A program made the position numbers and the translations under genes. 64,000 bases of DNA from an uncultured Roseicyclus sp. (GTDB taxonomy: Bacteria; Pseudomonadota; Alphaproteobacteria; Rhodobacterales; Rhodobacteraceae): the NCBI GenBank assembly GCA_947489665.1, contig CANLEH010000001.1, positions 1,398,501 through 1,462,500 on the forward strand, given 5' to 3'. The notes under the pieces were generated by a model. The model saw nothing but the letters and a program-made list of their open reading frames with translations, ran no database searches and was not told where the DNA came from. Positions 1 to 64,000 of the stretch are shown in pieces. Every line of letters begins with the position of its first letter. Within the stretch, counting starts at the first letter, position 1.

Positions 1-2
1 GC

Positions 3-2087
3 ATGGTTCTCCTGTGGTCAGCCATTGTCGGAGGCTTCTTGCTCTTGGCTCTTGTGGTCACGCCCATCGCCTTGGTTGGGGTACCAGCCTATATCGGCTA
101 TCGTTTGTGGCGTGATAGCCCGGCGCGCGCTGAGAAGATCGCCCGAGAAGAAACCGAGGCACTCTACAACCATGCGTTGCGCGGGCGGGTTGAGCTGGCG
201 GATGGTGAGATCGAGCGGGGGCTGGCTAAACACTGGCCCGCTGACCTCCCGGATGTGCTCCGCGTTCAGCTTCTGGATCTTGGGAAAGCGATCTACGCGG
301 CTGAGGGACTGTCTCCGGACATCCCACCGCCCCCGGCGCTTTGCAACACGCTGGAAGGCGGTCGCTACCGGGATCAGCTCGCAAGGCTGGGACAGGTCCG
401 CCATGACCGCGGAATGGCTGAGACGGCGCTTGATATCATCTCACAAAGTCTGGCCCCCATTGCACACGCCGCGCCTCCCTTAGACGGCGAGGTGTTGGTT
501 GAGATCACCCAGTTCCTGGATCCTCTCGGTGAGACCGTGGAGGCAATGGCCGCCCCATTCTTTGCCGATACGCCCTATGCGCTCTTCAGGTCGCTTCAGA
601 CGCAGTTGGACGCAAACCTGCGCTCGACCACCCGCTCGGGCAATCCGATCTTCCCGCGGGACTACAAAGGGGACGATCTGCTGGAGACCTATCTCAAAGG
701 CACGCCGCTACGAGACGCCTTCCGACTGCGCACGCCGTTCTCCATCCCAGAGGATCGTCGGTTTGAGCATCTGCATATGGTGGCGGGGTCCGGCCACGGC
801 AAAACGCAGACCCTGCAATACCTGATCGCGCAGGATCTGCCGCATATTGAACAGCGGGATCGCTCGGGTGTTGTGATCGACAGCCAAGGTGATCTGATCA
901 GCACGATCCTTCGGCATTCAAATCTACCACCGGACCGGATTGTTCTTATTGATCCCGAAGACATCGCTTGGCCTGTCAGCCTTAACCTGTTCTCCGTCGG
1001 CCAAGAGCGCCTTGAGGGCTATGACGCGCTTGAGCGAGAGCGGCTCACAAACTCCATTATCGAGCTCTACGACTTTGTGCTGGGTTCCCTTCTGGGCTCC
1101 GGGATGACGGCGAAACAATCGGTGGTCTTCCGCTATGTGACCCGTCTCATGTTCCACATCGATGGGGCCACGATCCATACGTTGCGTGATCTCCTCGAGC
1201 CCGATGGGTCAGCGCAATTCGCCGACGACATTGCCAAACTTGATGGCACGGCACGCCGCTTCTTTGAGACCGAGTTCGATGGCAAGGAGTTTGCGACGAC
1301 CAAGAGCCAGGTGCTGCGCCGTCTTTATGGCATTCTCGAGAACCAGACCTTCGAGCGTATGTTCTCGAACCCTGAGACCAAGTTCGACATGTTCTCAGAG
1401 TTGAACGCTGGAAAGCTCATTCTGATCAACACCGCGAAGTCCCTCCTTAAGGAACAGGGCACGCAAGTCTTCGGACGGTTCTTCATCGCGCTCATTGCGC
1501 AGGCCGCGCAGGAGCGCGCAACGATCCCAGACCGTGAACGGCTACCGGTTCATGTCTATGTGGATGAGGCTCAGGATTACTTCGACCACAACATCGGAGT
1601 GACCCTCAGCCAAGCCCGCAAGTACCGCGTTGGCATGGCCATGGCACATCAGTATCTCGGACAACTGGCCCATGGGTTGCAGGAGGCGTTTGAGGCGAAC
1701 ACGTCGATCAAGCTAGCCGGTGGGGTCTCGCCACGAGACGCTCGATCGCTTGCAGGCATGATGAATGCCGATCCAAACAGCATGAGCAATCTGCCCAAAG
1801 GCACCTTTGCCACATCCATTCGTGGGGTCACGAATCAGGCCGTGCCACTGTCCTTTCCGTTCTTCGTTTTGGAGAAGCGGAAGCGGGCGGATGCAGAAAC
1901 GGTCAACACAATTCGTCAGCATAGCCGGGAAGCCTACGCGGCGCGGTGGACGCCTAGGGGTCCTGACCGAGCGGAGGATGCAGTAGATCCCGGCGGACCG
2001 CAAAACGACCCTCCAGAAAGGTCTGGAGGGCCTCACTCGTCGCAGGGGTCGGATGACGACCCTATGAGGCCGTCAACCGAGCTTTGA
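3..2087 (+). CDS. VirD4/TraD-like DNA-transfer ATPase
   Basis: A 694-residue protein with a hydrophobic N-terminus (about residues 1-34, one or two membrane segments), a Walker A motif GSGHGKT near residue 263 and a Walker B motif VYVDEAQD near residue 520. This is the architecture of the HerA/TraD/VirD4 family: inner-membrane hexameric ATPases that couple a DNA substrate to a type IV secretion channel or pump DNA. The last ~60 residues are polar and proline/glycine rich, probably disordered. No relaxase or mating-pair genes are visible, but a replication-relaxation gene follows. The reading frame begins at the window edge, so the true start could lie upstream. Family assignment is firm; the exact role (conjugative coupling or other DNA translocation) is inferred. 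Confidence 0.8.
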   Translation: MVLLWSAIVGGFLLLALVVTPIALVGVPAYIGYRLWRDSPARAEKIAREETEALYNHALRGRVELADGEIERGLAKHWPADLPDVLRVQLLDLGKAIYAAEGLSPDIPPPPALCNTLEGGRYRDQLARLGQVRHDRGMAETALDIISQSLAPIAHAAPPLDGEVLVEITQFLDPLGETVEAMAAPFFADTPYALFRSLQTQLDANLRSTTRSGNPIFPRDYKGDDLLETYLKGTPLRDAFRLRTPFSIPEDRRFEHLHMVAGSGHGKTQTLQYLIAQDLPHIEQRDRSGVVIDSQGDLISTILRHSNLPPDRIVLIDPEDIAWPVSLNLFSVGQERLEGYDALERERLTNSIIELYDFVLGSLLGSGMTAKQSVVFRYVTRLMFHIDGATIHTLRDLLEPDGSAQFADDIAKLDGTARRFFETEFDGKEFATTKSQVLRRLYGILENQTFERMFSNPETKFDMFSELNAGKLILINTAKSLLKEQGTQVFGRFFIALIAQAAQERATIPDRERLPVHVYVDEAQDYFDHNIGVTLSQARKYRVGMAMAHQYLGQLAHGLQEAFEANTSIKLAGGVSPRDARSLAGMMNADPNSMSNLPKGTFATSIRGVTNQAVPLSFPFFVLEKRKRADAETVNTIRQHSREAYAARWTPRGPDRAEDAVDPGGPQNDPPERSGGPHSSQGSDDDPMRPSTEL

Positions 2088-2105
2088 TGAGGGATTTGTT
2101 GCAGC

Positions 2106-2321
2106 CTAGAGAGTTGTGAACTTGCCCAGCGTTTCCGGGAAGTGTTTTGCCGCCCATCGATCCATTGCTGCGTTGTAGCCCTCATCGTCAGGGTGTTGCG
2201 CAAGCTGGATTAAGCTCAACTCGAGATGTTCCGGGGAACACGTTGCCAGTGTCTTTCGGAAGTTATCTCGGTTCTCCTCTGGGATAGCGAGGAGCTTCAT
2301 CATGAGTGTTTCTGCTGTCAT
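2106..2321 (-). CDS. small hypothetical protein, 71 aa
   Basis: A short acidic/helical protein (starts MTAETLMMKLLAIPEENRD) lying between the ATPase and the replication-relaxation gene, on the opposite strand. It keeps a normal amino-acid composition and its frame is not a shadow of a neighbour. The A-rich stretch before the ATG gives only a weak ribosome binding site. I do not recognise the family. It may be a small cargo gene of the mobile region. Confidence 0.45.
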   Translation of the reverse strand: MTAETLMMKLLAIPEENRDNFRKTLATCSPEHLELSLIQLAQHPDDEGYNAAMDRWAAKHFPETLGKFTTL

Positions 2322-2496
2322 ATCTTTTTGTTTGGTTATGGTCAGACTCTAGCAAAAAACGATCAAAGAGTCCCATCGACGGAGCATTCGGCCACAGAGT
2401 CTGCGAAGAGTCGAATCTCGGGAAGTGCGGCGCGTCCGCCACAGGGATGGGTGTCGGCATGGCGCGCTAAGGGGCTCCTCTGAGACCTATGAGCCA

Positions 2497-3396
2497 ATGC
2501 CTGAAACTGGGCATTCCAGAAAATCGAACGACAATACCCAGAACTCTGTCGCGTTGCGTTTCTCGCTCGATCACGATGGGAAGATGACAACCCAGCTCAG
2601 ACATCGAACGACGTTCCATCATATCAACCGGGTCGCTACCATTACGCCCACCGAGCGCGATCTGCGGTGGCTAAAATTGATAGAGCGTCACGGTCCGCTG
2701 GCCTCCACTCATCTCCTCAACTGGACGGCCGATACCCACCGCTGCCGTGACAGCGGGTTGCGGCGGCTACAGGCTTTGCGGGCCGCAAAATTCCTGTATC
2801 TCCCCAGGCAGCAACGGCAAACGGAACGTGCTGAATTCAAGCCATATGTCTATGACCTGGCGCCACTGGGGCGCCTCTACCTGCAAGACAGCGGGGTTGC
2901 CGAAGATGCAATCCGCCCCACCGGGCATTGGTGGCATCTCCATGAAACAGCGATGCTCACTGCGCGCGTGGAGTTGGAATGTCGGCAACGCGGTCTGGGC
3001 TACATTCCCGCCCACGAGATCTTGGGTCGGTCCGATGCAACGCTGGCGATCGCAATTGGTTGTCGCCGTCTAATTCCCGACCAACTTTTTGCCATCGACT
3101 ATGGCGGGCTGTTCCGCGCCTTCATGGTTGAAGTGGATCGCGGCACGGAACCCATCGCCTCTTCCTCTGCGCGCAAGAGCTGGTCGGCGTCATTGGCACT
3201 CTATTCGGAGGGGTTCAGAAGCGGCGCGATTAACCGGCACTACGGCCTCAATGCGCCGATACAGGTGATTTGGTCACACAAGACAACTGCGCGTCAGGGC
3301 GCCTTTGAAAGGCTGCTGGAGGCCCGAGACAACGGCGCGACGCCGCGGCATCTGTCTTGTCGCGGTCAGACGCCGCCAGAGGTTTTTGCTACATGA
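2497..3396 (+). CDS. replication-relaxation family protein
   Basis: The segment around TPTERDLRWLKLIERHGPLAS, an N-terminal winged-helix-like region followed by YDLAPLGRLYL and FMVEVDRGTEP, matches the replication-relaxation (MobC-like, PF13814) family, DNA-binding proteins found on plasmids and integrative elements and thought to act at the origin of replication or transfer. Length about 299 residues if the ATG at 2497 is used; the frame is open back to 2425, and an internal ATG at 2584 is also possible. No start has a convincing Shine-Dalgarno. Its position beside a TraD-like ATPase supports a mobilisation module. Family call is by recognition only; the function in transfer is inferred. Confidence 0.7.
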   Translation: MPETGHSRKSNDNTQNSVALRFSLDHDGKMTTQLRHRTTFHHINRVATITPTERDLRWLKLIERHGPLASTHLLNWTADTHRCRDSGLRRLQALRAAKFLYLPRQQRQTERAEFKPYVYDLAPLGRLYLQDSGVAEDAIRPTGHWWHLHETAMLTARVELECRQRGLGYIPAHEILGRSDATLAIAIGCRRLIPDQLFAIDYGGLFRAFMVEVDRGTEPIASSSARKSWSASLALYSEGFRSGAINRHYGLNAPIQVIWSHKTTARQGAFERLLEARDNGATPRHLSCRGQTPPEVFAT

Positions 3397-3439
3397 CTGC
3401 GAAGACAACCCAGGCTTTGCCTTAACAAGAGCAACACAA

Positions 3440-3463
3440 AGGGCCGAGCGGTGGCTCGGCCCT
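3440..3463. terminator. perfect hairpin, likely terminator between convergent genes
   Basis: A 10-bp perfect stem (AGGGCCGAGC / GCTCGGCCCT) with a GGTG loop lies between the convergent relaxation gene and the small minus-strand gene. Read on the minus strand it is followed by TTTGTGTT, so it best suits the minus-strand gene; for the plus strand there is no T tract. Confidence 0.6.
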
Positions 3464-3485
3464 CGTGGAAAACTGAAGCGGGCTA

Positions 3486-3647
3486 TTACCGACGGTTCGG
3501 CCCGCGCCGCGACGAACGGCGCGATCGGGGCTCCGCCCCCACGACGTCGTTCACCGCATCTTCGACAAACTCGGCCGCGCCGTACATCAATTCGTCCATG
3601 AACCCGATGAGCTCACGCGTGATCAGCCGTTTGGTTTGCTTTTGCAT
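3486..3647 (-). CDS. small hypothetical protein, 53 aa
   Basis: Starts MQKQTKRLITRELIGFMDEL and ends in an Arg/Ser-rich tail. The ATG at 3647 is preceded by a strong Shine-Dalgarno (AAAAGGAGA, 7 bases away), which is why this start is preferred over the longer frame beginning at 3686. The core looks like an amphipathic helix. I do not recognise the family; small genes of this kind are common beside mobilisation genes. Confidence 0.55.
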   Translation of the reverse strand: MQKQTKRLITRELIGFMDELMYGAAEFVEDAVNDVVGAEPRSRRSSRRGPNRR

Positions 3648-4820
3648 TTCTGTCTCCTTTTGGGTTGGGTGGGAGGAGAATTGCAACTTGAAGGAAACCT
3701 GTCACCGAGCGCTAGTGGAGCAATGATGGTGGTTTGCAGAGGCATGCGACGCTATGCGAAGCTGGTTGCAAATTATTGCGGGGCACTGTCGATGCGCGAG
3801 ACTACGCAAGTGCAGCGAAAAAGCTCCAAGGGCGGGAAGTGGAAGTTCGCTGCAAGTGCAAACGCTGGGGCTAATCCGGCGAAAGCGGTCATTAACGGTT
3901 CAATGCGCAGCGTGATCGAATAGAACAGTCGTCAATTAACGGAGGTGTAATAACGCGCTCCGCCGACCGGACAGATGCGGACGGGGCGGGACTAGTTAAG
4001 AGCACTTGATGATTCTTACTGCATGCCGTCTTACCGACACGTTAACAGAGGTGGAATTTGCCTCTCAAAAAAGTAAACCCCGGCGCGATGGCCGTCGCGG
4101 CTGGGGTGAAGGGGATATTCGAAGTCTGCTAACTGCCGAACGACGCTAACATGAACGTCTGCATCATCCAAGGCATCGACGATGGCGGTTTCAGCTTCAG
4201 AGCCGAATTCTCAGTCGGCATCCGCTAAGCTTCGAAGGTGAGCGGAACGACTGCCAGAAAAGGTCATTTGTTCCTAGCCGCTCGCTGAACCGACTTTCAA
4301 TTTGCAACAATCGCCTAGCCATGCAGATCGAGTTCGTCGAAGCAAAGACTTGGAAGGCAAACAGTCAGGAGTTGAGTGCGCCGTTTTCCTGTGCAGCTGA
4401 GACCAAAAACAGCCGGTGGACACTCGTTGGTGGCAACACTGGAGTCAGTAGCCACCTTCGGTCAGCATTGCGCAGAAAGCGGACTTTGTCGAATTCGATA
4501 TCTGGCCCGTGACCGCACCGACCCCTATACCTCCCGGACGCTGCATGATGGGCAAATAGCAGAAAAGTTGCCCATAGCCCGGAGACAAAGGTGACAAGAG
4601 ATAAACGAGAGGTATGCCGCATAAGGCGCACGACCTAGGAAGATGTCTTCGCTACGGTGCTCTCGGTCCCGAAAAAGTGTGGAACGGGCCATGGAAGCAG
4701 ACCCGTACATCCGATCACCTGCAGGCCAACCAGGAGAGGTAGTGTTTACTTGCAGAGTGTTTTCAATCACAGTGGCGCAGTTGCACGATTTTTTTTTAAC
4801 AATTTTCCTAAGGCCACACA
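3648..4820. other. 1.17 kb with no convincing gene
   Basis: No ORF with good start signals and protein-like composition was found. The stretch holds a CtrA-like motif at 4031-4045, an imperfect GC hairpin at about 4078-4106 (CCCCGGC ... GCTGGGG), and around 4440-4490 AT/GC-mixed sequence resembling decayed intergenic repeats. A T9 run at 4790-4798 lies just before the RTX gene. Confidence 0.5.
4031..4045. promoter_or_regulatory. near-consensus CtrA-like site
   Basis: TTAC-N7-TTAA, one mismatch from TTAA-N7-TTAA. An ATG lies 42 bases downstream (4088), the same distance as at the other sites in the window, but it opens only a 14-codon frame. It may therefore mark a lost gene, a leader peptide, or chance. 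Confidence 0.3.
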
Positions 4821-7800
4821 TTGACTCCCACAGTTTTTCACTTCGCGGATGCCTCCGCATTTTCCTGGCTGAGTAATCTAGGTGGCAACCTGATTGAAGC
4901 AGGCGATGATTTCGGAACTTACGAAGTTGGAGGTAACGGATTCACCGCTACCTTCTTGTCAGATGCCAATGATCTCGACTTTTCCGGGAATGGGCTTTTC
5001 TCGGGCGGGACGGTCAACCGGATCGAATACCGCAATTCCAACGGTGATTTGATTGAGGCGCTGGACAACTTTTTGGTCGATGCGGCGGCACTGTCAGAAG
5101 ATAATTTCCAGAACGTCTCGGATGTTCTGAATTTCAAAGACGGGTTTGCCCACGTTATTGTCGGCCAGGTCAGCCTTGTCCGGGATGGTTATGACAACGC
5201 GATATCATGGGTGGATCAGGGCGGATCGGCCACCATTTTCCAGCTGGTCTTTGGCGGCTTTGCAACCATCAACGCAGGGCTGTCGCGTGAAGATGTGATA
5301 GACTATTCGCTTGTCCCTGCGACGGGCACGTCTGGTAGCGGGATGTCCGCGCGTGACTGGGACGGGGTTTATGTCAATCTGGAAACACCCGTGGGTGGTC
5401 TGGATACGGTTGGCGTACAGACAGCGGGATTCCATTTTGTGGACGCGCGCGGCGAGGATAATCCCAACGGCACCCATACGATGCAAGGGATCAACCACGC
5501 CACTGGCGGGAGCGGCGGGGATTATTTGATCGGGCGCGAGTGGCTGACGATGCCTTCGGTGCTGGACAGTGTTCTGCTCGGTTTGCTTTTTGACAGCCGC
5601 ACGGGCAGCACGCTGATCGGCAACGGCGGCCACGACATTCTGGTCAACGGGTTTGACATGCAGGGCGGGCAGGGCAACGACCTGATTGCGCTGGGGGATT
5701 ATGGGATCGTCAGCCCCGAAGGGTTGGGCCAAAGCAACGGCAATCTACTGGCCGGTCCGGGATCAACAATCATCGTTGATGGCGGCACGGCGGATGGCGG
5801 TGACGGCAATGATGTTTTTGTCCTGCCCAACGGATTCATGAACCTTGTCCCGATTGCAGAGAATAGCAGTCTGTCCGCGTTGTTGCGCACTGAGGTGATT
5901 GGCGGCACAGGCACCGATACGATCACCTTCGGGGACGATCGGCTGTTGGCCAACGATGTGAATGTGGGGCATGAAGACGGCAATTGGCCCGAGGTTTGGA
6001 CCCCGCTTGATGTCGTGAGCATGACCATGACCGGGGGCGGTGCCGGAACGGTTTCGTTTTCTGCAAACCGTGCGCTGCTTATCAATGGTGGCAGTGTTTC
6101 TGCAAACGCGCCCATTTCGTTCTTGACCACCTTTACTGGTATCGAAGCGATGACTGGCACGGGCTGGTCGGACCAGATGATCGGAGACACAGGTGGCAAT
6201 ACCCTCGATGGTGCGGGCGGGGCTGATGACATCAACGGTGGCGGTGGCAACGATAGCATCATTGGTGGCGCGGGCGCAGATACACTGAATGGTGGTACAG
6301 GCCGTGACACGCTAAGCTATGAGACGTCGGAGGAGGGCGTCGCAGTTAGCCTGCTGGACCAGATCGCCTTTGGCGGCGATGCCGAGGAAGAGATCAGCGA
6401 TGGCGCAGGCGGCACGCTCACCGTGTTCGACAACATCTCGGGGTTTGAGGATCTGACAGGATCACTTGGCGACGACACGCTGGAAGGGGACCAGACCGGT
6501 GACATGCTGACCGGACTATCGGGCGATGACAGCATCATCGGACAAGGCGGCAATGACACGATCATGGGCGGCGCGGGCGAGGATACGCTGATCGGGTCGT
6601 CAGGTAATGACCTGCTGGATGCAGGGACAACCCCCTTGATCGAAGTGCCGTATGTTACACCCTTCGTGCCAGGAGGAACGATGAATTTCACGCCAGCGAC
6701 GGCCTTTACCATAGACGACGAGTATGTCTTGCTGACTGACCTACGCGGGTTAAACGCAGAACTTTTTCCAATCGCCCGTATCCTTGACCAAGGCAATGGC
6801 AATGCGACGCTGTTCTACAGGTTCGTCATCACGCCAGAGATGGATATTCCCGACGCCACAATGAGCATAGTCCTTCTGGGGCAAGATCCGGGCTTTCGCG
6901 GCAACTTCAGACTGACCAATGAAGCTGGTACCATCAACACCCAAGGCATCGCCTCTGCGAACGCTGCAGCTCGGGATCTATCGCTGCAGCCGCCAGGAAC
7001 TTATTTCGTCGAAGTAACAGATCTTTCCGGCGACCCGGTCGATCCAAGCTTTTTTTATACTTTGGATGTGCGCATCTCCAGCGCCGAGGCTGAGCTCGGC
7101 TCTACCTTTGAGGTCGGAACAGAGATATTGAACGGCGGTACCGGCGATGACACCCTGATCGCCGGCAACGGCAACGACGAATTGATTGGCGGCAGCGATG
7201 ATGATCTGCTGATCGGAGGCGCGGGTAGCGACATCGTCAACGGCGGCGCGGGCAATGATACGGCAGGGTATACAGGCTCTGCCGAAGGCGTGATCATCAA
7301 CCTTGGCAGTGCTCTTGCGCGTGGGGGCGATGCCGAAGGTGATACGCTGACCGGCATCGAAAACGTGATCGGCAGCGGGATGGATGACACGCTGAACGGA
7401 TCAAGCGCGGCCAATGAGCTGGAGGGCGATGCAGGTGCCGACGTGATGCGTGGTTTTGCAGAAGACGACATGATCAGCGGCGGCGCGGGCGACGACTCAG
7501 CCACTGGCGGCAGCGGTGCCGATACGATCATCGGTGGGTCTGGCAATGACACGCTGCTTGGTCAAGGCATGGCCGACAGCATCAGCGGCGAACAGAATGA
7601 CGACGACATCTTTGGCGGTGCAGCAAATGACACGCTGGATGGCGGTGCGGGCGCGGACAGCATCCTTGGCCAGAACGGCGCTGATGTGATCACTGGCGGC
7701 AGCGGCGAGGATACGCTGCGCGGCGGATCAGGCAACGACGAGATCAACGGCGGTCAGCAGAATGATCTGATCTTTGGTAACGGGAATAATGACACGGTAT

Positions 7801-8228
7801 TCGGCGATGCGGGAAATGACACCATCATCGGCAATGCAGGTGCGGATCACCTGATGGGTGAAGATGGCGACGATAGTATTAACGGCAGCACCGGTGGTGA
7901 CAGTCTGGATGGCGGTGCGGGTAACGATACCCTAAACGGTGCGCTAAATGATGGCGCGCGCGACCGCTTTGTCTTTCGCTTGGATTACGATCAGGACCGG
8001 ATTAATTCGTACGAACAAGGCGTCGATCAAATCCAGCTCGATGAGAAACTGTGGGTCGACACTGAGGGGGCGGGCCTGTCTGGGCAGGATGTGATCGACA
8101 TCTTTGGCATGATCAATACCAACGGTACGATCCTGACGCTGGATTTTGGCGCGGGCGACGTCTTGGAGATCCAGAATGGCAGCGGCATCACCGCCGCCAC
8201 GTTGGGGGCGGATGTGCTGATCCTTTAG
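4821..8228 (+). CDS. large RTX calcium-binding protein
   Basis: An 1135-residue acidic, Gly/Asp-rich protein with many GGxGxDxLx nonapeptide repeats, mainly residues ~450-610 and ~770-1050. Such repeats form calcium-binding beta-rolls and are typical of proteins exported without a signal peptide by type I secretion through a C-terminal signal. Residues ~610-760 interrupt the repeats with a non-repetitive beta-rich segment ([10 protein letters not shown] ... [10 protein letters not shown]) that looks like a pre-peptidase C-terminal-type beta-sandwich. The ~450 N-terminal residues have no recognisable catalytic domain. The start used is TTG with a weak AAGG upstream. No transporter is adjacent; the nearest type I secretion pair is at 25.3 kb. 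Surface or extracellular role inferred. Confidence 0.85.
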
Positions 8229-8672
8229 GAGCACCCATGACGCTGTTCCTTGACTGACTGAGGTCAGTATCTAACGGAGTAGTGTTTTCTGTTCTCTTGA
8301 AAAGGGAATTTCGATTTGGACTGTTTCACTTTCCTTGGCGTTTTCACGAGGTCCTTTTGCCTATTCTGTCTCGATTTTGACTTATCTGAAATCGAGGTAT
8401 TGCCTGAACCAGGTTTTGATCCGGATGATTTCAATTGATCGCATTTATCTTTGTTTCCTATGTCTGACGCTGGCGGATATGAGCTCAGCATTGGTAGACT
8501 GGCAACTCGATGGCTAACTGAATTATTTCGTAACGAAAGCAAAGTCCGCACAGCTAGGAAAAAGTGTCTGGATCGTTTGACGGCATCTTGGCTGCCTGTT
8601 GTCACTCAGCGTCTTGTGTATCGCTGTTACTAATCCGTCTCAAACAAGACGGTAGAGTGATACGACTAAAAT
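8229..8672. other. 444 bp with no convincing gene
   Basis: Short frames exist on both strands but none has a good start signal or a protein-like composition. A short hairpin (ACTGAC-TGAG-GTCAGT, 8253-8268) just after the RTX gene could be a weak terminator. Confidence 0.4.
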
Positions 8673-9083
8673 TTGGATTTCGATTCCATTTCAATCGTCG
8701 CTTGCACGACATTGATCGCCGTGGACGGCGAAACAGCCAAATGTGGCGGGGAAAATTCACGTCCAATCGGCAATGGTGTGCTGCATGTATCAGGTTTTGA
8801 CGCACCTGAAACATTCCGGTCAGAATGCGCGTATGAAGCTTGGCTAAGTGCAAAGGCGATGACGCGATTTGCAGAACTGATCGCCGTGCCTGGGCTACGA
8901 TTTTACGACTCTGGCGAGCGAGATCACACAAAGCAGAGGCGGCGCTTAGTTTGGATCATTCTGCCCGATGGCCGCAGCGCGGGCCAAACACTGATTGACG
9001 AAGGTTTGGCGAAAGAATGGCTGCCCAAACGATCCATAGACTGGTGCGAAGTAAACCCGCAGGCAGGCCAACAATCTCATTAA
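8673..9083 (+). CDS. thermonuclease (SNase)-like protein, doubtful 5' end
   Basis: Residues 15-120 resemble the staphylococcal-nuclease-like family found in Rhodobacterales: TTLIAVDGETAKC, VSGFDAPETFRSEC, RRLVWIILPDGRSAGQTLIDEGLAKEW. Members cleave nucleic acids in a Ca-dependent way; the GxDAPE loop and an Arg-rich segment are visible. The frame is closed by a stop six bases upstream of a TTG, and no signal peptide or ribosome binding site is seen although relatives are often exported. The gene is therefore probably a 5'-truncated remnant. Confidence 0.5.
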   Translation: MDFDSISIVACTTLIAVDGETAKCGGENSRPIGNGVLHVSGFDAPETFRSECAYEAWLSAKAMTRFAELIAVPGLRFYDSGERDHTKQRRRLVWIILPDGRSAGQTLIDEGLAKEWLPKRSIDWCEVNPQAGQQSH

Positions 9084-9344
9084 AGCTGCCTGATGTCGGT
9101 CCGCTTAGGGCTGTATTGTGGTTATGAACTAGTCGGAAACGAAAGGCAGCTTTGTCCCGCGATCCCAGCCTATGAGCACCTTAAGTTTTCGCGGCCGCAG
9201 CGGATGGCGGCTTTGGCGGGCCGCACCGCAGCATCGAAAGAGATGGGCACACTTCCGCTTTGGGCCGTCACCCACTCCGCCCGTTTCCTTGGTCAGCATT
9301 CTAATTGAAGGATCCGGATCGCATTTGGGCCCTGTTTCCCTGGG

Positions 9345-10037
9345 TCACCACTCAATTTGGCGTCCATCCCGGAAGAAGCCACCTGTAGGGCCATCGTCAG
9401 GCAAGGTCGCCGCCCAGACCACGCCTTTCGCGCCCTCCGGGATCGGCCTGCCCCCACCGCCCATATCTGTGGCGACCCAGCCAGGGCAAATGGCATTCAC
9501 CAGGATCCTGTCCCGCCGCAGCTCATCTGCCAATTTCAGGGTCAGTGCGTTGAGCGCAGCCTTCGCGACACCGTAGCCCGGCGTGCCCCCGTCCATGCCG
9601 GACAACGCCCCCGCGCCTGACGACACGTTGACTAGGCGGGCCGACTCTCCCTTTCGCAGCAGTGGCGCAGCGGCGATAGCCACGTCCCAGGCCCCGAACA
9701 GGTTGGTATCGAATGCGCGACGTACACGGGCCAAATCAGCGGTGCTTGCGCGTTGGTCCGTGTCATAGTCGACGCCTGCATTGTTCACGAGCACATTGAG
9801 ACGCCCGAAATCCCGACCGATCCGTTTGAACGCCCGCGCGACGGAGGCGGTGTCGGACACGTCGAGTTGAAGGGCTGTGGCATTCGGGATGCTACGCGCT
9901 GCTTCCTCTCCCTTGGCGAGGTCACGGGCGGCCAGAAGAACGTGCAGCCCGTGATCGCGAGACAATTGAAGGGCAACTTCGCGGCCAATGCCGCGATTGG
10001 CGCCGGTAACCAAGGCAATACGGGGATGGGACATCAT
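9345..10037 (-). CDS. SDR family oxidoreductase
   Basis: A 230-residue classical short-chain dehydrogenase/reductase: cofactor motif TGANRGIG (residues ~11-18), NNAG at ~88, catalytic Ser in VNVSSGAG and YGVAK (Tyr/Lys) at ~154-158. The Arg after the glycine motif and AARD in the second strand suggest NADP(H). Last gene of a minus-strand run with a second SDR, an NTF2-like exported protein, an exported hydrolase and an AraC regulator. ATG at 10037 is followed by another ATG; GGAG lies just upstream. Substrate unknown. Confidence 0.85.
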   Translation of the reverse strand: MMSHPRIALVTGANRGIGREVALQLSRDHGLHVLLAARDLAKGEEAARSIPNATALQLDVSDTASVARAFKRIGRDFGRLNVLVNNAGVDYDTDQRASTADLARVRRAFDTNLFGAWDVAIAAAPLLRKGESARLVNVSSGAGALSGMDGGTPGYGVAKAALNALTLKLADELRRDRILVNAICPGWVATDMGGGGRPIPEGAKGVVWAATLPDDGPTGGFFRDGRQIEW

Positions 10038-10097
10038 ATGCTCCGTGTGATTAACGATATTGCGGGCGGCCCCACCTAAGCAGGGCCGCGCAGATAT

Positions 10098-10946
10098 TCA
10101 GGCGGCGTCCTGCGCCACGTCTTCGTGATTGACTGAGCGGCCGACCTGTTCCCAAACAGCCAACTCTGCCAACAGATCCTCGCTGTGGTCACGGATGGCA
10201 TTTATGGCGTCATCGCCCAGGGCCAATCGCAGCGGTGTTCTTTCACTTTCAAGGGCCGCCTCAATCGCACTGGCCGCTTTCATCGGATCGCCGGCCTGCG
10301 TGCCGTGCATGCCCTTTGCGAAATCACGCGTACCGCCCACGATCTCATCATAGGCGTTGATCCGGGGCATGTGCCGCAGGGCGCTGTCCGCAAATTCTGT
10401 GCGGAAGGCGCCGGGCTCCACGATCATCGCCTTCAGGCCAAAGGGCGCGATTTCCTGGGCCAGGGCCTCGGTCATACCTTCCAGCGCGAACTTGCTGGCA
10501 GAATAGGGGCCGAAGCCGCCGAAAGACAGCTGGCCGCCGAGCGAGGACATCATCACGATGGCCCCTTTGCGCCGTTTGCGCATCATTGGCAGGGCGGCTT
10601 GAGTAACGGCGACGGCGCCGAAGAAGTTCGTCTCCATCATCGCACGCAGCTCGACCTCGGGGGATTCCTCGACCGCGCCAACAATGCCGTAGCCTGCATT
10701 GTTGATCAGAACGTCGATACCGCCGAACCGGTCTTCTGTGGCTGCAATGGCTTCGGCGATCTGTGCGGGGTCGGTGACATCCATCTGCATTGCCATGACC
10801 CGATCGGGGGCGATCGCTGCGATCTGTTCCAGTTTGTCGAGGCGGCGCGCGGTGACAACCACGTTGTGCCCCTGCTCAAGCGCGTGGCGGGCGAAGGCGG
10901 CCCCGAAGCCCGAGGACGCGCCGGTGATAAACCATGTCTGTCTCAT
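10098..10946 (-). CDS. SDR family oxidoreductase
   Basis: A 282-residue short-chain dehydrogenase with TGASSGFG at residues 8-15, NNAGYG at ~87, Ser in MMSSLGG and YSASK (Tyr/Lys) at ~152-156. TARRLDKL in the second strand favours NADP(H). It belongs to the group often annotated 'oxidoreductase, SDR family' near AraC regulators and alpha/beta hydrolases. AAGGAA precedes the ATG by nine bases. Spacing to neighbours is 30-60 bp, so it is likely co-transcribed with the flanking minus-strand genes. Substrate unknown. Confidence 0.87.
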   Translation of the reverse strand: MRQTWFITGASSGFGAAFARHALEQGHNVVVTARRLDKLEQIAAIAPDRVMAMQMDVTDPAQIAEAIAATEDRFGGIDVLINNAGYGIVGAVEESPEVELRAMMETNFFGAVAVTQAALPMMRKRRKGAIVMMSSLGGQLSFGGFGPYSASKFALEGMTEALAQEIAPFGLKAMIVEPGAFRTEFADSALRHMPRINAYDEIVGGTRDFAKGMHGTQAGDPMKAASAIEAALESERTPLRLALGDDAINAIRDHSEDLLAELAVWEQVGRSVNHEDVAQDAA

Positions 10947-10976
10947 GTGTCTGTTCCTTGTCTTGAACGTTTTGTC

Positions 10977-11522
10977 TCAGCTGCCGGGCGTATTGCGGAC
11001 GTAGGCGTTGCCGCGCTCGGCCGTGGCGGTGAAGGTCATGCCCGATACGCGCCAGCCGTCGTCGGTGCGGGTGAAGCTGTGGGTGTAGGTGCCCCAGACT
11101 TCCCACATCGGGTTGCCGCCATTTTCCTCCAGCGCGCCGGTGGGCATCTGGTTCCACGCATAGCCGTGGCTGTGCATGAGTGCGACATCCGGGCCATCGA
11201 AAGTGATGCGGTGGTTGCCGCGCAGGTGGAAGCTGGATTTCTCTCCGGTCAGATTGGCCGACCATCCAGCAATCAAACCATCGGCGGGGATCGTGGCGGG
11301 GTCACCGCCGACGAGGGAAGTGAAATCAACGTAGATCTCATCAGTGAACAATGCGCGGGCGGCAGGCCAATCTTGCGCATCCACGGCTGCGTCGATGGCA
11401 TCTGCAATGCGGATCATTTCGGACCGGTCCAGGAGGGTCTCTGCGGTGACGGGGTCTCCCGCGACCTCGGCCATGGCGGGTGTTGCGAGAAGGGTTGCTG
11501 CGGTCAGTGTTGAGCGGATCAT
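10977..11522 (-). CDS. exported SnoaL/NTF2-like protein
   Basis: A 181-residue protein with a Sec signal peptide (MIRSTLTAATLLATPAMA, cleavage after AMA) followed by an NTF2-like alpha+beta cone: DAQDWPAARALFTDEIYVDF, ... NHRITFDGPDVALMHSHGYAW, ... YTHSFTRTDDGWRVSGMTF. SnoaL-like domains bind small molecules or act as ligand-independent isomerases/hydrolases. AAGGAA lies 8 bases before the ATG. It sits between a hydrolase and an SDR in one minus-strand cluster, so it may act on the same periplasmic substrate. Confidence 0.75.
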   Translation of the reverse strand: MIRSTLTAATLLATPAMAEVAGDPVTAETLLDRSEMIRIADAIDAAVDAQDWPAARALFTDEIYVDFTSLVGGDPATIPADGLIAGWSANLTGEKSSFHLRGNHRITFDGPDVALMHSHGYAWNQMPTGALEENGGNPMWEVWGTYTHSFTRTDDGWRVSGMTFTATAERGNAYVRNTPGS

Positions 11523-11589
11523 GAGATTTGTTCCTTTGATGGAGAGGAGGAGTGCTGGCGCGGGCAGAGGTGCCGCGCCAGCCTTGCGA

Positions 11590-12540
11590 TCAGGCGTCGT
11601 TTCCGGCGCGGAAATGCTCGGCCACAGTGTCGGCGGCGCGCGTCACGTCCTCGGGGTTGTCGTAGAAATCGAACTGCGTGACGTCCTCCAGCCATTGCTG
11701 GACCACGGGGCCGGTGACGCCTTCAACAAAGGCGCGGGCGCCCTGCGGGATGGCAGCAGCATCGGAATGGATGATGGCCAGCGGTTGCGTCAGACGCTCG
11801 GGGTTTTCGGCGGGGTGGTAGGTCAGCCAGCCTTCCCAAGACGCGTTGTTCCACTGGTTGTCATATTCCGGGATCGCACCGCGATCGGCCTCGTAATAGT
11901 AGCCGCCGATTGGCATCAGTACGCCCTCGGCCCCTTCTGGACCCGCAGCGGAAATGATCTGACCACCCGCCGCTTCGGCGGCACGGCCCATCTCGATCAG
12001 ACTGCTGACACCTTCCGGCCCGCCGTAGACGGCATTGACCAGCTCTTCATTCTGCAGCCATGGCGCCACCAGACCGACGCGTTGCACGAGATCGTTCCCG
12101 GCAGACGCATCGACCATGTAACCCGCCGAGGCACAAATCCCGAGGCCGTAGATCTGGCCCGCATCAACTTCGGGCAATGTGGCAACGAACTCGATGGCTG
12201 CCCGAATATCGTCCGTTTTGGCTTCTGGGCTTTCAACGAAGCGGACATTCTGCTGCAGGTCGCCTGATTGGCCCCATCCCCGGAAATCGAAGGTGAAGGC
12301 GGCGAAGCCCCGCTGAACCATCTGCTCTGCATAGGTGGCGGGCATCTGCTGCTGCACGGACGTCCAAGCGCCGGTCACAACCACGGTCGGCAGCGGCTGA
12401 CCGTCATGGTCGGCGGGCAGGTAAAGAGTCCCCGTCAGGGTCGCGCCTTCATTCTCGAAAGTGACCGTGCGGGTCGTGACATCGGCATGGGCCGAGGTTG
12501 TCAAAAGTGAAGCGGCGGCGGAAAGCGTTGCGATTCTCAT
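11590..12540 (-). CDS. exported alpha/beta hydrolase (DLH-like, Cys nucleophile)
   Basis: A 316-residue alpha/beta hydrolase with a Sec signal peptide (MRIATLSAAASLLTTSAHA). The start at 12540 is chosen because AGGAGA lies nine bases upstream and the signal peptide begins there; the frame is open to 12609. The oxyanion region TFDFRGWGQSG and nucleophile elbow GICASAG are visible. The elbow carries Cys in place of the usual Ser, as in dienelactone-hydrolase relatives. The C-terminal His is probably in AEHFRAG. The gene follows an AraC-type regulator on the same strand. Substrate unknown. Confidence 0.75.
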   Translation of the reverse strand: MRIATLSAAASLLTTSAHADVTTRTVTFENEGATLTGTLYLPADHDGQPLPTVVVTGAWTSVQQQMPATYAEQMVQRGFAAFTFDFRGWGQSGDLQQNVRFVESPEAKTDDIRAAIEFVATLPEVDAGQIYGLGICASAGYMVDASAGNDLVQRVGLVAPWLQNEELVNAVYGGPEGVSSLIEMGRAAEAAGGQIISAAGPEGAEGVLMPIGGYYYEADRGAIPEYDNQWNNASWEGWLTYHPAENPERLTQPLAIIHSDAAAIPQGARAFVEGVTGPVVQQWLEDVTQFDFYDNPEDVTRAADTVAEHFRAGNDA

Positions 12541-12662
12541 CTGAGTATCTCCTGGTTTCGTTTGATTGGGCGTTGGCCCGATGACGAAAGAGATACGGGG
12601 GGCAGGCACGGATTAATTGCACCGGCTTGCTTGGTTTTTGGATGATCTTGCTTGGGAGGCGC

Positions 12663-13547
12663 TTACGCGTTGCTGACGCGGAATTGTCGCGGCGTCTGCC
12701 CGGTCAATTGCTTAAAGCTGCGGCTGAAGTGCGCCTGATCGGCAAAGCCGCAGGCCAGCGCGATTTCGCCCAACGGCCGCGTGGCGTCCTTCATCATCTG
12801 GCTGGCCTGTTCGATCCGGTATGCCATCACATATTGCATCGGCGTGTTGCCGACCGTCTCCTTGAAGAGCCTGCTGAAATGCGACGGGCTCATCCCCGCC
12901 TCGCTGGCCAGATCATCCAGCGTGATGGTGCGATCCAGGTTGGCGCGGATGAAAGCCAGAACACGATTGTAATGGGCCGAGGTGAACCGCGACGACAGCG
13001 CGACCTCCTCCGGCCGCCGTTTTCCGTAGCGTTGCAGCAGCTTCACCAGAAAGACCCGGCTCAGCGCTTCGAACATGACACCCGAGGTCATATCGTCGGC
13101 TTCAATCGCCTCGCGCAGCATCACGCCAGCGGCGCAAAGGTCTGCGTCCGAGAACAGCGGCAGGTCCTTGAATTGCTGCGGGTCGAGCAGCAGGCCCAAT
13201 TCGGTCTCCGCGAAATACCGGACGCGATCGGGTTCAAGCGTTACGACAATTACGTCGGAGGTTTCGAACCACACCCATCCGGTCCTAACCCCTGCAGGGG
13301 TCACGATGATGTCGTTCTTGCGAAAGGTGAATTCGTGCAACTCCCCATCGCGGGTATTCTGAACGCGGTGCGGGTCCTCCTTGAGGTTCAGAAGCACATG
13401 ATGCTCGGCGAATATCTCGGCCGGCATACTAGCGGGTTCAGCCTGAAAATACCGCACTGACATCAGCGCGGCGGCTGATGCGTGGGTCAGGCCATCACTG
13501 TTGAGCAGAGGTAGCGAAGGGTAAATCTCAGCGTAGCGTCGTGGCAT
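12663..13547 (-). CDS. AraC family transcriptional regulator
   Basis: A 294-residue protein with a cupin-like N-terminal half (LHEFTFRKNDIIVTPAG) and a C-terminal double helix-turn-helix (ITLDDLASEAGMSPSHFSRLFKE ... PLGEIALACGFADQAHFSRSFKQ), the AraC/XylS signature. It is the first gene of the minus-strand cluster and probably controls the hydrolase, NTF2-like and SDR genes that follow 120 bp downstream. Ligand unknown. Confidence 0.88.
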   Translation of the reverse strand: MPRRYAEIYPSLPLLNSDGLTHASAAALMSVRYFQAEPASMPAEIFAEHHVLLNLKEDPHRVQNTRDGELHEFTFRKNDIIVTPAGVRTGWVWFETSDVIVVTLEPDRVRYFAETELGLLLDPQQFKDLPLFSDADLCAAGVMLREAIEADDMTSGVMFEALSRVFLVKLLQRYGKRRPEEVALSSRFTSAHYNRVLAFIRANLDRTITLDDLASEAGMSPSHFSRLFKETVGNTPMQYVMAYRIEQASQMMKDATRPLGEIALACGFADQAHFSRSFKQLTGQTPRQFRVSNA

Positions 13548-13738
13548 GTGACCTCATTCGATTGCGTCGGACACTAAACCAAGGATGCGCCTCGTCCAGG
13601 GCAACGTCGATACGCAATCTTCAGCGCCGCCGACGTGAAAAAACCAAAAGCCACCGACTCGAGTGCAGTCTCGTTGATTCATGCGCTAAGGACCACGCTC
13701 TTCGAATTCCGACAAGTTAGTAGCCGTCGTAATGATTG

Positions 13739-14350
13739 CTACCTTGGCTTCGGCGTCGAAGGTCCGCTTTGCTTTAGCGGTGTCGCAGCATGAGGCTTTA
13801 TCGGCAATGTCCGGTTTGGGCCGTGTTCTAACTTCCTGTCGTGCGCTCCAAACTTTCTGTTCTGCTCGGGCCATCGCTTCATTCGGTCATGGTGCCAAAT
13901 GAAGCTCCCAAAGAGATGGTTGGGTTCTCCATTCTGATCAGCCAACGGCAAAACGAGACGCAGGAAGTGCACTGGCTCGCGGCCGTAAAACGACCGAACC
14001 TTTTCCCAGAAGTGGGGAGCGAAGTTGTCAAGACATGTCAGGTAAACTGGCGCTGTGTTCCGGTACTCTGAAGCGGACATGATGCTGCGAACGTTCGCAC
14101 CAGTTGGGTCGCGGCCATACATCCTTTCAGCGTTCGGAGATATCTGTAGGTAGCAGAAGGCCATTTCGCCTTCAGTGTCTTTGCGTCTTTCCAGTACGAA
14201 AGGGTCATGTGGCATTGTTACCGCATCGTGGAAATCGAAATCATCCAATGTCGGCATTCGAACGGTGCGAATGGCTTCCCATTCTCCCAGTAGCCAGTGA
14301 TGAAGTTCAGGTGCGTCCGCTGGAAGGACATTGTCATTAGAAGTACTCAA
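13739..14350 (-). CDS. PAS-domain (PAS_5-like) protein
   Basis: A 203-residue protein whose first ~165 residues (LLGEWEAIRTVRMPTLDDFD ... MAFCYLQISPNAERMYGRDPTG ... FLRLVLPLADQNG) match the PAS_5 family common in Rhodobacterales, one-domain sensors without an output domain. The last ~35 residues are Pro/Lys-rich and do not look like the domain, perhaps from a 3' frameshift or simple tail. The start is TTG with GGGGAGG ten bases upstream. Divergent from the AraC-type gene at 14.46 kb. Confidence 0.65.
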   Translation of the reverse strand: MSTSNDNVLPADAPELHHWLLGEWEAIRTVRMPTLDDFDFHDAVTMPHDPFVLERRKDTEGEMAFCYLQISPNAERMYGRDPTGANVRSIMSASEYRNTAPVYLTCLDNFAPHFWEKVRSFYGREPVHFLRLVLPLADQNGEPNHLFGSFIWHHDRMKRWPEQNRKFGAHDRKLEHGPNRTLPIKPHAATPLKQSGPSTPKPR

Positions 14351-14458
14351 AAAAGAACGACCTCCCCATTCGTTTGAGCAGCCTTTGCTGGGTCAGGCTA
14401 CTCGCGGACAGCACCTAATTCTTTGACAGTGCGTGCCAATTTTGTACCATCTTGTGAC

Positions 14459-15490
14459 ATGACGTATGGCGATGGCAGGGGCTTGTCGACCGTCGTGGCA
14501 TCTCTGGGTCGCGACTTGGAGGAGTATTGCGCTACCATCAATATCGACTTGGCGCCGATTGCAAATGCTGTCGGGATAGACCTTGCAGTGTTTTCTGACT
14601 TTTCCGCCAGGGTCGATCTTGATGCCTTTTGCAGAATTCTCGAGACCTGTGCGCTACTCAGCAAGGACAATGCGTTCGCGCTGAATTATGCGGATTTCTT
14701 TCAATCTGGTGGTTCAGGTGCGTTTGGCCAAGGGCTCTCGAAAGCGCCTACGGTCGAGCACCTTTTTCGATTTCTGGCAACCTACTTGAATGCCATCGTC
14801 GATCATCGACACTTCGAAGCCACCTTCGAACAAGACGCAGTTACGATTGAATGGAGCTACTCGCCGCTTGTGTCAAAGCACGAGCAATTTGTTCTCTTCT
14901 CCGTCAGCTCAATTATTTCGATCTTCGAGCACGCCACAAACAATCGCCAACGCTATAAACTCTTCTCGTTTGAACAACCGCGCCCGGCTGATTTGGCCAG
15001 ATTCCGGCAAGCATTCCCCGGGCCTCTGCGATTTGGACAGGACATGAACCGAGTGGTCTTTGCAACTGAGCTCATGAAGATGGATAACCCTCGATCGGAT
15101 CCGGTCGCCTTTGACTACATGAGACAGCAATGCGAGTTCATGTTGAGGCAAAGCAGAGAAAAGAAACCGCTCACGACCGTTCTGCGCGAGGATATCATTG
15201 AAGCACTTCCTGCGGGAGGCATCACCGTCAAGGAGATGGCCCGTAGAAACGGCATGAGTGTCCGCACGCTTCAGCGTCGACTTGCATTCGCTAATCTAAC
15301 GTACGAGCAACTTGTCGATGAGGTCCGTATGTCCTCCATCGAAACTCTTTTGAGTGACCCAAATGTTACTCTGGCCCGAGTTGCAGAGTTAACAGGCTAT
15401 TCCGATCAATCGGCTTTTTCGCGAGCAGTATCCAAAAGATACCAGAAATCTCCCACCCAACTCAGGCGTGATTTGCTCCGGGCTCATTGA
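14459..15490 (+). CDS. AraC family regulator with AraC_N (PF12625-like) domain
   Basis: A 343-residue regulator. N-terminal ~200 residues (LAPIANAVGIDLAVFSDFSARVDLD ... FGQGLSKAPTVEHLFRFLATYL) match the arabinose-binding-like domain seen in OruR/ArgR-type AraC proteins; the C-terminus has the helix-turn-helix pair VKEMARRNGMSVRTLQRRL and LARVAELTGYSDQSAFSRAVSKR. ATG at 14459 is preferred; an in-frame TTG at 14423 would add 12 residues. Neither has a clear Shine-Dalgarno. It may regulate the PAS gene divergently. Confidence 0.82.
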   Translation: MTYGDGRGLSTVVASLGRDLEEYCATINIDLAPIANAVGIDLAVFSDFSARVDLDAFCRILETCALLSKDNAFALNYADFFQSGGSGAFGQGLSKAPTVEHLFRFLATYLNAIVDHRHFEATFEQDAVTIEWSYSPLVSKHEQFVLFSVSSIISIFEHATNNRQRYKLFSFEQPRPADLARFRQAFPGPLRFGQDMNRVVFATELMKMDNPRSDPVAFDYMRQQCEFMLRQSREKKPLTTVLREDIIEALPAGGITVKEMARRNGMSVRTLQRRLAFANLTYEQLVDEVRMSSIETLLSDPNVTLARVAELTGYSDQSAFSRAVSKRYQKSPTQLRRDLLRAH

Positions 15491-15753
15491 GTTCCAGCTT
15501 CGCTCAGTGTCACGCAATGCAAAAGATGTGGCGTGTTCTGCCAAAGCGTTCCTGCGCATGCCGAGGTACTAGGCCGAAAGACGCGTGATGTGGAGCTTTT
15601 GGAGCAGGCGATCGGACCGCAATTTCGGCGTTAACTGCTCCTGACTGCTTACATTGTTCAGTCGTGTCCTGCCAGGCGACATGCTGTCGGCCTTTCTGTT
15701 GAAACATGGACTTGCGCACCCTGGAGGTTGTTGTGTTCCAAGGACCGAATAAT
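15491..15753. other. 263 bp non-coding
   Basis: Contains a single TTAA (15631) but no good CtrA pair. The frame of the next gene is open from an ATG at 15706, but the stronger ribosome binding site is at 15754. Confidence 0.35.
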
Positions 15754-16122
15754 ATGAGACAAGTGCTCGCGATTGGGGTGAGCACTGACGCGCTTGCGGA
15801 TATTTATATGCAGTGTTCCGTTTTTGGGGTCACAATTGAAAGTACGCTCGGTGCCACATCTCGCATTGAGACACTTAGGTACCGCCGATACGACGACCTG
15901 ATCATCGATGTAGATCGTTGCCTAAGTTTCCCGCCCGCGTTGGTAGAGTGTTTGCAGACGCGGGGTTGCTTTTCGAACCGCGGGTTCAGGTTTGCTATCT
16001 CCGACTCGTTCCCCGGTGCGTTTAAAGACCAATTGGTCCGAGCTGGCATACAAACCTGCGCTTACAAAACGAATTGGCAAGCAGATTTCAGGGAAGCTCT
16101 TTTAAGAAGTCTCGCCGCTTGA
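15754..16122 (+). CDS. atypical receiver-like small protein (paralogue of 39390-39785)
   Basis: A 122-residue protein, start chosen at MRQVLAIGV because AAGGA lies 9 bases upstream; an earlier in-frame ATG is at 15706. It aligns with the protein at 39.4 kb: RQVLAIGV/RRNLLVVGM, RYDDLIIDVDRC/RYHDVLVDIEGC, PALVECLQTRGC/PALLNYLAMRDC, FPGAFKDQLVRAGIQT/FPAGFRKQLASAGFCT, and a C-terminal helix DFREAL/TLREAF. The order of strands and helices resembles a response-regulator receiver: the Asp of LIID falls at the phospho-acceptor position, but the acidic pair after strand 1 and the Lys after strand 5 are absent. Function unknown; a pseudo-receiver is my inference. Confidence 0.6.
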   Translation: MRQVLAIGVSTDALADIYMQCSVFGVTIESTLGATSRIETLRYRRYDDLIIDVDRCLSFPPALVECLQTRGCFSNRGFRFAISDSFPGAFKDQLVRAGIQTCAYKTNWQADFREALLRSLAA

Positions 16123-16363
16123 AATGGTCGATGAGCCAAAGCGCCAAAAAACGGTTGGCTAAACTACCGCTCTGGCGCACTGTTGGACGAACCTAGCGTC
16201 TACGATGTACCTCAAACGGAGACAATTTGACGCCCTCGTCGATAGGCAGCCTTTTGCGTGCAATAGCGCAAGCAAACTGCCAAAGTTGCCAGTAGACCCG
16301 ACTGGCGCCATGGTCCGTAGCAGAACCAACTAACTTAGCTGGTATTTGTACCCTGGACTTGCA

Positions 16364-16792
16364 ATGAGTAAAGACGCGATCAACATCTATCAGCGCTTTC
16401 TGGATGAGATGAGTGATGCAATTCTGGTTCGCGACGCGGACACGTTCGTTCGTCGCATATTTCTTCCGCATGTTCTCCAAACCGACGATCAACTCATTGA
16501 GTTCAACGACTCAGAGACCGCGCATAAACAATTCCTTGGCTTTGCCAACGCGTTGGCATCACTTGGTATCGACGCATATGTTCGCATCGCTACATCTGCG
16601 GAGTTTCGCGGTCGGACCAAAATTCTTGGTGAACACGAGAGTTATATGATGTCAGCTGGCAAACTTGTGGTTCCCAAGTTTTCAAACAAGATGCAAATCG
16701 AATTTCGTGACGACCTCTGGGGGCTGACAACGACCCGTCACTTTGCGAAATATTTATCCTGGCCCGATCTATTGCCTCGGTCGAATGATTGA
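16364..16792 (+). CDS. hypothetical NTF2-like protein
   Basis: A 142-residue protein (MSKDAINIYQRFLDEMSDAI ...) with an N-terminal helix pair and later strands (VRIATSAEFRGRTKILGEHESYMM ... MQIEFRDDLWGLTTTRHF) compatible with a SnoaL/NTF2 cone fold. ATG at 16364 replaces a TTG at 16346. It follows the receiver-like gene by 240 bp on the same strand. I do not recognise a close family; fold call is tentative. Confidence 0.5.
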   Translation: MSKDAINIYQRFLDEMSDAILVRDADTFVRRIFLPHVLQTDDQLIEFNDSETAHKQFLGFANALASLGIDAYVRIATSAEFRGRTKILGEHESYMMSAGKLVVPKFSNKMQIEFRDDLWGLTTTRHFAKYLSWPDLLPRSND

Positions 16793-17103
16793 ACGCAACA
16801 CTGGCAACCCAAGCAAGGGACTAGTGCTTGAAATACAAGAGCGAAAGATCCGGCCGAGCCGTTGCGCTATGCCGGGTGTGGTACCATCTTCGCTCCCGGC
16901 CAACACTACCGCGCAAATAGGTCGCTCAAAATATCCCGCGGAGCTGACCTTTGAGCTTTTCAGCAAGCTGCGGGAACGTCCGCTCTAGGAAAGCTGCACT
17001 GCGGCGAGTTGGCCGCAGGCGAACAGCAGCTTTGGGCCGGACTCCTGTGACTGCGTACGGTCCACTCTAGTGAGGCGGAAGGACCTCTTTCAGATGCCTG
17101 CAT
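16793..17103. other. 311 bp non-coding, decayed repeat
   Basis: Contains a GC-rich segment with the words GCTGCACTGCGG and CAGCTTTGGGCCG (about 16990-17040). The TTTGGGCCG word recurs near 9255 and 28548, suggesting remnants of an interspersed repeat. The left IS6 element begins at 17104. Confidence 0.4.
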
Positions 17104-17916
17104 GGCCTTGTCAGAGGAACATCGCTTGAGCGGGGCAGGGCGGTTTCGTAGCGTCGCAGGATGACCAAACGATCCCCGTTCAAATACTTCAAGACGAGCC
17201 CTGAGATCATCCGCCTAGCGGTGATGTACTACGTCCGTTTCCCACTTTCGCTCAGAAACGTGGAGGACTTGCTCCATGAGCGTGGCATCGATGTCAGCTA
17301 TGAGACCATCAGATACTGGTGGCAGAGGTTCGGTCCGATGTTTGCGTCTGAGATTAAGAAGCGGCGGGTCGAAGGGATGAAGTCCAGTCGCTGGCGTTGG
17401 CATCTGGACGAGGTTTTCGTGAAGATCGCGGGCAGGACGCACTATCTCTGGCGAGCCGTAGATCACGACGGCGATGTGCTGGAAAGCTATGTAACCAAAC
17501 GTCGCGACAAGAAGGCAGCGTTGAAATTCCTAAGAAAAGCAATGAGCACGCACGGTCGACCTGAGGTGTTGGTGACCGACAAGCTTCGTTCCTATGGCGT
17601 TGCTCTTAAGGAACTAGGCGTGCAGATCGGCAAGAGACAGGTCGTTGGGTCAACAATCGAGCGGAGAATTCGCACCTGCCATTTCGACGAAGGAAGCGAG
17701 CGATGAAGCGGTTCCGGCGCATACGAAGTTTGCAGAAGATGACCTCCGTCCACGCATCTGTCTCAAACCACCTCAACCAAGACCGCAGTCTCGCAAGTCG
17801 AAAACATTTCAAGCTGAGCAGAACCGCCGCTCTGACCAAGTGGCGCGGTCTTTGCGCTGAAAAAACGGCAGTGTCTCTGTCCGGGCAAGGACTGGTTCGA
17901 ATTTGTCTGCCGCACC
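17104..17916 (+). mobile_element. IS6-family insertion sequence, copy 1 (defective)
   Basis: An ~813-bp element. The left end begins GGCCTTGTCAGAGGAAC and the first ~60 bp are almost identical to copy 2; the right end (GGTGCGGCAGAC read inwards) is a diverged inverted repeat. No 8-bp target duplication: the flanks are GCCTGCAT (left) and CTAGTGAA (right). Same orientation as copy 2, bracketing ~7 kb. Confidence 0.75.
17161..17861 (+). pseudogene. IS6-family transposase, frameshifted
   Basis: The first ~160 codons encode an IS6 transposase (MTKRSPFKYFKTSPEIIRLA, HLDEVF with the first catalytic Asp, VTDKLRSYGVALKELG with the second). The frame is then lost between about 17620 and 17660, and the remainder, including the catalytic Glu segment NRAENSHLPF and RRIRSLQKMTSVHASV, is found in another frame up to ~17861. 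Comparison with the intact copy at 24193 places the indel. The DDE triad is thus split and the transposase inactive. Confidence 0.85.
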
Positions 17917-18189
17917 CTAGTGAACGTTCCGCAAGAAGTCGTGCGCTGTTTGGCCAGCCCGGCCCGATTTCGGGAGCGGACTGCAAGCAACGACGCATGA
18001 TGGATTCAGCACCACTATCTGCCGTTGCAGCCGCGACCGAAGCAAATGAAGGTTCACTCCAGAGTCTTCGCTCAAACCCTTCAATACGGGTTCCAGTCTT
18101 CTCAGTGAATTGTCTATTCCGTGTTCGCTTGAACATTCGAGCGCGAGTTCAGCGATTGCACGGAACACGTCGTCTGTGTTTCTCGTCAT
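17917..18189 (-). CDS. hypothetical protein, probably 3'-truncated by IS6
   Basis: A 90-residue frame starting MTRNTDDVFRAIAELALECS, with GGGGAAGAG six bases before the ATG. Its stop codon lies exactly at the right boundary of IS6 copy 1 (17916/17917), so the original C-terminus was probably removed by the insertion or by an IS-mediated deletion. The N-terminal ~55 residues look helical; the end is less protein-like. A near-consensus CtrA site lies 42 bases upstream. Family unknown. Confidence 0.5.
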   Translation of the reverse strand: MTRNTDDVFRAIAELALECSSEHGIDNSLRRLEPVLKGLSEDSGVNLHLLRSRLQRQIVVLNPSCVVACSPLPKSGRAGQTAHDFLRNVH

Positions 18190-18231
18190 ATCTCTTCCCC
18201 ATCCAATAGCGAAGAGGATGCCGACGCGTGG

Positions 18232-18246
18232 TTAACAATCCCCTAA
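18232..18246. promoter_or_regulatory. near-consensus CtrA-like site
   Basis: TTAA-N7-CTAA, one mismatch from consensus, 42 bases before the start at 18189 on the minus strand. Confidence 0.5.
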
Positions 18247-18447
18247 CGAACGTTTAGAAACCGCGCGGCGCGGATTTGTGGTTCCGTTGGTGGGTGCAAC
18301 ATAAAAGCCCGTGCCGCGAACCAGGAGGCTTCGGCGTTCAATCTCAATCATCTCAGTGAGTGCCTTCTTGGTGTTCTCAAAGCCACGCCGCTCCGCTGCG
18401 GTTTCCGCGACAAGCAGCTTTTCTAGAATGGAAGTATCTGGGGTCAT
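18232..18447 (-). CDS. small hypothetical protein, 71 aa
   Basis: MTPDTSILEKLLVAETAAER ... The ATG at 18447 is preferred because AGGGAGA lies six bases upstream; two upstream in-frame ATGs (18453 and 18468) have worse spacing. The N-terminal half is a likely helix/coiled segment (EKLLVAETAAERRGFENTKK), the rest basic. A perfect TTAA-N7-TTAA motif lies 43 bases upstream. No family recognised. The presence of a good SD and a CtrA-type operator supports a real gene. Confidence 0.6.
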   Translation of the reverse strand: MTPDTSILEKLLVAETAAERRGFENTKKALTEMIEIERRSLLVRGTGFYVAPTNGTTNPRRAVSKRSLGDC

Positions 18448-18490
18448 GGTCATTCTCCCTATTGGCAAAAGGAAGTGTCGATAACGAGTG

Positions 18491-18505
18491 TTAATGAAGT
18501 CTTAA
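18491..18505. promoter_or_regulatory. CtrA-like site, perfect TTAA-N7-TTAA
   Basis: TTAATGAAGTCTTAA, followed two bases later by a further TTAA (18507). The distance to the start at 18447 is 43 bases, matching other sites in the island. CtrA is the conserved alphaproteobacterial response regulator that binds this spaced half-site motif. Confidence 0.65.
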
Positions 18506-18506
18506 G

Positions 18507-18713
18507 TTAACCTTTGCGTAAGCGGTTTCTCGCCCAAATCTCGTATCTGGAGTTGGCAAGCACGCTATTGGTGGACAGGCATACAGGGATGTAGCCGTCG
18601 TGGCGGCGCACCACGTGCGATGCACGAAAGAGCAATGGAACATCTTTTTGAGCGGCAATCTCTCGCGCACAGAGTTGCTGTGAAGCGTCGCCGCCGATGC
18701 GGCCTAAGCACAT
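18507..18713 (-). CDS. possible small ORF, 68 aa
   Basis: MCLGRIGGDASQQLCAREIA ... with a plausible composition but no clear ribosome binding site. It ends within the extended CtrA motif. It may be a chance frame; reported only because nothing else covers this stretch. Confidence 0.22.
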   Translation of the reverse strand: MCLGRIGGDASQQLCAREIAAQKDVPLLFRASHVVRRHDGYIPVCLSTNSVLANSRYEIWARNRLRKG

Positions 18714-18780
18714 TCAGCGCGATTTTCCGTTAAACCTCAAAACCAACTCATGACTGGACCAACTGGAGGGATGCCGGATT

Positions 18781-19260
18781 TCATGATGCATCCCCGATAC
18801 TGTGCATTGCCTTAGCCTCCCGCCATTCAGCACATCGCTGCTGCTGAGCCAGAGAAATGCGATTGCGACCTTCTTGAGTGCGCGGGCCAGTGCTAAGGCC
18901 CCCGTGCAGCTCGCAGCGTTTGCGGCCTGGCTCGCCTTTGGCACGACAGGGGTGGTCATTCCGGGTCTTTGCGCCACAGGTTGGTCGCTGCTTGCCATGC
19001 TGGACAGTATTTCGCGGAACTACGGACCCGAGATGCGCGCGCTTGGCTGGATCACGAAAATACCGCAGGAAATCGCTGAATTGCGCAGCGATGCGGGCAG
19101 GAACGCCATGAGCCAGCGGCACAATGCCCTTTGCCTCCCAATAGCCGACAGCGTGGCGGCCACAGCCAATCGTTTCGCCCAACTCGGCCTGCGTCGGTCC
19201 AGAAGCCGTGCGCAGAAAGGCAAAGTCTGACCCTTTGATGTGGGAGGGCTTCATTGCCAT
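18781..19260 (-). CDS. HTH and HGGxSTGP-motif protein
   Basis: A 159-residue protein. Residues ~10-45 (FLRTASGPTQAELGETIGCG ... VGYWE) resemble an XRE-type helix-turn-helix. Residues ~95-145 have a CGAKTRNDHPCRAKG zinc-like cluster followed by the HGGLSTGPRTQEGRNRI motif, seen in many short proteins of integrative elements and phages. CGGAGGC precedes the ATG at 19260, so the longer frame to 19305 is not used. Overlaps the next upstream gene by 10 bp, implying coupled translation. Role unknown, possibly regulatory or DNA-modifying accessory. Confidence 0.65.
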   Translation of the reverse strand: MAMKPSHIKGSDFAFLRTASGPTQAELGETIGCGRHAVGYWEAKGIVPLAHGVPARIAAQFSDFLRYFRDPAKRAHLGSVVPRNTVQHGKQRPTCGAKTRNDHPCRAKGEPGRKRCELHGGLSTGPRTQEGRNRISLAQQQRCAEWREAKAMHSIGDAS

Positions 19261-19517
19261 GTGCGCCTCCGTGCTCTTCGATCCCGTGCAGCAGCTTTTC
19301 GGCAAGCCTCACGGCACAACCGTGCGTCCACCCTCTTCCAGCTTGGCATGACTGAACCGCAGCGCTCACAGATCCACCCAGTCGCGTAGCGCCGATACAT
19401 CGCGATTGCACGCCGCCTCATACTAAGGTTGCGCTCCGCCGGTGCCTCGGCACGGATCACCAAACTCCCATTTGGGTCTGCTTCCATCGTGATTGAATGT
19501 GCATCCGGTGCTGGCAT
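19251..19517 (-). CDS. small Cys-rich (zinc-ribbon-like) protein, 88 aa
   Basis: C-terminal half reads WICERCGSVMPSWKRVDARLCREACRKAAARDRR: four Cys (CxxC ... CxxxC) in a basic context, as in a small zinc finger. GGAGCT lies six bases before the ATG. It overlaps the HGGxSTGP-motif gene by 10 bp, so the two form an operon. Family unknown; such pairs occur in mobile elements. Confidence 0.55.
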   Translation of the reverse strand: MPAPDAHSITMEADPNGSLVIRAEAPAERNLSMRRRAIAMYRRYATGWICERCGSVMPSWKRVDARLCREACRKAAARDRRARRRTWQ

Positions 19518-19784
19518 TTTGTGAGCTCCATAGGCGGATCAATACACTAGGAAGATGTCATTTGGCTTCCATGCAGTGCGCGTAACATCCACGGCAATGG
19601 GGTATTAATTTACCTCATCTGTTCAAGGGGTTTACGCGACTATTGCCCAATATTTCTTTGCGAAAACCTTAGGGTAGTCTTCGGGCTTCTGTTCTCCTGC
19701 TTTCTGGAAACCAGAACGCGCCTTTTCCGGCAAAACGGAAAAGCACAAATGGCCCCCCGAAGATGCCCCTAGAGGGGCGCCTGG

Positions 19785-21137
19785 CTATCCTATCATCTCG
19801 ACGCGTGCTGATCTCTGAGGCGAAGTCGGTTCAGCAAGGTCATTGGCCAACGGTAGGAATAGTGAAATTTCAGTGCCTGCATTCGAGCTTTGGATACAAA
19901 GCCCACCGCTGTGCTCCGCCAAGAAACCGACCACCATCGAAAGCCCGAGACCAGTTCCCTTCCCTTGCGGCTTTGTAGTGAAGAACGGCTCAGTGACCAA
20001 AGCCACTTCTTGATCCGGAATTCCCGAACCAGTGTCAGTCACCGTTACCAAGACGTACCGACCGTCTGCTGGTCGATCACCTATGAACTGCAAGTTGGGG
20101 TCCAACGCTTCAACAGCCGAGAGTCTGATGGCTATTGTCCCATTTCCGACTATCGCATCCGTTGCGTTCTTTACTAGGTTGAGCAATGCGGCTGAGAACT
20201 GGCGATCATCAACATAGATTTTTGATCCCGGTGCGTCCTGCTCAGATTTGAAGTGAATACGTTCAGGAACCATCGGCTCTGCGAGTTCGATTGTGTCTTC
20301 CAAGACGTCATTCGCATCTAGGAAGCGCTTCGTCGATGGTGCTCTTCGAGCAAATACCAGGAGTTGTTGGATTACGCCTTCCGCCCGCGTCGCTGCTGAC
20401 AATGCTTGAAAAAGTACTTCATCTCGCTCTGCAGGATCTTTCACATACTGCTGCAGTTCCACGTTTCCCTTGATGACTGTGAGTGCGTTGTTGAAGTCAT
20501 GAGCGACTCCACCGGCGAGCCGACCAATTGCGGACATCTTCTGCTCTTGGGCTAATCTCTCAGCGCCTTCCAACAGACGGACTTGTCGCTCGTGACCGCT
20601 GCGTAAGGTCAAGGCAATATACACTGCAGTCATCACAGACGTGAAAATCAAACCGGCCTGCACCAACGGTTCATCAATCCGCATCACATGTGTTCCGGAA
20701 ACGAAGACCACAATAATCGAAAAGACCGCAATCTGTGAGGTCACCAACCAACCGATGGTATCGGATCTCCGGACAAAGAACATTGCTGTCGCCACGATCA
20801 CGAACATTCCAATTAACATCAAACCTGGCTCATCGAGTGAAGCCAAATATGCGGGCAGCCATAAGAATGACGCGTGAACGAAGACGAACAGTGCCGCACC
20901 GACAGCTACATGCCTTCTAGTGGGATTTCGCAGCGCTATGCTTAAGCGAAGAAGCCAAAAATGAGCGGCATGCAGTGCGGCGTATGCGAGCACCCAAAGA
21001 ACCACAGAAAGCCAACCTGTGTAGAGGTACAACAGGACGCCGCCGACTGGCACTCCAATGGCGCGGACGATGATGTCGAGCTTTTCGCCATACTCGATAT
21101 CGTACATTGCCTGCAGCTCGTCTCGGGGTTCTCTCAT
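19785..21137 (-). CDS. membrane sensor histidine kinase
   Basis: A 450-residue kinase. N-terminal ~185 residues contain about six hydrophobic segments in pairs (VGGVLLYLYTGWLSVVLWVL, VGAALFVFVHASFLWL, LIGMFVIVATAMFFV, IAVFSIIVVFVSG) with no extracytoplasmic sensor domain. The dimerisation/phosphorylation box is GGVAHDFNNALTVIKGN (His near residue 212), followed by the ATPase N box LLNLVKNATDAI, G1 DTGSGIPD, and G2 GKGTGLGLSM. The HDFNN type box is usual for hybrid or NtrB-like kinases, but no receiver follows. No response regulator is adjacent. Start chosen at MREPRDELQ. Confidence 0.85.
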   Translation of the reverse strand: MREPRDELQAMYDIEYGEKLDIIVRAIGVPVGGVLLYLYTGWLSVVLWVLAYAALHAAHFWLLRLSIALRNPTRRHVAVGAALFVFVHASFLWLPAYLASLDEPGLMLIGMFVIVATAMFFVRRSDTIGWLVTSQIAVFSIIVVFVSGTHVMRIDEPLVQAGLIFTSVMTAVYIALTLRSGHERQVRLLEGAERLAQEQKMSAIGRLAGGVAHDFNNALTVIKGNVELQQYVKDPAERDEVLFQALSAATRAEGVIQQLLVFARRAPSTKRFLDANDVLEDTIELAEPMVPERIHFKSEQDAPGSKIYVDDRQFSAALLNLVKNATDAIVGNGTIAIRLSAVEALDPNLQFIGDRPADGRYVLVTVTDTGSGIPDQEVALVTEPFFTTKPQGKGTGLGLSMVVGFLAEHSGGLCIQSSNAGTEISLFLPLANDLAEPTSPQRSARVEMIG

Positions 21138-21434
21138 AAATGCAGCAGGCCTTTGGTGTTGCCCAGTTGCTATACCTTTGGACGGGGCCACCGGTCAATT
21201 TAGTTCGAGAAATTTCGCTTCCAACACTATTTCGAATGCTGCCCACCAACAGACGAAGTGGCTGGCTGAATGGACTCCCTAGACTCCTTCCTTCGTAAAC
21301 TTCCTCATCCACCGAACTTGAGAAACCAAATCCGGTTGGTGGCGAGTTCTGATCCGCCGTGTGGCCAATTATTCGTTGCTGCCTTTGAAACCATAACGAC
21401 ATTCACCGCATCGAAATTTGTGGAGGCACTAAAC

Positions 21435-22856
21435 ATGAGAAAAGCAGCACATGCTCCTTCCTTGTCATGCGAGGAGAACGTTAGAGCACTTGCCCCAAGA
21501 AAAAGCCCTTATTGGAATATCCTGGAGTTCTGTCGCCACATTGGTTTGCAAAAGCTCTCTTCTGGAGAACTTTACTGGGTGGCGCGAATTCGTTGCTTGG
21601 ATGGGCGGTACAAGCAGACAAGGCTCGGGCCTCATTTGTCCAACGAAGGCCATGGGCTGAATTACAAAGAGGCCTTGGCTCGTGCGCAAGACTGGTTCAA
21701 CGACCCTGGGATAATGGCCATATCGTCCGAAAAGTACCCCGTCGGGGTCAATACCAAGCTCAAATATACTAAGAAAACAAAAAGCTTCACAGTCGGAGAC
21801 GCAATGCACTCTTTTGTGGAATGGAAGCGCATCGCAGCCGCAAGGACATACTTCGAAACAACCCTTACGCTGATTAACCATCATATCATTCCTCGTCTTG
21901 GCCACTTGCCGGTTGAGGAACTCACTCAACCCGTTTTCACCCAATTCTGTATCGACGTTCTTGAAACCGCGCCCAAGAGGGGCAGAGGTGAGTCAGGCGT
22001 GCGAGTTCGTTTGGAAGACATAGATCATGAGCGGCTTCGAAAAAGGAAGAAGACCCTTAACACCGTCATCGGCCTGTTGCGCACGGCAATTGAAATGGCC
22101 TGGGAGAACGGTGACGTGGAGAGTGAGCTGTATTGGCGACGCCTACGCCGCGTTCCCCACGCCGATACGCCGCGACAGTTCTTTTTGACGCGGGCTCAGG
22201 CAAAAAGCTTGATCGCCTCCTGCAGACCCGACCTGGCGCTCTTGGTGCAGGGCGCTTTGTATTCTGGTTGCCGCGTATCTGAACTTGCTCGCCTTCAGGC
22301 GCGAGACGTCGGCGGCCACGTGTTCGGGATCTACGTAGCACCCATGAAAAGCTATCGTGGACGTTATGTCGTGCTGCCGAACGAAGGCATGTCGTTCTTC
22401 TTAGACCTGGTCGAGGGCTTGGAAGACGAAGATTTGGTTTTCAGAATGTCATCAGGAAGATCATGGTCAGGCTGTCACAAACACCTCTTTAGGGATGCCG
22501 TGCGACGGGCCGGATTACCCAATGGTTTTGTGTTTCATGGGCTTCGACACACATATGCAAGCCAGCTCGTACAAGCGGGTACGCCACTCGCAATGATTGC
22601 CAAGCAACTAGGGCACTCGAACACTGACACTGTCAGCCGCACATACGGACATCTTTGCTGCGATGGTCTCGAGAGCGAGATATCCCATCGATTTGCCCCC
22701 CTTCAAAAAGAGCGAAAGGATGCCAGGCTCGAACGTCTGAGAGACTCTTTGCAAAACCGCACGGAGCCGCATTGGTCCTGGCCAAGAAAGAATAGGAGCA
22801 AAGCATCTGGTGAACTGGTGGGCTTACTTAGGTCTCGTGAAGAGGAGCTGAAATAG
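21435..22856 (+). CDS. tyrosine recombinase (phage-type integrase)
   Basis: A 473-residue integrase. Catalytic residues visible: Arg in SGCRVSELARLQ (~279), HGLRH (~368-372), and Tyr in SRTYGHL (~403). A SAM-like core-binding segment lies at ~115-190 (FTVGDAMHSFVEWKRIAAAR). ATG at 21435 has GGAGG 8 bases upstream; the frame is open to 21270. It lies inside the IS6-bracketed segment, so it may belong to a separate integrated element from the one ending at 43.85 kb. No adjacent tRNA seen. Confidence 0.85.
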   Translation: MRKAAHAPSLSCEENVRALAPRKSPYWNILEFCRHIGLQKLSSGELYWVARIRCLDGRYKQTRLGPHLSNEGHGLNYKEALARAQDWFNDPGIMAISSEKYPVGVNTKLKYTKKTKSFTVGDAMHSFVEWKRIAAARTYFETTLTLINHHIIPRLGHLPVEELTQPVFTQFCIDVLETAPKRGRGESGVRVRLEDIDHERLRKRKKTLNTVIGLLRTAIEMAWENGDVESELYWRRLRRVPHADTPRQFFLTRAQAKSLIASCRPDLALLVQGALYSGCRVSELARLQARDVGGHVFGIYVAPMKSYRGRYVVLPNEGMSFFLDLVEGLEDEDLVFRMSSGRSWSGCHKHLFRDAVRRAGLPNGFVFHGLRHTYASQLVQAGTPLAMIAKQLGHSNTDTVSRTYGHLCCDGLESEISHRFAPLQKERKDARLERLRDSLQNRTEPHWSWPRKNRSKASGELVGLLRSREEELK

Positions 22857-23246
22857 GGCTCTACGAACAGCTACGATTTTTAGTTCGTATAACCCATCTA
22901 ACCTGCGCGCGTGCTGTTCTCTTCGAGCTTTCTCGCGCAGTCACGGACAGGCGATTGCGACTTAGGCCCTTTGGCAGCACGTAGAAAAGATTGCCCGTTC
23001 AAAAAGTATCCACCGGGACCCCCGGACCCGTGTACAAAATCAGTGGTCCCGGTGAATACAGTGCGGCTGTAATCCGAGCGATACGGCCGTCCGGCATGGA
23101 TAGTCCTGGAAATCTTGACATGAAGTTAAGTCGGGGCACCGAGGCAGGCTTTTTCACAATGAGGGGAGATTTCACCTTTTAGAGACGATCAGCTTGTACG
23201 GCACGCCGTTAACTCTCCGTTTGCCGAATTGGCACACAATTCAGAG
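22857..23246. other. 390 bp non-coding
   Basis: Contains an inverted repeat ACCGGGACC / GGTCCCGGT around 23012-23053, possibly a recombination arm or structural element near the integrase gene. No supported gene. Confidence 0.35.
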
Positions 23247-23465
23247 ATGAGTGGAGTAACTAAGTCTCAGTTCCTGGTCGCTGTGGCCGCGTTGGGTGCG
23301 ATGATCGCGGCATTGCAGTTCGGGTCGACGTTACTCGAGACAATGCTGGCATTGGCTAGTTGGTCTTTTCTTGCAGGACTTGTTGCAATTGCTGTGCTTG
23401 GTGCTTTCAGCTTGTTCAGGTCAAAAAGATCCAGTTCAACCTCTAAGGCCACATCCGAGGTTTGA
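23247..23465 (+). CDS. small membrane protein, 72 aa
   Basis: Two hydrophobic segments (FLVAVAALGAMIAALQFGS and LASWSFLAGLVAIAVLGAF) followed by a basic/serine-rich tail. The start is ATG 23247 with only a weak SD. Membrane topology is clear, function is not. Confidence 0.4.
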   Translation: MSGVTKSQFLVAVAALGAMIAALQFGSTLLETMLALASWSFLAGLVAIAVLGAFSLFRSKRSSSTSKATSEV

Positions 23466-23813
23466 TGCAGTTCCACAAAGCGCTGAAATCCTGCATCTGG
23501 ATGCGTTCCGGAATGAACGAGAAGCGACCGACGAAGCCGCGTCCAAGTCTGACTAGCCATACTCAACTACCCGGCAGTTGTAGGTCGCACCTTGCAGCAA
23601 TCCTCTGTTAACCCATTATTAGCGATTTCAGCTCAAGGCTTTGAAGCATTGCCCTCCTTAGGCTTAGGGACGGGGCAAGTACCCACAAAGGCGTTTGGCA
23701 GAGCGCCTCATCCCCAGTGCGCACCCCGTCACGGCATTCTGGCCTGGCGGGTGTTTGTGGACTCACCGATATCTTTCTGTGAGCCTAAAAGGAGATCATT
23801 GGAGGATGCTGAA

Positions 23814-24095
23814 ATGAGTGAAGTTGAAAAACTACGCAGAGTATTTGAGGCGGCAAATGCCAAGGCGAGCGCCGAACGATTGATTACAAAGTTGATCCTC
23901 CAAACCTTGCTGGCAAGGACCGCAACGATGGACGACGACCCAGAGCAATTCGTTATGACATTGATTGCCCCAATAGTTGAGGGGATTGACGGTTCAGAGC
24001 CGAGCGGCGACTTGCAGAAAACAGTCTATTCACGAGCAACGGAGTTCGCGCAGGAAATTGAATCTGCGGTTCTTGCCCAACTCGAATTGCAATAG
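23814..24095 (+). CDS. hypothetical protein, 93 aa
   Basis: MSEVEKLRRVFEAANAKASA ... all-helical, acidic. GGAGGA eight bases before the ATG decides this start; the longer frame (from 23592) lacks any signal. It lies 40 bp before IS6 copy 2. No family recognised. Confidence 0.55.
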   Translation: MSEVEKLRRVFEAANAKASAERLITKLILQTLLARTATMDDDPEQFVMTLIAPIVEGIDGSEPSGDLQKTVYSRATEFAQEIESAVLAQLELQ

Positions 24096-24135
24096 TTCTA
24101 GCGAGTGACGCACCCGCGAAAACAACAAGAACGAT

Positions 24136-24950
24136 GGCCTTGTCAGAGGAACATCGCTTGAGCGGGGCAGGGCGGTTTCGTAGCGTCGCGGGATGACCAA
24201 ACGAACCCCGTTCAAATACGTCAAGACGAGCCCTGAGATCATTCGCCTGGCGGTGATGTACTATGTGCGGTTCCTGTTGTCGCTCCGGAACGTCGAGGAT
24301 TTACTGCACGAGCGCGGTGTGGATGTGAGCCACGAGACCATCCGATACTGGTGGCAAAGGTTCGGCCCGATGTTTGCCTCAAAGATCAAGAAACGGCGGA
24401 TCGAGTGTATGAAATCAAGCCGTTGGCGGTGGCATCTGGACGAGGTGTTCGTGAAGACTAACGGCAAGCAACACTATCTGTGGCGCGCTGTCGATCACGA
24501 GGGCGAGGTTCTGGAAAGCTACGTCACGAAGAAGCGAGATAAAAAGGCGGCGCTAAAGTGCTTTAGAAAAGCAATGCGTAAGCACGGAAACCCGAAGGCT
24601 GTCGTGACGGACAAGCTAAGATCCTACTGTGCGGCGCTGAAGGAGTTGGGTGGCGCAGAACGACAGGAAACGGGCAGGTGGCTGAACAACCGAGCGGAGA
24701 ATTCGCACCTACCGTTTCGACGAAGGGAGAGGGCGATGCTCCGCTTCAGGCGCATGCGAAACCTGCAGAAGTTCGCCTCAGTCCATGCCTCAGTCCACAA
24801 TCACTTCAATCAAGAGCGTCACCTATGCTCACGTCAGAACTTCAAGCTGAACCGAACCGCCGCACTCTCCGAGTGGCGGGCCCTTTGTGCCGGATAATGG
24901 ACAGCCGTCCTGCCATAGCTGAGACCGGTTCGAATTCGTCTGACAGCACC
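24136..24950 (+). mobile_element. IS6-family insertion sequence, copy 2 (intact)
   Basis: An 815-bp element with imperfect terminal inverted repeats: left GGCCTTGTCAGAGGAA, right (read inwards) GGTGCTGTCAGACGAA, sharing TGTCAGA-GAA. One intact transposase. No 8-bp target duplication (AGAACGAT versus GGCCACAG), as expected for a product of cointegrate resolution or adjacent deletion. Confidence 0.82.
24193..24897 (+). CDS. IS6-family transposase
   Basis: A complete 234-residue DDE transposase: HTH segment NVEDLLHERGVDVSHETIRYW, catalytic Asp in HLDEVF, Asp in VTDKLRSY, Glu in NRAENSH, and the family tail RFRRMRNLQKFASVHASV. Length is normal for the family. About 75-80% identical by eye to the broken copy at 17.2 kb. 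It may still be able to mobilise the bracketed segment. Confidence 0.93.
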   Translation: MTKRTPFKYVKTSPEIIRLAVMYYVRFLLSLRNVEDLLHERGVDVSHETIRYWWQRFGPMFASKIKKRRIECMKSSRWRWHLDEVFVKTNGKQHYLWRAVDHEGEVLESYVTKKRDKKAALKCFRKAMRKHGNPKAVVTDKLRSYCAALKELGGAERQETGRWLNNRAENSHLPFRRRERAMLRFRRMRNLQKFASVHASVHNHFNQERHLCSRQNFKLNRTAALSEWRALCAG

Positions 24951-24972
24951 GGCCACAGGCTTCGTGCGAGGC

Positions 24973-25263
24973 ATGACCGAAAACGAAACCTACAATCACA
25001 AGGCCGGAGATGGGACGTACACGATCCAAGAATACGGGGGATCGTCAGACGAGTTTGTATTCGCAGACCTCAATGAGTCCGATCTGACTTTCACGGAAAC
25101 CAACGGCGGTGATTTGGTGATGGATACTGGCGCGGATATCATCACAGTCATTGATCACTTCTCAAATCCGAACTCAGAAGCGATCGAGCTCATTACCTTC
25201 GCCGATGCATCAACTCTGGATCTTGCTGGTATCGATCAGAAGGTGATCGACGATATGATCTAA
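24973..25263 (+). pseudogene. RTX protein C-terminus, 5'-truncated by IS6
   Basis: A 96-residue remnant: DEFVFADLNESDLTF, GGDLVMDTGADIITVIDHFS, AIELITFADASTLDLAGI. This is the haemolysin-type calcium-binding-related domain (PF06594-like) found near the C-terminus of RTX exoproteins. The homology begins right after the right end of IS6 copy 2 (24950) and the frame is open back into the IS, so the N-terminal part of the gene was lost. It sits 70 bp before the type I secretion ABC gene, suggesting it was that transporter's substrate. Confidence 0.65.
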
Positions 25264-25333
25264 AGCTTATGTCAATAGTTCTGTGCCAAGTTTAGCCAAG
25301 GACCACTCCGCCGTCAGTGGATGACACGCATTC

Positions 25334-27070
25334 ATGAGCTCAACACGATCCCAGAACCACTCCGATGAGCTTGCGGAGTTTCGGCGTCGCAACGCTTGGC
25401 TTTTGTGGTCAGTGCTGCTGTTCAGCCTGTTTGTAAACGTACTGATGCTGACCGGGCCGCTCTACATGCTGCAGGTCTACGAGCGCGTCCTTGGTTCGGG
25501 CAGTGAAGAGACGCTTCTGGCTCTGACCATCCTGGTCGGATTCCTGTTTGTCATGATGGGTCTGCTGGATTTCGCGCGCGCCCGCGTGGCGGCGCGCTAC
25601 GGCGCAAAGCTGCAACAGGCGTTTGACGCGCGAGTGTTCCGCGCAGCGCTGTCGCGTGCACAGCGGACTGGGCAGACGCAAACTGCTCTATCGGATTTGG
25701 CATCCGTTCAGCGATTGACCTCTTCGCCCGTGTTCATGGCCATGTTCGACCTGCCATTCACACCGCTCTTCATCGCTGTCATCTTCATCTTTCACCCATG
25801 GCTCGGCTGGCTCGCGCTTGGGGGCGCGGCTGTGCTGATTGTGGTCACGATCCTCAACCGTCAGACGACGGCAAAGCCGCTTGGTGAGGCCGCTGAGACT
25901 GGGCGTCTTGCCGACCGCATGGCAGGTGAGATGCAGTCGCAGGCTGAGGTCATACGATCCCTCGGCATGCAGGATGCAGCCTTCTCACGGTGGCATGGCC
26001 AGCGCAGGCGTGCGCTGAATATCTCCATGCGGGCGGCAGATAAGGTTGGTGGCTTCTCTACGTTGTCCAAAACACTGCGTCTCTTTCTGCAATCCGCCAT
26101 ACTTGGTCTGGCGGCGCTGTTGGTATTGCGGGGCGAGCTTAGAGCGGGTGCCATGATTGCAGGGTCTATCCTGATGGGCCGCGCATTGGCGCCGATTGAT
26201 CTTGCCATTGGGCAATGGTCGATGATTTCGGAGGCTGCACGTGGCTGGGGTCGGTTGCAGGGCTTGCTGGCGAATGAACCCGTGCCGTCTCCAAAACTGG
26301 ACCTGCCCCGTCCGAAAGCGGCGCTCGAAGTTGCGAGCCTATCAGTCGTGCCGCCCGGGGCGAGCGTGCCCACATTGCGGGGCATATCGTTCCGTGTGGA
26401 ACCCGGAGAAGCAGTTGGCGTGATTGGGCCTTCCGGCTCTGGCAAGTCCAGCTTGGCGCGTGCGATCACAGGTCTATGGCAACCGTCAGGCGGGTCTATC
26501 CGCCTCGACCGGGCGACGCTTGATCAGTACGATCCGGATCGGCTTGGAAAGCTGATCGGGTATCTGCCGCAAAGCGTCACACTCTTTGACGGATCTATTG
26601 CACAAAATATTGCCAGGCTCGAGGCTTCTCCAAACGCAGAGTCCATTTCGACGGCAGCCGTGGCGGCGGATGCCGATACGATGATCCGAGCGCTTCCGGA
26701 TGGTTATGAAACGCAGGTCTCTGGGATCGGGCCCATGCTGTCGGGCGGACAGGTCCAGCGCGTCGGTTTGGCCCGTGCGCTTTATGGAGATCCTGTTCTG
26801 CTGGTTTTGGACGAGCCGAACTCCGCATTGGACAGCGCAGGCTCGGACGCCCTCAACAAGGCTGTACAGGGCATGAAGGAGCGTGGCCTCGGAGTGATCA
26901 TCATGGCCCATCGTCCGAATGCCATTCAGCAATGCGACAAGCTCTTGGTGCTTCGCGATGGGATCGCGCAGGCCTTTGGACCACGTGATGAGGTCTTGGC
27001 GCGCGTCTTGAAGAACACGGCGGATGTGCGTTTGGTGTCTGACAATCCGGGCAAGGGAGGCCTGACATGA
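25334..27070 (+). CDS. type I secretion ABC permease/ATPase (PrtD family)
   Basis: A 578-residue fused membrane/ATPase protein. About six membrane segments in residues 20-310, then an ABC domain: Walker [10 protein letters not shown] (~365), signature LSGGQ (~469), Walker [14 protein letters not shown], and His switch in IIMAHRP. Members pair with a HlyD-type adaptor and an outer-membrane TolC-like channel to export RTX proteins in one step. Its stop overlaps the adaptor start by 4 bp (ATGA). Paralogue of the ABC at 46615-48384. Upstream lies the truncated RTX gene. No TolC homologue is visible. Confidence 0.92.
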
Positions 27071-28371
27071 GCGAGAATGAGACCAGTTGGTCCGTCGCTG
27101 GGCCGATGCGACTTGGCATTCTTTCCTTGCTCGCTCTCGTCGGCGGCTTTGGAACGTGGGCTTTCACGACAACCCTGTCGGGGGCCGTTGTGGCCTCTGG
27201 ACAGGTCGAAGTGGACCTCAATCGACAAGCCATCCAGCATCCCGATGGTGGATTGGTGGCAGAGCTACTCGTTGATGAAGGGGACCGCGTGGATGCAAGG
27301 CAGGTTTTGGTCCGGCTCGACCCGTCAGAATTGCAGACAGAACTTACTATTGTCCGAGCCAATCTGGCTGAAGTGCAGGCTCGCAGAGCTCGGCTCGAGG
27401 CAGAACGAGATGGGAGCGAGACCGTCACGTTTGTGCAAGACCTCATTGCGTTGGCCGAAGCCGATCCGGAGATTGCAGATCTTTTGGCCGGACAACAAAA
27501 CCTATTCGAGGCACGAGCCGAAACCACCGCACGTGAGATGGAACAACTGCGTGGGCGTGTCACCCAAATCAACGCGCAAGTACGTGCGCTTGAAGCACAG
27601 CAGGAGGCATTGGCCGGGCAGGTTGCTCTCGTCGAGGAAGAATTGGAACGGCGACAAACACTGCTGGATGCTGGGACTGGCACACGAGAGCCCGTCGTGC
27701 GTCTCCAACAAGAACTTGTGCAGCTCCAGGGTTCTGCCGGAGAAGTGGCTGCGGGTCAGGCAGAGGCAGCAGAACGCATCATCGAAAGCGAACTGGCCAT
27801 CCTGCAGGTTCAGACAGAGCGCCGTGAACAAGCGATCACGGAGCTTCGCGAGATACGCGTCACGGAGCAGGAGCTGACCGAACGTGCCAACAACCTCTCC
27901 TCACGTATCTCCCGGTTGGACCTCCGCGCGCCCGTTGCGGGACGTATCCATGGTCTGACGATTTTCGGTGAAGGATCCGTTCTGCGTCCGGCTGATCCGT
28001 TTGCCTATCTGGTGCCCGAAGGACGACCGATGGTGATTTCCGCCCGTGTGCCCGCGATCGACATCGACCAGGTCTTCGCGGGCCAAGAAGTCACGGTGGT
28101 GTTTCCGGCCTTCAATCAAAGCGAGCTGCCAGAAATTACTGGCCTGGTCAGTCAGGTGTCTGCAGATGCATTTGTCGATGAGGTGAGTGGCAGCAGCTTT
28201 TACCGCACTGAGATCACCCTACCGGAAGATCAGGCGGCGTTGTTGGGTGATCGGGCGCTTGTGCCAGGGATGCCGGTGGATGCGTTCATCCGAACCGAAG
28301 AGCGGACGCCGATGACCTATCTGATTGAGCCGTTCGCGACATATTTTGGCCGGGCGCTACGGGAGAGCTGA
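27067..28371 (+). CDS. HlyD/PrtE-type periplasmic adaptor
   Basis: A 434-residue membrane fusion protein: one N-terminal transmembrane segment ([18 protein letters not shown]), a lipoyl half-motif ([21 protein letters not shown]), a long coiled-coil hairpin (residues ~95-275), second lipoyl part ([15 protein letters not shown]) and a beta-barrel domain with PGMPVDAFI. It bridges the ABC transporter and the outer-membrane channel. Translationally coupled to the ABC gene. Paralogue of 45314-46618. Confidence 0.92.
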
Positions 28372-28662
28372 GGCGAACGCATTCAAAGATATCAGAATAC
28401 GGATTCCCGGTGCGCTGCTGCCAAAGCAGACCTTAGGCCCGGGGCAGCCTTGTCCTGCATATGTAACTTGGACCTAAACCAATCTCGCACGCGCGGCGAA
28501 TGGCCGGTCAGCAGGTTGTGCGCGGCATCGTGAGGATGGGACGAAAATCGGCTTTGGGCCGTCAACGGACTTGGCCGCCTGAGCGGAGATTGACGGTGAT
28601 GCGCGAAGCGTACACTCTCAGCTACGGTCGTCGGTGCGAGTTGGCAACGACGACGAGTAGCA
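28372..28662. other. 291 bp non-coding, decayed repeat
   Basis: GC-rich, with the words CTGCTGCCAAAGCAGACCTT and TCGGCTTTGGGCCGTCAA; similar words occur near 9140-9260 and 16990-17040. No terminator with a T tract was seen after the adaptor gene. Confidence 0.35.
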
Positions 28663-30516
28663 CTAAAGCAGATTGTCTAACGATAGTTCTGATTGTTGGA
28701 ATTTCGATGTCGAGCGCCAAAGCCACCCGCTCGTTTCGTTCAGCACTTTGAGTAGCTCGGGTGCGGTCATCGGCTTCCCAAAATGGAACCCCTGCAAAAT
28801 GTCACAACCCAAATCGCGAGCGAGCTGCGCTTGGGCTTCAGTTTCCACCCCTTCAGCGACGACTTTCAGTCCAAGGCTTTTTCCGATGCCTATGAGCGAC
28901 TCGATCAACGCTCGGGCACGTTGGCTTGCTGCAGCAGGCTGAACGAACTGACGATCAATCTTCAGAACGTCTGGGTTAATCTGAAGAAGTCCTTGGACTG
29001 AAGCATGACCGGTCCCGAAATCATCTACCGCGATCTCGACGCCGAGTTCACGCAGTTCCTCTATTGTCCAATTGGTGGCACCATGGACCGGCTCCAAGTA
29101 CACTGACTCAAGGATCTCAACGGTCAATCGTTTCGGATCGATCCCTGAGACTTTAATGTCGTGCAAGAGCGTTGTATCGGAAAGTCGACCAGCAGAAACG
29201 TTGATCGCAAACCTAGAGAGCTCTATCTGCGCATTGTCAAGATATTTCACCGCTTCTCCAAGGCGGCTGAATAAGATCGCATCAATCTCCGCAAGGATTC
29301 CCATTTTTGCCGCGACATCTAAGAAATCCGTTGGCGGTAATAGGCCCCTTGTCGGATGTGGCCATCTGACAAGGACTTCAACACCCGAAATTTGACCTGT
29401 CGACGCATCGACCAGTGGTTGGAAATAGGGAACGAACTCATCTTGTTCGCACGCAACCAGCAGCTCTGCTGCTAGATGCCTGGTCGCCACGGACTGAGCA
29501 TGCATCTCAGCCGTAAAGAATGACCAGCGACCGCGGCCGGTTGACTTCGCGTGATAAAGTGCCGTGTCCGCATCTCCGACGACTTCTTCGGGGATTTTGG
29601 TATTCGCATCTGCGATTGCCAATCCTACGCTTGCACTACACGAAACCGATTTTCCGCCATATTCAAATGGTTTGGACATCTCTTGCATGATTTCGTCTGC
29701 TAATCCGCTGATTTCGAGTGCACTCTCTCCTAGGGGCCTCACAATAACAAACTCGTCACCCCCCAACCGAGCGACCAAATCCGAATCCGAGGTAATCCGT
29801 TTCAACATAGATGCAACGGCGACAAGTAAACCATCACCCGCTTCATGGCCAAGCGTGTCGTTTATTGCCTTAAAACGATCCAAATCGATGTAAAGTATTG
29901 CGAATGAAGCGCCTCCATTTCTCAACGCGGAAGTCCAAACGCTAACGTTGGCTTCGAAGTGTCTACGGTTAGATAGACCAGTTAGTGGGTCCTCGTTGGA
30001 GTCCCGTGTGACAGCTTTTGCTATGGAGCGTAGGCGCCTATTCTCGCTTTCCAAGTGCGCGACTTTTTCCTTATATTCTCCTAACAGGTGGCTGGGGGCT
30101 GCCTCGCCGCTTAAATCTTGAACTTTGCTTGTTTTTCCACAGTTAGGTTGGAACTCGATCAAGGAACATAGCCACCAGCGACTGCCGTTCTCTGGGTCAG
30201 TCAGAGGTGTCCAAGTCATCGTAACCCAGATAGGCACACCATTTTTCTTGGACAGCTGAACTTTGACTGAAAAATGCTCCCAACGCATCAACTTGTCGAT
30301 GGTGAGAAGATGGGTGCTCTGGTCCATATCTGGGCTTACAAAAATCGTTGCCCTGTGGCCAATAACATCTGCCTCTTCGAAGCCCATAACCTGAAGAAAC
30401 GGTCTATTGCACCAATGGAACACCATCACCGCACCATCATCATCGCTTGCGAGTGCCAGCCCCAATCCTTCTTCGCACTTCGAGGGCACTTGTTCGAGGA
30501 GTCGAAACGATATCAT
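28663..30516 (-). CDS. PAS-GGDEF-EAL c-di-GMP protein
   Basis: A 617-residue protein: N-terminal PAS-like region (GLALASDDDGAVMVFHWCNRPFLQVMGFE) , GGDEF domain with intact RLGGDEF (~252) and DPLTGLSNRR, and EAL domain with EVLVRW in place of EALLRW (~382), NVSAGRL, DDFGTG, KIDRQFV, VVAEGVETEAQ. It may make and/or degrade c-di-GMP. The catalytic Glu of the EVL motif is kept. Start at ATG 30516 is preferred: the longer frame starts with TTG at 30555, only 3 bases from a perfect CtrA motif, whereas 30516 puts the motif 42 bases upstream. In Rhodobacterales, c-di-GMP genes are known CtrA targets. Confidence 0.88.
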   Translation of the reverse strand: MISFRLLEQVPSKCEEGLGLALASDDDGAVMVFHWCNRPFLQVMGFEEADVIGHRATIFVSPDMDQSTHLLTIDKLMRWEHFSVKVQLSKKNGVPIWVTMTWTPLTDPENGSRWWLCSLIEFQPNCGKTSKVQDLSGEAAPSHLLGEYKEKVAHLESENRRLRSIAKAVTRDSNEDPLTGLSNRRHFEANVSVWTSALRNGGASFAILYIDLDRFKAINDTLGHEAGDGLLVAVASMLKRITSDSDLVARLGGDEFVIVRPLGESALEISGLADEIMQEMSKPFEYGGKSVSCSASVGLAIADANTKIPEEVVGDADTALYHAKSTGRGRWSFFTAEMHAQSVATRHLAAELLVACEQDEFVPYFQPLVDASTGQISGVEVLVRWPHPTRGLLPPTDFLDVAAKMGILAEIDAILFSRLGEAVKYLDNAQIELSRFAINVSAGRLSDTTLLHDIKVSGIDPKRLTVEILESVYLEPVHGATNWTIEELRELGVEIAVDDFGTGHASVQGLLQINPDVLKIDRQFVQPAAASQRARALIESLIGIGKSLGLKVVAEGVETEAQAQLARDLGCDILQGFHFGKPMTAPELLKVLNETSGWLWRSTSKFQQSELSLDNLL

Positions 30517-30558
30517 GAGACCATTCACCAAGCTCGAAAAAGCGATATCTCTCAATAG

Positions 30559-30573
30559 TTAACCAGTCGTTAA
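30559..30573. promoter_or_regulatory. CtrA-like site, perfect TTAA-N7-TTAA
   Basis: TTAACCAGTCGTTAA, 42 bases upstream of the chosen start of the GGDEF-EAL gene (minus strand). The TTAACC half matches the extended CtrA consensus. Confidence 0.7.
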
Positions 30574-30651
30574 CGAAACACGGCATGCTCCCGGTCTAAC
30601 CCACGTGTGTTTTGCATTTCACTAATGCTTTTCATCGCCATCCGTGAAAAA

Positions 30652-31860
30652 TTAACCAGTGTCGGCGTGGCTGTGGCTTACACCGTGCGCAAATACTACG
30701 GCCAATACGCATAGGACGCATATGGCCAGGTTCGCATACCCGCCGTCCAACCATGCCAGAGTGGATACTGTTGCGATCCCGCCTAGCCGAGCAAACGTGA
30801 TGTCCAGGCTTGCCGAGACCGCGGTCAATCCCTCAGGCGCAAATCTCAGGATCAACTGCGTCGACGGTGCATTGCTGCACGCCAGTCCTGCACCGATCAG
30901 AACTGACGACAGCCCGACTATCAGGAAGCTTTGATGATTGAACAAAAGGAGCACTGCGATAGCCATGAAGAGCGGAGCAACAAGCATGATCCTATGGATA
31001 TAATGACGATCGACCATATCCCTCAGCAACGTGCTGATACCGGAAAAAGTCAGCCATGCCACTGATAAGAAAAGGCCAATACTGGAGGCGCCAATTTCAT
31101 TCTCGGACAGCCAAACCGGTAGGCGAAACAGGTAATAGGTGATGCTCCCGTATGTGCAGAACACATATGCAAATGTTATGAGAAGGTCTCGGCTGCGGAA
31201 AATCTCCCAATAGTTCCGCTTGCCTGAAGTGGAGGCTTCCGGCTCTTGCGATACCTGTGATCTAATCAGCAATACCCATGCGCTGGCGGCGACGGTCGCC
31301 ATAACGACGAAAGCTATTCTCCAGCTGTGATCCCCGAGGAGATGTCCGTATAGAAGAGGGGCTAAAGCAGCGATATAGCCTGCAATACTTCCCCACAAAA
31401 TTAGCGCGCGTCCCGGGGTGTCTGGAGAGGCGCGCGTCAAATATATCGGGACAAGCGGGGAGAAAATACCGCTCCCGAAACCTTGCAGAAGTCGCCCGGC
31501 AATAATGGTTTCATAATTCTGGGCTGTTGCTGATACCAGTGCCCCCGTCGCGAAAAGGGCGACCCCCCATCCAAAAATTCTTCTTATGTTGAGAGTGTCG
31601 CCGAAGCATGCGCAAAACAGCACGCCAAGGGCGACCGCCGCACCGTAAGAGTTGAAAACCCAAGCAAGATCCGCAACCGACAAGCCAAATTGCGACTGTA
31701 TGGCTGGCAACAACAGGGGAACGAGGGTGAGATCCAACACGAAGGCGATGAATGCCGCAATCGGTCCGATAATCATGGCACGAGACACGAAAAGCCCTCC
31801 CGCAATCTTGCGGATGTCTGTTGTATTCGGTTTCAGCTGCGAGAAGTATTGCTCAGCCAT
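30652..31860 (-). CDS. MFS transporter
   Basis: A 402-residue integral membrane protein with about 12 hydrophobic segments and MFS features: LAWVFNSYGAAVALG in helix 2, GRLLQGFGSGIFSPL (motif C-like) and the loop CFGDTLNIRRIFG (motif A position). This pattern is typical of drug/metabolite:H+ antiporters of the DHA type. The ATG at 31860 overlaps the stop of the upstream gene by 8 bp, so the pair is translationally coupled. Substrate unknown. Confidence 0.82.
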   Translation of the reverse strand: MAEQYFSQLKPNTTDIRKIAGGLFVSRAMIIGPIAAFIAFVLDLTLVPLLLPAIQSQFGLSVADLAWVFNSYGAAVALGVLFCACFGDTLNIRRIFGWGVALFATGALVSATAQNYETIIAGRLLQGFGSGIFSPLVPIYLTRASPDTPGRALILWGSIAGYIAALAPLLYGHLLGDHSWRIAFVVMATVAASAWVLLIRSQVSQEPEASTSGKRNYWEIFRSRDLLITFAYVFCTYGSITYYLFRLPVWLSENEIGASSIGLFLSVAWLTFSGISTLLRDMVDRHYIHRIMLVAPLFMAIAVLLLFNHQSFLIVGLSSVLIGAGLACSNAPSTQLILRFAPEGLTAVSASLDITFARLGGIATVSTLAWLDGGYANLAICVLCVLAVVFAHGVSHSHADTG

Positions 31861-32644
31861 TGGCAGCCACACCCACATCAAGGGCACCTCGCACGAGCGA
31901 GGCGGCAAGCGTTGTCACTGGAGCTTTAGCCTCAACTTCGGTTGCTGGTCGTGTCTTTGCGAGCGTTCGCTCCAACTCACTTGCTTCCATCCAGATGAGA
32001 TAGTCTTCCTCAGTTACTTGCTGGTCTGGTCCGATCCATTGCCCGGGCTCACAATGGTTGAAACAATAGCGCAAATGGGCTCCCTTTGCGGCGACACGCT
32101 GCGGCACAAGTGCAAAGACATACGATGGGTTCCATGTCGCTACAGCAACTTCGAGCATCAGACGCGAGAGCAGGGTAGTTACTCCTTGACTGCGCGGGCC
32201 ACCAAGGCCCTGGGCACGAAGCCAAAATTCGCCCTGATAGCAAACCCGTCCGGTTATGAACTGAAGCGCGTCAGGCCCTGAGTAAAAGGTCTGGTCCGGG
32301 TCAGGTGTGGAGTCTGGGGTGATGTATTTGTGACGATGTCGATCCAAATGAATATTCAGGGAGCTTCCCGATAGGTCGAGAAGGCGCACGGCTTGCGTGT
32401 GGATCAGATCGCCGTTGTCGTTGAAACCGCATATCCAAAAGCCGTTTGTATCATCAATGTAAGAAGCTGCCACGTCGAACATGGGGTAAATCGGCCCGCG
32501 ACCCGACAACTCGCTCCTTGAGGCGCGATACTTGGCGAAGTCGTCTCCAATCTCAATGCGAATTCCGACTTTTTCCAATTCTTGTACAATACCGGACAAA
32601 TGTTTTGTCAGCTCAAAAAGTCTACTTGGCGACGTCATGCCCAA
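31853..32644 (-). CDS. hypothetical protein, GNAT-like, coupled to MFS gene
   Basis: A 263-residue protein. The segment CYQGEFWLRAQGLGGPRSQG followed by TTLLSRLMLEVAVATW and SYVFALVPQ resembles the acetyl-CoA-binding loop and helix of GNAT acyltransferases, but the core motif is not exact. WxxxPDQ-type aromatic patches and a C-terminal helix follow. It directly precedes and overlaps the MFS gene. A weak CtrA-like motif (CTTA-N7-TTAA, 32693-32707) lies 48 bases upstream. Possible modification-and-export pair; tentative. Confidence 0.55.
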   Translation of the reverse strand: MGMTSPSRLFELTKHLSGIVQELEKVGIRIEIGDDFAKYRASRSELSGRGPIYPMFDVAASYIDDTNGFWICGFNDNGDLIHTQAVRLLDLSGSSLNIHLDRHRHKYITPDSTPDPDQTFYSGPDALQFITGRVCYQGEFWLRAQGLGGPRSQGVTTLLSRLMLEVAVATWNPSYVFALVPQRVAAKGAHLRYCFNHCEPGQWIGPDQQVTEEDYLIWMEASELERTLAKTRPATEVEAKAPVTTLAASLVRGALDVGVAANG

Positions 32645-33546
32645 GTTGCTCCTTATTCCGAGGTTGCCAAGTACCTTTTGAGTGCAATTTGGTTAACAAT
32701 TCGTAAGGCGCTATCTGTGGCATCATTTGTGCCACGGGCCTTCTTTCCAGAACTACCGGACCAAATCGCGTATGATCAGTAGATTGGTACCGTTACCGCC
32801 GACGGCGCCTGTGACACCCAAAAAGTGCCAAGATGCGGTTGCGGAACTCGGGGTTTGTGCGGTTGTACTCCCGCGCAAGAACGCCAAGCCGTGGAAACCC
32901 CTCGCGCTGGGGCTGGCGCCCGGAACTAGGCCGTTGATGCCTCTGGGTATCTTGCCGAACGATCTGGCGCCAATGGTGTGGATACTTTCGCCGGAGTCTT
33001 GTCGAAGCCGAGCAGAATTGCACCAAGATTGCGCGTAAATCCTTGATCGAAAAAGAATTTCATAGGAAACTTGCGGAAATCCAAGCTCACGTCGCCTTCC
33101 AGAATCGCTGCATCGCTCTTAGCATGCTAGTTGCCGAACCAGTAGGCCACGTTCGTCCAGAGAGAGGAGAGTTGAGCGAACAAACTAGTTTTTGAAACAA
33201 AGACGACTGGAGATAAAACTAGGAATTCTACTGCTGTTTGAAAATGCGAAGCTGTGCGTAATTCGATAGCGTTTTCAGACTCCCGGAGTCGTCCATAGCA
33301 TCTTTGCAGAGCGCGTATCAAGAAGGCTCACATGTCTCCGAACCCTGTATTCCTGGGCACATAGGTTTTTCTTGGGGAGGGGGAGCGTAGTGCCCTACGG
33401 AGTAATGATCTACTCCAAGAAGCTCTGTTTGTGGTGCTAACTTGTATCATGAGTAGCCCTTTTTGAATTCAAATAGTGCAACTAGTGGTGGAACAAGGCA
33501 TTGCGTTAACCAAGGTTCAAAGTATTGCGATTTCAACTCCACATCT
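32645..33546. other. 900 bp with no convincing gene
   Basis: Opposed short frames around 32727-33038 carry Arg/Pro-rich translations but lack start signals; this may be a decayed gene or IS fragment that I cannot identify. The stretch around 33120-33330 is AT-rich. A CtrA-like motif at 33506 precedes the RTX gene. Confidence 0.4.
33506..33520. promoter_or_regulatory. near-consensus CtrA-like site
   Basis: TTAACCAAGGTTCAA (TTAA-N7-TCAA, one mismatch), 26 bases before the ATG at 33547 of a membrane-anchored RTX gene. It supports starting the gene at 33547 instead of a TTG at 33463 that lies before the site. Confidence 0.45.
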
Positions 33547-34464
33547 ATGCTAAAGCTTGAACAGGCTTCAACGAGCGAAAGTTGGATTATGTTTGGCATT
33601 CTTGCGTTCTTGCTGGTGGGTGTAGGGGTTTCTCTCATGTTACCAGATGGCACTGAAGAGAGCAGTTCAGCAGGAGGAAGTGATGCCACCTCGGACGACG
33701 GGTCTTTCGATACAGATGAAACCACTCCTACGCCGGATCAGACTGACCTACTTGATCTTTTGCCGACGGATTTCGGTGATGTGACGGCTGACGATCCATG
33801 CGATGCTCTCATCTCAGAGCGAGTGGCGCCGGATACAGTTGTTGCTGATGATGTCGGAGCAGACAATAACCGAATTGGTACATCAAATGCTCCATACGAG
33901 AACGACTTTGACCTTGACGCGTTTGAGATGGTCGAGTTTGCGGAAGATACCGACAATGAAGTTGTTGGCACGAGTGGAAGCGACCTGGTTGTGGGAGGGG
34001 ACCTCTCCGACAAAATCGAGGGCTGTTCCGGTGATGACTACCTTTACGGCGGAAAAGGATCCGATACCATCCTAGGTGGCGACGGGCACGATCTGATCGT
34101 TGCGGTATCTGACCCATATCTCGGAGACGACGCCTCTGCCTCAGAACTATACGGTGGCGAAGGGGATGACACCCTCATAGGCGAGAACGACGACCTACTG
34201 GTCGGGGGTGATGGAACTGATTTTTTCTATGTTTTTTCTGATGATGGAGCCACTCCTACGACTGCAAGAATTGCCGATTTTGATGCTTCACTCGAGTCTC
34301 TGTTAATCGAAATGAGGGACGACTTCAGCGGAGGTGACCATGATGTCGATGTTCGGGCAACCCAGGAGGGCGTAGAGGTGGTCGTGAACGGTGTGCCAGT
34401 TGTCTTATTGGAGGGAGTAGCGCAAACCACGGGGTTGAATATTCAAGTGGCAAGTGTTGCCTAG
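33547..34464 (+). CDS. RTX protein with N-terminal membrane segment
   Basis: A 305-residue acidic protein. Residues ~14-33 form one hydrophobic segment (MFGILAFLLVGVGVSLML), followed by ~85 residues of Asp/Ser/Thr-rich linker and RTX repeats (GTSGSDLVVGGDLSDKIEG, GDDYLYGGKGSDTILGGDGHD, GGEGDDTLIGENDDLLVGGDGTD), then a beta-rich C-terminal domain (DFDASLESLLIEM ... VVVNGVPVVLLEG). RTX proteins usually lack an N-terminal membrane segment, so this one may be anchored in the inner membrane or use Sec. Shares plan with the protein at 40582-41685. Confidence 0.8.
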   Translation: MLKLEQASTSESWIMFGILAFLLVGVGVSLMLPDGTEESSSAGGSDATSDDGSFDTDETTPTPDQTDLLDLLPTDFGDVTADDPCDALISERVAPDTVVADDVGADNNRIGTSNAPYENDFDLDAFEMVEFAEDTDNEVVGTSGSDLVVGGDLSDKIEGCSGDDYLYGGKGSDTILGGDGHDLIVAVSDPYLGDDASASELYGGEGDDTLIGENDDLLVGGDGTDFFYVFSDDGATPTTARIADFDASLESLLIEMRDDFSGGDHDVDVRATQEGVEVVVNGVPVVLLEGVAQTTGLNIQVASVA

Positions 34465-34861
34465 CATTGAAGAAGTGTTGTGGTGTCCCGGGGGCTTAAC
34501 TGCTTCACCCACCGTTGAACGGGTGCGATCCTAGGACAGAAAAGTAATTGGTTTTGTGAATTCTTACGTTTTTGTCCTGCAGACTATTGATCGAATGGCT
34601 GGGGCCCTTACCCTCACCTCTATTCGGCCGCGCGGATCGAAGAATCTACTGCATTGGCCGAATTCGCGGGATTGCTGTTCTGACTAGGTTCTGCTCCGCC
34701 TGGTGGGAAATCCACGTTCTGTCGTTTCGGTGCCACATGGACCCGCTGTCAGCCGTTCCGAACCGCATATTGGGCCTATGCTGGGGGAATGCAGCCTACG
34801 GTTTCCCCTGTTGCCAACGGTTCCGAGTCTTTAGTGCCGCTGCTCAGGGGGGTGTGCACAC
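34465..34861. other. 397 bp with no convincing gene
   Basis: No frame with good signals. I see no repeat or structured element. Confidence 0.4.
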
Positions 34862-35305
34862 ATGACACCGAATGACACAGCGCATAATGGCAAGGCTTTA
34901 AGAATTTCCGCAGGTTCCGAAGCGCCGATGCGAGAGCAGATCTCACTAGCACCAATTCGCTGCAAAATGGAAATGGATGCGGTTGGCTTGGTTTCTAGAA
35001 ACCTTACCCACAAACTTGCCGTTTTGATTGGATTTGAGCAGAGCGATTTTGACTTCCTTCACGGCCTTTTGAGTTGTCAAGGAATAACGCTAATCGGTGT
35101 AGGCAACGTACCTGATGCTTTAGCGGTTATCGAGTTGCATGAACCTGGTATCGTGCTTCTCCGTGACAATGGGGACTACCATTGTGGCCCACAATCGCTC
35201 AACGAGGCACTCCAGGAGAGAGGCGTCGCGCAGCCTCTGGTCTGTTTGTGCGATGCCTCATTTCTTGCAAGGATGTGCCTTCAAGAGATTGAGAATGGAT
35301 TCTAG
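34862..35305 (+). CDS. receiver-like fragment, hypothetical
   Basis: A 147-residue protein. After a ~50-residue non-conserved lead, HKLAVLIGFEQSDFDFLHGLLSCQG, ALAVIELHEPGIVLLRDNG and PLVCLCDASFLARMCLQEIENGF follow the strand/helix order of a response-regulator receiver through helix 4. It lacks the acidic pair after strand 1 and stops just where strand 5 (with the conserved Lys) would begin. It could be an atypical receiver or a gene cut by an in-frame TAG. GGGGG precedes the ATG. Confidence 0.45.
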   Translation: MTPNDTAHNGKALRISAGSEAPMREQISLAPIRCKMEMDAVGLVSRNLTHKLAVLIGFEQSDFDFLHGLLSCQGITLIGVGNVPDALAVIELHEPGIVLLRDNGDYHCGPQSLNEALQERGVAQPLVCLCDASFLARMCLQEIENGF

Positions 35306-35382
35306 TTGCTTGGCTCGAAAACGCATCTATCCCTATCCAATTTCCGCGTGATTGCTGTAACCGTAAGCTGGGTGAAGCAGTG

Positions 35383-35397
35383 TTAACGGACAATTAA
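35383..35397. promoter_or_regulatory. CtrA-like site, perfect TTAA-N7-TTAA
   Basis: TTAACGGACAATTAA, 41 bases upstream of the ATG at 35439. Confidence 0.68.
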
Positions 35398-35438
35398 CTC
35401 TTTTGTGAGCAATGTGATCTGAAAACGTCGGTGGGAAA

Positions 35439-35747
35439 ATGCATACATTGAGATCCCGGCTTCTTGGAAGCATCGCAGAGATCATGGGTGAGGTTTGTTG
35501 TGATGGGCGCCTGGGAGAAGTGCATTCTTGTTCAGATCTCGTATCGGCGCTGGCTAAGGACATGGGTGTATCGCAAGCAGAAATTGAGGCCCTATTGAAG
35601 CGCGTAGCGCATAGCACTCAAAACACCAATAGGAGTGAATCCGTGTCAAGCACCCATTCACAACATGATGAGCTCGACACTGTACAACAGTATCGAGAAC
35701 ATCGGTCGGATCGTCGTGGAAGTCGCCAGTCGTGGCGCGTTCAGTAA
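35439..35747 (+). CDS. hypothetical protein, 102 aa
   Basis: MHTLRSRLLGSIAEIMGEVC ... with a helical N-terminal ~60 residues (DLVSALAKDMGVSQAEIEALLKRVA) resembling a small helix-turn-helix or helical bundle, and a polar, Arg/Ser/Gln-rich tail. GTGGGAAA lies just before the ATG and a perfect CtrA motif 41 bases upstream. Family unknown. Confidence 0.55.
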   Translation: MHTLRSRLLGSIAEIMGEVCCDGRLGEVHSCSDLVSALAKDMGVSQAEIEALLKRVAHSTQNTNRSESVSSTHSQHDELDTVQQYREHRSDRRGSRQSWRVQ

Positions 35748-35857
35748 GCGCGCGTCATCAATGGGGTTCCTGGTGTTGGCGACATACAAGCCTACTAAGC
35801 ATATGGTGCAATCGACTCGCGGGGCACCACGAAGCGCTCTTTGCTTATAGGGGCAAT

Positions 35858-36055
35858 TCAAATTTCTGGGTCATCTAAAGTTTTGTGGTAGCCGAGCTTG
35901 AGGAATTTTTCTCTAGCATCGAAGAATAGTTGCCGCGCCACGACATTGCCACCTGTGAGGGCATCGACTTCCTCTACAAATTGCGACCACTCAAGCCTGA
36001 AAAAATCGTGTGTCGATCGATGAGAGGCTTTGTTCTTAAAGAGTTCTTCTGACAT
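35858..36055 (-). CDS. small hypothetical protein, 65 aa
   Basis: MSEELFKNKASHRSTHDFFR ... a compact, charged, mostly helical protein. A clear Shine-Dalgarno (CCGGAGAAA) abuts the ATG at 36055. No CtrA motif was found upstream. Family unknown. Confidence 0.55.
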   Translation of the reverse strand: MSEELFKNKASHRSTHDFFRLEWSQFVEEVDALTGGNVVARQLFFDAREKFLKLGYHKTLDDPEI

Positions 36056-36388
36056 TTTCTCCGGTTACTATCAAATCTGAGATGATCCAATACTGACAAA
36101 AAGACATGCACTTTCTTGCGGATAGTTGCCGATACAGGATTTGGAGTGATTAAGGATGGCTAAGAGCTCGGATCAGTTTCGAGAAAAACTTCGAGATTGA
36201 CTATCACGCTGGAAGGCAACGCTGGAAGGAGCTCCAATCTTGGTCCTTCGGTCGTGACGTGCGTCCCCACATCCTTGTTTGACGGGAGCGCAAGCGGTGG
36301 TGGAACAGATGCGCGTTGAACAAGACATGGTTAACCCCAGCACTACCAAGTCGCTAATAGGCGGGTATTCGCTGGTCCAATAGGGCAA

Positions 36389-36403
36389 TTAACCTATCGT
36401 TAA
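36389..36403. promoter_or_regulatory. CtrA-like site, perfect TTAA-N7-TTAA
   Basis: TTAACCTATCGTTAA, with another TTAA 16 bases further (36420). The first pair is 44 bases before the ATG at 36448. The TTAACC half matches the extended consensus. Confidence 0.7.
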
Positions 36404-36447
36404 CTAGGGTTACCTAGCGTTAACTGGCACGCATAGGAGTACCCTTC

Positions 36448-36624
36448 ATGAAGTACGATCTCCGCTTCTTACATACCCTCGTTGAGGCGCAAAAACTTGC
36501 TGAGGCAAGCAACTTTAAACACACTGCGCGAGCACTTGAACGCATCCTGCGCGATGAAGAGTTGCGCGCATTTCAGACACCACCGCTTAACAGGGATGGC
36601 GTACGGCACGAACCCTCTCTGTGA
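36448..36624 (+). CDS. small hypothetical protein, 58 aa
   Basis: MKYDLRFLHTLVEAQKLAEA ... a basic, helical protein of 58 residues. TAGGAGT lies eight bases before the ATG and a perfect CtrA motif 44 bases upstream. The two signals together make this very short gene credible. No family recognised. Confidence 0.55.
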   Translation: MKYDLRFLHTLVEAQKLAEASNFKHTARALERILRDEELRAFQTPPLNRDGVRHEPSL

Positions 36625-36643
36625 AACTGTATTCCCCTTCTCA

Positions 36644-36658
36644 TTAGTCCCTTGTTAA
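36644..36658. promoter_or_regulatory. near-consensus CtrA-like site
   Basis: TTAG-N7-TTAA, one mismatch, 42 bases before the ATG at 36701. Confidence 0.5.
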
Positions 36659-36700
36659 CCGGAATCGACGATGGTCGTTGGAACGGTTTTGGGGGGCTGC

Positions 36701-36910
36701 ATGGAAAAATCAATTGAGACCCATCGAATGGTAGCTGAACTGGCCTTGCTCGCCGCCGGTACACGAATACCCATCGAGTTGAGTTGCTTTAGACAGAGCA
36801 TCCTTCAGCTGAGCCGATGTACAGATTATTCCTTTGACTACCTTTGGTCGAGATTCGAAACGCAATACCGCGCTTTGTTGGGCGAAGAGCGCTCGTGTGG
36901 TGAATTCTAA
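36701..36910 (+). CDS. small hypothetical protein, 69 aa
   Basis: MEKSIETHRMVAELALLAAG ... helical, with two Cys (SCFRQS, SRCTDY). The ATG at 36701 has GGGGGG five bases upstream; a frame from 36671 has no signal. A near-consensus CtrA motif lies 42 bases upstream. Family unknown; sits in a run of tiny genes with the same operator arrangement. Confidence 0.5.
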   Translation: MEKSIETHRMVAELALLAAGTRIPIELSCFRQSILQLSRCTDYSFDYLWSRFETQYRALLGEERSCGEF

Positions 36911-37038
36911 AATATTGACGACTATAGTGCTCTGCCACGCGGCAACCCGTTTTGAAATTGCAACGATGGAAGAACTCGCACGCCAAGTGGGTGCGAAAAG
37001 AGCTGTGTGGGCTTCGCCTACCTTGAAGTGCTAGCTCC

Positions 37039-37167
37039 TCAGTTGGATCTGCCGCTACGAGAGGGTTGTGCAAGCTGACGCCTAACTATGATCACAGCTG
37101 CTGCAGTGAAAATCAACGCAATGTCGTTCCAATTTGAGCTTATAGCTTCGATCGCGTTACCCAGCAT
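37039..37167 (-). CDS. tiny membrane protein, 42 aa
   Basis: MLGNAIEAISSNWNDIALIF then a hydrophobic stretch and a basic tail (VRRQLAQ), i.e. a single membrane-spanning helix. AGGAAGAG lies five bases before the ATG. No CtrA motif. Could be a regulatory microprotein or a toxin-like peptide; function unknown. Confidence 0.4.
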   Translation of the reverse strand: MLGNAIEAISSNWNDIALIFTAAAVIIVRRQLAQPSRSGRSN

Positions 37168-37462
37168 AACATCTCTTCCTATGGCTCTGTGTTCTTAAGA
37201 TGCCCGTATGATTAAAGCGAAGTCCTTAGTCAGACCAGCACTCAGTTGTACAACTTTGGGACAAGTTTTCTCGGTACCCTGCCGGTACAGCGTGCGCCAA
37301 GCAGACTAATCGAGAATTCTGCTGTCTGCGTGATTTTGTTCCGAACCTGAATTGTTTTATGGTAATCGATGGGTAGTGACACGCAGGCTATCGAAGGACA
37401 AACGCTCACCACGCTTAGAAGTTTGCCGCAGATCGCGCAACACCCAGCCGAGCCAATGACAT

Positions 37463-39199
37463 GTGGCACGGGGCCATATTTGGGGTAGGACCTTGTCTAC
37501 GGATTTGAACCAAACGCCTGAAAGCAAGCTGCTACCGGCCAAATCTGACGTTCTTACAGCGTTAGCTAGCGTTGTCGAATCTGACACATTTAGGCGTTCT
37601 CCAAGGGCGCGCCGATTACTTCGTTACTTGGTTGAGGCGGATCTAGACGAAACGAAAGGTGTGCTTACAGCGTACGCAGTAGGCGTCGACGCCTTAGAGA
37701 GACCGGAAGACTTCGACCCGAGCTCAGACTCTAGTGTTAGGGTCGCAATGAACAGACTGCGAGAATTGTTGGATCGGCACTACGGTTCGCTGGAGGGAAA
37801 AGACGCCGAAATCAAGATTCATTTTCCGAAAGGAACATTTCAACCGCGAATAGTCGTCGCTGTTCGAGAAGAGAGCGTCAGAACAAAGACAACTCCGACT
37901 AAAGACCATAAGAGACCCTTCTTCATTGGCATGGTCGCGTCGTTGAGCGTTGTCGGAGCTCTCAGTGCTGTGTTTTGGTTTGGGCAACCTTCTTCAAGTC
38001 CTCCGAATATTCAAATTGAGGCGGCTGTGGCAGACTTGATAGTCCAACGCATCGACACGGATACGGGCGAAAGAACACTGGCATTGGCTAGTGGAGTGCT
38101 CAGGCAACTGATCCATGATCTCGAAAGCACAAGCTTCATACGGGTTATCGATCGCACAATGAGTGATGACGTGCCGTCCATGAGCGATGAGTCCGCAGAA
38201 GCGCACCGGCTACAGACTTTTTTGTCCGCTGACGCGGAATCACTCATTTTCGTACTTACCGACGCCGCTGGCACAACACTGTGGGCCGAAACATACCTAC
38301 TGCCGAATACAGATGTCGAATATGCGCGTTTTCTCAGGAGTACATCCGGAGCAATAGCAACCGAGATAGCGGGGGACACTGGGGCGCTCATCACGGACTT
38401 TTTGACACGCATGGCTTCGAGGTTGGACGACGAATCCAATGGACTTCTGGAAGAGTATGATTGTCTTGTTCTTTCGTTTGCTGCTGATGCTTCAAAGGTC
38501 GAGGATTTGGTCGTTGCCGCCCAGGAGTGCCTCTCTCGTTTAGTTGCGGAAGGAAGCACCAACGCTTCAATATTTGCTCAGGCTGCTTTATTCGAATTTC
38601 TTTCCTGGGCAGGTAGTACTTCGACCAACACGTCCGATGCTGCCTACGTCTTGTCTTTGGAACTTGCACGGCGAGCAACTCAATTGGATCCCAGGAATGC
38701 GTTAGGGTGGGAGCATCTTGGATCGATTCTCTCAGCGCGAGGCGATCGAGGTGAAGCTATTGCCGCGTATGAGACTGGACTTGCCATATCGCCGTGGAAA
38801 CCTTCTCTTCACTTTTTGCTTGGTTGGCAACTTGTACTGACCGGTGAGTGGGACCAAGGCATGGCCAGGGTCCGTATTGGCGTCGAGATGACTCCTAACC
38901 CTCCGGGCTACATGCAGATACCTCTCGCACTTGATGCCTTCCGAATAGGGGATTTCGCAACGTCTCTTGAGATTGCACGGCAAGTACAGGAAAGCGGTGA
39001 CCGGCGCGGCCATATTCTGGGTTTCGTTGCTGCTTTGGCATTAGGGGATCTGGTTGTAGCCAACGACATACGCGCTTCAGCTGATGCTGCCCAAGCGATT
39101 GATTGGGGCGACCCTCTTGGTGAAGTATCGCGGTCGTTTTCTAACCCAGACGTTTTGGCGAACTACCAACAAATCCTCTCGTCCACTATCGGAAACTGA
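37463..39199 (+). CDS. membrane TPR protein with DNA-binding-like N-terminus
   Basis: A 578-residue protein. Residues ~25-130 (FRRSPRARRLLRYLVEADLD ... ALERPEDFDPSSDSSVRVAMNRLRELLDRHYG ... IHFPKGTFQPRIV) match the conserved N-terminal domain of proteobacterial 'adenylate-cyclase-like' TPR proteins. One membrane helix follows at ~153-173, then a TolB-N-like periplasmic region, and TPR-type helices at ~430-560 (ALGWEHLGSILSARGDRGEA, LHFLLGWQLVLTGEWDQG). No cyclase domain is present. The start is GTG at 37463; a TTG at 37493 is possible. Probably a membrane-bound signalling or assembly protein. Confidence 0.7.
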   Translation: MARGHIWGRTLSTDLNQTPESKLLPAKSDVLTALASVVESDTFRRSPRARRLLRYLVEADLDETKGVLTAYAVGVDALERPEDFDPSSDSSVRVAMNRLRELLDRHYGSLEGKDAEIKIHFPKGTFQPRIVVAVREESVRTKTTPTKDHKRPFFIGMVASLSVVGALSAVFWFGQPSSSPPNIQIEAAVADLIVQRIDTDTGERTLALASGVLRQLIHDLESTSFIRVIDRTMSDDVPSMSDESAEAHRLQTFLSADAESLIFVLTDAAGTTLWAETYLLPNTDVEYARFLRSTSGAIATEIAGDTGALITDFLTRMASRLDDESNGLLEEYDCLVLSFAADASKVEDLVVAAQECLSRLVAEGSTNASIFAQAALFEFLSWAGSTSTNTSDAAYVLSLELARRATQLDPRNALGWEHLGSILSARGDRGEAIAAYETGLAISPWKPSLHFLLGWQLVLTGEWDQGMARVRIGVEMTPNPPGYMQIPLALDAFRIGDFATSLEIARQVQESGDRRGHILGFVAALALGDLVVANDIRASADAAQAIDWGDPLGEVSRSFSNPDVLANYQQILSSTIGN

Positions 39200-39246
39200 T
39201 GGGTCCAAACAGCGCCTTCGCGGCCGGCGACTGATCAAGACGATGC

Positions 39247-39261
39247 TTAAACGGCGCTTAA
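39247..39261. promoter_or_regulatory. CtrA-like site, perfect TTAA-N7-TTAA
   Basis: TTAAACGGCGCTTAA, 128 bases before the ATG of the receiver-like gene at 39390; the distance is longer than at other sites. It could serve that gene and the CtrA-like regulator downstream. Confidence 0.5.
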
Positions 39262-39291
39262 GCCATTGAGCAAAATGGCATTACTTCCCGG

Positions 39292-39303
39292 TGTAACGTT
39301 ACA
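39292..39303. promoter_or_regulatory. 12-bp perfect palindrome, possible operator
   Basis: TGTAACGTTACA, between the CtrA-like motif and the receiver-like gene. A perfect 12-bp palindrome upstream of a regulator pair is a candidate binding site. Protein unknown. Confidence 0.35.
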
Positions 39304-39389
39304 TAACGCTTCGAAACTTGTTTAGGCGTGCGGCGTGCAGGATGTGAGGCTCAAATCGTTAGCGGTAACGGAAAATTGGACATTCAGTT

Positions 39390-39785
39390 ATGCCCCACAG
39401 CACGCTCAAGCGCAGAAACCTCCTCGTAGTCGGCATGTTGCCTGTCGAGATTGAACAGCTGTGTGCGGAAAGCAACCGTTTTTCGTGGGACATAGCACAT
39501 AGCACCGGCTGTGTTCATGAATTTGAAAGCATTGCCAAGTCGCGATATCACGATGTGCTTGTCGATATCGAAGGCTGTACCAGCTACGCTCCCGCGTTGC
39601 TCAATTATCTAGCAATGCGCGATTGCCTAGAAGTGGATGGGATGCGTGTCGCCGTCGGCCAATGGTTTCCGGCTGGCTTCAGAAAACAACTTGCGTCAGC
39701 AGGGTTCTGCACATTTGTAGAATTCAGGGCCTGGCGAACAACCCTCCGTGAAGCGTTTTGCAAACGATTCCAAAACGCTGCCTAG
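39390..39785 (+). CDS. atypical receiver-like small protein (paralogue of 15754-16122)
   Basis: A 131-residue protein, ATG at 39390. RRNLLVVGM (strand 1), YHDVLVDIEGC (strand 3, Asp at the phospho-acceptor position), GMRVAVGQWFP (strand 4), GFRKQLASAGFCTF (helix 4/strand 5) and TLREAF follow the receiver fold, but the two acidic residues after strand 1 and the Lys of strand 5 are absent. Shared Cys in IEGC/VDRC and RDC/RGC distinguish the pair from ordinary receivers. It lies 46 bp before the CtrA-like regulator, on the same strand, so may be co-transcribed and act with it. Function unknown. Confidence 0.6.
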   Translation: MPHSTLKRRNLLVVGMLPVEIEQLCAESNRFSWDIAHSTGCVHEFESIAKSRYHDVLVDIEGCTSYAPALLNYLAMRDCLEVDGMRVAVGQWFPAGFRKQLASAGFCTFVEFRAWRTTLREAFCKRFQNAA

Positions 39786-39831
39786 TAGGTGACAAGTGTT
39801 CTTTTACCTAGCATAATTTTGGGAGTAGCAG

Positions 39832-40539
39832 GTGCGATTTCTTTTCTTAGGACCTGATCTAATCGGTTGCGAAGCCAAACGGCTTGCAGAAGCCAAGGGT
39901 TGGAACCTTTCCAGCACCGATGACGTTGTGGTTGCGAACGATCTGCTGCGTGAGATTGAGTTCCAGGCGGTGCTTGTTTATGCCGATCAGGGAGCCCTTC
40001 CTTGTGCAGAAATTAGTGCGCTACGACGCATGCTACGGTCGCCAGTAGTTGCCTGTTTGTCGGAGGATAATCCCCAGAGACGATCGCGTGTCTTAAAGTT
40101 GGGCGCACTTACAACCGTACGTTACCCCTTTTTCGACGGCGAGTTTTATGCAGCACTGACAAATCTAATCGTTCATAAAATTGAGATCCAACGTACTCAC
40201 ATTCACACAGTGCGCCAATTTGGTTGCCTGCAACTGGACCTTGCGAGTCAGGAAGTTACGGGTAATGCAGGGACAGTGTTTCTTCCGAGAAAGCCATTTC
40301 AATTGTTGGACTTGCTAACGGCATCGGCTAATCGACCGGTTTCGCGTGAACGTATTCTAACACGATTGTACGGCCTAGAGGATGAGCCTGAGCCGAAGGT
40401 TATTGATGTTATGATATGCAAGCTGCGGCGGACTCTCGCGAAAATCGATGTGGATGATGTCAGCATTCTGACCGATCGAGGGTTCGGCTATCGTATTTCG
40501 TGCGCGCACCATCAAGCGCAGAAAGAACTTGCGGCCTGA
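39832..40539 (+). CDS. CtrA-like OmpR-type regulator with degenerate receiver
   Basis: A 235-residue protein, GTG start with GGGAG upstream. Residues ~125-225 form a winged-helix domain very close to CtrA: FLPRKPFQLLDLL, RERILTRLYGLEDEPEPKVIDV, MICKLRRTLAKI, GFGYRIS (CtrA has [21 protein letters not shown] and GRGY). The N-terminal half has receiver-like strands and helices but no acidic pair, and strand 3 reads AVLVYADQG, with Tyr near the phospho-acceptor position. It would thus bind CtrA-type sites without ordinary phosphorylation control. Family assignment by motif; target sites are inferred. Confidence 0.75.
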   Translation: MRFLFLGPDLIGCEAKRLAEAKGWNLSSTDDVVVANDLLREIEFQAVLVYADQGALPCAEISALRRMLRSPVVACLSEDNPQRRSRVLKLGALTTVRYPFFDGEFYAALTNLIVHKIEIQRTHIHTVRQFGCLQLDLASQEVTGNAGTVFLPRKPFQLLDLLTASANRPVSRERILTRLYGLEDEPEPKVIDVMICKLRRTLAKIDVDDVSILTDRGFGYRISCAHHQAQKELAA

Positions 40540-40581
40540 TGGCGCGGACCACCGTTGCCGACGTGGGTGAGCTTGAACGAC

Positions 40582-41685
40582 TCAAGACAACACAATCTCA
40601 ACGTTGGGATGGTCAGCCATCGATACATTCAGCAGCTTGGCGTATTTGTCCGCTCCAAAGAAAACCTCTATACCCGAGCCATCAGCAGCGTCTCGAAGCG
40701 AAGAAACTCTTTCGACATCTTCGTCCGCGGAATTAATCACATTGAGTGTTAGTTTGTCGGTCCTGACGTCAAAGTCGGCTACAACAGCAACCTGTGACCC
40801 TTCGATTTCCTGCAAGGTGACGCTGAAGCTATCGTTTCCAGCCCCGCCGACGGCTATGTCGTTCGCGTTGACATAGAGCGTGTCGTTGTCATTTCCACCA
40901 TAGAGAATGTCAGTTCCGTACCCGCCCCTCATTTCGTCATCTCCGCTACCGCCCAGTAGGGTGTCAGAGCCAGTTCCGCCAAGCAGTGTATCATCGCCGT
41001 AATCTCCACTGATCAGATCATTTCCGCTGCCGCCGAGAATTCTGTCAGCGTTTTCGCCCCCCTCTAGGATGTCGTTTCCACTGCTGCCGGTCAGAAAGTC
41101 GTTACCAGAACCGCCTAGGAGCGTATCATTTCCGCCGCCACCATACATTTGGTCTGCACCACGTAGCCCTCGGAGGAGGTCATTTGCAGCGCCTCCAGAC
41201 ATGCGATCATTAAACTGGCCTCCGATTAACGTGTCTTGTCCGTTTCCACCGGACATAAAGTCGATTCCTGGTCCACCCAACAAAACATCGTTTCCTAGGC
41301 CCCCGGATAAAGTGTCGTTGCCGGATGATCCGCTGATTGTGTCGTTTCCGGCCTCACCTGAAATTTCGTCCGCGCCGGCGCCAGATGTTACTAAATCGTC
41401 ACCATCTCCTGCGAGCACGTTGAACCCCGCTTCAGATTGAATGGCGATCGTATCGTCGCCAGCGAACGTGAGAATGTCTGATGCGAACTCGTCGTTAACG
41501 ATGATGTCATCATTGTCGTCCCCGTACGTTTCGTCCGATGTATCAGTTTCATCGTTGTCGTCCCCGACAAAAACGAGCGAAACCGCAAAGCTTAGAAGCA
41601 GCAACGAGAAAACAGTTAGCAATAGAACGCCGCCTCTACTGCTTGCATCGCAGGCCAATGCTGAGCGTGAAAACTCGCAATTCAA
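40582..41685 (-). CDS. RTX protein with N-terminal membrane segment
   Basis: A 367-residue acidic protein. Residues ~19-41 (VLLLTVFSLLLLSFAVSLVFV) form one membrane segment, followed by an Asp-rich linker, about 12 RTX repeats (GGLGNDVLLGGPGID ... GGSGDDEMRGGYGTD) and a beta-rich C-terminal domain (VADFDVRTDKLTLNVINSAD). TTG start. The plan matches the RTX protein at 33547. A near-consensus CtrA motif lies 77 bases upstream. Location probably the inner membrane with repeats in the periplasm, or export by type I/II; not known. Confidence 0.8.
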   Translation of the reverse strand: MNCEFSRSALACDASSRGGVLLLTVFSLLLLSFAVSLVFVGDDNDETDTSDETYGDDNDDIIVNDEFASDILTFAGDDTIAIQSEAGFNVLAGDGDDLVTSGAGADEISGEAGNDTISGSSGNDTLSGGLGNDVLLGGPGIDFMSGGNGQDTLIGGQFNDRMSGGAANDLLRGLRGADQMYGGGGNDTLLGGSGNDFLTGSSGNDILEGGENADRILGGSGNDLISGDYGDDTLLGGTGSDTLLGGSGDDEMRGGYGTDILYGGNDNDTLYVNANDIAVGGAGNDSFSVTLQEIEGSQVAVVADFDVRTDKLTLNVINSADEDVERVSSLRDAADGSGIEVFFGADKYAKLLNVSMADHPNVEIVLS

Positions 41686-41762
41686 AGCTGCTCAAGGTCT
41701 ATCCTGACAATCTATGCTACGGACTGTTTGAAGTCCTCAGTTCACGTTGTATTGCGAATTGG

Positions 41763-41777
41763 TAAATGGACCGTTAA
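41763..41777. promoter_or_regulatory. near-consensus CtrA-like site
   Basis: TAAA-N7-TTAA on the plus strand (TTAA-N7-TTTA on the minus strand, one mismatch), 77 bases upstream of the RTX gene start at 41685. Confidence 0.4.
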
Positions 41778-41825
41778 CGGCGCTTGCTCTCTGAGGCTGA
41801 ATGCGGGTTTACATCATAAATGTGA

Positions 41826-42071
41826 CTACAACCAAGCAAACTTAAACTCGTCAGAGGCGTCGAAAAGTTCGTCAAACAAACAAATGGTGGGTGGTCGCCT
41901 GACTGTTGGCAGCGAACGGGGTATGTTTTGGGACCTTCTTGCAGTGACGCTGGTGTCTTGGCTGTGAAACAGACAACTGTTTAAACGTTTGTCGCGTGCG
42001 CCGGTCTCCGTCCTCCAAAGTGCGAACAGTTTAAGCCTCTTCGCTGCTACGTCTTCTCGTTTGCTTTGCAT
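41826..42071 (-). CDS. possible small basic protein, 81 aa
   Basis: MQSKREDVAAKRLKLFALWR ... basic N-terminus, polar middle, acidic C-terminus (FDELFDASDEFKFAWL). ATG at 42071 has GGAG six bases upstream, and a near-consensus CtrA motif lies 44 bases further up, matching the spacing seen elsewhere. Composition is only moderately protein-like; family unknown. Confidence 0.4.
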   Translation of the reverse strand: MQSKREDVAAKRLKLFALWRTETGARDKRLNSCLFHSQDTSVTARRSQNIPRSLPTVRRPPTICLFDELFDASDEFKFAWL

Positions 42072-42115
42072 ACTGAACTCCATAGTGTAGGACGAGAAAC
42101 GCTACCTCAACGGAA

Positions 42116-42130
42116 TTAAGTATCTACTAA
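42116..42130. promoter_or_regulatory. near-consensus CtrA-like site
   Basis: TTAA-N7-CTAA on the plus strand, one mismatch, 44 bases before the minus-strand start at 42071. Confidence 0.42.
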
Positions 42131-42259
42131 GCTCTAGTTTTGGGTTGGAAATTGGAGCGTTTGAGTTCCGGCTAGTCAATGAAAAGTTGGTACTTTTTGG
42201 GATTTCCGTCGACTAATCGGGTGGCCGAGTTTGCAACCCCGGCCACCCAGCTCCTGAGA

Positions 42260-42457
42260 TCAGGAGTGTCGGTATGGTTCCTCACGTGCGTCGAGACGCT
42301 GCTGCAGCCAATCAAGTACCTCGCTCTCTAACCAGCCAACCCGGTTGGGGCCGAGGATGATCCGCTGGGGGAATTTCCCTGCCTTCTCCAGACGGGCGAT
42401 GTGTTGAGGTGAGTACAGAACCAGCTCCTTTAGCTGACGCTTTGAAAGTATCCGCAT
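42260..42457 (-). CDS. AlpA-family excisionase/regulator
   Basis: A 65-residue protein (MRILSKRQLKELVLYSPQHI ... FPQRIILGPNRVGWLESEVLDWLQQRL), a typical AlpA/MerR-like winged helix with the conserved FP-x-RVxW core. AlpA proteins bind DNA to control excision or transcription of P4-like integrases. GGAG lies 8 bases before ATG 42457. It follows the integrase by ~70 bp on the same strand. Confidence 0.85.
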   Translation of the reverse strand: MRILSKRQLKELVLYSPQHIARLEKAGKFPQRIILGPNRVGWLESEVLDWLQQRLDAREEPYRHS

Positions 42458-42529
42458 CACGATATCTCCATGATAGAAGAGCAACGCGATGCCCTCAGGT
42501 TTCGACAGGTTCCCCGAGGAAACGCTAGC

Positions 42530-43663
42530 TTACCGCGAAGACATCAGCTTGGCGAGAGACTCGTCATACGCATTCATCGCTGAACGCATCTCGCCAATGT
42601 AGGAATGGCGGTTGTAGACGGCTGCAACGCCACTGATAGTGCCTGAAACGTGGTTTAGAAGCTTCTCAGTGACGTGGATCGGCGTACCAAGCTTGGCATG
42701 ATTTGTGGCGAAGGTCCTGCGCAGGTCATGCAGAGTGAATGGTGCGACATCCTCAAGGGTCACGAAGAACCGTCCGAATGACTTGCCCCAGCCGTTGAAC
42801 ACTGATCCTTTACCGCCGGTTGAGGGGAACAGATACTCGCCAAGCTCCGGCATACCTGCAAGCACATCGGCGACTAACGCCCCATACGGTAGGGTATGCG
42901 TTCGGCTGTTTTTCGTGAGTTCGGCTGGCAGTGTTATCAGCCGTTCTTTGCTATCGATCCAATCCCATTGCAACGCAGCAACCTCGCTGCGCCTCATACC
43001 CGTTAGAGCAAGTAGCGTGACGATTTTGCCAAAGGGGTATGGAGCCTGTTCCGCCTTTGCGAGCACCTCCTGTAGTTCGTCGTTTGTGAGGACGCGCTCG
43101 CGCGCTTTCGGCGCCTTGAACCAGCGCATCCCAGCCAATGGGTTGGCTTGGAGGTATTCTTCGCGCACGGCCCAGTTCAGCAGCGTTCGCGCGGCCACTA
43201 GGGCATGATGCTGTTCACCGCGTGTTACCGGTCCACTTCGGATCTTGTCTTGGAAGTCTTGCCGCGTAATGTCGGAGAGCTGCCGTTTTCCGAAGCGAAA
43301 GTGCGTATTCAAGCGGCTGCGATAGTACCTGACGGTGGCAGGCCGCAGGCGATGCTCACAATCCTCAAGGAACCGGTCGCGAGCTTCGGCCCAGGTAATG
43401 GAACGCTGTCGGTCCAAACCCAAAACGAATGAAGCAATAAGCTCTTTGGCCTTGTCGCGGGCTTGCTTGAGAGAAACTGTAGGGTAGCGGCCAATGGTTT
43501 TGCGGGTGCGGTTTGGGCCGTAGACAACAACAAAGCTTTTCGTCCCGCCTTGGGAAACTCGGACACCGAACCCGGCGAGGGCGCAATCCCAATGTGTTTC
43601 CTGTCCAGTTTCGGGCGCAGGAAGGGCCTTCAGCGTGCGGTCAGTTAACTGGATGGTTGGCAT
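42530..43663 (-). CDS. P4-type tyrosine integrase
   Basis: A 377-residue site-specific recombinase with the P4-family N-terminal arm-binding domain (LTDRTLKALPAPETGQETHWD, GFGVRVSQGGTKSFVVVYG), a core-binding domain and catalytic residues Arg in TGMRRSEVAALQ, HDLRRTFA and Tyr in VYNRHSYIG. The gene is ~145 bp from a 3' tRNA fragment and reads away from it, the usual arrangement of a tRNA-targeted genomic island. AlpA-like gene follows. Confidence 0.93.
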   Translation of the reverse strand: MPTIQLTDRTLKALPAPETGQETHWDCALAGFGVRVSQGGTKSFVVVYGPNRTRKTIGRYPTVSLKQARDKAKELIASFVLGLDRQRSITWAEARDRFLEDCEHRLRPATVRYYRSRLNTHFRFGKRQLSDITRQDFQDKIRSGPVTRGEQHHALVAARTLLNWAVREEYLQANPLAGMRWFKAPKARERVLTNDELQEVLAKAEQAPYPFGKIVTLLALTGMRRSEVAALQWDWIDSKERLITLPAELTKNSRTHTLPYGALVADVLAGMPELGEYLFPSTGGKGSVFNGWGKSFGRFFVTLEDVAPFTLHDLRRTFATNHAKLGTPIHVTEKLLNHVSGTISGVAAVYNRHSYIGEMRSAMNAYDESLAKLMSSR

Positions 43664-43706
43664 CTTAGGCTCGCTATAGGCTCTTAAAATACACGTGCTT
43701 AGGGGT

Positions 43707-43736
43707 GTTTTGGTGATGTGCTATGTTCACCAAAAC
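43707..43736. repeat. 10-bp inverted repeat near attachment site
   Basis: GTTTTGGTGA, 10-base spacer, TCACCAAAAC: perfect arms between the integrase start and the tRNA fragment. May be an integrase/excisionase arm site or an operator for the integrase gene. Confidence 0.5.
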
Positions 43737-43806
43737 TTCACAAAACTACATTAAAACAGTATGTTGTGAGTGTCCATGTTCGCCTATGAAAATCCATGGA
43801 TTTTGC

Positions 43807-43851
43807 TTGAAAATCCTCGTGTCGGTGGTTCGATTCCGCCCCCGGGCACCA
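43807..43851 (+). other. 3' fragment of tRNA-Phe(GAA), putative attR
   Basis: From TTGAAAATCC through the T arm (GGTGG-TTCGATT-CCGCC, 43824-43840) and acceptor strand CCCGGGC to ACCA (43851) this is the 3' half of an alphaproteobacterial tRNA-Phe. The 5' half (GCCCGGG, D arm) is missing upstream, so it is a duplicate end and not a functional tRNA. With the integrase at 42530 it marks the right end of an island lying to the left; the intact tRNA should lie beyond the window's left edge. Confidence 0.75.
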
Positions 43852-44117
43852 CTTTCCTCGCCAACCTGTTGGTATCAATCGGTTTGAAGGTTGCGTCGGA
43901 AACGTCTTGTTCTCGCGTGCTTGTGCTAAGGGGCGCCTCGCAGGTCAGCTGCATCGACTTCAAGACCGCGCGCCATGAGGTGACTTTCGCTTAAGGTGTA
44001 GCGACTGAAACTCTCTTTTCAGGCCGTCAAGATGGCTCAGCCCCAAACCGATTTCCTTACAGTTGGAAGGTCGGCCTAGCGCACACATGCTCCCCCCCCC
44101 AGCACAAACCGGAATGC
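43852..44117. other. 266 bp non-coding after the island end
   Basis: No supported gene. Contains a C10 run at 44092-44101. This is the first sequence of what looks like core genome. Confidence 0.35.
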
Positions 44118-45248
44118 TCACCCAGTTGGAAAGTGATCCCCCAGATATTGGCCGAGTTTTTCCAACCCCGCCCGGAGGATTTTGGGGTCATTGGCAAAGC
44201 CGATGCGCGCGTAACCCTCCATCTCGAAGGCATCCCCGGGTGTCAGCATCACGCCAGTATCCTGTACAAGATCGACGCAGAAAGTGCGCGACGAAACGGG
44301 GATATCGAGCTTTAGCATTGCAGTTGTGCCCGCCAGCGGTTTCACCCAGCTGACCCGGGGCTGCGTTGCAATCCAATCTTCGAGGATCCCGAGATTTTCG
44401 CGCGTGATCGCGCGGCTGCGCGCAAGCAGTTTGGCGTGATTTTCCAATGCCATGGCTGCAAAATGGTCGTTGATCATGCCAACTGAAATTGTGTCGTGAT
44501 CCCGGTGAAGCAGAACCTGTTCAGTCACGTCTGTTGGGGCTACGATCCAGCCCACGCGAAGCCCTGCGAGCGAAAAGGCCTTTGAGACACTCGCCGTTGC
44601 GATGCCCTTGTCGTACAGGTCCACAATGGAAGGGCCCATGCGGTCGCCGCTTTGCTCGGTGCCGCGATAGACTTCGTCGCACAGAACGTAGGCTCCGACA
44701 TCACTTGCGATCCCCGCAATCGCTTCGAGCATGGGGCGATCTATCAGGGCGCCTGTCGGGTTGTTGGGGTTGGTCAACGCAATCAACTTGGTGCCGGGCA
44801 CGACCAACGCCCGCAATTCCTCCAGGTCCGGCAGAAAGCTATTTTCCTCCCGCAGTGCCAACGTTTGCACATCAGCGCCAATGCTGGCGGGTATCGAATG
44901 ATGTTGCTGGTAGGTCGGGATGATCGAGACGACCCGATCGCCGCGCGAGACCAAAGCCTTGTGGACCAGCATATTGGCCGCGATCGTGCCGTGGGTGACT
45001 GTGATGCGGTCGATCGCCACATCGGTGTAGAGATCCGAAATTGCACTACGCAGCCGGTCCGAGCCTTCAATGGCCCCGTAGGTCATTTTCATGGAAAGCA
45101 ATTCAGATAGATCGGCGTCATTGCGGCCGGACATGCGCAACAATTCGTCTATCGTGATGCTGGCGACACAGGTTTCTGCAAGGTTGTAGGTGCAGCGGGT
45201 CTCCCACTCATTCATCCAGATTTCGACCTTGAACGGTTCGATATACAT
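44118..45248 (-). CDS. PLP-dependent class I/II aminotransferase
   Basis: A 376-residue fold-type I aminotransferase: TNPNNPTGALI, DEVYRG, and the PLP lysine in ATASVSKAFSLAGLRVGW. N-terminus MYIEPFKVEIWMNEWETRCT is seen in a group of amino-acid aminotransferases of unclear substrate. Followed on the same strand, 66 bp away in the upstream direction, by the type I secretion pair, probably a separate unit. Reaction: transfer of an amino group to a 2-oxo acid; substrate unknown. Confidence 0.85.
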   Translation of the reverse strand: MYIEPFKVEIWMNEWETRCTYNLAETCVASITIDELLRMSGRNDADLSELLSMKMTYGAIEGSDRLRSAISDLYTDVAIDRITVTHGTIAANMLVHKALVSRGDRVVSIIPTYQQHHSIPASIGADVQTLALREENSFLPDLEELRALVVPGTKLIALTNPNNPTGALIDRPMLEAIAGIASDVGAYVLCDEVYRGTEQSGDRMGPSIVDLYDKGIATASVSKAFSLAGLRVGWIVAPTDVTEQVLLHRDHDTISVGMINDHFAAMALENHAKLLARSRAITRENLGILEDWIATQPRVSWVKPLAGTTAMLKLDIPVSSRTFCVDLVQDTGVMLTPGDAFEMEGYARIGFANDPKILRAGLEKLGQYLGDHFPTG

Positions 45249-45313
45249 TGGCGTGCTCCCGCAGCGGCGGCTGGTTTTTCAAAACCATAGCGGGGGCAGG
45301 GCGCGCCAGCCAG

Positions 45314-46618
45314 TCAGCTCTCGCGCATGGCGTGATTGAAGTAAGCCAGGAAGGGCTCCAGCAAATAGGCCAGAGGACTTCGGTCTTCGGTCAGCATGAA
45401 GGCATCCACAGGCATGCCCGGCACGAGGCTCCGATCCCCCAAAAGGGCGATTTGGTCGTCGGGAAGGGTGATTTCCGTCTGGTAGAAGCGATTGCCTGTT
45501 GTGTCGTCGAAAAACGCATCGGCAGAGATCAGGCTGACATGGCCGGTTATCTCCGGCAGTTCGATCTGGTTGAACGATGGAAATACCAGCCGGACCTCCT
45601 GGCCGGTCAGGACCTGGTCGACGTGAACGGCCGGAACGCGCGCCGAGATCACAAAAGGCCGTCCATCGGGGACAAGATATGCAAATGGGTCCGCCGGGCG
45701 CAGGACGGCGCCTTCCCCGAAAATCGTGAGGCCATGGATCCGGCCCGAGACAGGCGCGCGAAGGTCGAGTCTGGTGATACGCTGTGACAAGCCATCAATG
45801 CGTTCAAGCAACTCCTGCTCCGCCACGCGGACCTCTCTCAGTTCGGTGATCGCGCGTTCGCGCCGCTCTGTTTCGAGCTGAAGAACCGCCAATTCGCCTT
45901 CGATGACCCGTTCTGCGGCTTCGGCTTCATTTGCGGCAACTTCGCCGATGGCACCTTGCAGTTGAACCAATTCCTGCTGCAGACGCATCACCGGGTCCTG
46001 TGTGCCAGCCCCACGCGCCAGCAAATCCTGCCGCCTTGTGAGTTCGGCCGTGACGAGCTCAATTTGGGCGACTAGGGCATCGCGTTGCGCCTGCAGCGCC
46101 TGGATCTGTGCGTTGATTTGGGTCACCCGGCCGCGCTGCTGTGCGATTTCCCGTGCAAGCGCTTCGGTGCGGATCGCAAACAGATTTTGCTGTCCGGAGA
46201 GGAGGTCTTCAACCTCAGGGTCCTCCTCGGCGCGAAGACGCAGCTCGGCAGGGACGGAGATCGCGTCGGCACCATCGCGTTCGGCCTCTAACCGTGCGCG
46301 GCGGGCCTGGAGCTCGGCCAGATTGGTGCGGGCCACGTTCAATTCAGTGACGAGGTCCGACGCGTCGAGCCGCATGAGGAGGTCGGAGGCCTGCACGTGG
46401 TCGCCCTCCTCGATCAGCAATTCAACGACGCGCCCGCCCTCCGGATGCTGGATGGATTGTCGGTTCTGATCGACGACTATCTGGCCCGGCGCAATGACCG
46501 CGCCAGATAGGGTCGCCATCACCGACCATGCCCCAAAGCCGCCCAACAGAAGCGCCAAACCAAGGGCTCCAATCCACATGGGACGGACCACAGTCCAGCT
46601 TTCCATTGCCTCAGTCAT
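45314..46618 (-). CDS. HlyD/PrtE-type periplasmic adaptor (second copy)
   Basis: A 434-residue membrane fusion protein, same length as the adaptor at 27067 and similar throughout ([60 protein letters not shown]). One N-terminal membrane segment, coiled-coil hairpin, lipoyl and beta-barrel parts. Overlaps the ABC gene by 4 bp. No RTX substrate gene is adjacent. Confidence 0.92.
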   Translation of the reverse strand: MTEAMESWTVVRPMWIGALGLALLLGGFGAWSVMATLSGAVIAPGQIVVDQNRQSIQHPEGGRVVELLIEEGDHVQASDLLMRLDASDLVTELNVARTNLAELQARRARLEAERDGADAISVPAELRLRAEEDPEVEDLLSGQQNLFAIRTEALAREIAQQRGRVTQINAQIQALQAQRDALVAQIELVTAELTRRQDLLARGAGTQDPVMRLQQELVQLQGAIGEVAANEAEAAERVIEGELAVLQLETERRERAITELREVRVAEQELLERIDGLSQRITRLDLRAPVSGRIHGLTIFGEGAVLRPADPFAYLVPDGRPFVISARVPAVHVDQVLTGQEVRLVFPSFNQIELPEITGHVSLISADAFFDDTTGNRFYQTEITLPDDQIALLGDRSLVPGMPVDAFMLTEDRSPLAYLLEPFLAYFNHAMRES

Positions 46619-48384
46619 GCGAGGGCGCCCTTGGTCTGATTTTTGGCCACAAGCCGCACGTTTCCTGCATTCTGGAGCACTTTTGCCAGCACCTCGTCGC
46701 GGGGGCCGAAGGCGATTGCCACCCCGTCCTTGAGCGCCAACAGCTTATCGCAATGCTGTATGGCAGCGGGGCGGTGCGCCATGATGACGACGCCAAGACC
46801 CCGGGCTTTCATGGCTTCCACCGCTCTGTTCAGCGCGTCTGAGCCATTGTGATCCAAGGCCGAGTTCGGCTCATCCAATACCAAAAGGACTGGGTCCCCA
46901 TAGAGGGCTCTTGCCAACCCGACCCTCTGGATCTGGCCGCCCGACAGGCGGGCGCCCGGGCCGGTGATTTGTGTGTCATAGCCTTGAGGCAAGGCGCGGA
47001 TCATCGTGTCCGCATCAGCGGACTTTGCGGCAGCTGTGATCGCTGCGGCATCAGGTTCGGAATCAAGGCGACCGATGTTGTCGGCGATTGACCCTTCAAA
47101 GAGTGTCACGCTTTGCGGAAGGTATCCAATCAACCGGCCGAGGCAATCGGGGTCGTACTGATCCAGCGTTGCGCGGTCGAGGCGAACGGACCCGGCCGAA
47201 GGGGTCCAAACGCCTGCCAGGGCGCGTGCCAGGCTCGATTTCCCCGCGCCAGAGGGGCCGATCACGCCAACGGCCTCTCCGGGTTCAACGCGGAACGACA
47301 CGCCCCGGAGTGTTGGCTTTGTTGCGCCGGGCGGCACAATAGAGAGGCTCGAGACCTCCAGCGCGGCGGCGGGGCGGGGCAAGGGCAGACGCGCCTTCGG
47401 CTCTTGTTCGCGGCTCAACAGGTCATTCAGTCGGGCCCACCCACGCAACGCCTCCGCGATCATCGTCCATTGCCCGATGGCCAAATCGATGGGCGCCAAT
47501 GCACGCCCGAGCAAAATGGCACCGGCTATCATCGCACCCGCCCGCAGCTCCCCGCGCAGTACAAGAAACGCCGCCAAGCCAAGGATCGCCGATTGAAGGA
47601 ACAAGCGCAGCGTCTTGGACAGCGTGGCATATCCCCCGACGCCGTCCGCCGCGCGCATCGCGATGGTGAGAGCTTTTTGCCTTTGGCGATGCCAGCGTGA
47701 AAAGGCGGCCTCGCGCATGCCAAGCGCGCGAATGGTTTCTGCCTGTGATTGCATCTCACCCGCTAAAAGGTCGGCGGCGTGACCGCTGGCGGCGGCGTTT
47801 GACAAAGGCTCTTTCGTTGTCTGGCGGTTCAGAATTGTGATCCCGATCAGGACCGCCATGCCGATCAGCGCCATCCAGCCAAGCCACGGATGGAAACTGA
47901 AGAGTGCCAGAATGAAAAGCGGCGCAAAGGGCAGGTCGAACACGGCCATGAAGACCGGCGATGAGGTGAGCCGTTGAACGGCGGCCAAATCGGACAAGGC
48001 TGTTTGTGCCTGCCCTGTGCGCTGCGCCCGCGCCAGCGCTGCCCGGAAGACGCGGGCATCGAACGCCGCCTGCAATCGTGCGCCATATCGCGCCGCTATG
48101 CGCGCCCGCGCGAAATCGAGGATGCCCATCACGGCGAACAGGAAGGCAACAAGAAGGGTCAGCGCAAGCAGGGTTTCTTCGCGGCCTGCACCCAAAACCC
48201 GTTCATAGACCTGCAGCATGTAGAGCGGACCGGTCAGCATCAGAACGTTCACGAACAGGCTGAACAGCAAAACGGAACGCAAGATCCACGCGTTGTTACG
48301 GCGGAATGCGTTCAGTTCATCGGAGGTGGATGATGGGTCGGCGCGCAAGCTGAAATCCGTTGTAGCGGTTTTGAGCCGCACCAT
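46615..48384 (-). CDS. type I secretion ABC permease/ATPase (second copy)
   Basis: A 589-residue ABC exporter, paralogous to 25334-27070: [20 protein letters not shown], Walker A GPSGAGKSS, signature LSGGQIQRVG, Walker [22 protein letters not shown]. Together with the adaptor it would need a TolC-like channel encoded elsewhere. Being on the core side of the attachment site, this pair is likely ancestral and may also serve the island's RTX proteins. Confidence 0.92.
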   Translation of the reverse strand: MVRLKTATTDFSLRADPSSTSDELNAFRRNNAWILRSVLLFSLFVNVLMLTGPLYMLQVYERVLGAGREETLLALTLLVAFLFAVMGILDFARARIAARYGARLQAAFDARVFRAALARAQRTGQAQTALSDLAAVQRLTSSPVFMAVFDLPFAPLFILALFSFHPWLGWMALIGMAVLIGITILNRQTTKEPLSNAAASGHAADLLAGEMQSQAETIRALGMREAAFSRWHRQRQKALTIAMRAADGVGGYATLSKTLRLFLQSAILGLAAFLVLRGELRAGAMIAGAILLGRALAPIDLAIGQWTMIAEALRGWARLNDLLSREQEPKARLPLPRPAAALEVSSLSIVPPGATKPTLRGVSFRVEPGEAVGVIGPSGAGKSSLARALAGVWTPSAGSVRLDRATLDQYDPDCLGRLIGYLPQSVTLFEGSIADNIGRLDSEPDAAAITAAAKSADADTMIRALPQGYDTQITGPGARLSGGQIQRVGLARALYGDPVLLVLDEPNSALDHNGSDALNRAVEAMKARGLGVVIMAHRPAAIQHCDKLLALKDGVAIAFGPRDEVLAKVLQNAGNVRLVAKNQTKGALA

Positions 48385-48464
48385 GCGCCAAGAGTGTTAA
48401 TTCCATCCCAACGGGATGCAGATGTTCAAACGATGAAAAGGGGCCTGACCCAAATTCGCCCGGC

Positions 48465-49115
48465 TCAATCCACCCATTCAATATCGAATTTGGTCACCAA
48501 GCCCCAAACCTCCGCCTCACTCAGGCCACGCGGGTTCATGCCGCGTGTCATCATCGCCAGACGCGCTGTATCTTCCAGCTCTTCAATGGCGTTGCAGGCG
48601 GCTTCAACGTCCTTGCCGGCGACAACGGGTCCGTGGTTGGCGAGCATCACAGCACTGCGCTTTCCGGCCAGGCCCCGAACGGCCTCACCCATCGCTGGAT
48701 CGCCCGGCATAAAGAAGGGAAGCAATTTGACTTTTCCCAGCTTCATGATCCCGTAAGGCGTCAGTGTTGGCAGAAAGTTATCCGCATCCGCATCCGGCAT
48801 CATCGACAAGGCAACAGAATGGCAGGCGTGTAGATGCACGACCGCGCCTGCGGTGCTTCGTGTGTCGTAGAAGGCCTGATGAAGCGGCATCTCTTTGGTC
48901 GGTTGATCCCCGCCAACAAGAAGACCGTTCGCGTCAAACCGGCTGAGCCGGCCCGGATCGAGCCGCCCGAAACTGGTCCCGGTCGGGCTGACCAGCAGCC
49001 CCCCATCCTCTGTCCGGGCCGAGATATTGCCAGTGGACCCGCCGGTCAGGCCGCGATCAAACATGGATTTCGCCAGCAAGCAGATTTGTTCTCGAAGGTG
49101 GCTTTCGCGGGTCAT
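48465..49115 (-). CDS. class II aldolase family, OtnC-like 3-oxo-tetronate 4-phosphate decarboxylase
   Basis: A 216-residue class II aldolase/adducin-family protein: STGNISARTEDGGLLVSPTGTSFG, HLHACHSVALS (two metal-binding His) and MLANHGPVVAGKD (third His). Its size and the DenD-like gene beside it point to OtnC, which decarboxylates 3-oxo-tetronate 4-phosphate to dihydroxyacetone phosphate in erythronate/threonate use. The kinase OtnK is not in the window. Fuculose-phosphate aldolase remains an alternative. Confidence 0.75.
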   Translation of the reverse strand: MTRESHLREQICLLAKSMFDRGLTGGSTGNISARTEDGGLLVSPTGTSFGRLDPGRLSRFDANGLLVGGDQPTKEMPLHQAFYDTRSTAGAVVHLHACHSVALSMMPDADADNFLPTLTPYGIMKLGKVKLLPFFMPGDPAMGEAVRGLAGKRSAVMLANHGPVVAGKDVEAACNAIEELEDTARLAMMTRGMNPRGLSEAEVWGLVTKFDIEWVD

Positions 49116-49230
49116 GGCGCCTCAGATCATTTGTTGCGGGATGTTTACAGGCCAGCCCTTGATCTGGGTAGCGGAAAAGGTGCGGGAAACAGGCACTGGA
49201 CCCGGCGCGCAAAACACGGCATCGGGGGCC

Positions 49231-49473
49231 ATGGATTTTGGAACTCTTGTACAGACACTCGTTGATTGGGTCGTCAGTATCGGATCGGGCGTCAACGAGC
49301 TTCCGGGCACAGTCGCCTTTGGGCTTGGCCTGTTCACGTGGTTCGCCGTCGAACAAATCCTCCAACGCGTCTTCAACGGGTTGAAATGGGCAATCCTGAT
49401 TGGGGTTGTCGTGGCCCTTGGACTATCCCTGCCATACCTGGTGAACACGGTGTTCGGGTCGGGTGGTCCCTGA
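49231..49473 (+). CDS. small membrane protein, 80 aa
   Basis: MDFGTLVQTLVDWVVSIGSG ... with two hydrophobic segments (TVAFGLGLFTWFAVEQIL and WAILIGVVVALGLSLPYLV). GGGGG lies just before the ATG. The frame opens earlier but that part is the antisense of the aldolase gene. Unknown function, convergent with the DenD-like gene. Confidence 0.5.
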   Translation: MDFGTLVQTLVDWVVSIGSGVNELPGTVAFGLGLFTWFAVEQILQRVFNGLKWAILIGVVVALGLSLPYLVNTVFGSGGP

Positions 49474-49496
49474 CCCTTATCGCTTAGGCGAGGCCG

Positions 49497-50465
49497 CTAG
49501 CTCGCGGTGCCCATATCCCGAATATGCATTGCGATAATCGCGTCGATACTGTCATCGACCGGAAATCCAAGGTCACTTGCCAGGCGGCAGGCGAACGCCT
49601 TGGGCCATCCCCCGACAATGCGGGAGACGATTGGGTCTGGGTTCGGCCTGACCCGTGCGCGAACCTCAGGCCCGGCCGCACGTTCCAAAGCATCCAGCAT
49701 CTCTTTCACGGAAACGCTTATGCCGCGCCCGGAGACGACAGCGCCGGGCCCTAGCGCGCCGGCGGGCAGGCTTGCGGCATGAAGCAGCGTTTCAACGGCA
49801 CAGTCGGGTGAGGCGATCCAGACCTTCATTGCGCCATCGACGGGTAGGTCGGCCGCCTCTCCAGCCAGGGGTTCCCGGATGATCCCCGATATGAAACTGG
49901 ATGCCGCCGCGTTCGGGCGCCCGGGCCGGACAGAGATTGTGGGCAAGCGCACGCAGCGCCCATCCAGGTGTCCACGCCGTGTGTGATCCGCCAGCAGAAG
50001 CTCTGCCATCGCCTTTTGCGTGCCGTAGGAATTCTGTGGTGTAAGGCAGTGGGTGTCGGGAACGATGTCGGGCAAATCGCCACCAAATGCGGCGACAGAA
50101 GAGGTTGCAACGACTTTAGGATGGGTTCCCAAGTACCTGATGTCATTCAGAAAGGCGGCCGTGGCATCGAGGTTAACCCGATAGCCGAGATCAAAATCAG
50201 CCTCAGCCGCGCCCGAGACGACCGCAGCAAGGTTGAAGATCAGATCAGGCTTGTGCTCAAGACAGGCGGCGCGCCCAAGCTCGGTGCCAAGATCGGCGGC
50301 AATGGTCCTTGTCGGAAACGGGGCGTCCGGCGCCTTTGGTTCGACCAGATCAGCCAGCACGAGCTCCGACACGCCCGCGCCGCCGATTTCCCCGGTTTGC
50401 GCAAGCCTGGCCGCCAAACGTGCGCCGATCATGCCGCCCCCGCCCGTGATAAGAACCCGCATCAC
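49497..50465 (-). CDS. DenD-like D-erythronate dehydrogenase (NAD-dependent epimerase family)
   Basis: A 322-residue extended SDR: ITGGGGMIGARLA (NAD-binding) at the N-terminus, catalytic Ser in ATSSVAAFGG and YGTQK (Tyr/Lys) near residue 150. Length, NLAAVVSGAAEADFDLG and VRPGRPNAAASSFISGIIREPL are characteristic of DenD, which oxidises D-erythronate at C2. OtnC-like gene lies nearby. Overlaps the threonine aldolase gene by 4 bp, so may be co-transcribed with it. Confidence 0.78.
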   Translation of the reverse strand: MMRVLITGGGGMIGARLAARLAQTGEIGGAGVSELVLADLVEPKAPDAPFPTRTIAADLGTELGRAACLEHKPDLIFNLAAVVSGAAEADFDLGYRVNLDATAAFLNDIRYLGTHPKVVATSSVAAFGGDLPDIVPDTHCLTPQNSYGTQKAMAELLLADHTRRGHLDGRCVRLPTISVRPGRPNAAASSFISGIIREPLAGEAADLPVDGAMKVWIASPDCAVETLLHAASLPAGALGPGAVVSGRGISVSVKEMLDALERAAGPEVRARVRPNPDPIVSRIVGGWPKAFACRLASDLGFPVDDSIDAIIAMHIRDMGTAS

Positions 50466-51511
50466 GCGGCTCTGCAGTCAGCGGCGAGCGCATCAAACGC
50501 CCGCAAAACATGCGAAAAGGCGACATCGTCGATGTCACGGTGCAGCACCATCCGGCATGCAGGTTCCGGCGCCGACATGGCGATGCCGGCTGCAGATAGA
50601 CCGGTAAGGCTGACGCCATCCCTTGGGGTCAGGAAAACCATGTTGGTGGCCTGGCTAACGGCCCCGATGTCGAGGTTACGCAAATGGGAAGCCAGCGCGT
50701 CGGCCCGTTGGTGATCTTCGGTCAATCTGGCCACGTTCCGTTCCAGCGCGAAAAGGCCTGCGGCGGCCAATATGCCGGCCTGACGCATGCCTCCGCCAAG
50801 CATCTTCCGCATGCGACGGGCTTTCGCGATCAAGTCCTTGGGGCCAACAAGCACGGACCCGACCGGAGCGCCCAATCCTTTGGACAGGCAGACGGACACT
50901 GTGTCGAACGGATCGGCAAGATCGGTCTCAGCGCATCCAAGCGCAGTGATCGCGTTGAAAAAGCGCGCGCCGTCCAGATGGGTCGACAATCCTGCGGAGC
51001 GCCCGGCCGTCGCGGCCTCCTTGATCCGGTGCAGCGGAACAGCCCGTCCGTAATTCGTGTTTTCCAATGACAGCAGGCGAGAGATCGGGTGATGGCTGTC
51101 ATCCTCCTTCACGGCACCGACGATCGCGTCCGCGTCAAGCCCGCCATCTTCTGACACCGGCAGCGCATGGAGCGCCACACCGCCAAGTACGGAGGCACCC
51201 GCAGCCTCATACCGGATCACATGGTAGCTTTCGCCGGAGATCACTTCTTCGCCACGGCCACAATGCGCCAGCATGCCCAAAAGGTTTGATTGCGTTCCCG
51301 ATGGCACAAAAAGCCCGGCCTCCTTTCCAAGACGTTCGGCAAGGTTGGCCTCTAGCCGGTTGATCAGCGGGTCCTCGCCGTACACGTCATCGCCCACTTC
51401 CGCCTCCGCCATGGCGGCGCGCATGGCCGCGCACGGCTTTGTGACGGTATCCGAGCGAAGGTCGGCCACGATCGGGCCGGTCGTGTTGGACAGGGGGCTG
51501 TATTGCGACAT
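50462..51511 (-). CDS. low-specificity L-threonine aldolase
   Basis: A 349-residue fold-type I PLP enzyme: DLRSDTVTKPCAAMRAAMAE, VGDDVYGEDP, HLDGARFFNA and the PLP Lys in SVCLSKGLGAPVGS. It cleaves L-threonine and allo-threonine to glycine and acetaldehyde. Divergent from tauR. Its stop overlaps the DenD-like gene start, so the two may form one transcript. Confidence 0.88.
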   Translation of the reverse strand: MSQYSPLSNTTGPIVADLRSDTVTKPCAAMRAAMAEAEVGDDVYGEDPLINRLEANLAERLGKEAGLFVPSGTQSNLLGMLAHCGRGEEVISGESYHVIRYEAAGASVLGGVALHALPVSEDGGLDADAIVGAVKEDDSHHPISRLLSLENTNYGRAVPLHRIKEAATAGRSAGLSTHLDGARFFNAITALGCAETDLADPFDTVSVCLSKGLGAPVGSVLVGPKDLIAKARRMRKMLGGGMRQAGILAAAGLFALERNVARLTEDHQRADALASHLRNLDIGAVSQATNMVFLTPRDGVSLTGLSAAGIAMSAPEPACRMVLHRDIDDVAFSHVLRAFDALAADCRAA

Positions 51512-51581
51512 CTCGGATGCTCCTTTCGTGCAAGCGGCACCGCATCATGCAGCAGTCGAAACTGCAACCCCGGCATCGATC

Positions 51582-51624
51582 TTGGCCTTGTTGTTCTGCA
51601 GAATGCGGTCCATTCTGGCCTTAT
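51582..51624. promoter_or_regulatory. direct repeats upstream of tauR (TauR-like)
   Basis: TTGGCCTTGT (51582-51591) and CTGGCCTTAT (51615-51624), 33 bp apart (three helical turns), the second ending 18 bases before the tauR start. They resemble the CTGGACYTAA repeats described for Rhodobacter TauR, and could allow autoregulation. Confidence 0.4.
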
Positions 51625-51642
51625 CAATGTGTATGAGCGACC

Positions 51643-53118
51643 ATGGCCATCATCTCCGAACATCATATCTTTCTGTCCGAAGACGCGAATGTGGGTCTAC
51701 AGACCAGGTTGAAAGACGCCATCACGCGCGCGATCTGGGACGGGCGGTTTGCTCCGGGGGATCGGTTGCCGGCCACGCGCGCGCTGGCCAAGCACCTTGG
51801 CATCAGCCGGATCACGGTCAGCCTTGCCTATGATAGCTTGCTCGCGACCGGCTACATCATCTCTGTTGCGCGATCAGGGTATTTTGTAGCGCCCGATGCC
51901 CCGACCCGCATTGAAACGGTCGGCACGGCCGCCAACGGCACGGTGGAGCAGATGGACTGGGCCACGCGGTTGGGTGACCCGCCAGCGGCCCTGGGCGCAC
52001 AGGCCAATCCGCCGGATTGGCGGCGTTTCAAATACCCCTTCATCTTTGGCGAGCCCGACGTGGCGCGCTTTCCTGTGGACGATTGGCGCGACTGCGTGCG
52101 GCGCGCGCTTGGAAAGCGCCATTTTGAGCAGATCGCGTTTGACGCGCGGGACCGAGACGATCCTTTCCTGCTTGAGCAGATCGTTCGGCGGTCGGTTTCG
52201 GGACGGGGCGTGGCCGCATCCGTTGACGAAGTGTTGGTCACGGCTGGTGCCCAGAACGCGTTGTGGCTGACGGTTCAGGTACTGTTTCCCAAACGCGAAG
52301 GCGTTGTCGCGATAGAGGATCCCGGCTACCCCGAGATGCGCAATCTGCTGCATCAGCAAGGCTTGACCGTATACCCAATCCCCGTGGATCAGGACGGAAT
52401 GCGGGTCAGTGACATTCCGCCTGGCGTGCAAGCGGTCTTCACCACCCCGTCCCATCAGGCCCCGACCGGGGCAACCATGTCCATGGCCAGACGCAAAGAG
52501 TTGTTGGACCGGGCGGAACAGGACGATTTCGTGGTCATCGAAGACGATTATGACTACGAGATGGCCTATGCGTCACCGGCCCTTCCGGCCCTGAAATCGC
52601 TGGATCGCAGGGGGCGGGTTGTCTATGTCGGCAGCTTCTCAAAATCCATATTTCCGGGGCTGCGCCTGGGCTACCTCACGGCAGATACAGCCTTGGTCGA
52701 ACATGCCCGCGCCATCCGGACGCTGAGCGGGCGACACCTGCCCGGGTTGACGCAAAAGACCGTTGCCTACTTCTTGTCAGAGGGGCACTACAACAGCCAT
52801 TCGCGCCGGATGCGGATGCGGATGGCGCGCCGCAATGAGGTGCTGCGAGAGGCTTTGCTGGCCAAAGGGTTGATGCCGGCCTTGGATCGCGTGACCGGCG
52901 GGACGACGCTGTGGCTGAAGGGCCCAGACGGAATGATCGATACCGAAGTTGTGGCCGCTTTGCGCGAAAAGTCGGTATTGGTTGAGGCTGGGTCTGCTTT
53001 TTACGCAGATCCCGCGCCGCCACTGAACCGCCTGCGGCTTGGGTTCGCGACGATCGAAACGGCTCTGATCGAAGAGGGTGTATCCCTGATCGCCGAAGCG
53101 ATCAGGGCGCAGGAATAG
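51643..53118 (+). CDS. tauR: TauR-like MocR-family regulator
   Basis: A 491-residue MocR protein: GntR-type winged helix at residues ~15-85 (DAITRAIWDGRFAPGDRLPATRALAKHLG) fused to an aminotransferase-like domain (FTTPSHQAPTGATMS, DDYDYEM, PLP Lys in GSFSKSIFPGLRLGY). In Rhodobacter, TauR activates taurine-use genes. It lies beside tpa, xsc and pta, and candidate direct repeats occur before its own gene, tpa and xsc. Confidence 0.85.
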   Translation: MAIISEHHIFLSEDANVGLQTRLKDAITRAIWDGRFAPGDRLPATRALAKHLGISRITVSLAYDSLLATGYIISVARSGYFVAPDAPTRIETVGTAANGTVEQMDWATRLGDPPAALGAQANPPDWRRFKYPFIFGEPDVARFPVDDWRDCVRRALGKRHFEQIAFDARDRDDPFLLEQIVRRSVSGRGVAASVDEVLVTAGAQNALWLTVQVLFPKREGVVAIEDPGYPEMRNLLHQQGLTVYPIPVDQDGMRVSDIPPGVQAVFTTPSHQAPTGATMSMARRKELLDRAEQDDFVVIEDDYDYEMAYASPALPALKSLDRRGRVVYVGSFSKSIFPGLRLGYLTADTALVEHARAIRTLSGRHLPGLTQKTVAYFLSEGHYNSHSRRMRMRMARRNEVLREALLAKGLMPALDRVTGGTTLWLKGPDGMIDTEVVAALREKSVLVEAGSAFYADPAPPLNRLRLGFATIETALIEEGVSLIAEAIRAQE

Positions 53119-53146
53119 CGGGCTGGCTGCCCTCGAATGGCCGCGC

Positions 53147-55585
53147 TCAGGCGCGCGCGCGCTCGGATTTCGGGTCGTACATCGGCTTGAGGCTCGCCTC
53201 TGCCAAGACGCGCGTCCCGGCAACCTCGATCTCATAGGTTGAGGCCAGCACCTCGTCGGGCTTTTCACCGGGGCAGGGGACGTAGCCAAGACCGATGGCT
53301 CCACCCAGCGTGTGCCCGTAATTGCCCGAAGTGATGTAGCTCACGACCTCTCCGTTCCGCACGATTGGTTCGGCATGGAACAGCATCGCTTCCGGGTCGG
53401 TCAGCTTGAACTGAACCATGCGCATCTGCAGCCCTTCATCGCGCTTTCGCGCCACGGCGTCCGCGCCGATGAAGTTGTTCTTCTGCTTGCTGACGGCAAA
53501 GCCCAGGCCCGCTTCCAGAACGTGATCTTCGCCGGTTATATCGTGGCCGAAATGGCGAAACGCCTTTTCGATGCGCGCAGAGTCCATCATGTGAAGGCCA
53601 CACAGACGTAGCCCGTGATCCACCCCGGCCTCGTGCAATGTCTCAAACACATGGGCAGCTTGGTCGGCGGAGACGTAAAGCTCCCACCCCAGCTCACCCA
53701 CGTAAGTCACGCGGTGCGCGCGCGCGAGGCCAAGGCCGATTTCCACCGTTTGTGCCACGCCAAACGGGAAGGCTTCGTTTGACCAATCATGGGGGCTGAC
53801 CGATTGCATAAGCGCACGGGCATTCGGCCCCATCACGCAGATCACCGCTTCAGATGCGGTGGCATCCGAGATGATCACCACCTCATCGCGCTTGTGCGCC
53901 TTGAGCCATGCCATGTCCCGGATCAGCGTCGCGGCCGGGGTGACGATGAAGTAGCTGTCGTGGGCGAGGCGCGTGATGGTGACATCGGCCTCGATCCCGG
54001 CACGCTCGTTCAGGAACTGCGTGTAGACGATCTTGCCAACGGGAACTGACATGTTGCCACCCGCCATGCGGTTCAGGAACGCCTCCGCATCGGGCCCATC
54101 CACGCGGATCTTGCCGAACGAGGACATGTCGTACATGCCCACAGTATTGCGCACCGCGTCATGTTCCTGGCGCTGATTCCAGAACCAGTTCTGGCCTTTC
54201 CAGTCATAGACATATTCCGGGTCCTGACCTGGGTTGGCGAACCAGTTCGCGCGCTCCCACCCGGCCAATTCACCGAAAACGGCATTGTTGGCTTTCAGAT
54301 GTTCATGCAGGGGCGAGCGGCGCACGCCCCGCGCGGTTGCCTTCTGGCGGTAGGGATAGTGGTCTGCGTAGAGCAGGCCAAGCGTCTCGGACGCGCGTTC
54401 TTTCAGGTAACGGCGGTTCTTCTGGAACGGCTGCATCCGGCGGATGTCCACATCGCCGATGTCGAACGGGGGGATGCCATTTTCCATCCATTCGGCCAAC
54501 GCCCAACCGGCCCCACCGGCGGACTGAATACCGATGGAGTTGAAGCCTGCGCAGACCCAGTATCCTTCCAATTCCGGTGCGGGTCCCAGGTGGTAGGCAT
54601 CATCCGGCGTGAAGCTTTCAGGGCCGTTGAAGAAGGTGTGGATGCCAGCCTCTGCCAACATCGGCAAACGCTCGCACGCGGCTTCAAGGATCGGCTCGAA
54701 ATGGTCGAAATCCTCTGGCAGTTGGTCGAATTCGAAATCCTCTGGGATCGGCCCCCACGGCTTAGCCTTGGGCTCAAACGCGCCAAGTAGCATCTTGCCG
54801 GCATCTTCCTTGTAATAGGCGCATTCGTCGGGGACGCGCAAAACCGGAAGCTGTTGCAGGCCGTCGATATTCTCCGTCACGATGTAGAAATGCTCACACG
54901 CTTGCAGCGGCACGTTCACGCCCGCCATGGCGCCGAAATCGCGGGCCCACATGCCTGCGCAATTGACGACCATATCGGCCTGGATTTCGCCAGCCTCGCC
55001 GTCTGCTTCCCACGAAACGCCAGTGACCTTGCCGTCTGCCTGAGAGACGCCCGTGACCTTCACGTTTTCCAGCACCTTCGCGCCGCCCATCCGCGCACCT
55101 TTGGCCATGGAAAGCGCGATGTTTGCCGGGTCGCCTTGCCCGTCGAGCGGCAGCCACACGGCTGCCGTCATCCCATCGGTGTTCACATGCGGGTAGTGTT
55201 TGAGAACTTCGGCTGCGTCGATTTCTTCAACCTCAACCCCGAACGAGCGCGCCATGGAGGCTTGGCGCCGAATTTCCTCGGCCCGATGCTCGGTCAAAGC
55301 CATCGTGATGGAGCCGCAACGGCGGAAGCCCGTAGCAACGCCCGTTTCAGCCTCAAGATTGCCGTAGAGCTCCTGGCTGTATTTCGCCAGGCGCGTCATG
55401 TTCTTCGTGGCGCGCAGCTGCGCGATAAGACCCGCCGCATGCCATGTCGTGCCCGAGGTCAGCCGCTTGCGTTCCAACAGGACCACATCCGTCCAGCCCA
55501 ACTTGGTCAGGTGATAGGCAACAGAACAACCAGCAACACCGCCACCGACGATGACAACGCGCGCGTGGGAAGGGACTTTGGACAT
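53147..55585 (-). CDS. dimethylglycine/sarcosine dehydrogenase-like flavoprotein with GcvT domain
   Basis: An 812-residue protein: N-terminal FAD-binding motif VIVGGGVAGCSVAYHL, the LTSGTTWHAAGL segment whose His carries covalent FAD in the dimethylglycine dehydrogenase family, and a C-terminal GcvT-like tetrahydrofolate-binding half (residues ~430-800). The family oxidatively demethylates N-methylated amino compounds, passing the one-carbon unit to folate. Located between tauR and tpa, it may act on N-methyltaurine. That substrate is inferred from position only. Separated from tpa by a strong terminator. Confidence 0.82.
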   Translation of the reverse strand: MSKVPSHARVVIVGGGVAGCSVAYHLTKLGWTDVVLLERKRLTSGTTWHAAGLIAQLRATKNMTRLAKYSQELYGNLEAETGVATGFRRCGSITMALTEHRAEEIRRQASMARSFGVEVEEIDAAEVLKHYPHVNTDGMTAAVWLPLDGQGDPANIALSMAKGARMGGAKVLENVKVTGVSQADGKVTGVSWEADGEAGEIQADMVVNCAGMWARDFGAMAGVNVPLQACEHFYIVTENIDGLQQLPVLRVPDECAYYKEDAGKMLLGAFEPKAKPWGPIPEDFEFDQLPEDFDHFEPILEAACERLPMLAEAGIHTFFNGPESFTPDDAYHLGPAPELEGYWVCAGFNSIGIQSAGGAGWALAEWMENGIPPFDIGDVDIRRMQPFQKNRRYLKERASETLGLLYADHYPYRQKATARGVRRSPLHEHLKANNAVFGELAGWERANWFANPGQDPEYVYDWKGQNWFWNQRQEHDAVRNTVGMYDMSSFGKIRVDGPDAEAFLNRMAGGNMSVPVGKIVYTQFLNERAGIEADVTITRLAHDSYFIVTPAATLIRDMAWLKAHKRDEVVIISDATASEAVICVMGPNARALMQSVSPHDWSNEAFPFGVAQTVEIGLGLARAHRVTYVGELGWELYVSADQAAHVFETLHEAGVDHGLRLCGLHMMDSARIEKAFRHFGHDITGEDHVLEAGLGFAVSKQKNNFIGADAVARKRDEGLQMRMVQFKLTDPEAMLFHAEPIVRNGEVVSYITSGNYGHTLGGAIGLGYVPCPGEKPDEVLASTYEIEVAGTRVLAEASLKPMYDPKSERARA

Positions 55586-55613
55586 GTGAGGAACCCGGTC
55601 GAAGAGTTAAGAT

Positions 55614-55646
55614 GAAAAACGGGCGGGCCTTTCGCAAAGCCCGCCC
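55614..55646 (-). terminator. rho-independent terminator after tpa
   Basis: On the minus strand, GGGCGGGC-TTTGCGAAAG-GCCCGCCC followed by GTTTTTC. An 8-bp GC stem (with TTT/AAA extending it) and a T-rich tail, located just after tpa and before the DMGDH-like gene; it would reduce read-through between them. Confidence 0.8.
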
Positions 55647-55654
55647 GGTTCAGA

Positions 55655-56989
55655 TCAGCCGTTGTCGCGCATATCGTCAAGCGTGGCGCGGAAGCGGTCC
55701 ACGATCTCGTCGACATTTTCGCGTGTCGCGATGAATTGCGGCGCGATGATTGCATTGTCGCCGGTGAACTTCACCGACAGGCCCTGCCAGAACATGCGCT
55801 TCTGAAGCTCGGTCCCGCGCATACCCGGCCCGCCATCTGCATGAACTTCGACGCCAGCCATCAAGCCTGCAACGCGGATATCGTTGATCAGCTCGTGGTC
55901 CTTGAGGCCATCCATCAAAGCGGCTTCGAAGTAGGGGATCAGATCGGCGGAGCGTTGGATCAGATCTTCTTCCACGATGATGTCCATCATGGCGTTACCG
56001 GCCGCGCAGGCGGCGGGGTGGCCCGAATAGGTGTAGCCGTGGAAGAACTCCGTCAGACCACGCTTGGAGGAGCCGACAACCGTCTCGTAGATGTCATCGC
56101 GGCAAGCGACGGCACCCATGGGGATGGAGCCGTTGGTGAGCGCCTTTGCCATCGTGATAATGTCGGGCTCCACGCCGTAGCGCTGCGCGGCGAAAGCGGT
56201 GCCCATACGGCCAAAGCCCGTGATGACTTCATCGAAGACCAGCAGAATTCCGTACTGGTCACAGATCGCGCGCAGTCGCTCAAGGTAGCCTTTCGGGGGC
56301 GGCAGAGCGCCGGTGGAGCCTGCAACGGGCTCAACGAAGACCGCCGCGATGTTGCCACCGCCATAGGTCTGGGCCATCCGCTCCAGATCGTTGGCCAGCT
56401 CCTCGCCGTTATGCTCGGAATGGCCGCCGGGGATGAACTTCTCAGACGGGTCGTAGGTGTGGCGCAGCATCATCACGCCCGGGACCGTTGCGTGGAAGAT
56501 GTCGCGGTTCTTGACCATGCCGGAAAGGCTGACGCCGCCGATGTTCACACCGTGATAGGCGCGTTCACGGGACACAAACCGGGGGCGGCTCTCACCGCGC
56601 GCGTTCCAGTACGCCATGACGATCTTCATCGCCGTGTCGACGCTTTCAGAGCCGGAGTTGGTGAAGAACACATGGTTCATCTTCTCGGGCAACATGCGGC
56701 TGATCTTTTCGGCCAACGCGAAAGAACCAGGGTGGCCCGCCTGGAACGGCATCACGTAGGTGTATTCCGTCATCTGCTTGGCGACGGCCTCGGCGATCTT
56801 CGGGTGGCAGTGACCGGCGGGCGAGCAGAACAGGCCAGATGAGCCGTCCAAAAGCTGACCGCCCTTGTGATCGTAGAGGTGAACGCCCTCGGCCCGAACA
56901 ACCAAACGCGGGTCTTCTTTGAAGCCACGATTGTCCGAGAACGGCATCCAGTGCGCTTCGAGCGAATTGTTAGCAGCATCATAAGCCAT
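55655..56989 (-). CDS. tpa: taurine-pyruvate aminotransferase
   Basis: A 444-residue class III aminotransferase: FTNSGSESVDTAMKIVMAYW, AYHGVNIGGVSLSG, LLVFDEVITGFGRMG and PLP Lys in IITMAKALTNGSIPMG. It converts taurine and pyruvate to sulfoacetaldehyde and alanine. The call as Tpa, and not beta-alanine-pyruvate transaminase, rests on tauR, pta and xsc in the same locus. TauR-like direct repeats lie 76-107 bases upstream. Confidence 0.85.
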   Translation of the reverse strand: MAYDAANNSLEAHWMPFSDNRGFKEDPRLVVRAEGVHLYDHKGGQLLDGSSGLFCSPAGHCHPKIAEAVAKQMTEYTYVMPFQAGHPGSFALAEKISRMLPEKMNHVFFTNSGSESVDTAMKIVMAYWNARGESRPRFVSRERAYHGVNIGGVSLSGMVKNRDIFHATVPGVMMLRHTYDPSEKFIPGGHSEHNGEELANDLERMAQTYGGGNIAAVFVEPVAGSTGALPPPKGYLERLRAICDQYGILLVFDEVITGFGRMGTAFAAQRYGVEPDIITMAKALTNGSIPMGAVACRDDIYETVVGSSKRGLTEFFHGYTYSGHPAACAAGNAMMDIIVEEDLIQRSADLIPYFEAALMDGLKDHELINDIRVAGLMAGVEVHADGGPGMRGTELQKRMFWQGLSVKFTGDNAIIAPQFIATRENVDEIVDRFRATLDDMRDNG

Positions 56990-57064
56990 GGGTGGTTCCT
57001 CCCCAAAGGGCGCGGGCTACGCGCGAATAAGATGCGCCAAAATCGCGCCACGCAGAGAGTCGGA

Positions 57065-57096
57065 GTAGGGCCAGAGATGACGTTGATTAAGGCCAC
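57065..57096. promoter_or_regulatory. TauR-like direct repeats upstream of tpa
   Basis: On the minus strand, GTGGCCTTAA (57087-57096) and CTGGCCCTAC (57065-57074), 22 bp apart. Nearest repeat is 76 bases from the tpa start. CTGGCCCTAC recurs exactly in the xsc promoter at 75 bases. Both resemble the CTGGACYTAA repeats known for TauR. Confidence 0.5.
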
Positions 57097-57177
57097 GGAT
57101 AGTGAGCGATTTGGCCAAGCAACAAAGGCGCGAACCCACATAGGGATTGCGCAACAAAAGTACGTTCGAAAAGGGGG

Positions 57178-58173
57178 TCAGGCGGGGACTTGGGCTTGCA
57201 CGGCGGTCACCGCGATAATGTCTACGATGTCTTGCGCCGTGGCGCCCCGGCTCAGGTCATTGGCGGGTTTCGCAAGGCCCTGAAGCACCGGACCGATGGC
57301 AGTGGCCCCGCCAATGCGTTGCGCAATCTTGTAACCGATGTTGCCCGCATCGAGGTTTGGGAAGACAAATACGTTCGCTGCGCCCTCCAGCGGAGAGCCC
57401 TCGGCCTTGCGTGCTGCAACAGAAGGGACGAAGGCCGCGTCGAACTGCAATTCGCCGTCGAGGATCAGATCAGGGGCCGCAGCCTTGGCAAGCTCCATGG
57501 CCTCGGTCACCTTGCTCACAGCCGCATGGCGCGCACTGCCTTTGGTCGAGAACGACAGCATCGCAACGCGAGGTGTCTCGCCCAAAAGCGCGTGCGCCGA
57601 AGTGGCCGCCTGCTGTGCAATTCCGGCCAACTCTTCTGCGGCTGGGTCAATAACCAGCCCGCAATCAGAAAAGATCATGCCTTTGGGGCCAGCTGGATGC
57701 TCGGGCGGTAGGGCCATCAGGAAGAAGCTCGATACCAGAGGCGCGCCCTTGGCTTTGCCGATGACCTGCAACGCGGCACGCACCACGTCTGACGTCGTGC
57801 GCACACAGCCGCTGACCGTGCCGTCGGCCATCCCCTGATCTACCATGAGAGCTGCGAAGATCAGCGGGTCACGGACAACTTCCGCAGCCTTTTCCTCTGT
57901 CATACCCTTGTGGCCACGCAATTCCACGAGACGTGCGACGAAAGTGTCGTGATGTGGGGAGTTTTCGGGGTCCAGGACCGACACGCCGGGTGCAATGGCA
58001 CCCTCAATTTCGGCCGCGCCCAGGATCGTGACATCCGCCAGACCCTGTTCAACGGCAATCCGCGCGGCGTCTTGCACACGCGGGTCGTCGCCTTCGCTCA
58101 GCACAATGTGCTTCTTGTCCGCCGCCGCACGGGCGGCGATGGCGGCAAGCGGATCACCTGCCGCCACGCTCAT
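57178..58173 (-). CDS. pta: phosphate acetyltransferase
   Basis: A 331-residue Pta: LSEGDDPRVQDAARIAVEQG, VSGCVRTTSDVVRAALQVIG, VSSFFLMALPPEHP, VFPNLDAGNIGYKIAQRIGGA. It turns the acetyl phosphate released by Xsc into acetyl-CoA. The start is 1 bp after the xsc stop, so they form an operon; the xsc-pta pairing is the known desulfonation module. Confidence 0.93.
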   Translation of the reverse strand: MSVAAGDPLAAIAARAAADKKHIVLSEGDDPRVQDAARIAVEQGLADVTILGAAEIEGAIAPGVSVLDPENSPHHDTFVARLVELRGHKGMTEEKAAEVVRDPLIFAALMVDQGMADGTVSGCVRTTSDVVRAALQVIGKAKGAPLVSSFFLMALPPEHPAGPKGMIFSDCGLVIDPAAEELAGIAQQAATSAHALLGETPRVAMLSFSTKGSARHAAVSKVTEAMELAKAAAPDLILDGELQFDAAFVPSVAARKAEGSPLEGAANVFVFPNLDAGNIGYKIAQRIGGATAIGPVLQGLAKPANDLSRGATAQDIVDIIAVTAVQAQVPA

Positions 58174-58174
58174 C

Positions 58175-59956
58175 TCAAGCGACCTGCTGAGGAACCATGT
58201 CCTCTTTGCTGATGCCAGCCACGGCGACAGGCTTCTTCATCGCGTCGCGGCGGAACGGATCACCAAGTTCCTGGTTGATCATGGCTTCGATCAACGTGGT
58301 GATACCGTTTTCCATCTGGTCCTTGATGGCTTGATCAAGGGCTGCGGTCAGCTCCTCCTGGGTGCGGGCCACCACACCCTTCAGACCGCATGCATCCGCG
58401 ATACCGGAGTAGGACACGTCTTCGTCCAGCTCTGTACCCACGAAGTTGTCGTCGAACCACAGGGTGGAGTTCCGCTTTTCCGCACCCCACTGGTAGTTGC
58501 GGAAGACGATCTGCGTTATTGCAGGCCAGTCTCCACGGCCAATGGCCGTCAACTCGTTCACCGCGATGCCGAAGGCGCCATCACCTGCGAAACCGACAAC
58601 CGGGACGTCCGGCTGGCCAATTTTTGCGCCAACGATAGCGGGCAGGCCGTAGCCACAGGGACCGAACAGGCCGGGCGCCAGATACTTCCGGCCTTCGTTG
58701 AACGACGGATAAGCGTTGCCGATGGCGCAGTTGTTGCCGATGTCGGACGAAATTATCGCCTCAACCGGGAGAGCGGCCTGGATGGCACGCCATGCCATGC
58801 GGGGCGACATCCAATCCGGCTTGGCCGCGCGCGCCCGAACGTTCCAGTCCGTGCCGGGATCGTCCTGCTCTTCGTTCATCGAGCTCAGTTCTTGGGCCCA
58901 TGCGGATTTGGTTTGTGCGATGTGGTTCTTGCGCTCCTCACGGCCCGCGTCACCTGCATCGTCTGCAAGTTTTTCGAGGATGCCGTTTGCAACTTTCGCC
59001 GCGTCGCCCACGATGCCCACAGTGACCTTTTTGGTCAGGCCGATGCGATCGGGATTGATGTCGACCTGAATGATCTTGGCGTCAGCGGGCCAATACTCGA
59101 TGCCATAGCCCGGCAAGGTCGAAAACGGGTTCAGGCGCGTGCCAAGGCAGAGGACGACGTCAGCATCCTTGATGAGTTGCATACCGGCCTTTGAGCCGTT
59201 GTACCCCAAGGGACCTGCGAACAGCGGGTGGTTGCCCGGGAATGCGTCGTTGTGCTGGTAGCCCACACAAACCGGCGCGGTCAGGCGCTCGGCCAGGGCT
59301 TTGGATGCGTCGATGCCGCCCGACGACAGAACCACGCCGGCACCGTTCAGGATGACGGGGTTCTTGGCCGATGACAGCAGGGCGGCTGCTTCGGCGACGG
59401 AGTTCGTGCCACCGGGGGAGGCTTCGAATTCGATCGGATCGGGGATCTCGATATCCACGACCTGGGTCCAGAAGTCGCGCGGGATGTTGATCTGCGCAGG
59501 GCCGGACAGGCGCTTGGCCTGGCTGATGACACGGGTCAGAACCTCGGCCACGCGGGTCGGGTCACGGACCTCTTCCTGGTAGGAGACCATGTCTTCGAAC
59601 AGTTTCATCTGCTCGACTTCCTGGAAGCCGCCCTGACCGATGGTCTTGTTTGCCGCCTGAGGGGTGACCAGCAGAAGCGGCGTGTGGTTCCAATAGGCAG
59701 TTTTGACAGCGGTCACGAAGTTGGTGATGCCAGGGCCGTTCTGCGCGATCATCATCGACATCTTGCCGGTGGCGCGCGTGTAGCCGTCCGACATCATGCC
59801 TGCTGAGCCTTCATGGGCGCAGTCCCAGAACTTGATGCCAGCATCCGGGAAAATATCAGAGATCGGCATCATGGCTGAGCCGATAATGCCAAAGGCATGC
59901 TCGATGCCGTGGCGCTGCAACGTTTTGACGAAGGCTTCTTCGGTGGTCATTTTCAT
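58175..59956 (-). CDS. xsc: sulfoacetaldehyde acetyltransferase
   Basis: A 593-residue thiamine-diphosphate enzyme: N-terminal TLQRHGIEHAFGIIGSAMMPISD, PGITNFVTAVKTAYWN, and the TPP-binding GDGAFGIAVNE ... FRNYQWGAEKRN. The specific Xsc length is ~590 residues. It converts sulfoacetaldehyde and phosphate to acetyl phosphate and sulfite. The start at 59956 has GGGAG upstream; the frame is open to 60070. TauR-like repeats are 75 bases upstream. Confidence 0.93.
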   Translation of the reverse strand: MKMTTEEAFVKTLQRHGIEHAFGIIGSAMMPISDIFPDAGIKFWDCAHEGSAGMMSDGYTRATGKMSMMIAQNGPGITNFVTAVKTAYWNHTPLLLVTPQAANKTIGQGGFQEVEQMKLFEDMVSYQEEVRDPTRVAEVLTRVISQAKRLSGPAQINIPRDFWTQVVDIEIPDPIEFEASPGGTNSVAEAAALLSSAKNPVILNGAGVVLSSGGIDASKALAERLTAPVCVGYQHNDAFPGNHPLFAGPLGYNGSKAGMQLIKDADVVLCLGTRLNPFSTLPGYGIEYWPADAKIIQVDINPDRIGLTKKVTVGIVGDAAKVANGILEKLADDAGDAGREERKNHIAQTKSAWAQELSSMNEEQDDPGTDWNVRARAAKPDWMSPRMAWRAIQAALPVEAIISSDIGNNCAIGNAYPSFNEGRKYLAPGLFGPCGYGLPAIVGAKIGQPDVPVVGFAGDGAFGIAVNELTAIGRGDWPAITQIVFRNYQWGAEKRNSTLWFDDNFVGTELDEDVSYSGIADACGLKGVVARTQEELTAALDQAIKDQMENGITTLIEAMINQELGDPFRRDAMKKPVAVAGISKEDMVPQQVA

Positions 59957-60030
59957 GGCGAATCTCCCGAGAGCGGACTCCCCCGTGGGTCCGCAATTGC
60001 GCGTTATTGAGCCTAGAAGTCTCGTTTTCG

Positions 60031-60063
60031 GTAGGGCCAGACCTTCGAAATGGATAGGTCCAG
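60031..60063. promoter_or_regulatory. TauR-like direct repeats upstream of xsc
   Basis: On the minus strand, CTGGACCTAT (60054-60063, 9/10 to CTGGACYTAA) and CTGGCCCTAC (60031-60040), 23 bp apart; the nearer is 75 bases from the xsc start. This is the same placement as at tpa. Confidence 0.55.
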
Positions 60064-60242
60064 AGCACATTTATTAGGCGCTTCACGATCCGAGACAACG
60101 TGGCTTGGCCTTCCTGTGCACAAGCAACGCTTCAAACGCAAGAGGGACGAACCAGCGCAGGCGCGTTCATTGCCTCACCGCTCGTGACGGCCAAACGCAT
60201 CAAGCTATCCCATGTTAACCGGGCCTTCATTCTCCATGCCCT

Positions 60243-60614
60243 ATGCCCATTCCACCAGTTCAATTGTTCAGGCAGGTGCGCTGCTCTGCTGACTACAGAT
60301 CAACTTGGGAAGGCCGCGTTTTGGGGAATACCATCGCCTTGGGGAAAAATGTGGGCACTGCCGCAGCACCCGCATTGGCCGCAGAGTTTGCGGCGCTTCG
60401 CGGCACTGATGTATCCGTCAACGCGAGCAAGACAAACCATATCGGCGCGCTCGGCCTTCAGGTGATAGTCGCCGCGTGCCGGCAATGGAAACACGATGGG
60501 CACGGCTTTTCGCTTTCAGCTTTCAGTGATGCGTTCCGGCACGACGCTCGCACCCTTGGCATCGCACTAACCGATCTTGGGGCCAATGAGGCAGGCTCGG
60601 GGGGCGTTTCGTGA
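60243..60614 (+). CDS. STAS-domain protein
   Basis: A 123-residue protein whose ~90 C-terminal residues (IALGKNVGTAAAPALAAEFA, TDVSVNASKTNHIGALGLQV, FSLSAFSDAFRHDARTLGI) match the STAS fold; in chemotaxis loci of Rhodobacterales such proteins precede cheY. The N-terminal ~25 residues after the ATG at 60243 are not domain-like, so a later GTG/TTG may be the real start. Overlaps cheY by 4 bp. Confidence 0.65.
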   Translation: MPIPPVQLFRQVRCSADYRSTWEGRVLGNTIALGKNVGTAAAPALAAEFAALRGTDVSVNASKTNHIGALGLQVIVAACRQWKHDGHGFSLSAFSDAFRHDARTLGIALTDLGANEAGSGGVS

Positions 60615-60991
60615 GCCTATCCGTTCTCGCCATCGACGATTCCAAAACCATGCGTAACTTGCTCGGGGCCGCCCTTGGCCGGGCTGGATATTCCGTGGAC
60701 TTTGCAGAAGACGGACAGGCTGGGCTCGATCGCTTCTCTGCAACCGATCCGGACGTTGTCATCACCGATATCAACATGCCTAGGCTGAACGGGTTTGACT
60801 TTATCGAAGGCGCGAGACGCTTGGAGAGGGCGCGCATCGTGCCAATCCTCGTATTGACGACCGAAACCGCGCCGGAATTCCGCGCAAAGGCTCGGGATGC
60901 CGGTGCCACGGGATGGATCGTGAAGCCCTTTGACGCAGCTAAACTGGTCTGGGCGATTGAGCGGGTCACAAACACGGCGGCCTCCCAATGA
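60611..60991 (+). CDS. cheY: CheY-type response regulator
   Basis: A 126-residue receiver domain only: AIDDSKTMRN (acidic pair), VVITDINMPRLNG (phospho-acceptor Asp), VLTTE (Thr), GWIVKPFD (Lys). GTG start overlapping the STAS gene; its stop overlaps cheA by 4 bp. Phosphorylated by CheA to signal to the motor. Confidence 0.92.
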   Translation: MSLSVLAIDDSKTMRNLLGAALGRAGYSVDFAEDGQAGLDRFSATDPDVVITDINMPRLNGFDFIEGARRLERARIVPILVLTTETAPEFRAKARDAGATGWIVKPFDAAKLVWAIERVTNTAASQ

Positions 60992-63132
60992 CCTTTGCCG
61001 TGAGTGATGAATTCCGCGACTCCTTCTTTGAAGAGTGCTGCGAATTGCTTGAGGCAATGCAGGACGGCTTCAGCCTGATGATTGATGGGCGCGAAAATGT
61101 GGAAACGATCCACACTGTCTTTCGCGCGGTGCATTCGATCAAAGGCGGCGCGGGTGCCTTCGACCTGAACGAGTTGGTCGCATTTGCCCACCGGTTTGAA
61201 ACTGTTCTCGACCAACTTCGATCCGGGAAAGTACGGCCAACTTCCGAGCTGTATCTGCTGTTTCAGCAATGCGGCGACCATCTGTCTGATCTTGTCTCTG
61301 CGGCCCGAAATGGCACCGATGGAAATAGCGAGACGGAGGCCCTGCTGTTGCAGCGTTTGCAGGCCGCCACTCAGATCGATTTGGTCCCATCGACCGCCGC
61401 GCAGACATCAGATGATGACGCAGGCTTTGTACCATTGGCCTTGGAAATTGCGCCCCTAACCGCCCCGGCGGCGGACACGCAGCACGGTTGGCGCATCACC
61501 TTCAATGCCGCATCCGAGCTGTTCACGAGCGGCAATGAGCCATTGCCTCTCATTCGAGCGCTTGAGCGGTTTGGACCCGTGAAAATCACCGCAGATCTTT
61601 CCTCTGTGCCGTCCTTGGATCGCCTCGATCCAATGGTGTGTTGCATGCATTGGACCATCGATGTGGAAACCTCCGAAACCGAGGATGTCATCTTGGAGGT
61701 CTTCGAATTCGTCATGGATTGCGCTGTGGTTGAGATCCAGCCCCTGACCGGTGCTGATCTCAGCACGATTGCGACGCCTCCCAAGGATGCGGGTTCCACA
61801 GGACCGGACGCGGGCCAGCAGGCCCCGATTGCGCTCGACGATCGCGATATTGCGCCGAGCGCGCCCCCAATAGCTGCCACAACAGCGGGCGGATCTGCCT
61901 CCCAAACCATTCGGGTAGATTTCGAAAAGGTGGACAAGCTCATCAACTTGGTCGGCGAACTGGTGATCAAAGAGGCCGCGTTGTCGCAGAAAATCGGACA
62001 ACAGCAAGTTGCGCACGACAATGCCGTCTTGCTGGAACTTGAAGGTCTGAAACATCTGGCCAGCGAGATCCAGGAAAGCGTCATGGCCATTCGGGCGCAA
62101 CCGGTCAAACCGCTTTTTCAGCGCATGGCGCGAACAATTCGCGACGCCGCTGCGAGCACCGGGAAAACCGTCAGACTGGTGATGGAAGGAGAGGGGACCG
62201 AGATCGACAAGACGGTTTTGGAACGCTTGGTCGACCCGCTTACCCATATGGTTCGCAATTCGGTCGATCACGGCCTGGAAACGCAAGAAGACCGGATCGC
62301 TGCGGGTAAGTCACCCGAAGGTATGATACAGCTGACCGCCGCCCACAGATCTGGCCGCGTTGTGATCGAAATCACGGATGACGGCGCAGGCATAAATCGT
62401 GATCGTGTGCGGCAAGTCGCGGAAGAAAAAGGATTGATCGCCCCGGACGACCACCTGACGCCGCCCGAAATCGACGCGCTTTTGTTCCTGCCGGGCTTTT
62501 CCTCGAAGCAAGAGGTGTCAGAATTGTCCGGTCGAGGGGTCGGACTCGATGTTGTGCGCAGCGAAATCGAAGCGCTTGGCGGGCGCATGTCCGTCTCGTC
62601 CGAGGCTGGATTTGGCTCAACATTTACAATCAGTCTCCCGCTGACCCTTGCCGTTCAGGAAGGCATGGTTGTCGACATCGCCGGTCAGACCATGGTGGTG
62701 CCGATAGGCGCCATCAAGGAAACACTCTACGCCACCAGCGCCACGACCCATTCCATCGGGCTTGGGGAAAAGATGCTCTCGATCCGCGGCTGTTTGATGC
62801 CGGTCGTTGATCTGGGCGTCAAATTCGGGTTTCGCGCCGAAGCAAGCGACCTCAGGGACCGGGTCCTCTTGGTGGTCGAAACCACCGCCAACAAGCAGTG
62901 CGCTTTGGTCGTCGACGCCTTGCATGATCAACGCCAGGTCGTGATCAAAAGCCTTGAGACAAACTATTGTAAAATCGAAGGGATTGCGGCCGCAACCATT
63001 CTGGGAGACGGGCGGATTGCCTTGATTGTTGACCCCGAAGGCATCGCGAGGCGCGCGACAGATTTTTCCCCGGCCAGCGCGTTGATGGCGCAGACAGCCC
63101 ATTCTGAGGGAGGCGCACTTGAAACCATCTGA
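60988..63132 (+). CDS. cheA: chemotaxis histidine kinase CheA
   Basis: A 714-residue CheA: P1 Hpt domain with AVHSIKGGAGAF (His near 47), a variable P2 region with a Pro/Ala linker, dimerisation segment (KVDKLINLVGELVIKEAALSQ), ATPase domain (VRNSVDHGLE, DDGAGINRDRV, GRGVGLDVV) and a C-terminal CheW-like domain. Overlaps cheY upstream and cheW downstream. Confidence 0.95.
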   Translation: MTFAVSDEFRDSFFEECCELLEAMQDGFSLMIDGRENVETIHTVFRAVHSIKGGAGAFDLNELVAFAHRFETVLDQLRSGKVRPTSELYLLFQQCGDHLSDLVSAARNGTDGNSETEALLLQRLQAATQIDLVPSTAAQTSDDDAGFVPLALEIAPLTAPAADTQHGWRITFNAASELFTSGNEPLPLIRALERFGPVKITADLSSVPSLDRLDPMVCCMHWTIDVETSETEDVILEVFEFVMDCAVVEIQPLTGADLSTIATPPKDAGSTGPDAGQQAPIALDDRDIAPSAPPIAATTAGGSASQTIRVDFEKVDKLINLVGELVIKEAALSQKIGQQQVAHDNAVLLELEGLKHLASEIQESVMAIRAQPVKPLFQRMARTIRDAAASTGKTVRLVMEGEGTEIDKTVLERLVDPLTHMVRNSVDHGLETQEDRIAAGKSPEGMIQLTAAHRSGRVVIEITDDGAGINRDRVRQVAEEKGLIAPDDHLTPPEIDALLFLPGFSSKQEVSELSGRGVGLDVVRSEIEALGGRMSVSSEAGFGSTFTISLPLTLAVQEGMVVDIAGQTMVVPIGAIKETLYATSATTHSIGLGEKMLSIRGCLMPVVDLGVKFGFRAEASDLRDRVLLVVETTANKQCALVVDALHDQRQVVIKSLETNYCKIEGIAAATILGDGRIALIVDPEGIARRATDFSPASALMAQTAHSEGGALETI

Positions 63133-63586
63133 ATCCCCCGAAGATCAATCCACGCTCGAAATGGTTGCTTTTCGCGTTGCAGAGCAGGATTTCTGTTTCG
63201 ATATCATGTCGGTCCGTGAAATCCGCGGCTGGACAGAAACGACCACACTTCCGCATGCCGACAGTTTCGTGAAGGGTGTGATCAATTTACGTGGAGCCGT
63301 TGTTCCCGTGATCGATCTCTCCGATCGTTTGGGGCTTGGGCGCACCGATCCATGTGATCGCCATGTGATTATCGTCGCTGTCGTAGACGGCCAGACAATC
63401 GGCCTGCTCGCCAACATGGTTTCAGACATTTTGTCTGTGGACGACGACGCTGTGCATCCCGTGCCTGAGATGGTTTCGGGCAAGGTTCGAGGGTTTGTTT
63501 CCGGCGTTGTCCTTCTGGAAGAGCGCATGTTGCGCCGGCTTGATCTGAACTCTGTCGTCGAACGCTCCAACCCGGTGGCTGCATGA
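63119..63586 (+). CDS. cheW: chemotaxis coupling protein CheW
   Basis: A 155-residue CheW (VAEQDFCFDIMSVREIRGW, FVKGVINLRGAVVPVIDLSDRLG, RGFVSGVVLLEERMLRRLDL). TTG start with GAGGGAGG upstream, overlapping the cheA end. Links CheA to receptors. Confidence 0.93.
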   Translation: MKPSESPEDQSTLEMVAFRVAEQDFCFDIMSVREIRGWTETTTLPHADSFVKGVINLRGAVVPVIDLSDRLGLGRTDPCDRHVIIVAVVDGQTIGLLANMVSDILSVDDDAVHPVPEMVSGKVRGFVSGVVLLEERMLRRLDLNSVVERSNPVAA

Positions 63587-64000
63587 TGATGGGTGACCCG
63601 TCAATCGAACGCTCGCGAGACCCCGGTCTCGCAGGTGATGCAGCGTTTGCGAAGTTGGCGGAGTTTCTCGAGGACCGGACCGGAATTGTGTTGTCGAACG
63701 GAAAACGCCGGATCGCGGCATCCCGGTTGTCCAGACACCTCAAGCGATTGGGACTCTCCGGGTTCGATGCATACTGCGACCATCTGAATGGACCGGACGG
63801 TGCAGACGAACTGCAGCACATGATCACGTCCCTCACGACAAACGTGACGCGCTTTTTCCGAGAGTCGCACCACTTCGATGCGTTGAAAGCGGTCCTTCTC
63901 TCCCGCATCGCACAATCACCGAGAATTCGGATGTGGTCCGCTGGCTGTTCAAGCGGAGAAGAGGCCTATTCAATGGCAATGGTCGTGCGCGATGCACTTC
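63583..64000 (+). CDS. cheR: chemotaxis methyltransferase CheR, partial
   Basis: The frame starts ATGATGATG overlapping the cheW stop, and runs off the window. FLEDRTGIVLSNGKRRIAAS, LTTNVTRFFRESHHFDAL and MWSAGCSSGEEAYSMAM (SAM-binding) identify CheR, which methylates receptor glutamates. Confidence 0.93.
   Translation, partial: MMMGDPSIERSRDPGLAGDAAFAKLAEFLEDRTGIVLSNGKRRIAASRLSRHLKRLGLSGFDAYCDHLNGPDGADELQHMITSLTTNVTRFFRESHHFDALKAVLLSRIAQSPRIRMWSAGCSSGEEAYSMAMVVRDAL

Follow-up and report, generated by a model that had tools for sequence, protein, structure and literature searches.

The five exact sites and the fixed-gap boxes described here all lie inside a 54.6-kb element integrated at tRNA-Phe. 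In the window, i.e. the whole stretch of 64,000 nucleotides that was analyzed, the right boundary of this element is marked by a 25-bp direct repeat of the tRNA-Phe 3' end (43827-43851, plus strand), the left copy being 54.6 kb away, beyond the window. An integrase adjoins the repeat and the whole tRNA is found at the opposite end, the arrangement of a tRNA-integrated island. By domain search, the genes next to the right end (42260-43663, minus strand) encode an AlpA-like regulator and a tyrosine integrase. When 30 ORFs from 14-44 kb were run against Pfam, integrases and AlpA were found and no phage structural family.

Several island genes are preceded by the box TTAA-N7-TTAA, exact or with one mismatch. 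On the minus strand, the small gene famA (18232-18447, 71 aa; G249 ortholog 90% identical, dN/dS 0.25) has an exact box (18491-18505) 43 bp before its start, a gap kept in the congener G249, and a motif scan found a one-mismatch box beside it (18507-18521). A further one-mismatch box (18232-18246, minus strand), overlapping the 3' end of famA and also kept in G249, lies 42 bp before the small gene famD (17917-18189, minus strand, 90 aa; G249 ortholog 94% identical, dN/dS 0.17). The gene for a PAS-GGDEF-EAL protein of 617 aa (28663-30516, minus strand), a c-di-GMP enzyme by its domains, follows an exact box (30559-30573) at 42 bp; its orthologs in G249 and G259 are 81-82% identical and have an exact box with a gap of 40 bp. 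The ORF at 31853-32644 (minus strand, TTG start at 32644; the ATG at 32638 was used for ortholog comparison) matched no family, and its orthologs carry a one-mismatch box 53 bp upstream that is degenerate in this genome.

On the plus strand, a one-mismatch box (33506-33520) precedes the gene for a first RTX repeat protein with a hydrophobic N-terminus (33547-34464), the gap being 26 or 68 bp depending on the start chosen. Exact boxes lie 41 bp before a famD-like gene (box 35383-35397; gene 35439-35747, 102 aa) and 44 bp before a second famA gene (box 36389-36403; gene 36448-36624, 58 aa), and a one-mismatch box (36644-36658) lies 42 bp before another famD-like gene (36701-36910, 69 aa; alternative start ATG 36671). 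The famD grouping, including these two genes, is based on weak similarity. Still on the plus strand, an exact box (39247-39261) stands 128 bp before a 131-aa ORF without family match (39390-39785), which has a weak relative in the corresponding region of G259 and stands immediately before the gene for a divergent CtrA-like regulator (39832-40539, GTG start). On the minus strand follow the second RTX repeat protein (40582-41685), with a one-mismatch box at 41763, and an 81-aa ORF (41826-42071, dN/dS 0.52) with a one-mismatch box (42116-42130) 44 bp before its start, kept in G249. The start at 42071 is supported because the G249 ortholog has TTG in place of the upstream ATG at 42083. With dN/dS of 0.17-0.52, the three small ORFs starting at 18447, 18189 and 42071 are coding. 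An earlier note on this DNA held that the boxed genes share nothing else obvious, a view contradicted by the presence of famA twice (starts 18447 and 36448), each time ahead of another boxed small gene.

The regulator has an OmpR-type DNA-binding domain, and in an alignment its recognition helix (PEPKVIDVMICKLRR) is closer to that of the host CtrA than to those of other host OmpR-type regulators; it retains ICKLR, at which the host paralogs in the alignment differ, and the helix is thus of the CtrA type. In the receiver, as read from the alignment, the usual acidic pair and the lysine are replaced, so that it is not an intact phospho-receiver. The best NCBIfam model is that of Rhodobacterales CtrA (E 2e-18), at 67 bits against a CtrA cut-off of 350, a score below that of a CtrA ortholog. 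A tree of 15 rows placed the regulator beside CtrA (support 93/83) on a very long branch, a placement to be taken only as a hint because row L006 came from an incorrectly chosen ORF and the branch of the island protein is so long. No match at E ≤ 1e-20 was found in 247 other genomes of the family, and relaxing the threshold to E ≤ 1e-15 gave a single match in each of the 12 remaining genomes of the genus, which we read as their CtrA. The matches listed from phages, plasmids and genome contigs were all of the CtrA or OmpR type (22-36% identity). A structure model was unusable (mean pLDDT 41), and a degenerate receiver shared by the ORFs at 34862, 39390 and 39832 was unsupported at 21-23% identity. 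The host genome itself encodes CtrA (C2:3371-3985), whose receiver and recognition helix are, by sequence, intact and of the CtrA type; among other proteins the island regulator matches it best, and the host ctrA gene has a one-mismatch site 51 bp upstream.

The five exact sites reported in the earlier note (18491, 30559, 35383, 36389 and 39247) were all recovered at those positions, and the window contains no perfect motif to the right of 43.9 kb, as had been claimed, the nearest further one being 1.8 kb past the window end. Dinucleotide shuffles of the window gave a mean of 0.14 exact sites (0 of 100 reached five), and shuffles preserving the island composition 0.18. Within the island, five TTAA pairs have the N7 spacer, against a mean of 0.2 and a maximum of 2 for the remaining spacers from 1 to 40. 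The one-mismatch sites listed (18232, 33506, 36644, 41763 and 42116) were likewise all located, but three others in the region (18507, 23115 and 23608) and three beyond it (3936, 4031 and 60215) were missing from the list. When up to one mismatch is allowed, the enrichment is weaker: 16 sites against 6.5 expected by chance in the window (about 2.5-fold) and 16 against 7.5 in shuffled sequence for the island (about twofold).

The whole genome (4.13 Mb) has 30 exact sites, compared with 0.44 predicted from the TTAA density in 306 kb of non-island DNA. Five of these 30 lie within 20.8 kb (for uniformly scattered points and any stretch of this size, P = 0.0004). For five sites in any 54.6 kb the corresponding value under uniform placement is P = 0.015; for a stretch of that length, this value counts against the CtrA reading. 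A 280-kb sample of the same genome had 12 sites with at most one mismatch, none of them exact and none with an ATG ORF at 41-44 bp. The reversed motif (33 matches) was rejected as a misleading genome control, since AATT outnumbers TTAA sevenfold.

The gap of 41-44 bp from motif to start codon described for seven genes (18189, 18447, 30516, 35439, 36448, 36701 and 42071) is correct in every case. Of the 13 sites between 17.5 and 42.5 kb that deviate by one mismatch at most, 7 have an ATG ORF of at least 50 aa 41-44 bp downstream, whereas a count of seven in any 4-bp gap window was never obtained in 1500 random placements (maximum 5). Such an ORF follows four of the five exact sites in the window (the site at 39247, with its 128 bp, is off the constant distance) and only 1 of the 25 exact sites elsewhere in the genome. 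At those 25 sites, an ATG at 40-48 bp occurs ten times, no more commonly than at other distances (mean 6.2, maximum 11), and this gap is therefore not established as a general geometry of host CtrA promoters. A genus-wide class of box-N40-48-ATG promoters (149 matches across 13 genomes vs. 32 with the pattern reversed) was rejected as evidence, since the excess mostly reflects that of ATG over GTA (3.5-fold in this genome); moreover, of a set of 30 matches, 18 open a frame of fewer than 40 codons.

The consensus of 32 sites, all chosen beforehand as matching TTAA-N7-TTAA with no more than one mismatch, is TTA(A/G)C-N5-GTTAAC, in agreement with the published CtrA motif TTAAC-N5-GTTAAC (PMC7232146), also given as TTAA-N7-TTAAC (PMC4046655), and thus of the CtrA full-site type. 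Thirteen bp past the box, an A is found in 23 of the 32 sites, a count that no column reached in 2000 row shuffles; it was not visible in the 12 usable rows among the 30 genus-wide matches. Together with the fixed gap, this A would fit a box placed over the -35 position, near which activating CtrA sites are located in Caulobacter (PMC6180460). There is also a conserved C 27 bp before the box, in 20 of the 32 sites.

Sites are kept in the sister islands of two congeners (G249 and G259), with gaps of 40-53 bp, and G254, like these two, has boxes and spacing. In the promoter of the PAS-GGDEF-EAL gene, TTAAC-N5-GTTAAC is intact across three species despite diverged flanks. A protein profile of famA identified 17 relatives outside this genome, of which 15 carry a box, exact in 12 cases, 42-57 bp upstream of the start and two have none; with shuffled upstream regions the number of relatives with a box averaged 0.4 and did not exceed 3. 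Two doubtful relatives (G323 and G116), famA-like by eye and both without a box, were dropped; counting them, the fraction is 15 of 19. Fifteen famA regions taken from other genomes contain 19 TTAA pairs with N7, against a mean of 1.0 and a maximum of 5 for other spacers. A famA model built from two rows is a helical hairpin with a low-confidence tail (mean pLDDT 71), without significant match in the PDB (best E 2.6). When the three famD sequences of the window were searched across the bacterial family, no convincing relatives turned up outside this genome.

In studied relatives, CtrA governs motility, signalling and gene transfer agents, is phosphorylated by CckA-ChpT and is tied to quorum sensing. 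We consider it probable (roughly 0.6), judging from sequence, that the boxes belong to CtrA-activated promoters drawing island genes into the host CtrA programme. They would be CtrA-type full sites in the promoters of a mobile genomic island integrated at tRNA-Phe, with the box occupying the -35 position and the conserved A at +13 probably being the key -10 base. Transcription would be expected to begin some 24 bp past the box, yielding a short leader of about 17-24 bases with the ribosome site, a layout that would account for the constancy of the gap. The most likely binder and activator of these promoters is host CtrA, so that the small helical proteins, the c-di-GMP enzyme and the RTX proteins would be switched on jointly with the host CtrA programme. 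As a guess, the small proteins may be adaptors feeding back on CtrA, quorum sensing or c-di-GMP. The famA relatives in other genera, by keeping the promoter, suggest that the CtrA network includes small proteins that have so far escaped study. The CtrA-linked accessory regulon proposed in the earlier note is the likeliest reading, partly supported by the motif consensus, by the conservation in sister islands and by the association of motif and spacing with famA across genera, with the amendment that some of the genes group into families.

Host CtrA may not be the sole binder of the boxes, as the island encodes a CtrA-like regulator of its own. The boxes could chiefly be targets of that protein, forming a private, phosphorylation-independent regulon or making it a competitor of host CtrA. 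This is unlikely, though its recognition helix, best NCBIfam model and tree position are all CtrA-like, an exact box lies upstream of the 39390-39832 gene pair, and the gap is peculiar to the island gene class rather than general to host sites; the low score and the unusable model argue against it, and at E ≤ 1e-15 the other 12 genomes of the genus gave no match beyond those read as their CtrA, yet boxes and spacing are present in three of them. Distinctly less probable is that the boxes are CtrA repression sites and that the island genes come on as CtrA activity drops. CtrA is inferred to repress one such phage promoter, DELTA_120, but two other phages showed activation (PMC9437464), and the A at +13 would put the box near -35, an activating position (PMC6180460). 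A chance origin, through the higher A+T content of the island, its many start codons and a selection of one-mismatch sites made by hand, is very improbable: it would suit the only about twofold enrichment of sites with at most one mismatch, but not the scarcity of exact sites in composition-preserving shuffles and at other spacers or the spacing never matched by random placements, and it is contradicted by the conservation with famA across genera. Equally improbable is another regulator with a TTAA-type palindrome, e.g. of the Fnr/Dnr type, whose half-site overlap with CtrA has been noted (PMC7232146), since the five bases between TTAAC and GTTAAC fit CtrA and not TTAAC-N4-GTCAA.

A tentative and on balance doubtful generalization is that Rhodobacteraceae share mobile cassettes, each placing a CtrA full site at a fixed distance before the gene of a small helical protein, and that these cassettes feed into the switch formed by CtrA, quorum sensing and c-di-GMP. 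Some islands, this one included, would add a CtrA relative blind to phosphorylation, which would recognize the same boxes and so override or damp the host CtrA programme. If accessory DNA bears ready-made CtrA promoters and conserved small proteins family-wide, islands would be wired into the CtrA decision, and their small proteins would be new candidate regulators of it. Since the promoter was correctly predicted from protein similarity in 15 of 17 cases, such searches offer a direct route to listing and testing these genes.

A boxed small gene, here called HW, is also found in the Roseobacter luxRI locus behind crotonyl-CoA reductase, the B topology (PMC3824088), in the order box, HW, luxR, luxI; it may already be drawn as a conserved hypothetical protein in the published figure of the locus, and it is present on contig C3 of genome G049. 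The HW box lies 21-22 bp before the ATG, compared with 41-57 bp for the island and famA genes, and the HW profile matches neither famA nor famD. Homology of the three, which are similar by eye, was rejected, and they are treated as separate families because profile comparisons give probabilities below 1%. CtrA-site arrays in alphaproteobacterial phages ("LPEG" phages, lytic deferment), for which binding and regulation have been reported, are alike in being mobile DNA with clustered intergenic sites before genes without assigned function (PMC9437464), whereas the present sites are in an integrated chromosomal island. The fixed box-to-start distance and a small-protein family across genera, both seen here, are undescribed for these phages in the accessible part of PMC9437464. 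A close parallel is the CtrA regulon of Rhodobacterales such as Dinoroseobacter shibae and Rhodobacter, which has the same TTAAC-N5-GTTAAC (PMC7232146) and, like the island, predicted sites before a gene of c-di-GMP metabolism, the c-di-GMP synthase gene dgc2, as well as before quorum-sensing genes (PMC4046655, PMC6473078, PMC7232146); in contrast to that regulon, the boxed genes described here include small-protein families for which the literature searched gave no mention as CtrA targets, and they are clustered on a mobile island.

The window contains five exact TTAA-N7-TTAA sites (CtrA-type boxes), all within 18.4-39.3 kb, compared with 0.14 in shuffled sequence, and 16 sites with at most one mismatch compared with 6.5 expected. 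The five exact sites and seven box-to-start gaps of 41-44 bp had been reported in an earlier note, and both were confirmed. Since those gaps and the one-mismatch sites had been picked by eye, we ran a test that let a 4-bp gap window sit anywhere up to 119 bp upstream of ATG ORFs of 50 aa or longer; one such window was common to 7 of 13 sites, against a mean of 2.5 and a maximum of 5 in 1500 random placements. Fourteen 20-kb stretches of this genome (280 kb in all) contained 12 sites with no more than one mismatch, none of them exact and none followed by an ATG ORF at 41-44 bp. Four of the five exact window sites have an ATG ORF of 50 aa or more 41-44 bp downstream, vs. one of the 25 exact sites elsewhere in the genome (3/25 at 40-48 bp).

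All five exact window sites fall within a tRNA-Phe-bounded island. Its right end is a 25-bp repeat of the tRNA-Phe 3' end (43827-43851), adjoined by an integrase and an AlpA-like gene, and the second copy, 54.6 kb leftward, carries a complete tRNA-Phe (ARAGORN). Other cargo includes a type I secretion ABC/HlyD pair, two RTX proteins, a PAS-GGDEF-EAL protein (28663-30516), an MFS transporter, a histidine kinase, a second integrase and transposases. The second integrase (21270-22856) has 81% identical relatives in two congeners, G259 (locus L147) and G254 (L146), with boxed genes in the same regions. A match to the Rfam family 'Ruegeria trans44 sRNA' at 42226-42491 on the minus strand (E 3e-39) coincides with the AlpA-like gene (42260-42484); this family may represent a protein gene rather than an sRNA.

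N7 spacing is over-represented. In the island, five TTAA pairs have this spacer, while the other 39 spacer lengths (1 to 40) gave a mean of 0.2 and a maximum of 2; in 15 regions of other genomes around genes of the small-protein family famA (247 kb), there were 19 N7 pairs against an other-spacer mean of 1.0 and maximum of 5. Island shuffles yielded 0.18 exact sites vs. 5 observed, and 7.5 vs. 16 with at most one mismatch. Genome-wide there are 30 exact sites vs. 0.44 predicted by how often TTAA occurs in 306 kb outside the island, and under uniform placement the probability of five in some 20.8 kb is 0.0004, and in some 54.6 kb 0.015. In this genome AATT is about seven times commoner than TTAA (1340 vs. 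188 in 280 kb, both strands).

The boxed genes had been thought to share nothing else obvious, which does not hold: 18447 and 36448 (famA) are related, with 28-31% identity and a BLASTP E of 4e-4, the value of one single comparison. Downstream of each come a box of its own and another small gene (famD: 18189 and 36701, respectively), which 35439 weakly resembles. In the congener G249 a famA-famD pair is 90-94% identical and keeps both boxes, at gaps of 43 and 42 bp; its GGDEF-EAL ortholog (81% identity) follows an exact box at gap 40, and its orthologs of 42071 (an 81-aa ORF) and 31853-32644 have one-mismatch boxes at gaps 43 and 53. In G259 the GGDEF-EAL ortholog (82%) has its box at 40 and that of 31853-32644 (87%) at 53. 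Across the three species, both half sites of the GGDEF-EAL promoter are intact, the flanks have diverged and the gap varies by two. Substitution ratios for the three small ORFs tested were 0.25, 0.17 and 0.52.

Further famA relatives were sought in whole genomes by protein profiles, which carry no promoter information. A two-row profile from the window gave weak matches in three other genera, two with a box directly upstream; the next profile used these two boxed loci and excluded the third (G116), so that row choice was not blind. The five-row profile returned 28 rows from 394 family genomes (2 own, 13 kept, 13 dropped), and a fifteen-row profile returned 9 from the genus's 13 genomes (2 own, 2 dropped). 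Among the 17 small-ORF relatives outside the own genome, from eight other genera and three congeners, 15 carry, 42-57 bp upstream of the start, a box with no more than one mismatch (12 exact), the gap of one G249 gene being 45; shuffled upstream regions gave 0.39 boxes on average and at most 3. Two relatives start with GTG, and two copies in G111 are boxless. The 13 rows dropped from the five-row search (E 7.8e-4 or weaker, frames of at least 122 aa) had no box with at most one mismatch within 200 bp upstream of the match; two of them, in G323 and G116, resemble famA by eye, and counting them as members gives 15/19 boxed. The family is sparse: the five-row profile was positive in 10 of 394 family genomes, own included, and a class-wide sample of 210 genomes (E <= 0.001) gave only the own matches and one inside a 558-aa frame. 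Other GGDEF-EAL proteins lie near famA genes in G111 (L095, 3952-6642) and G259 (L098, 11139-12551; one-mismatch box, gap 45), and locus L103 has another pair of small proteins that resemble each other (12337-12543 and 14507-14701), each after a one-mismatch box at gap 45-46.

We aligned 32 boxes, 7 from the window and 25 from other genomes, chosen for a downstream ORF, mostly small (two GGDEF-EAL). The consensus is TTA(A/G)C-N5-GTTAAC, and 23/32 have an A 13 bp past the box, a count reached in no column of 2000 shuffles. The second base of the -10 element (-11 A) is highly conserved; if the +13 A is this base, transcription would start about 24 bp past the box, placing the box across -35. The A was not apparent in 12 usable rows among 30 genus-wide pattern matches. 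A C occurs 27 bp before the box in 20/32. A genus-wide class of this spacing (149 pattern matches vs. 32 reversed) was discarded, as it largely reflects ATG being commoner than GTA. Beyond the island, sites in the own genome are not clearly enriched at this gap, which therefore marks this class of genes and may not be general to host CtrA promoters. In the congener G248, near-identical divergent promoters that enclose a CtrA-type box are found at several locations (C1: 1650900-1651003, 3324813 and 3345012-3345114), perhaps a repeated element.

Two candidate regulators are encoded. The host has CtrA (C2:3371), which we presume from relatives to be phosphorylated by CckA-ChpT. The island protein 39832 (39832-40539) combines an OmpR-type DNA-binding domain with a CtrA-like recognition helix and is 29% identical to host CtrA; its receiver lacks the usual acidic pair and lysine, and in NCBIfam CtrA ranks first at a score far below the cut-off. 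By its sequence, this protein may work like CtrA at DNA, yet is not CtrA.

A separate boxed family, HW, was defined by a profile of other small proteins adjoining boxes, which matched 206/295 family genomes at E <= 0.001, the host's not among them. The common type was read at 26 loci that rank among the best-scoring (L118-L143, HW near position 1500): in 14 the box precedes ATG by 21-22 bp (12 exact), and in another three an exact box lies right before a non-ATG or unresolved start; a CATGCTA-like string recurs upstream of the box in many. This gap is at odds with the start position inferred from the +13 A, and may reflect another mode of control. One locus reads, by Pfam, alcohol-dehydrogenase-type reductase (taken to be crotonyl-CoA reductase), HW, luxR, luxI; in five additional loci, by eye, three have a reductase-like and four a luxI-like frame. 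In G098, luxI-type genes are no more than 2.1 kb from famA.

The boxes are real and conserved, and the best explanation is a set of putative promoters, activated by CtrA and carried by a mobile island; which regulator acts, in which direction, and what the small proteins do are matters of inference. Loss of the genus-wide spacing and gain of the spacer control pull in opposite directions, and the odds of the CtrA reading stay as they were. In a search of open-licence literature, no title or abstract described boxed small-protein families. In Caulobacter, activating CtrA sites are positioned near -35, as stated in a passage of PMC6180460, and in D. shibae the luxR2 promoter contains predicted CtrA sites, according to a passage of PMC4046655.
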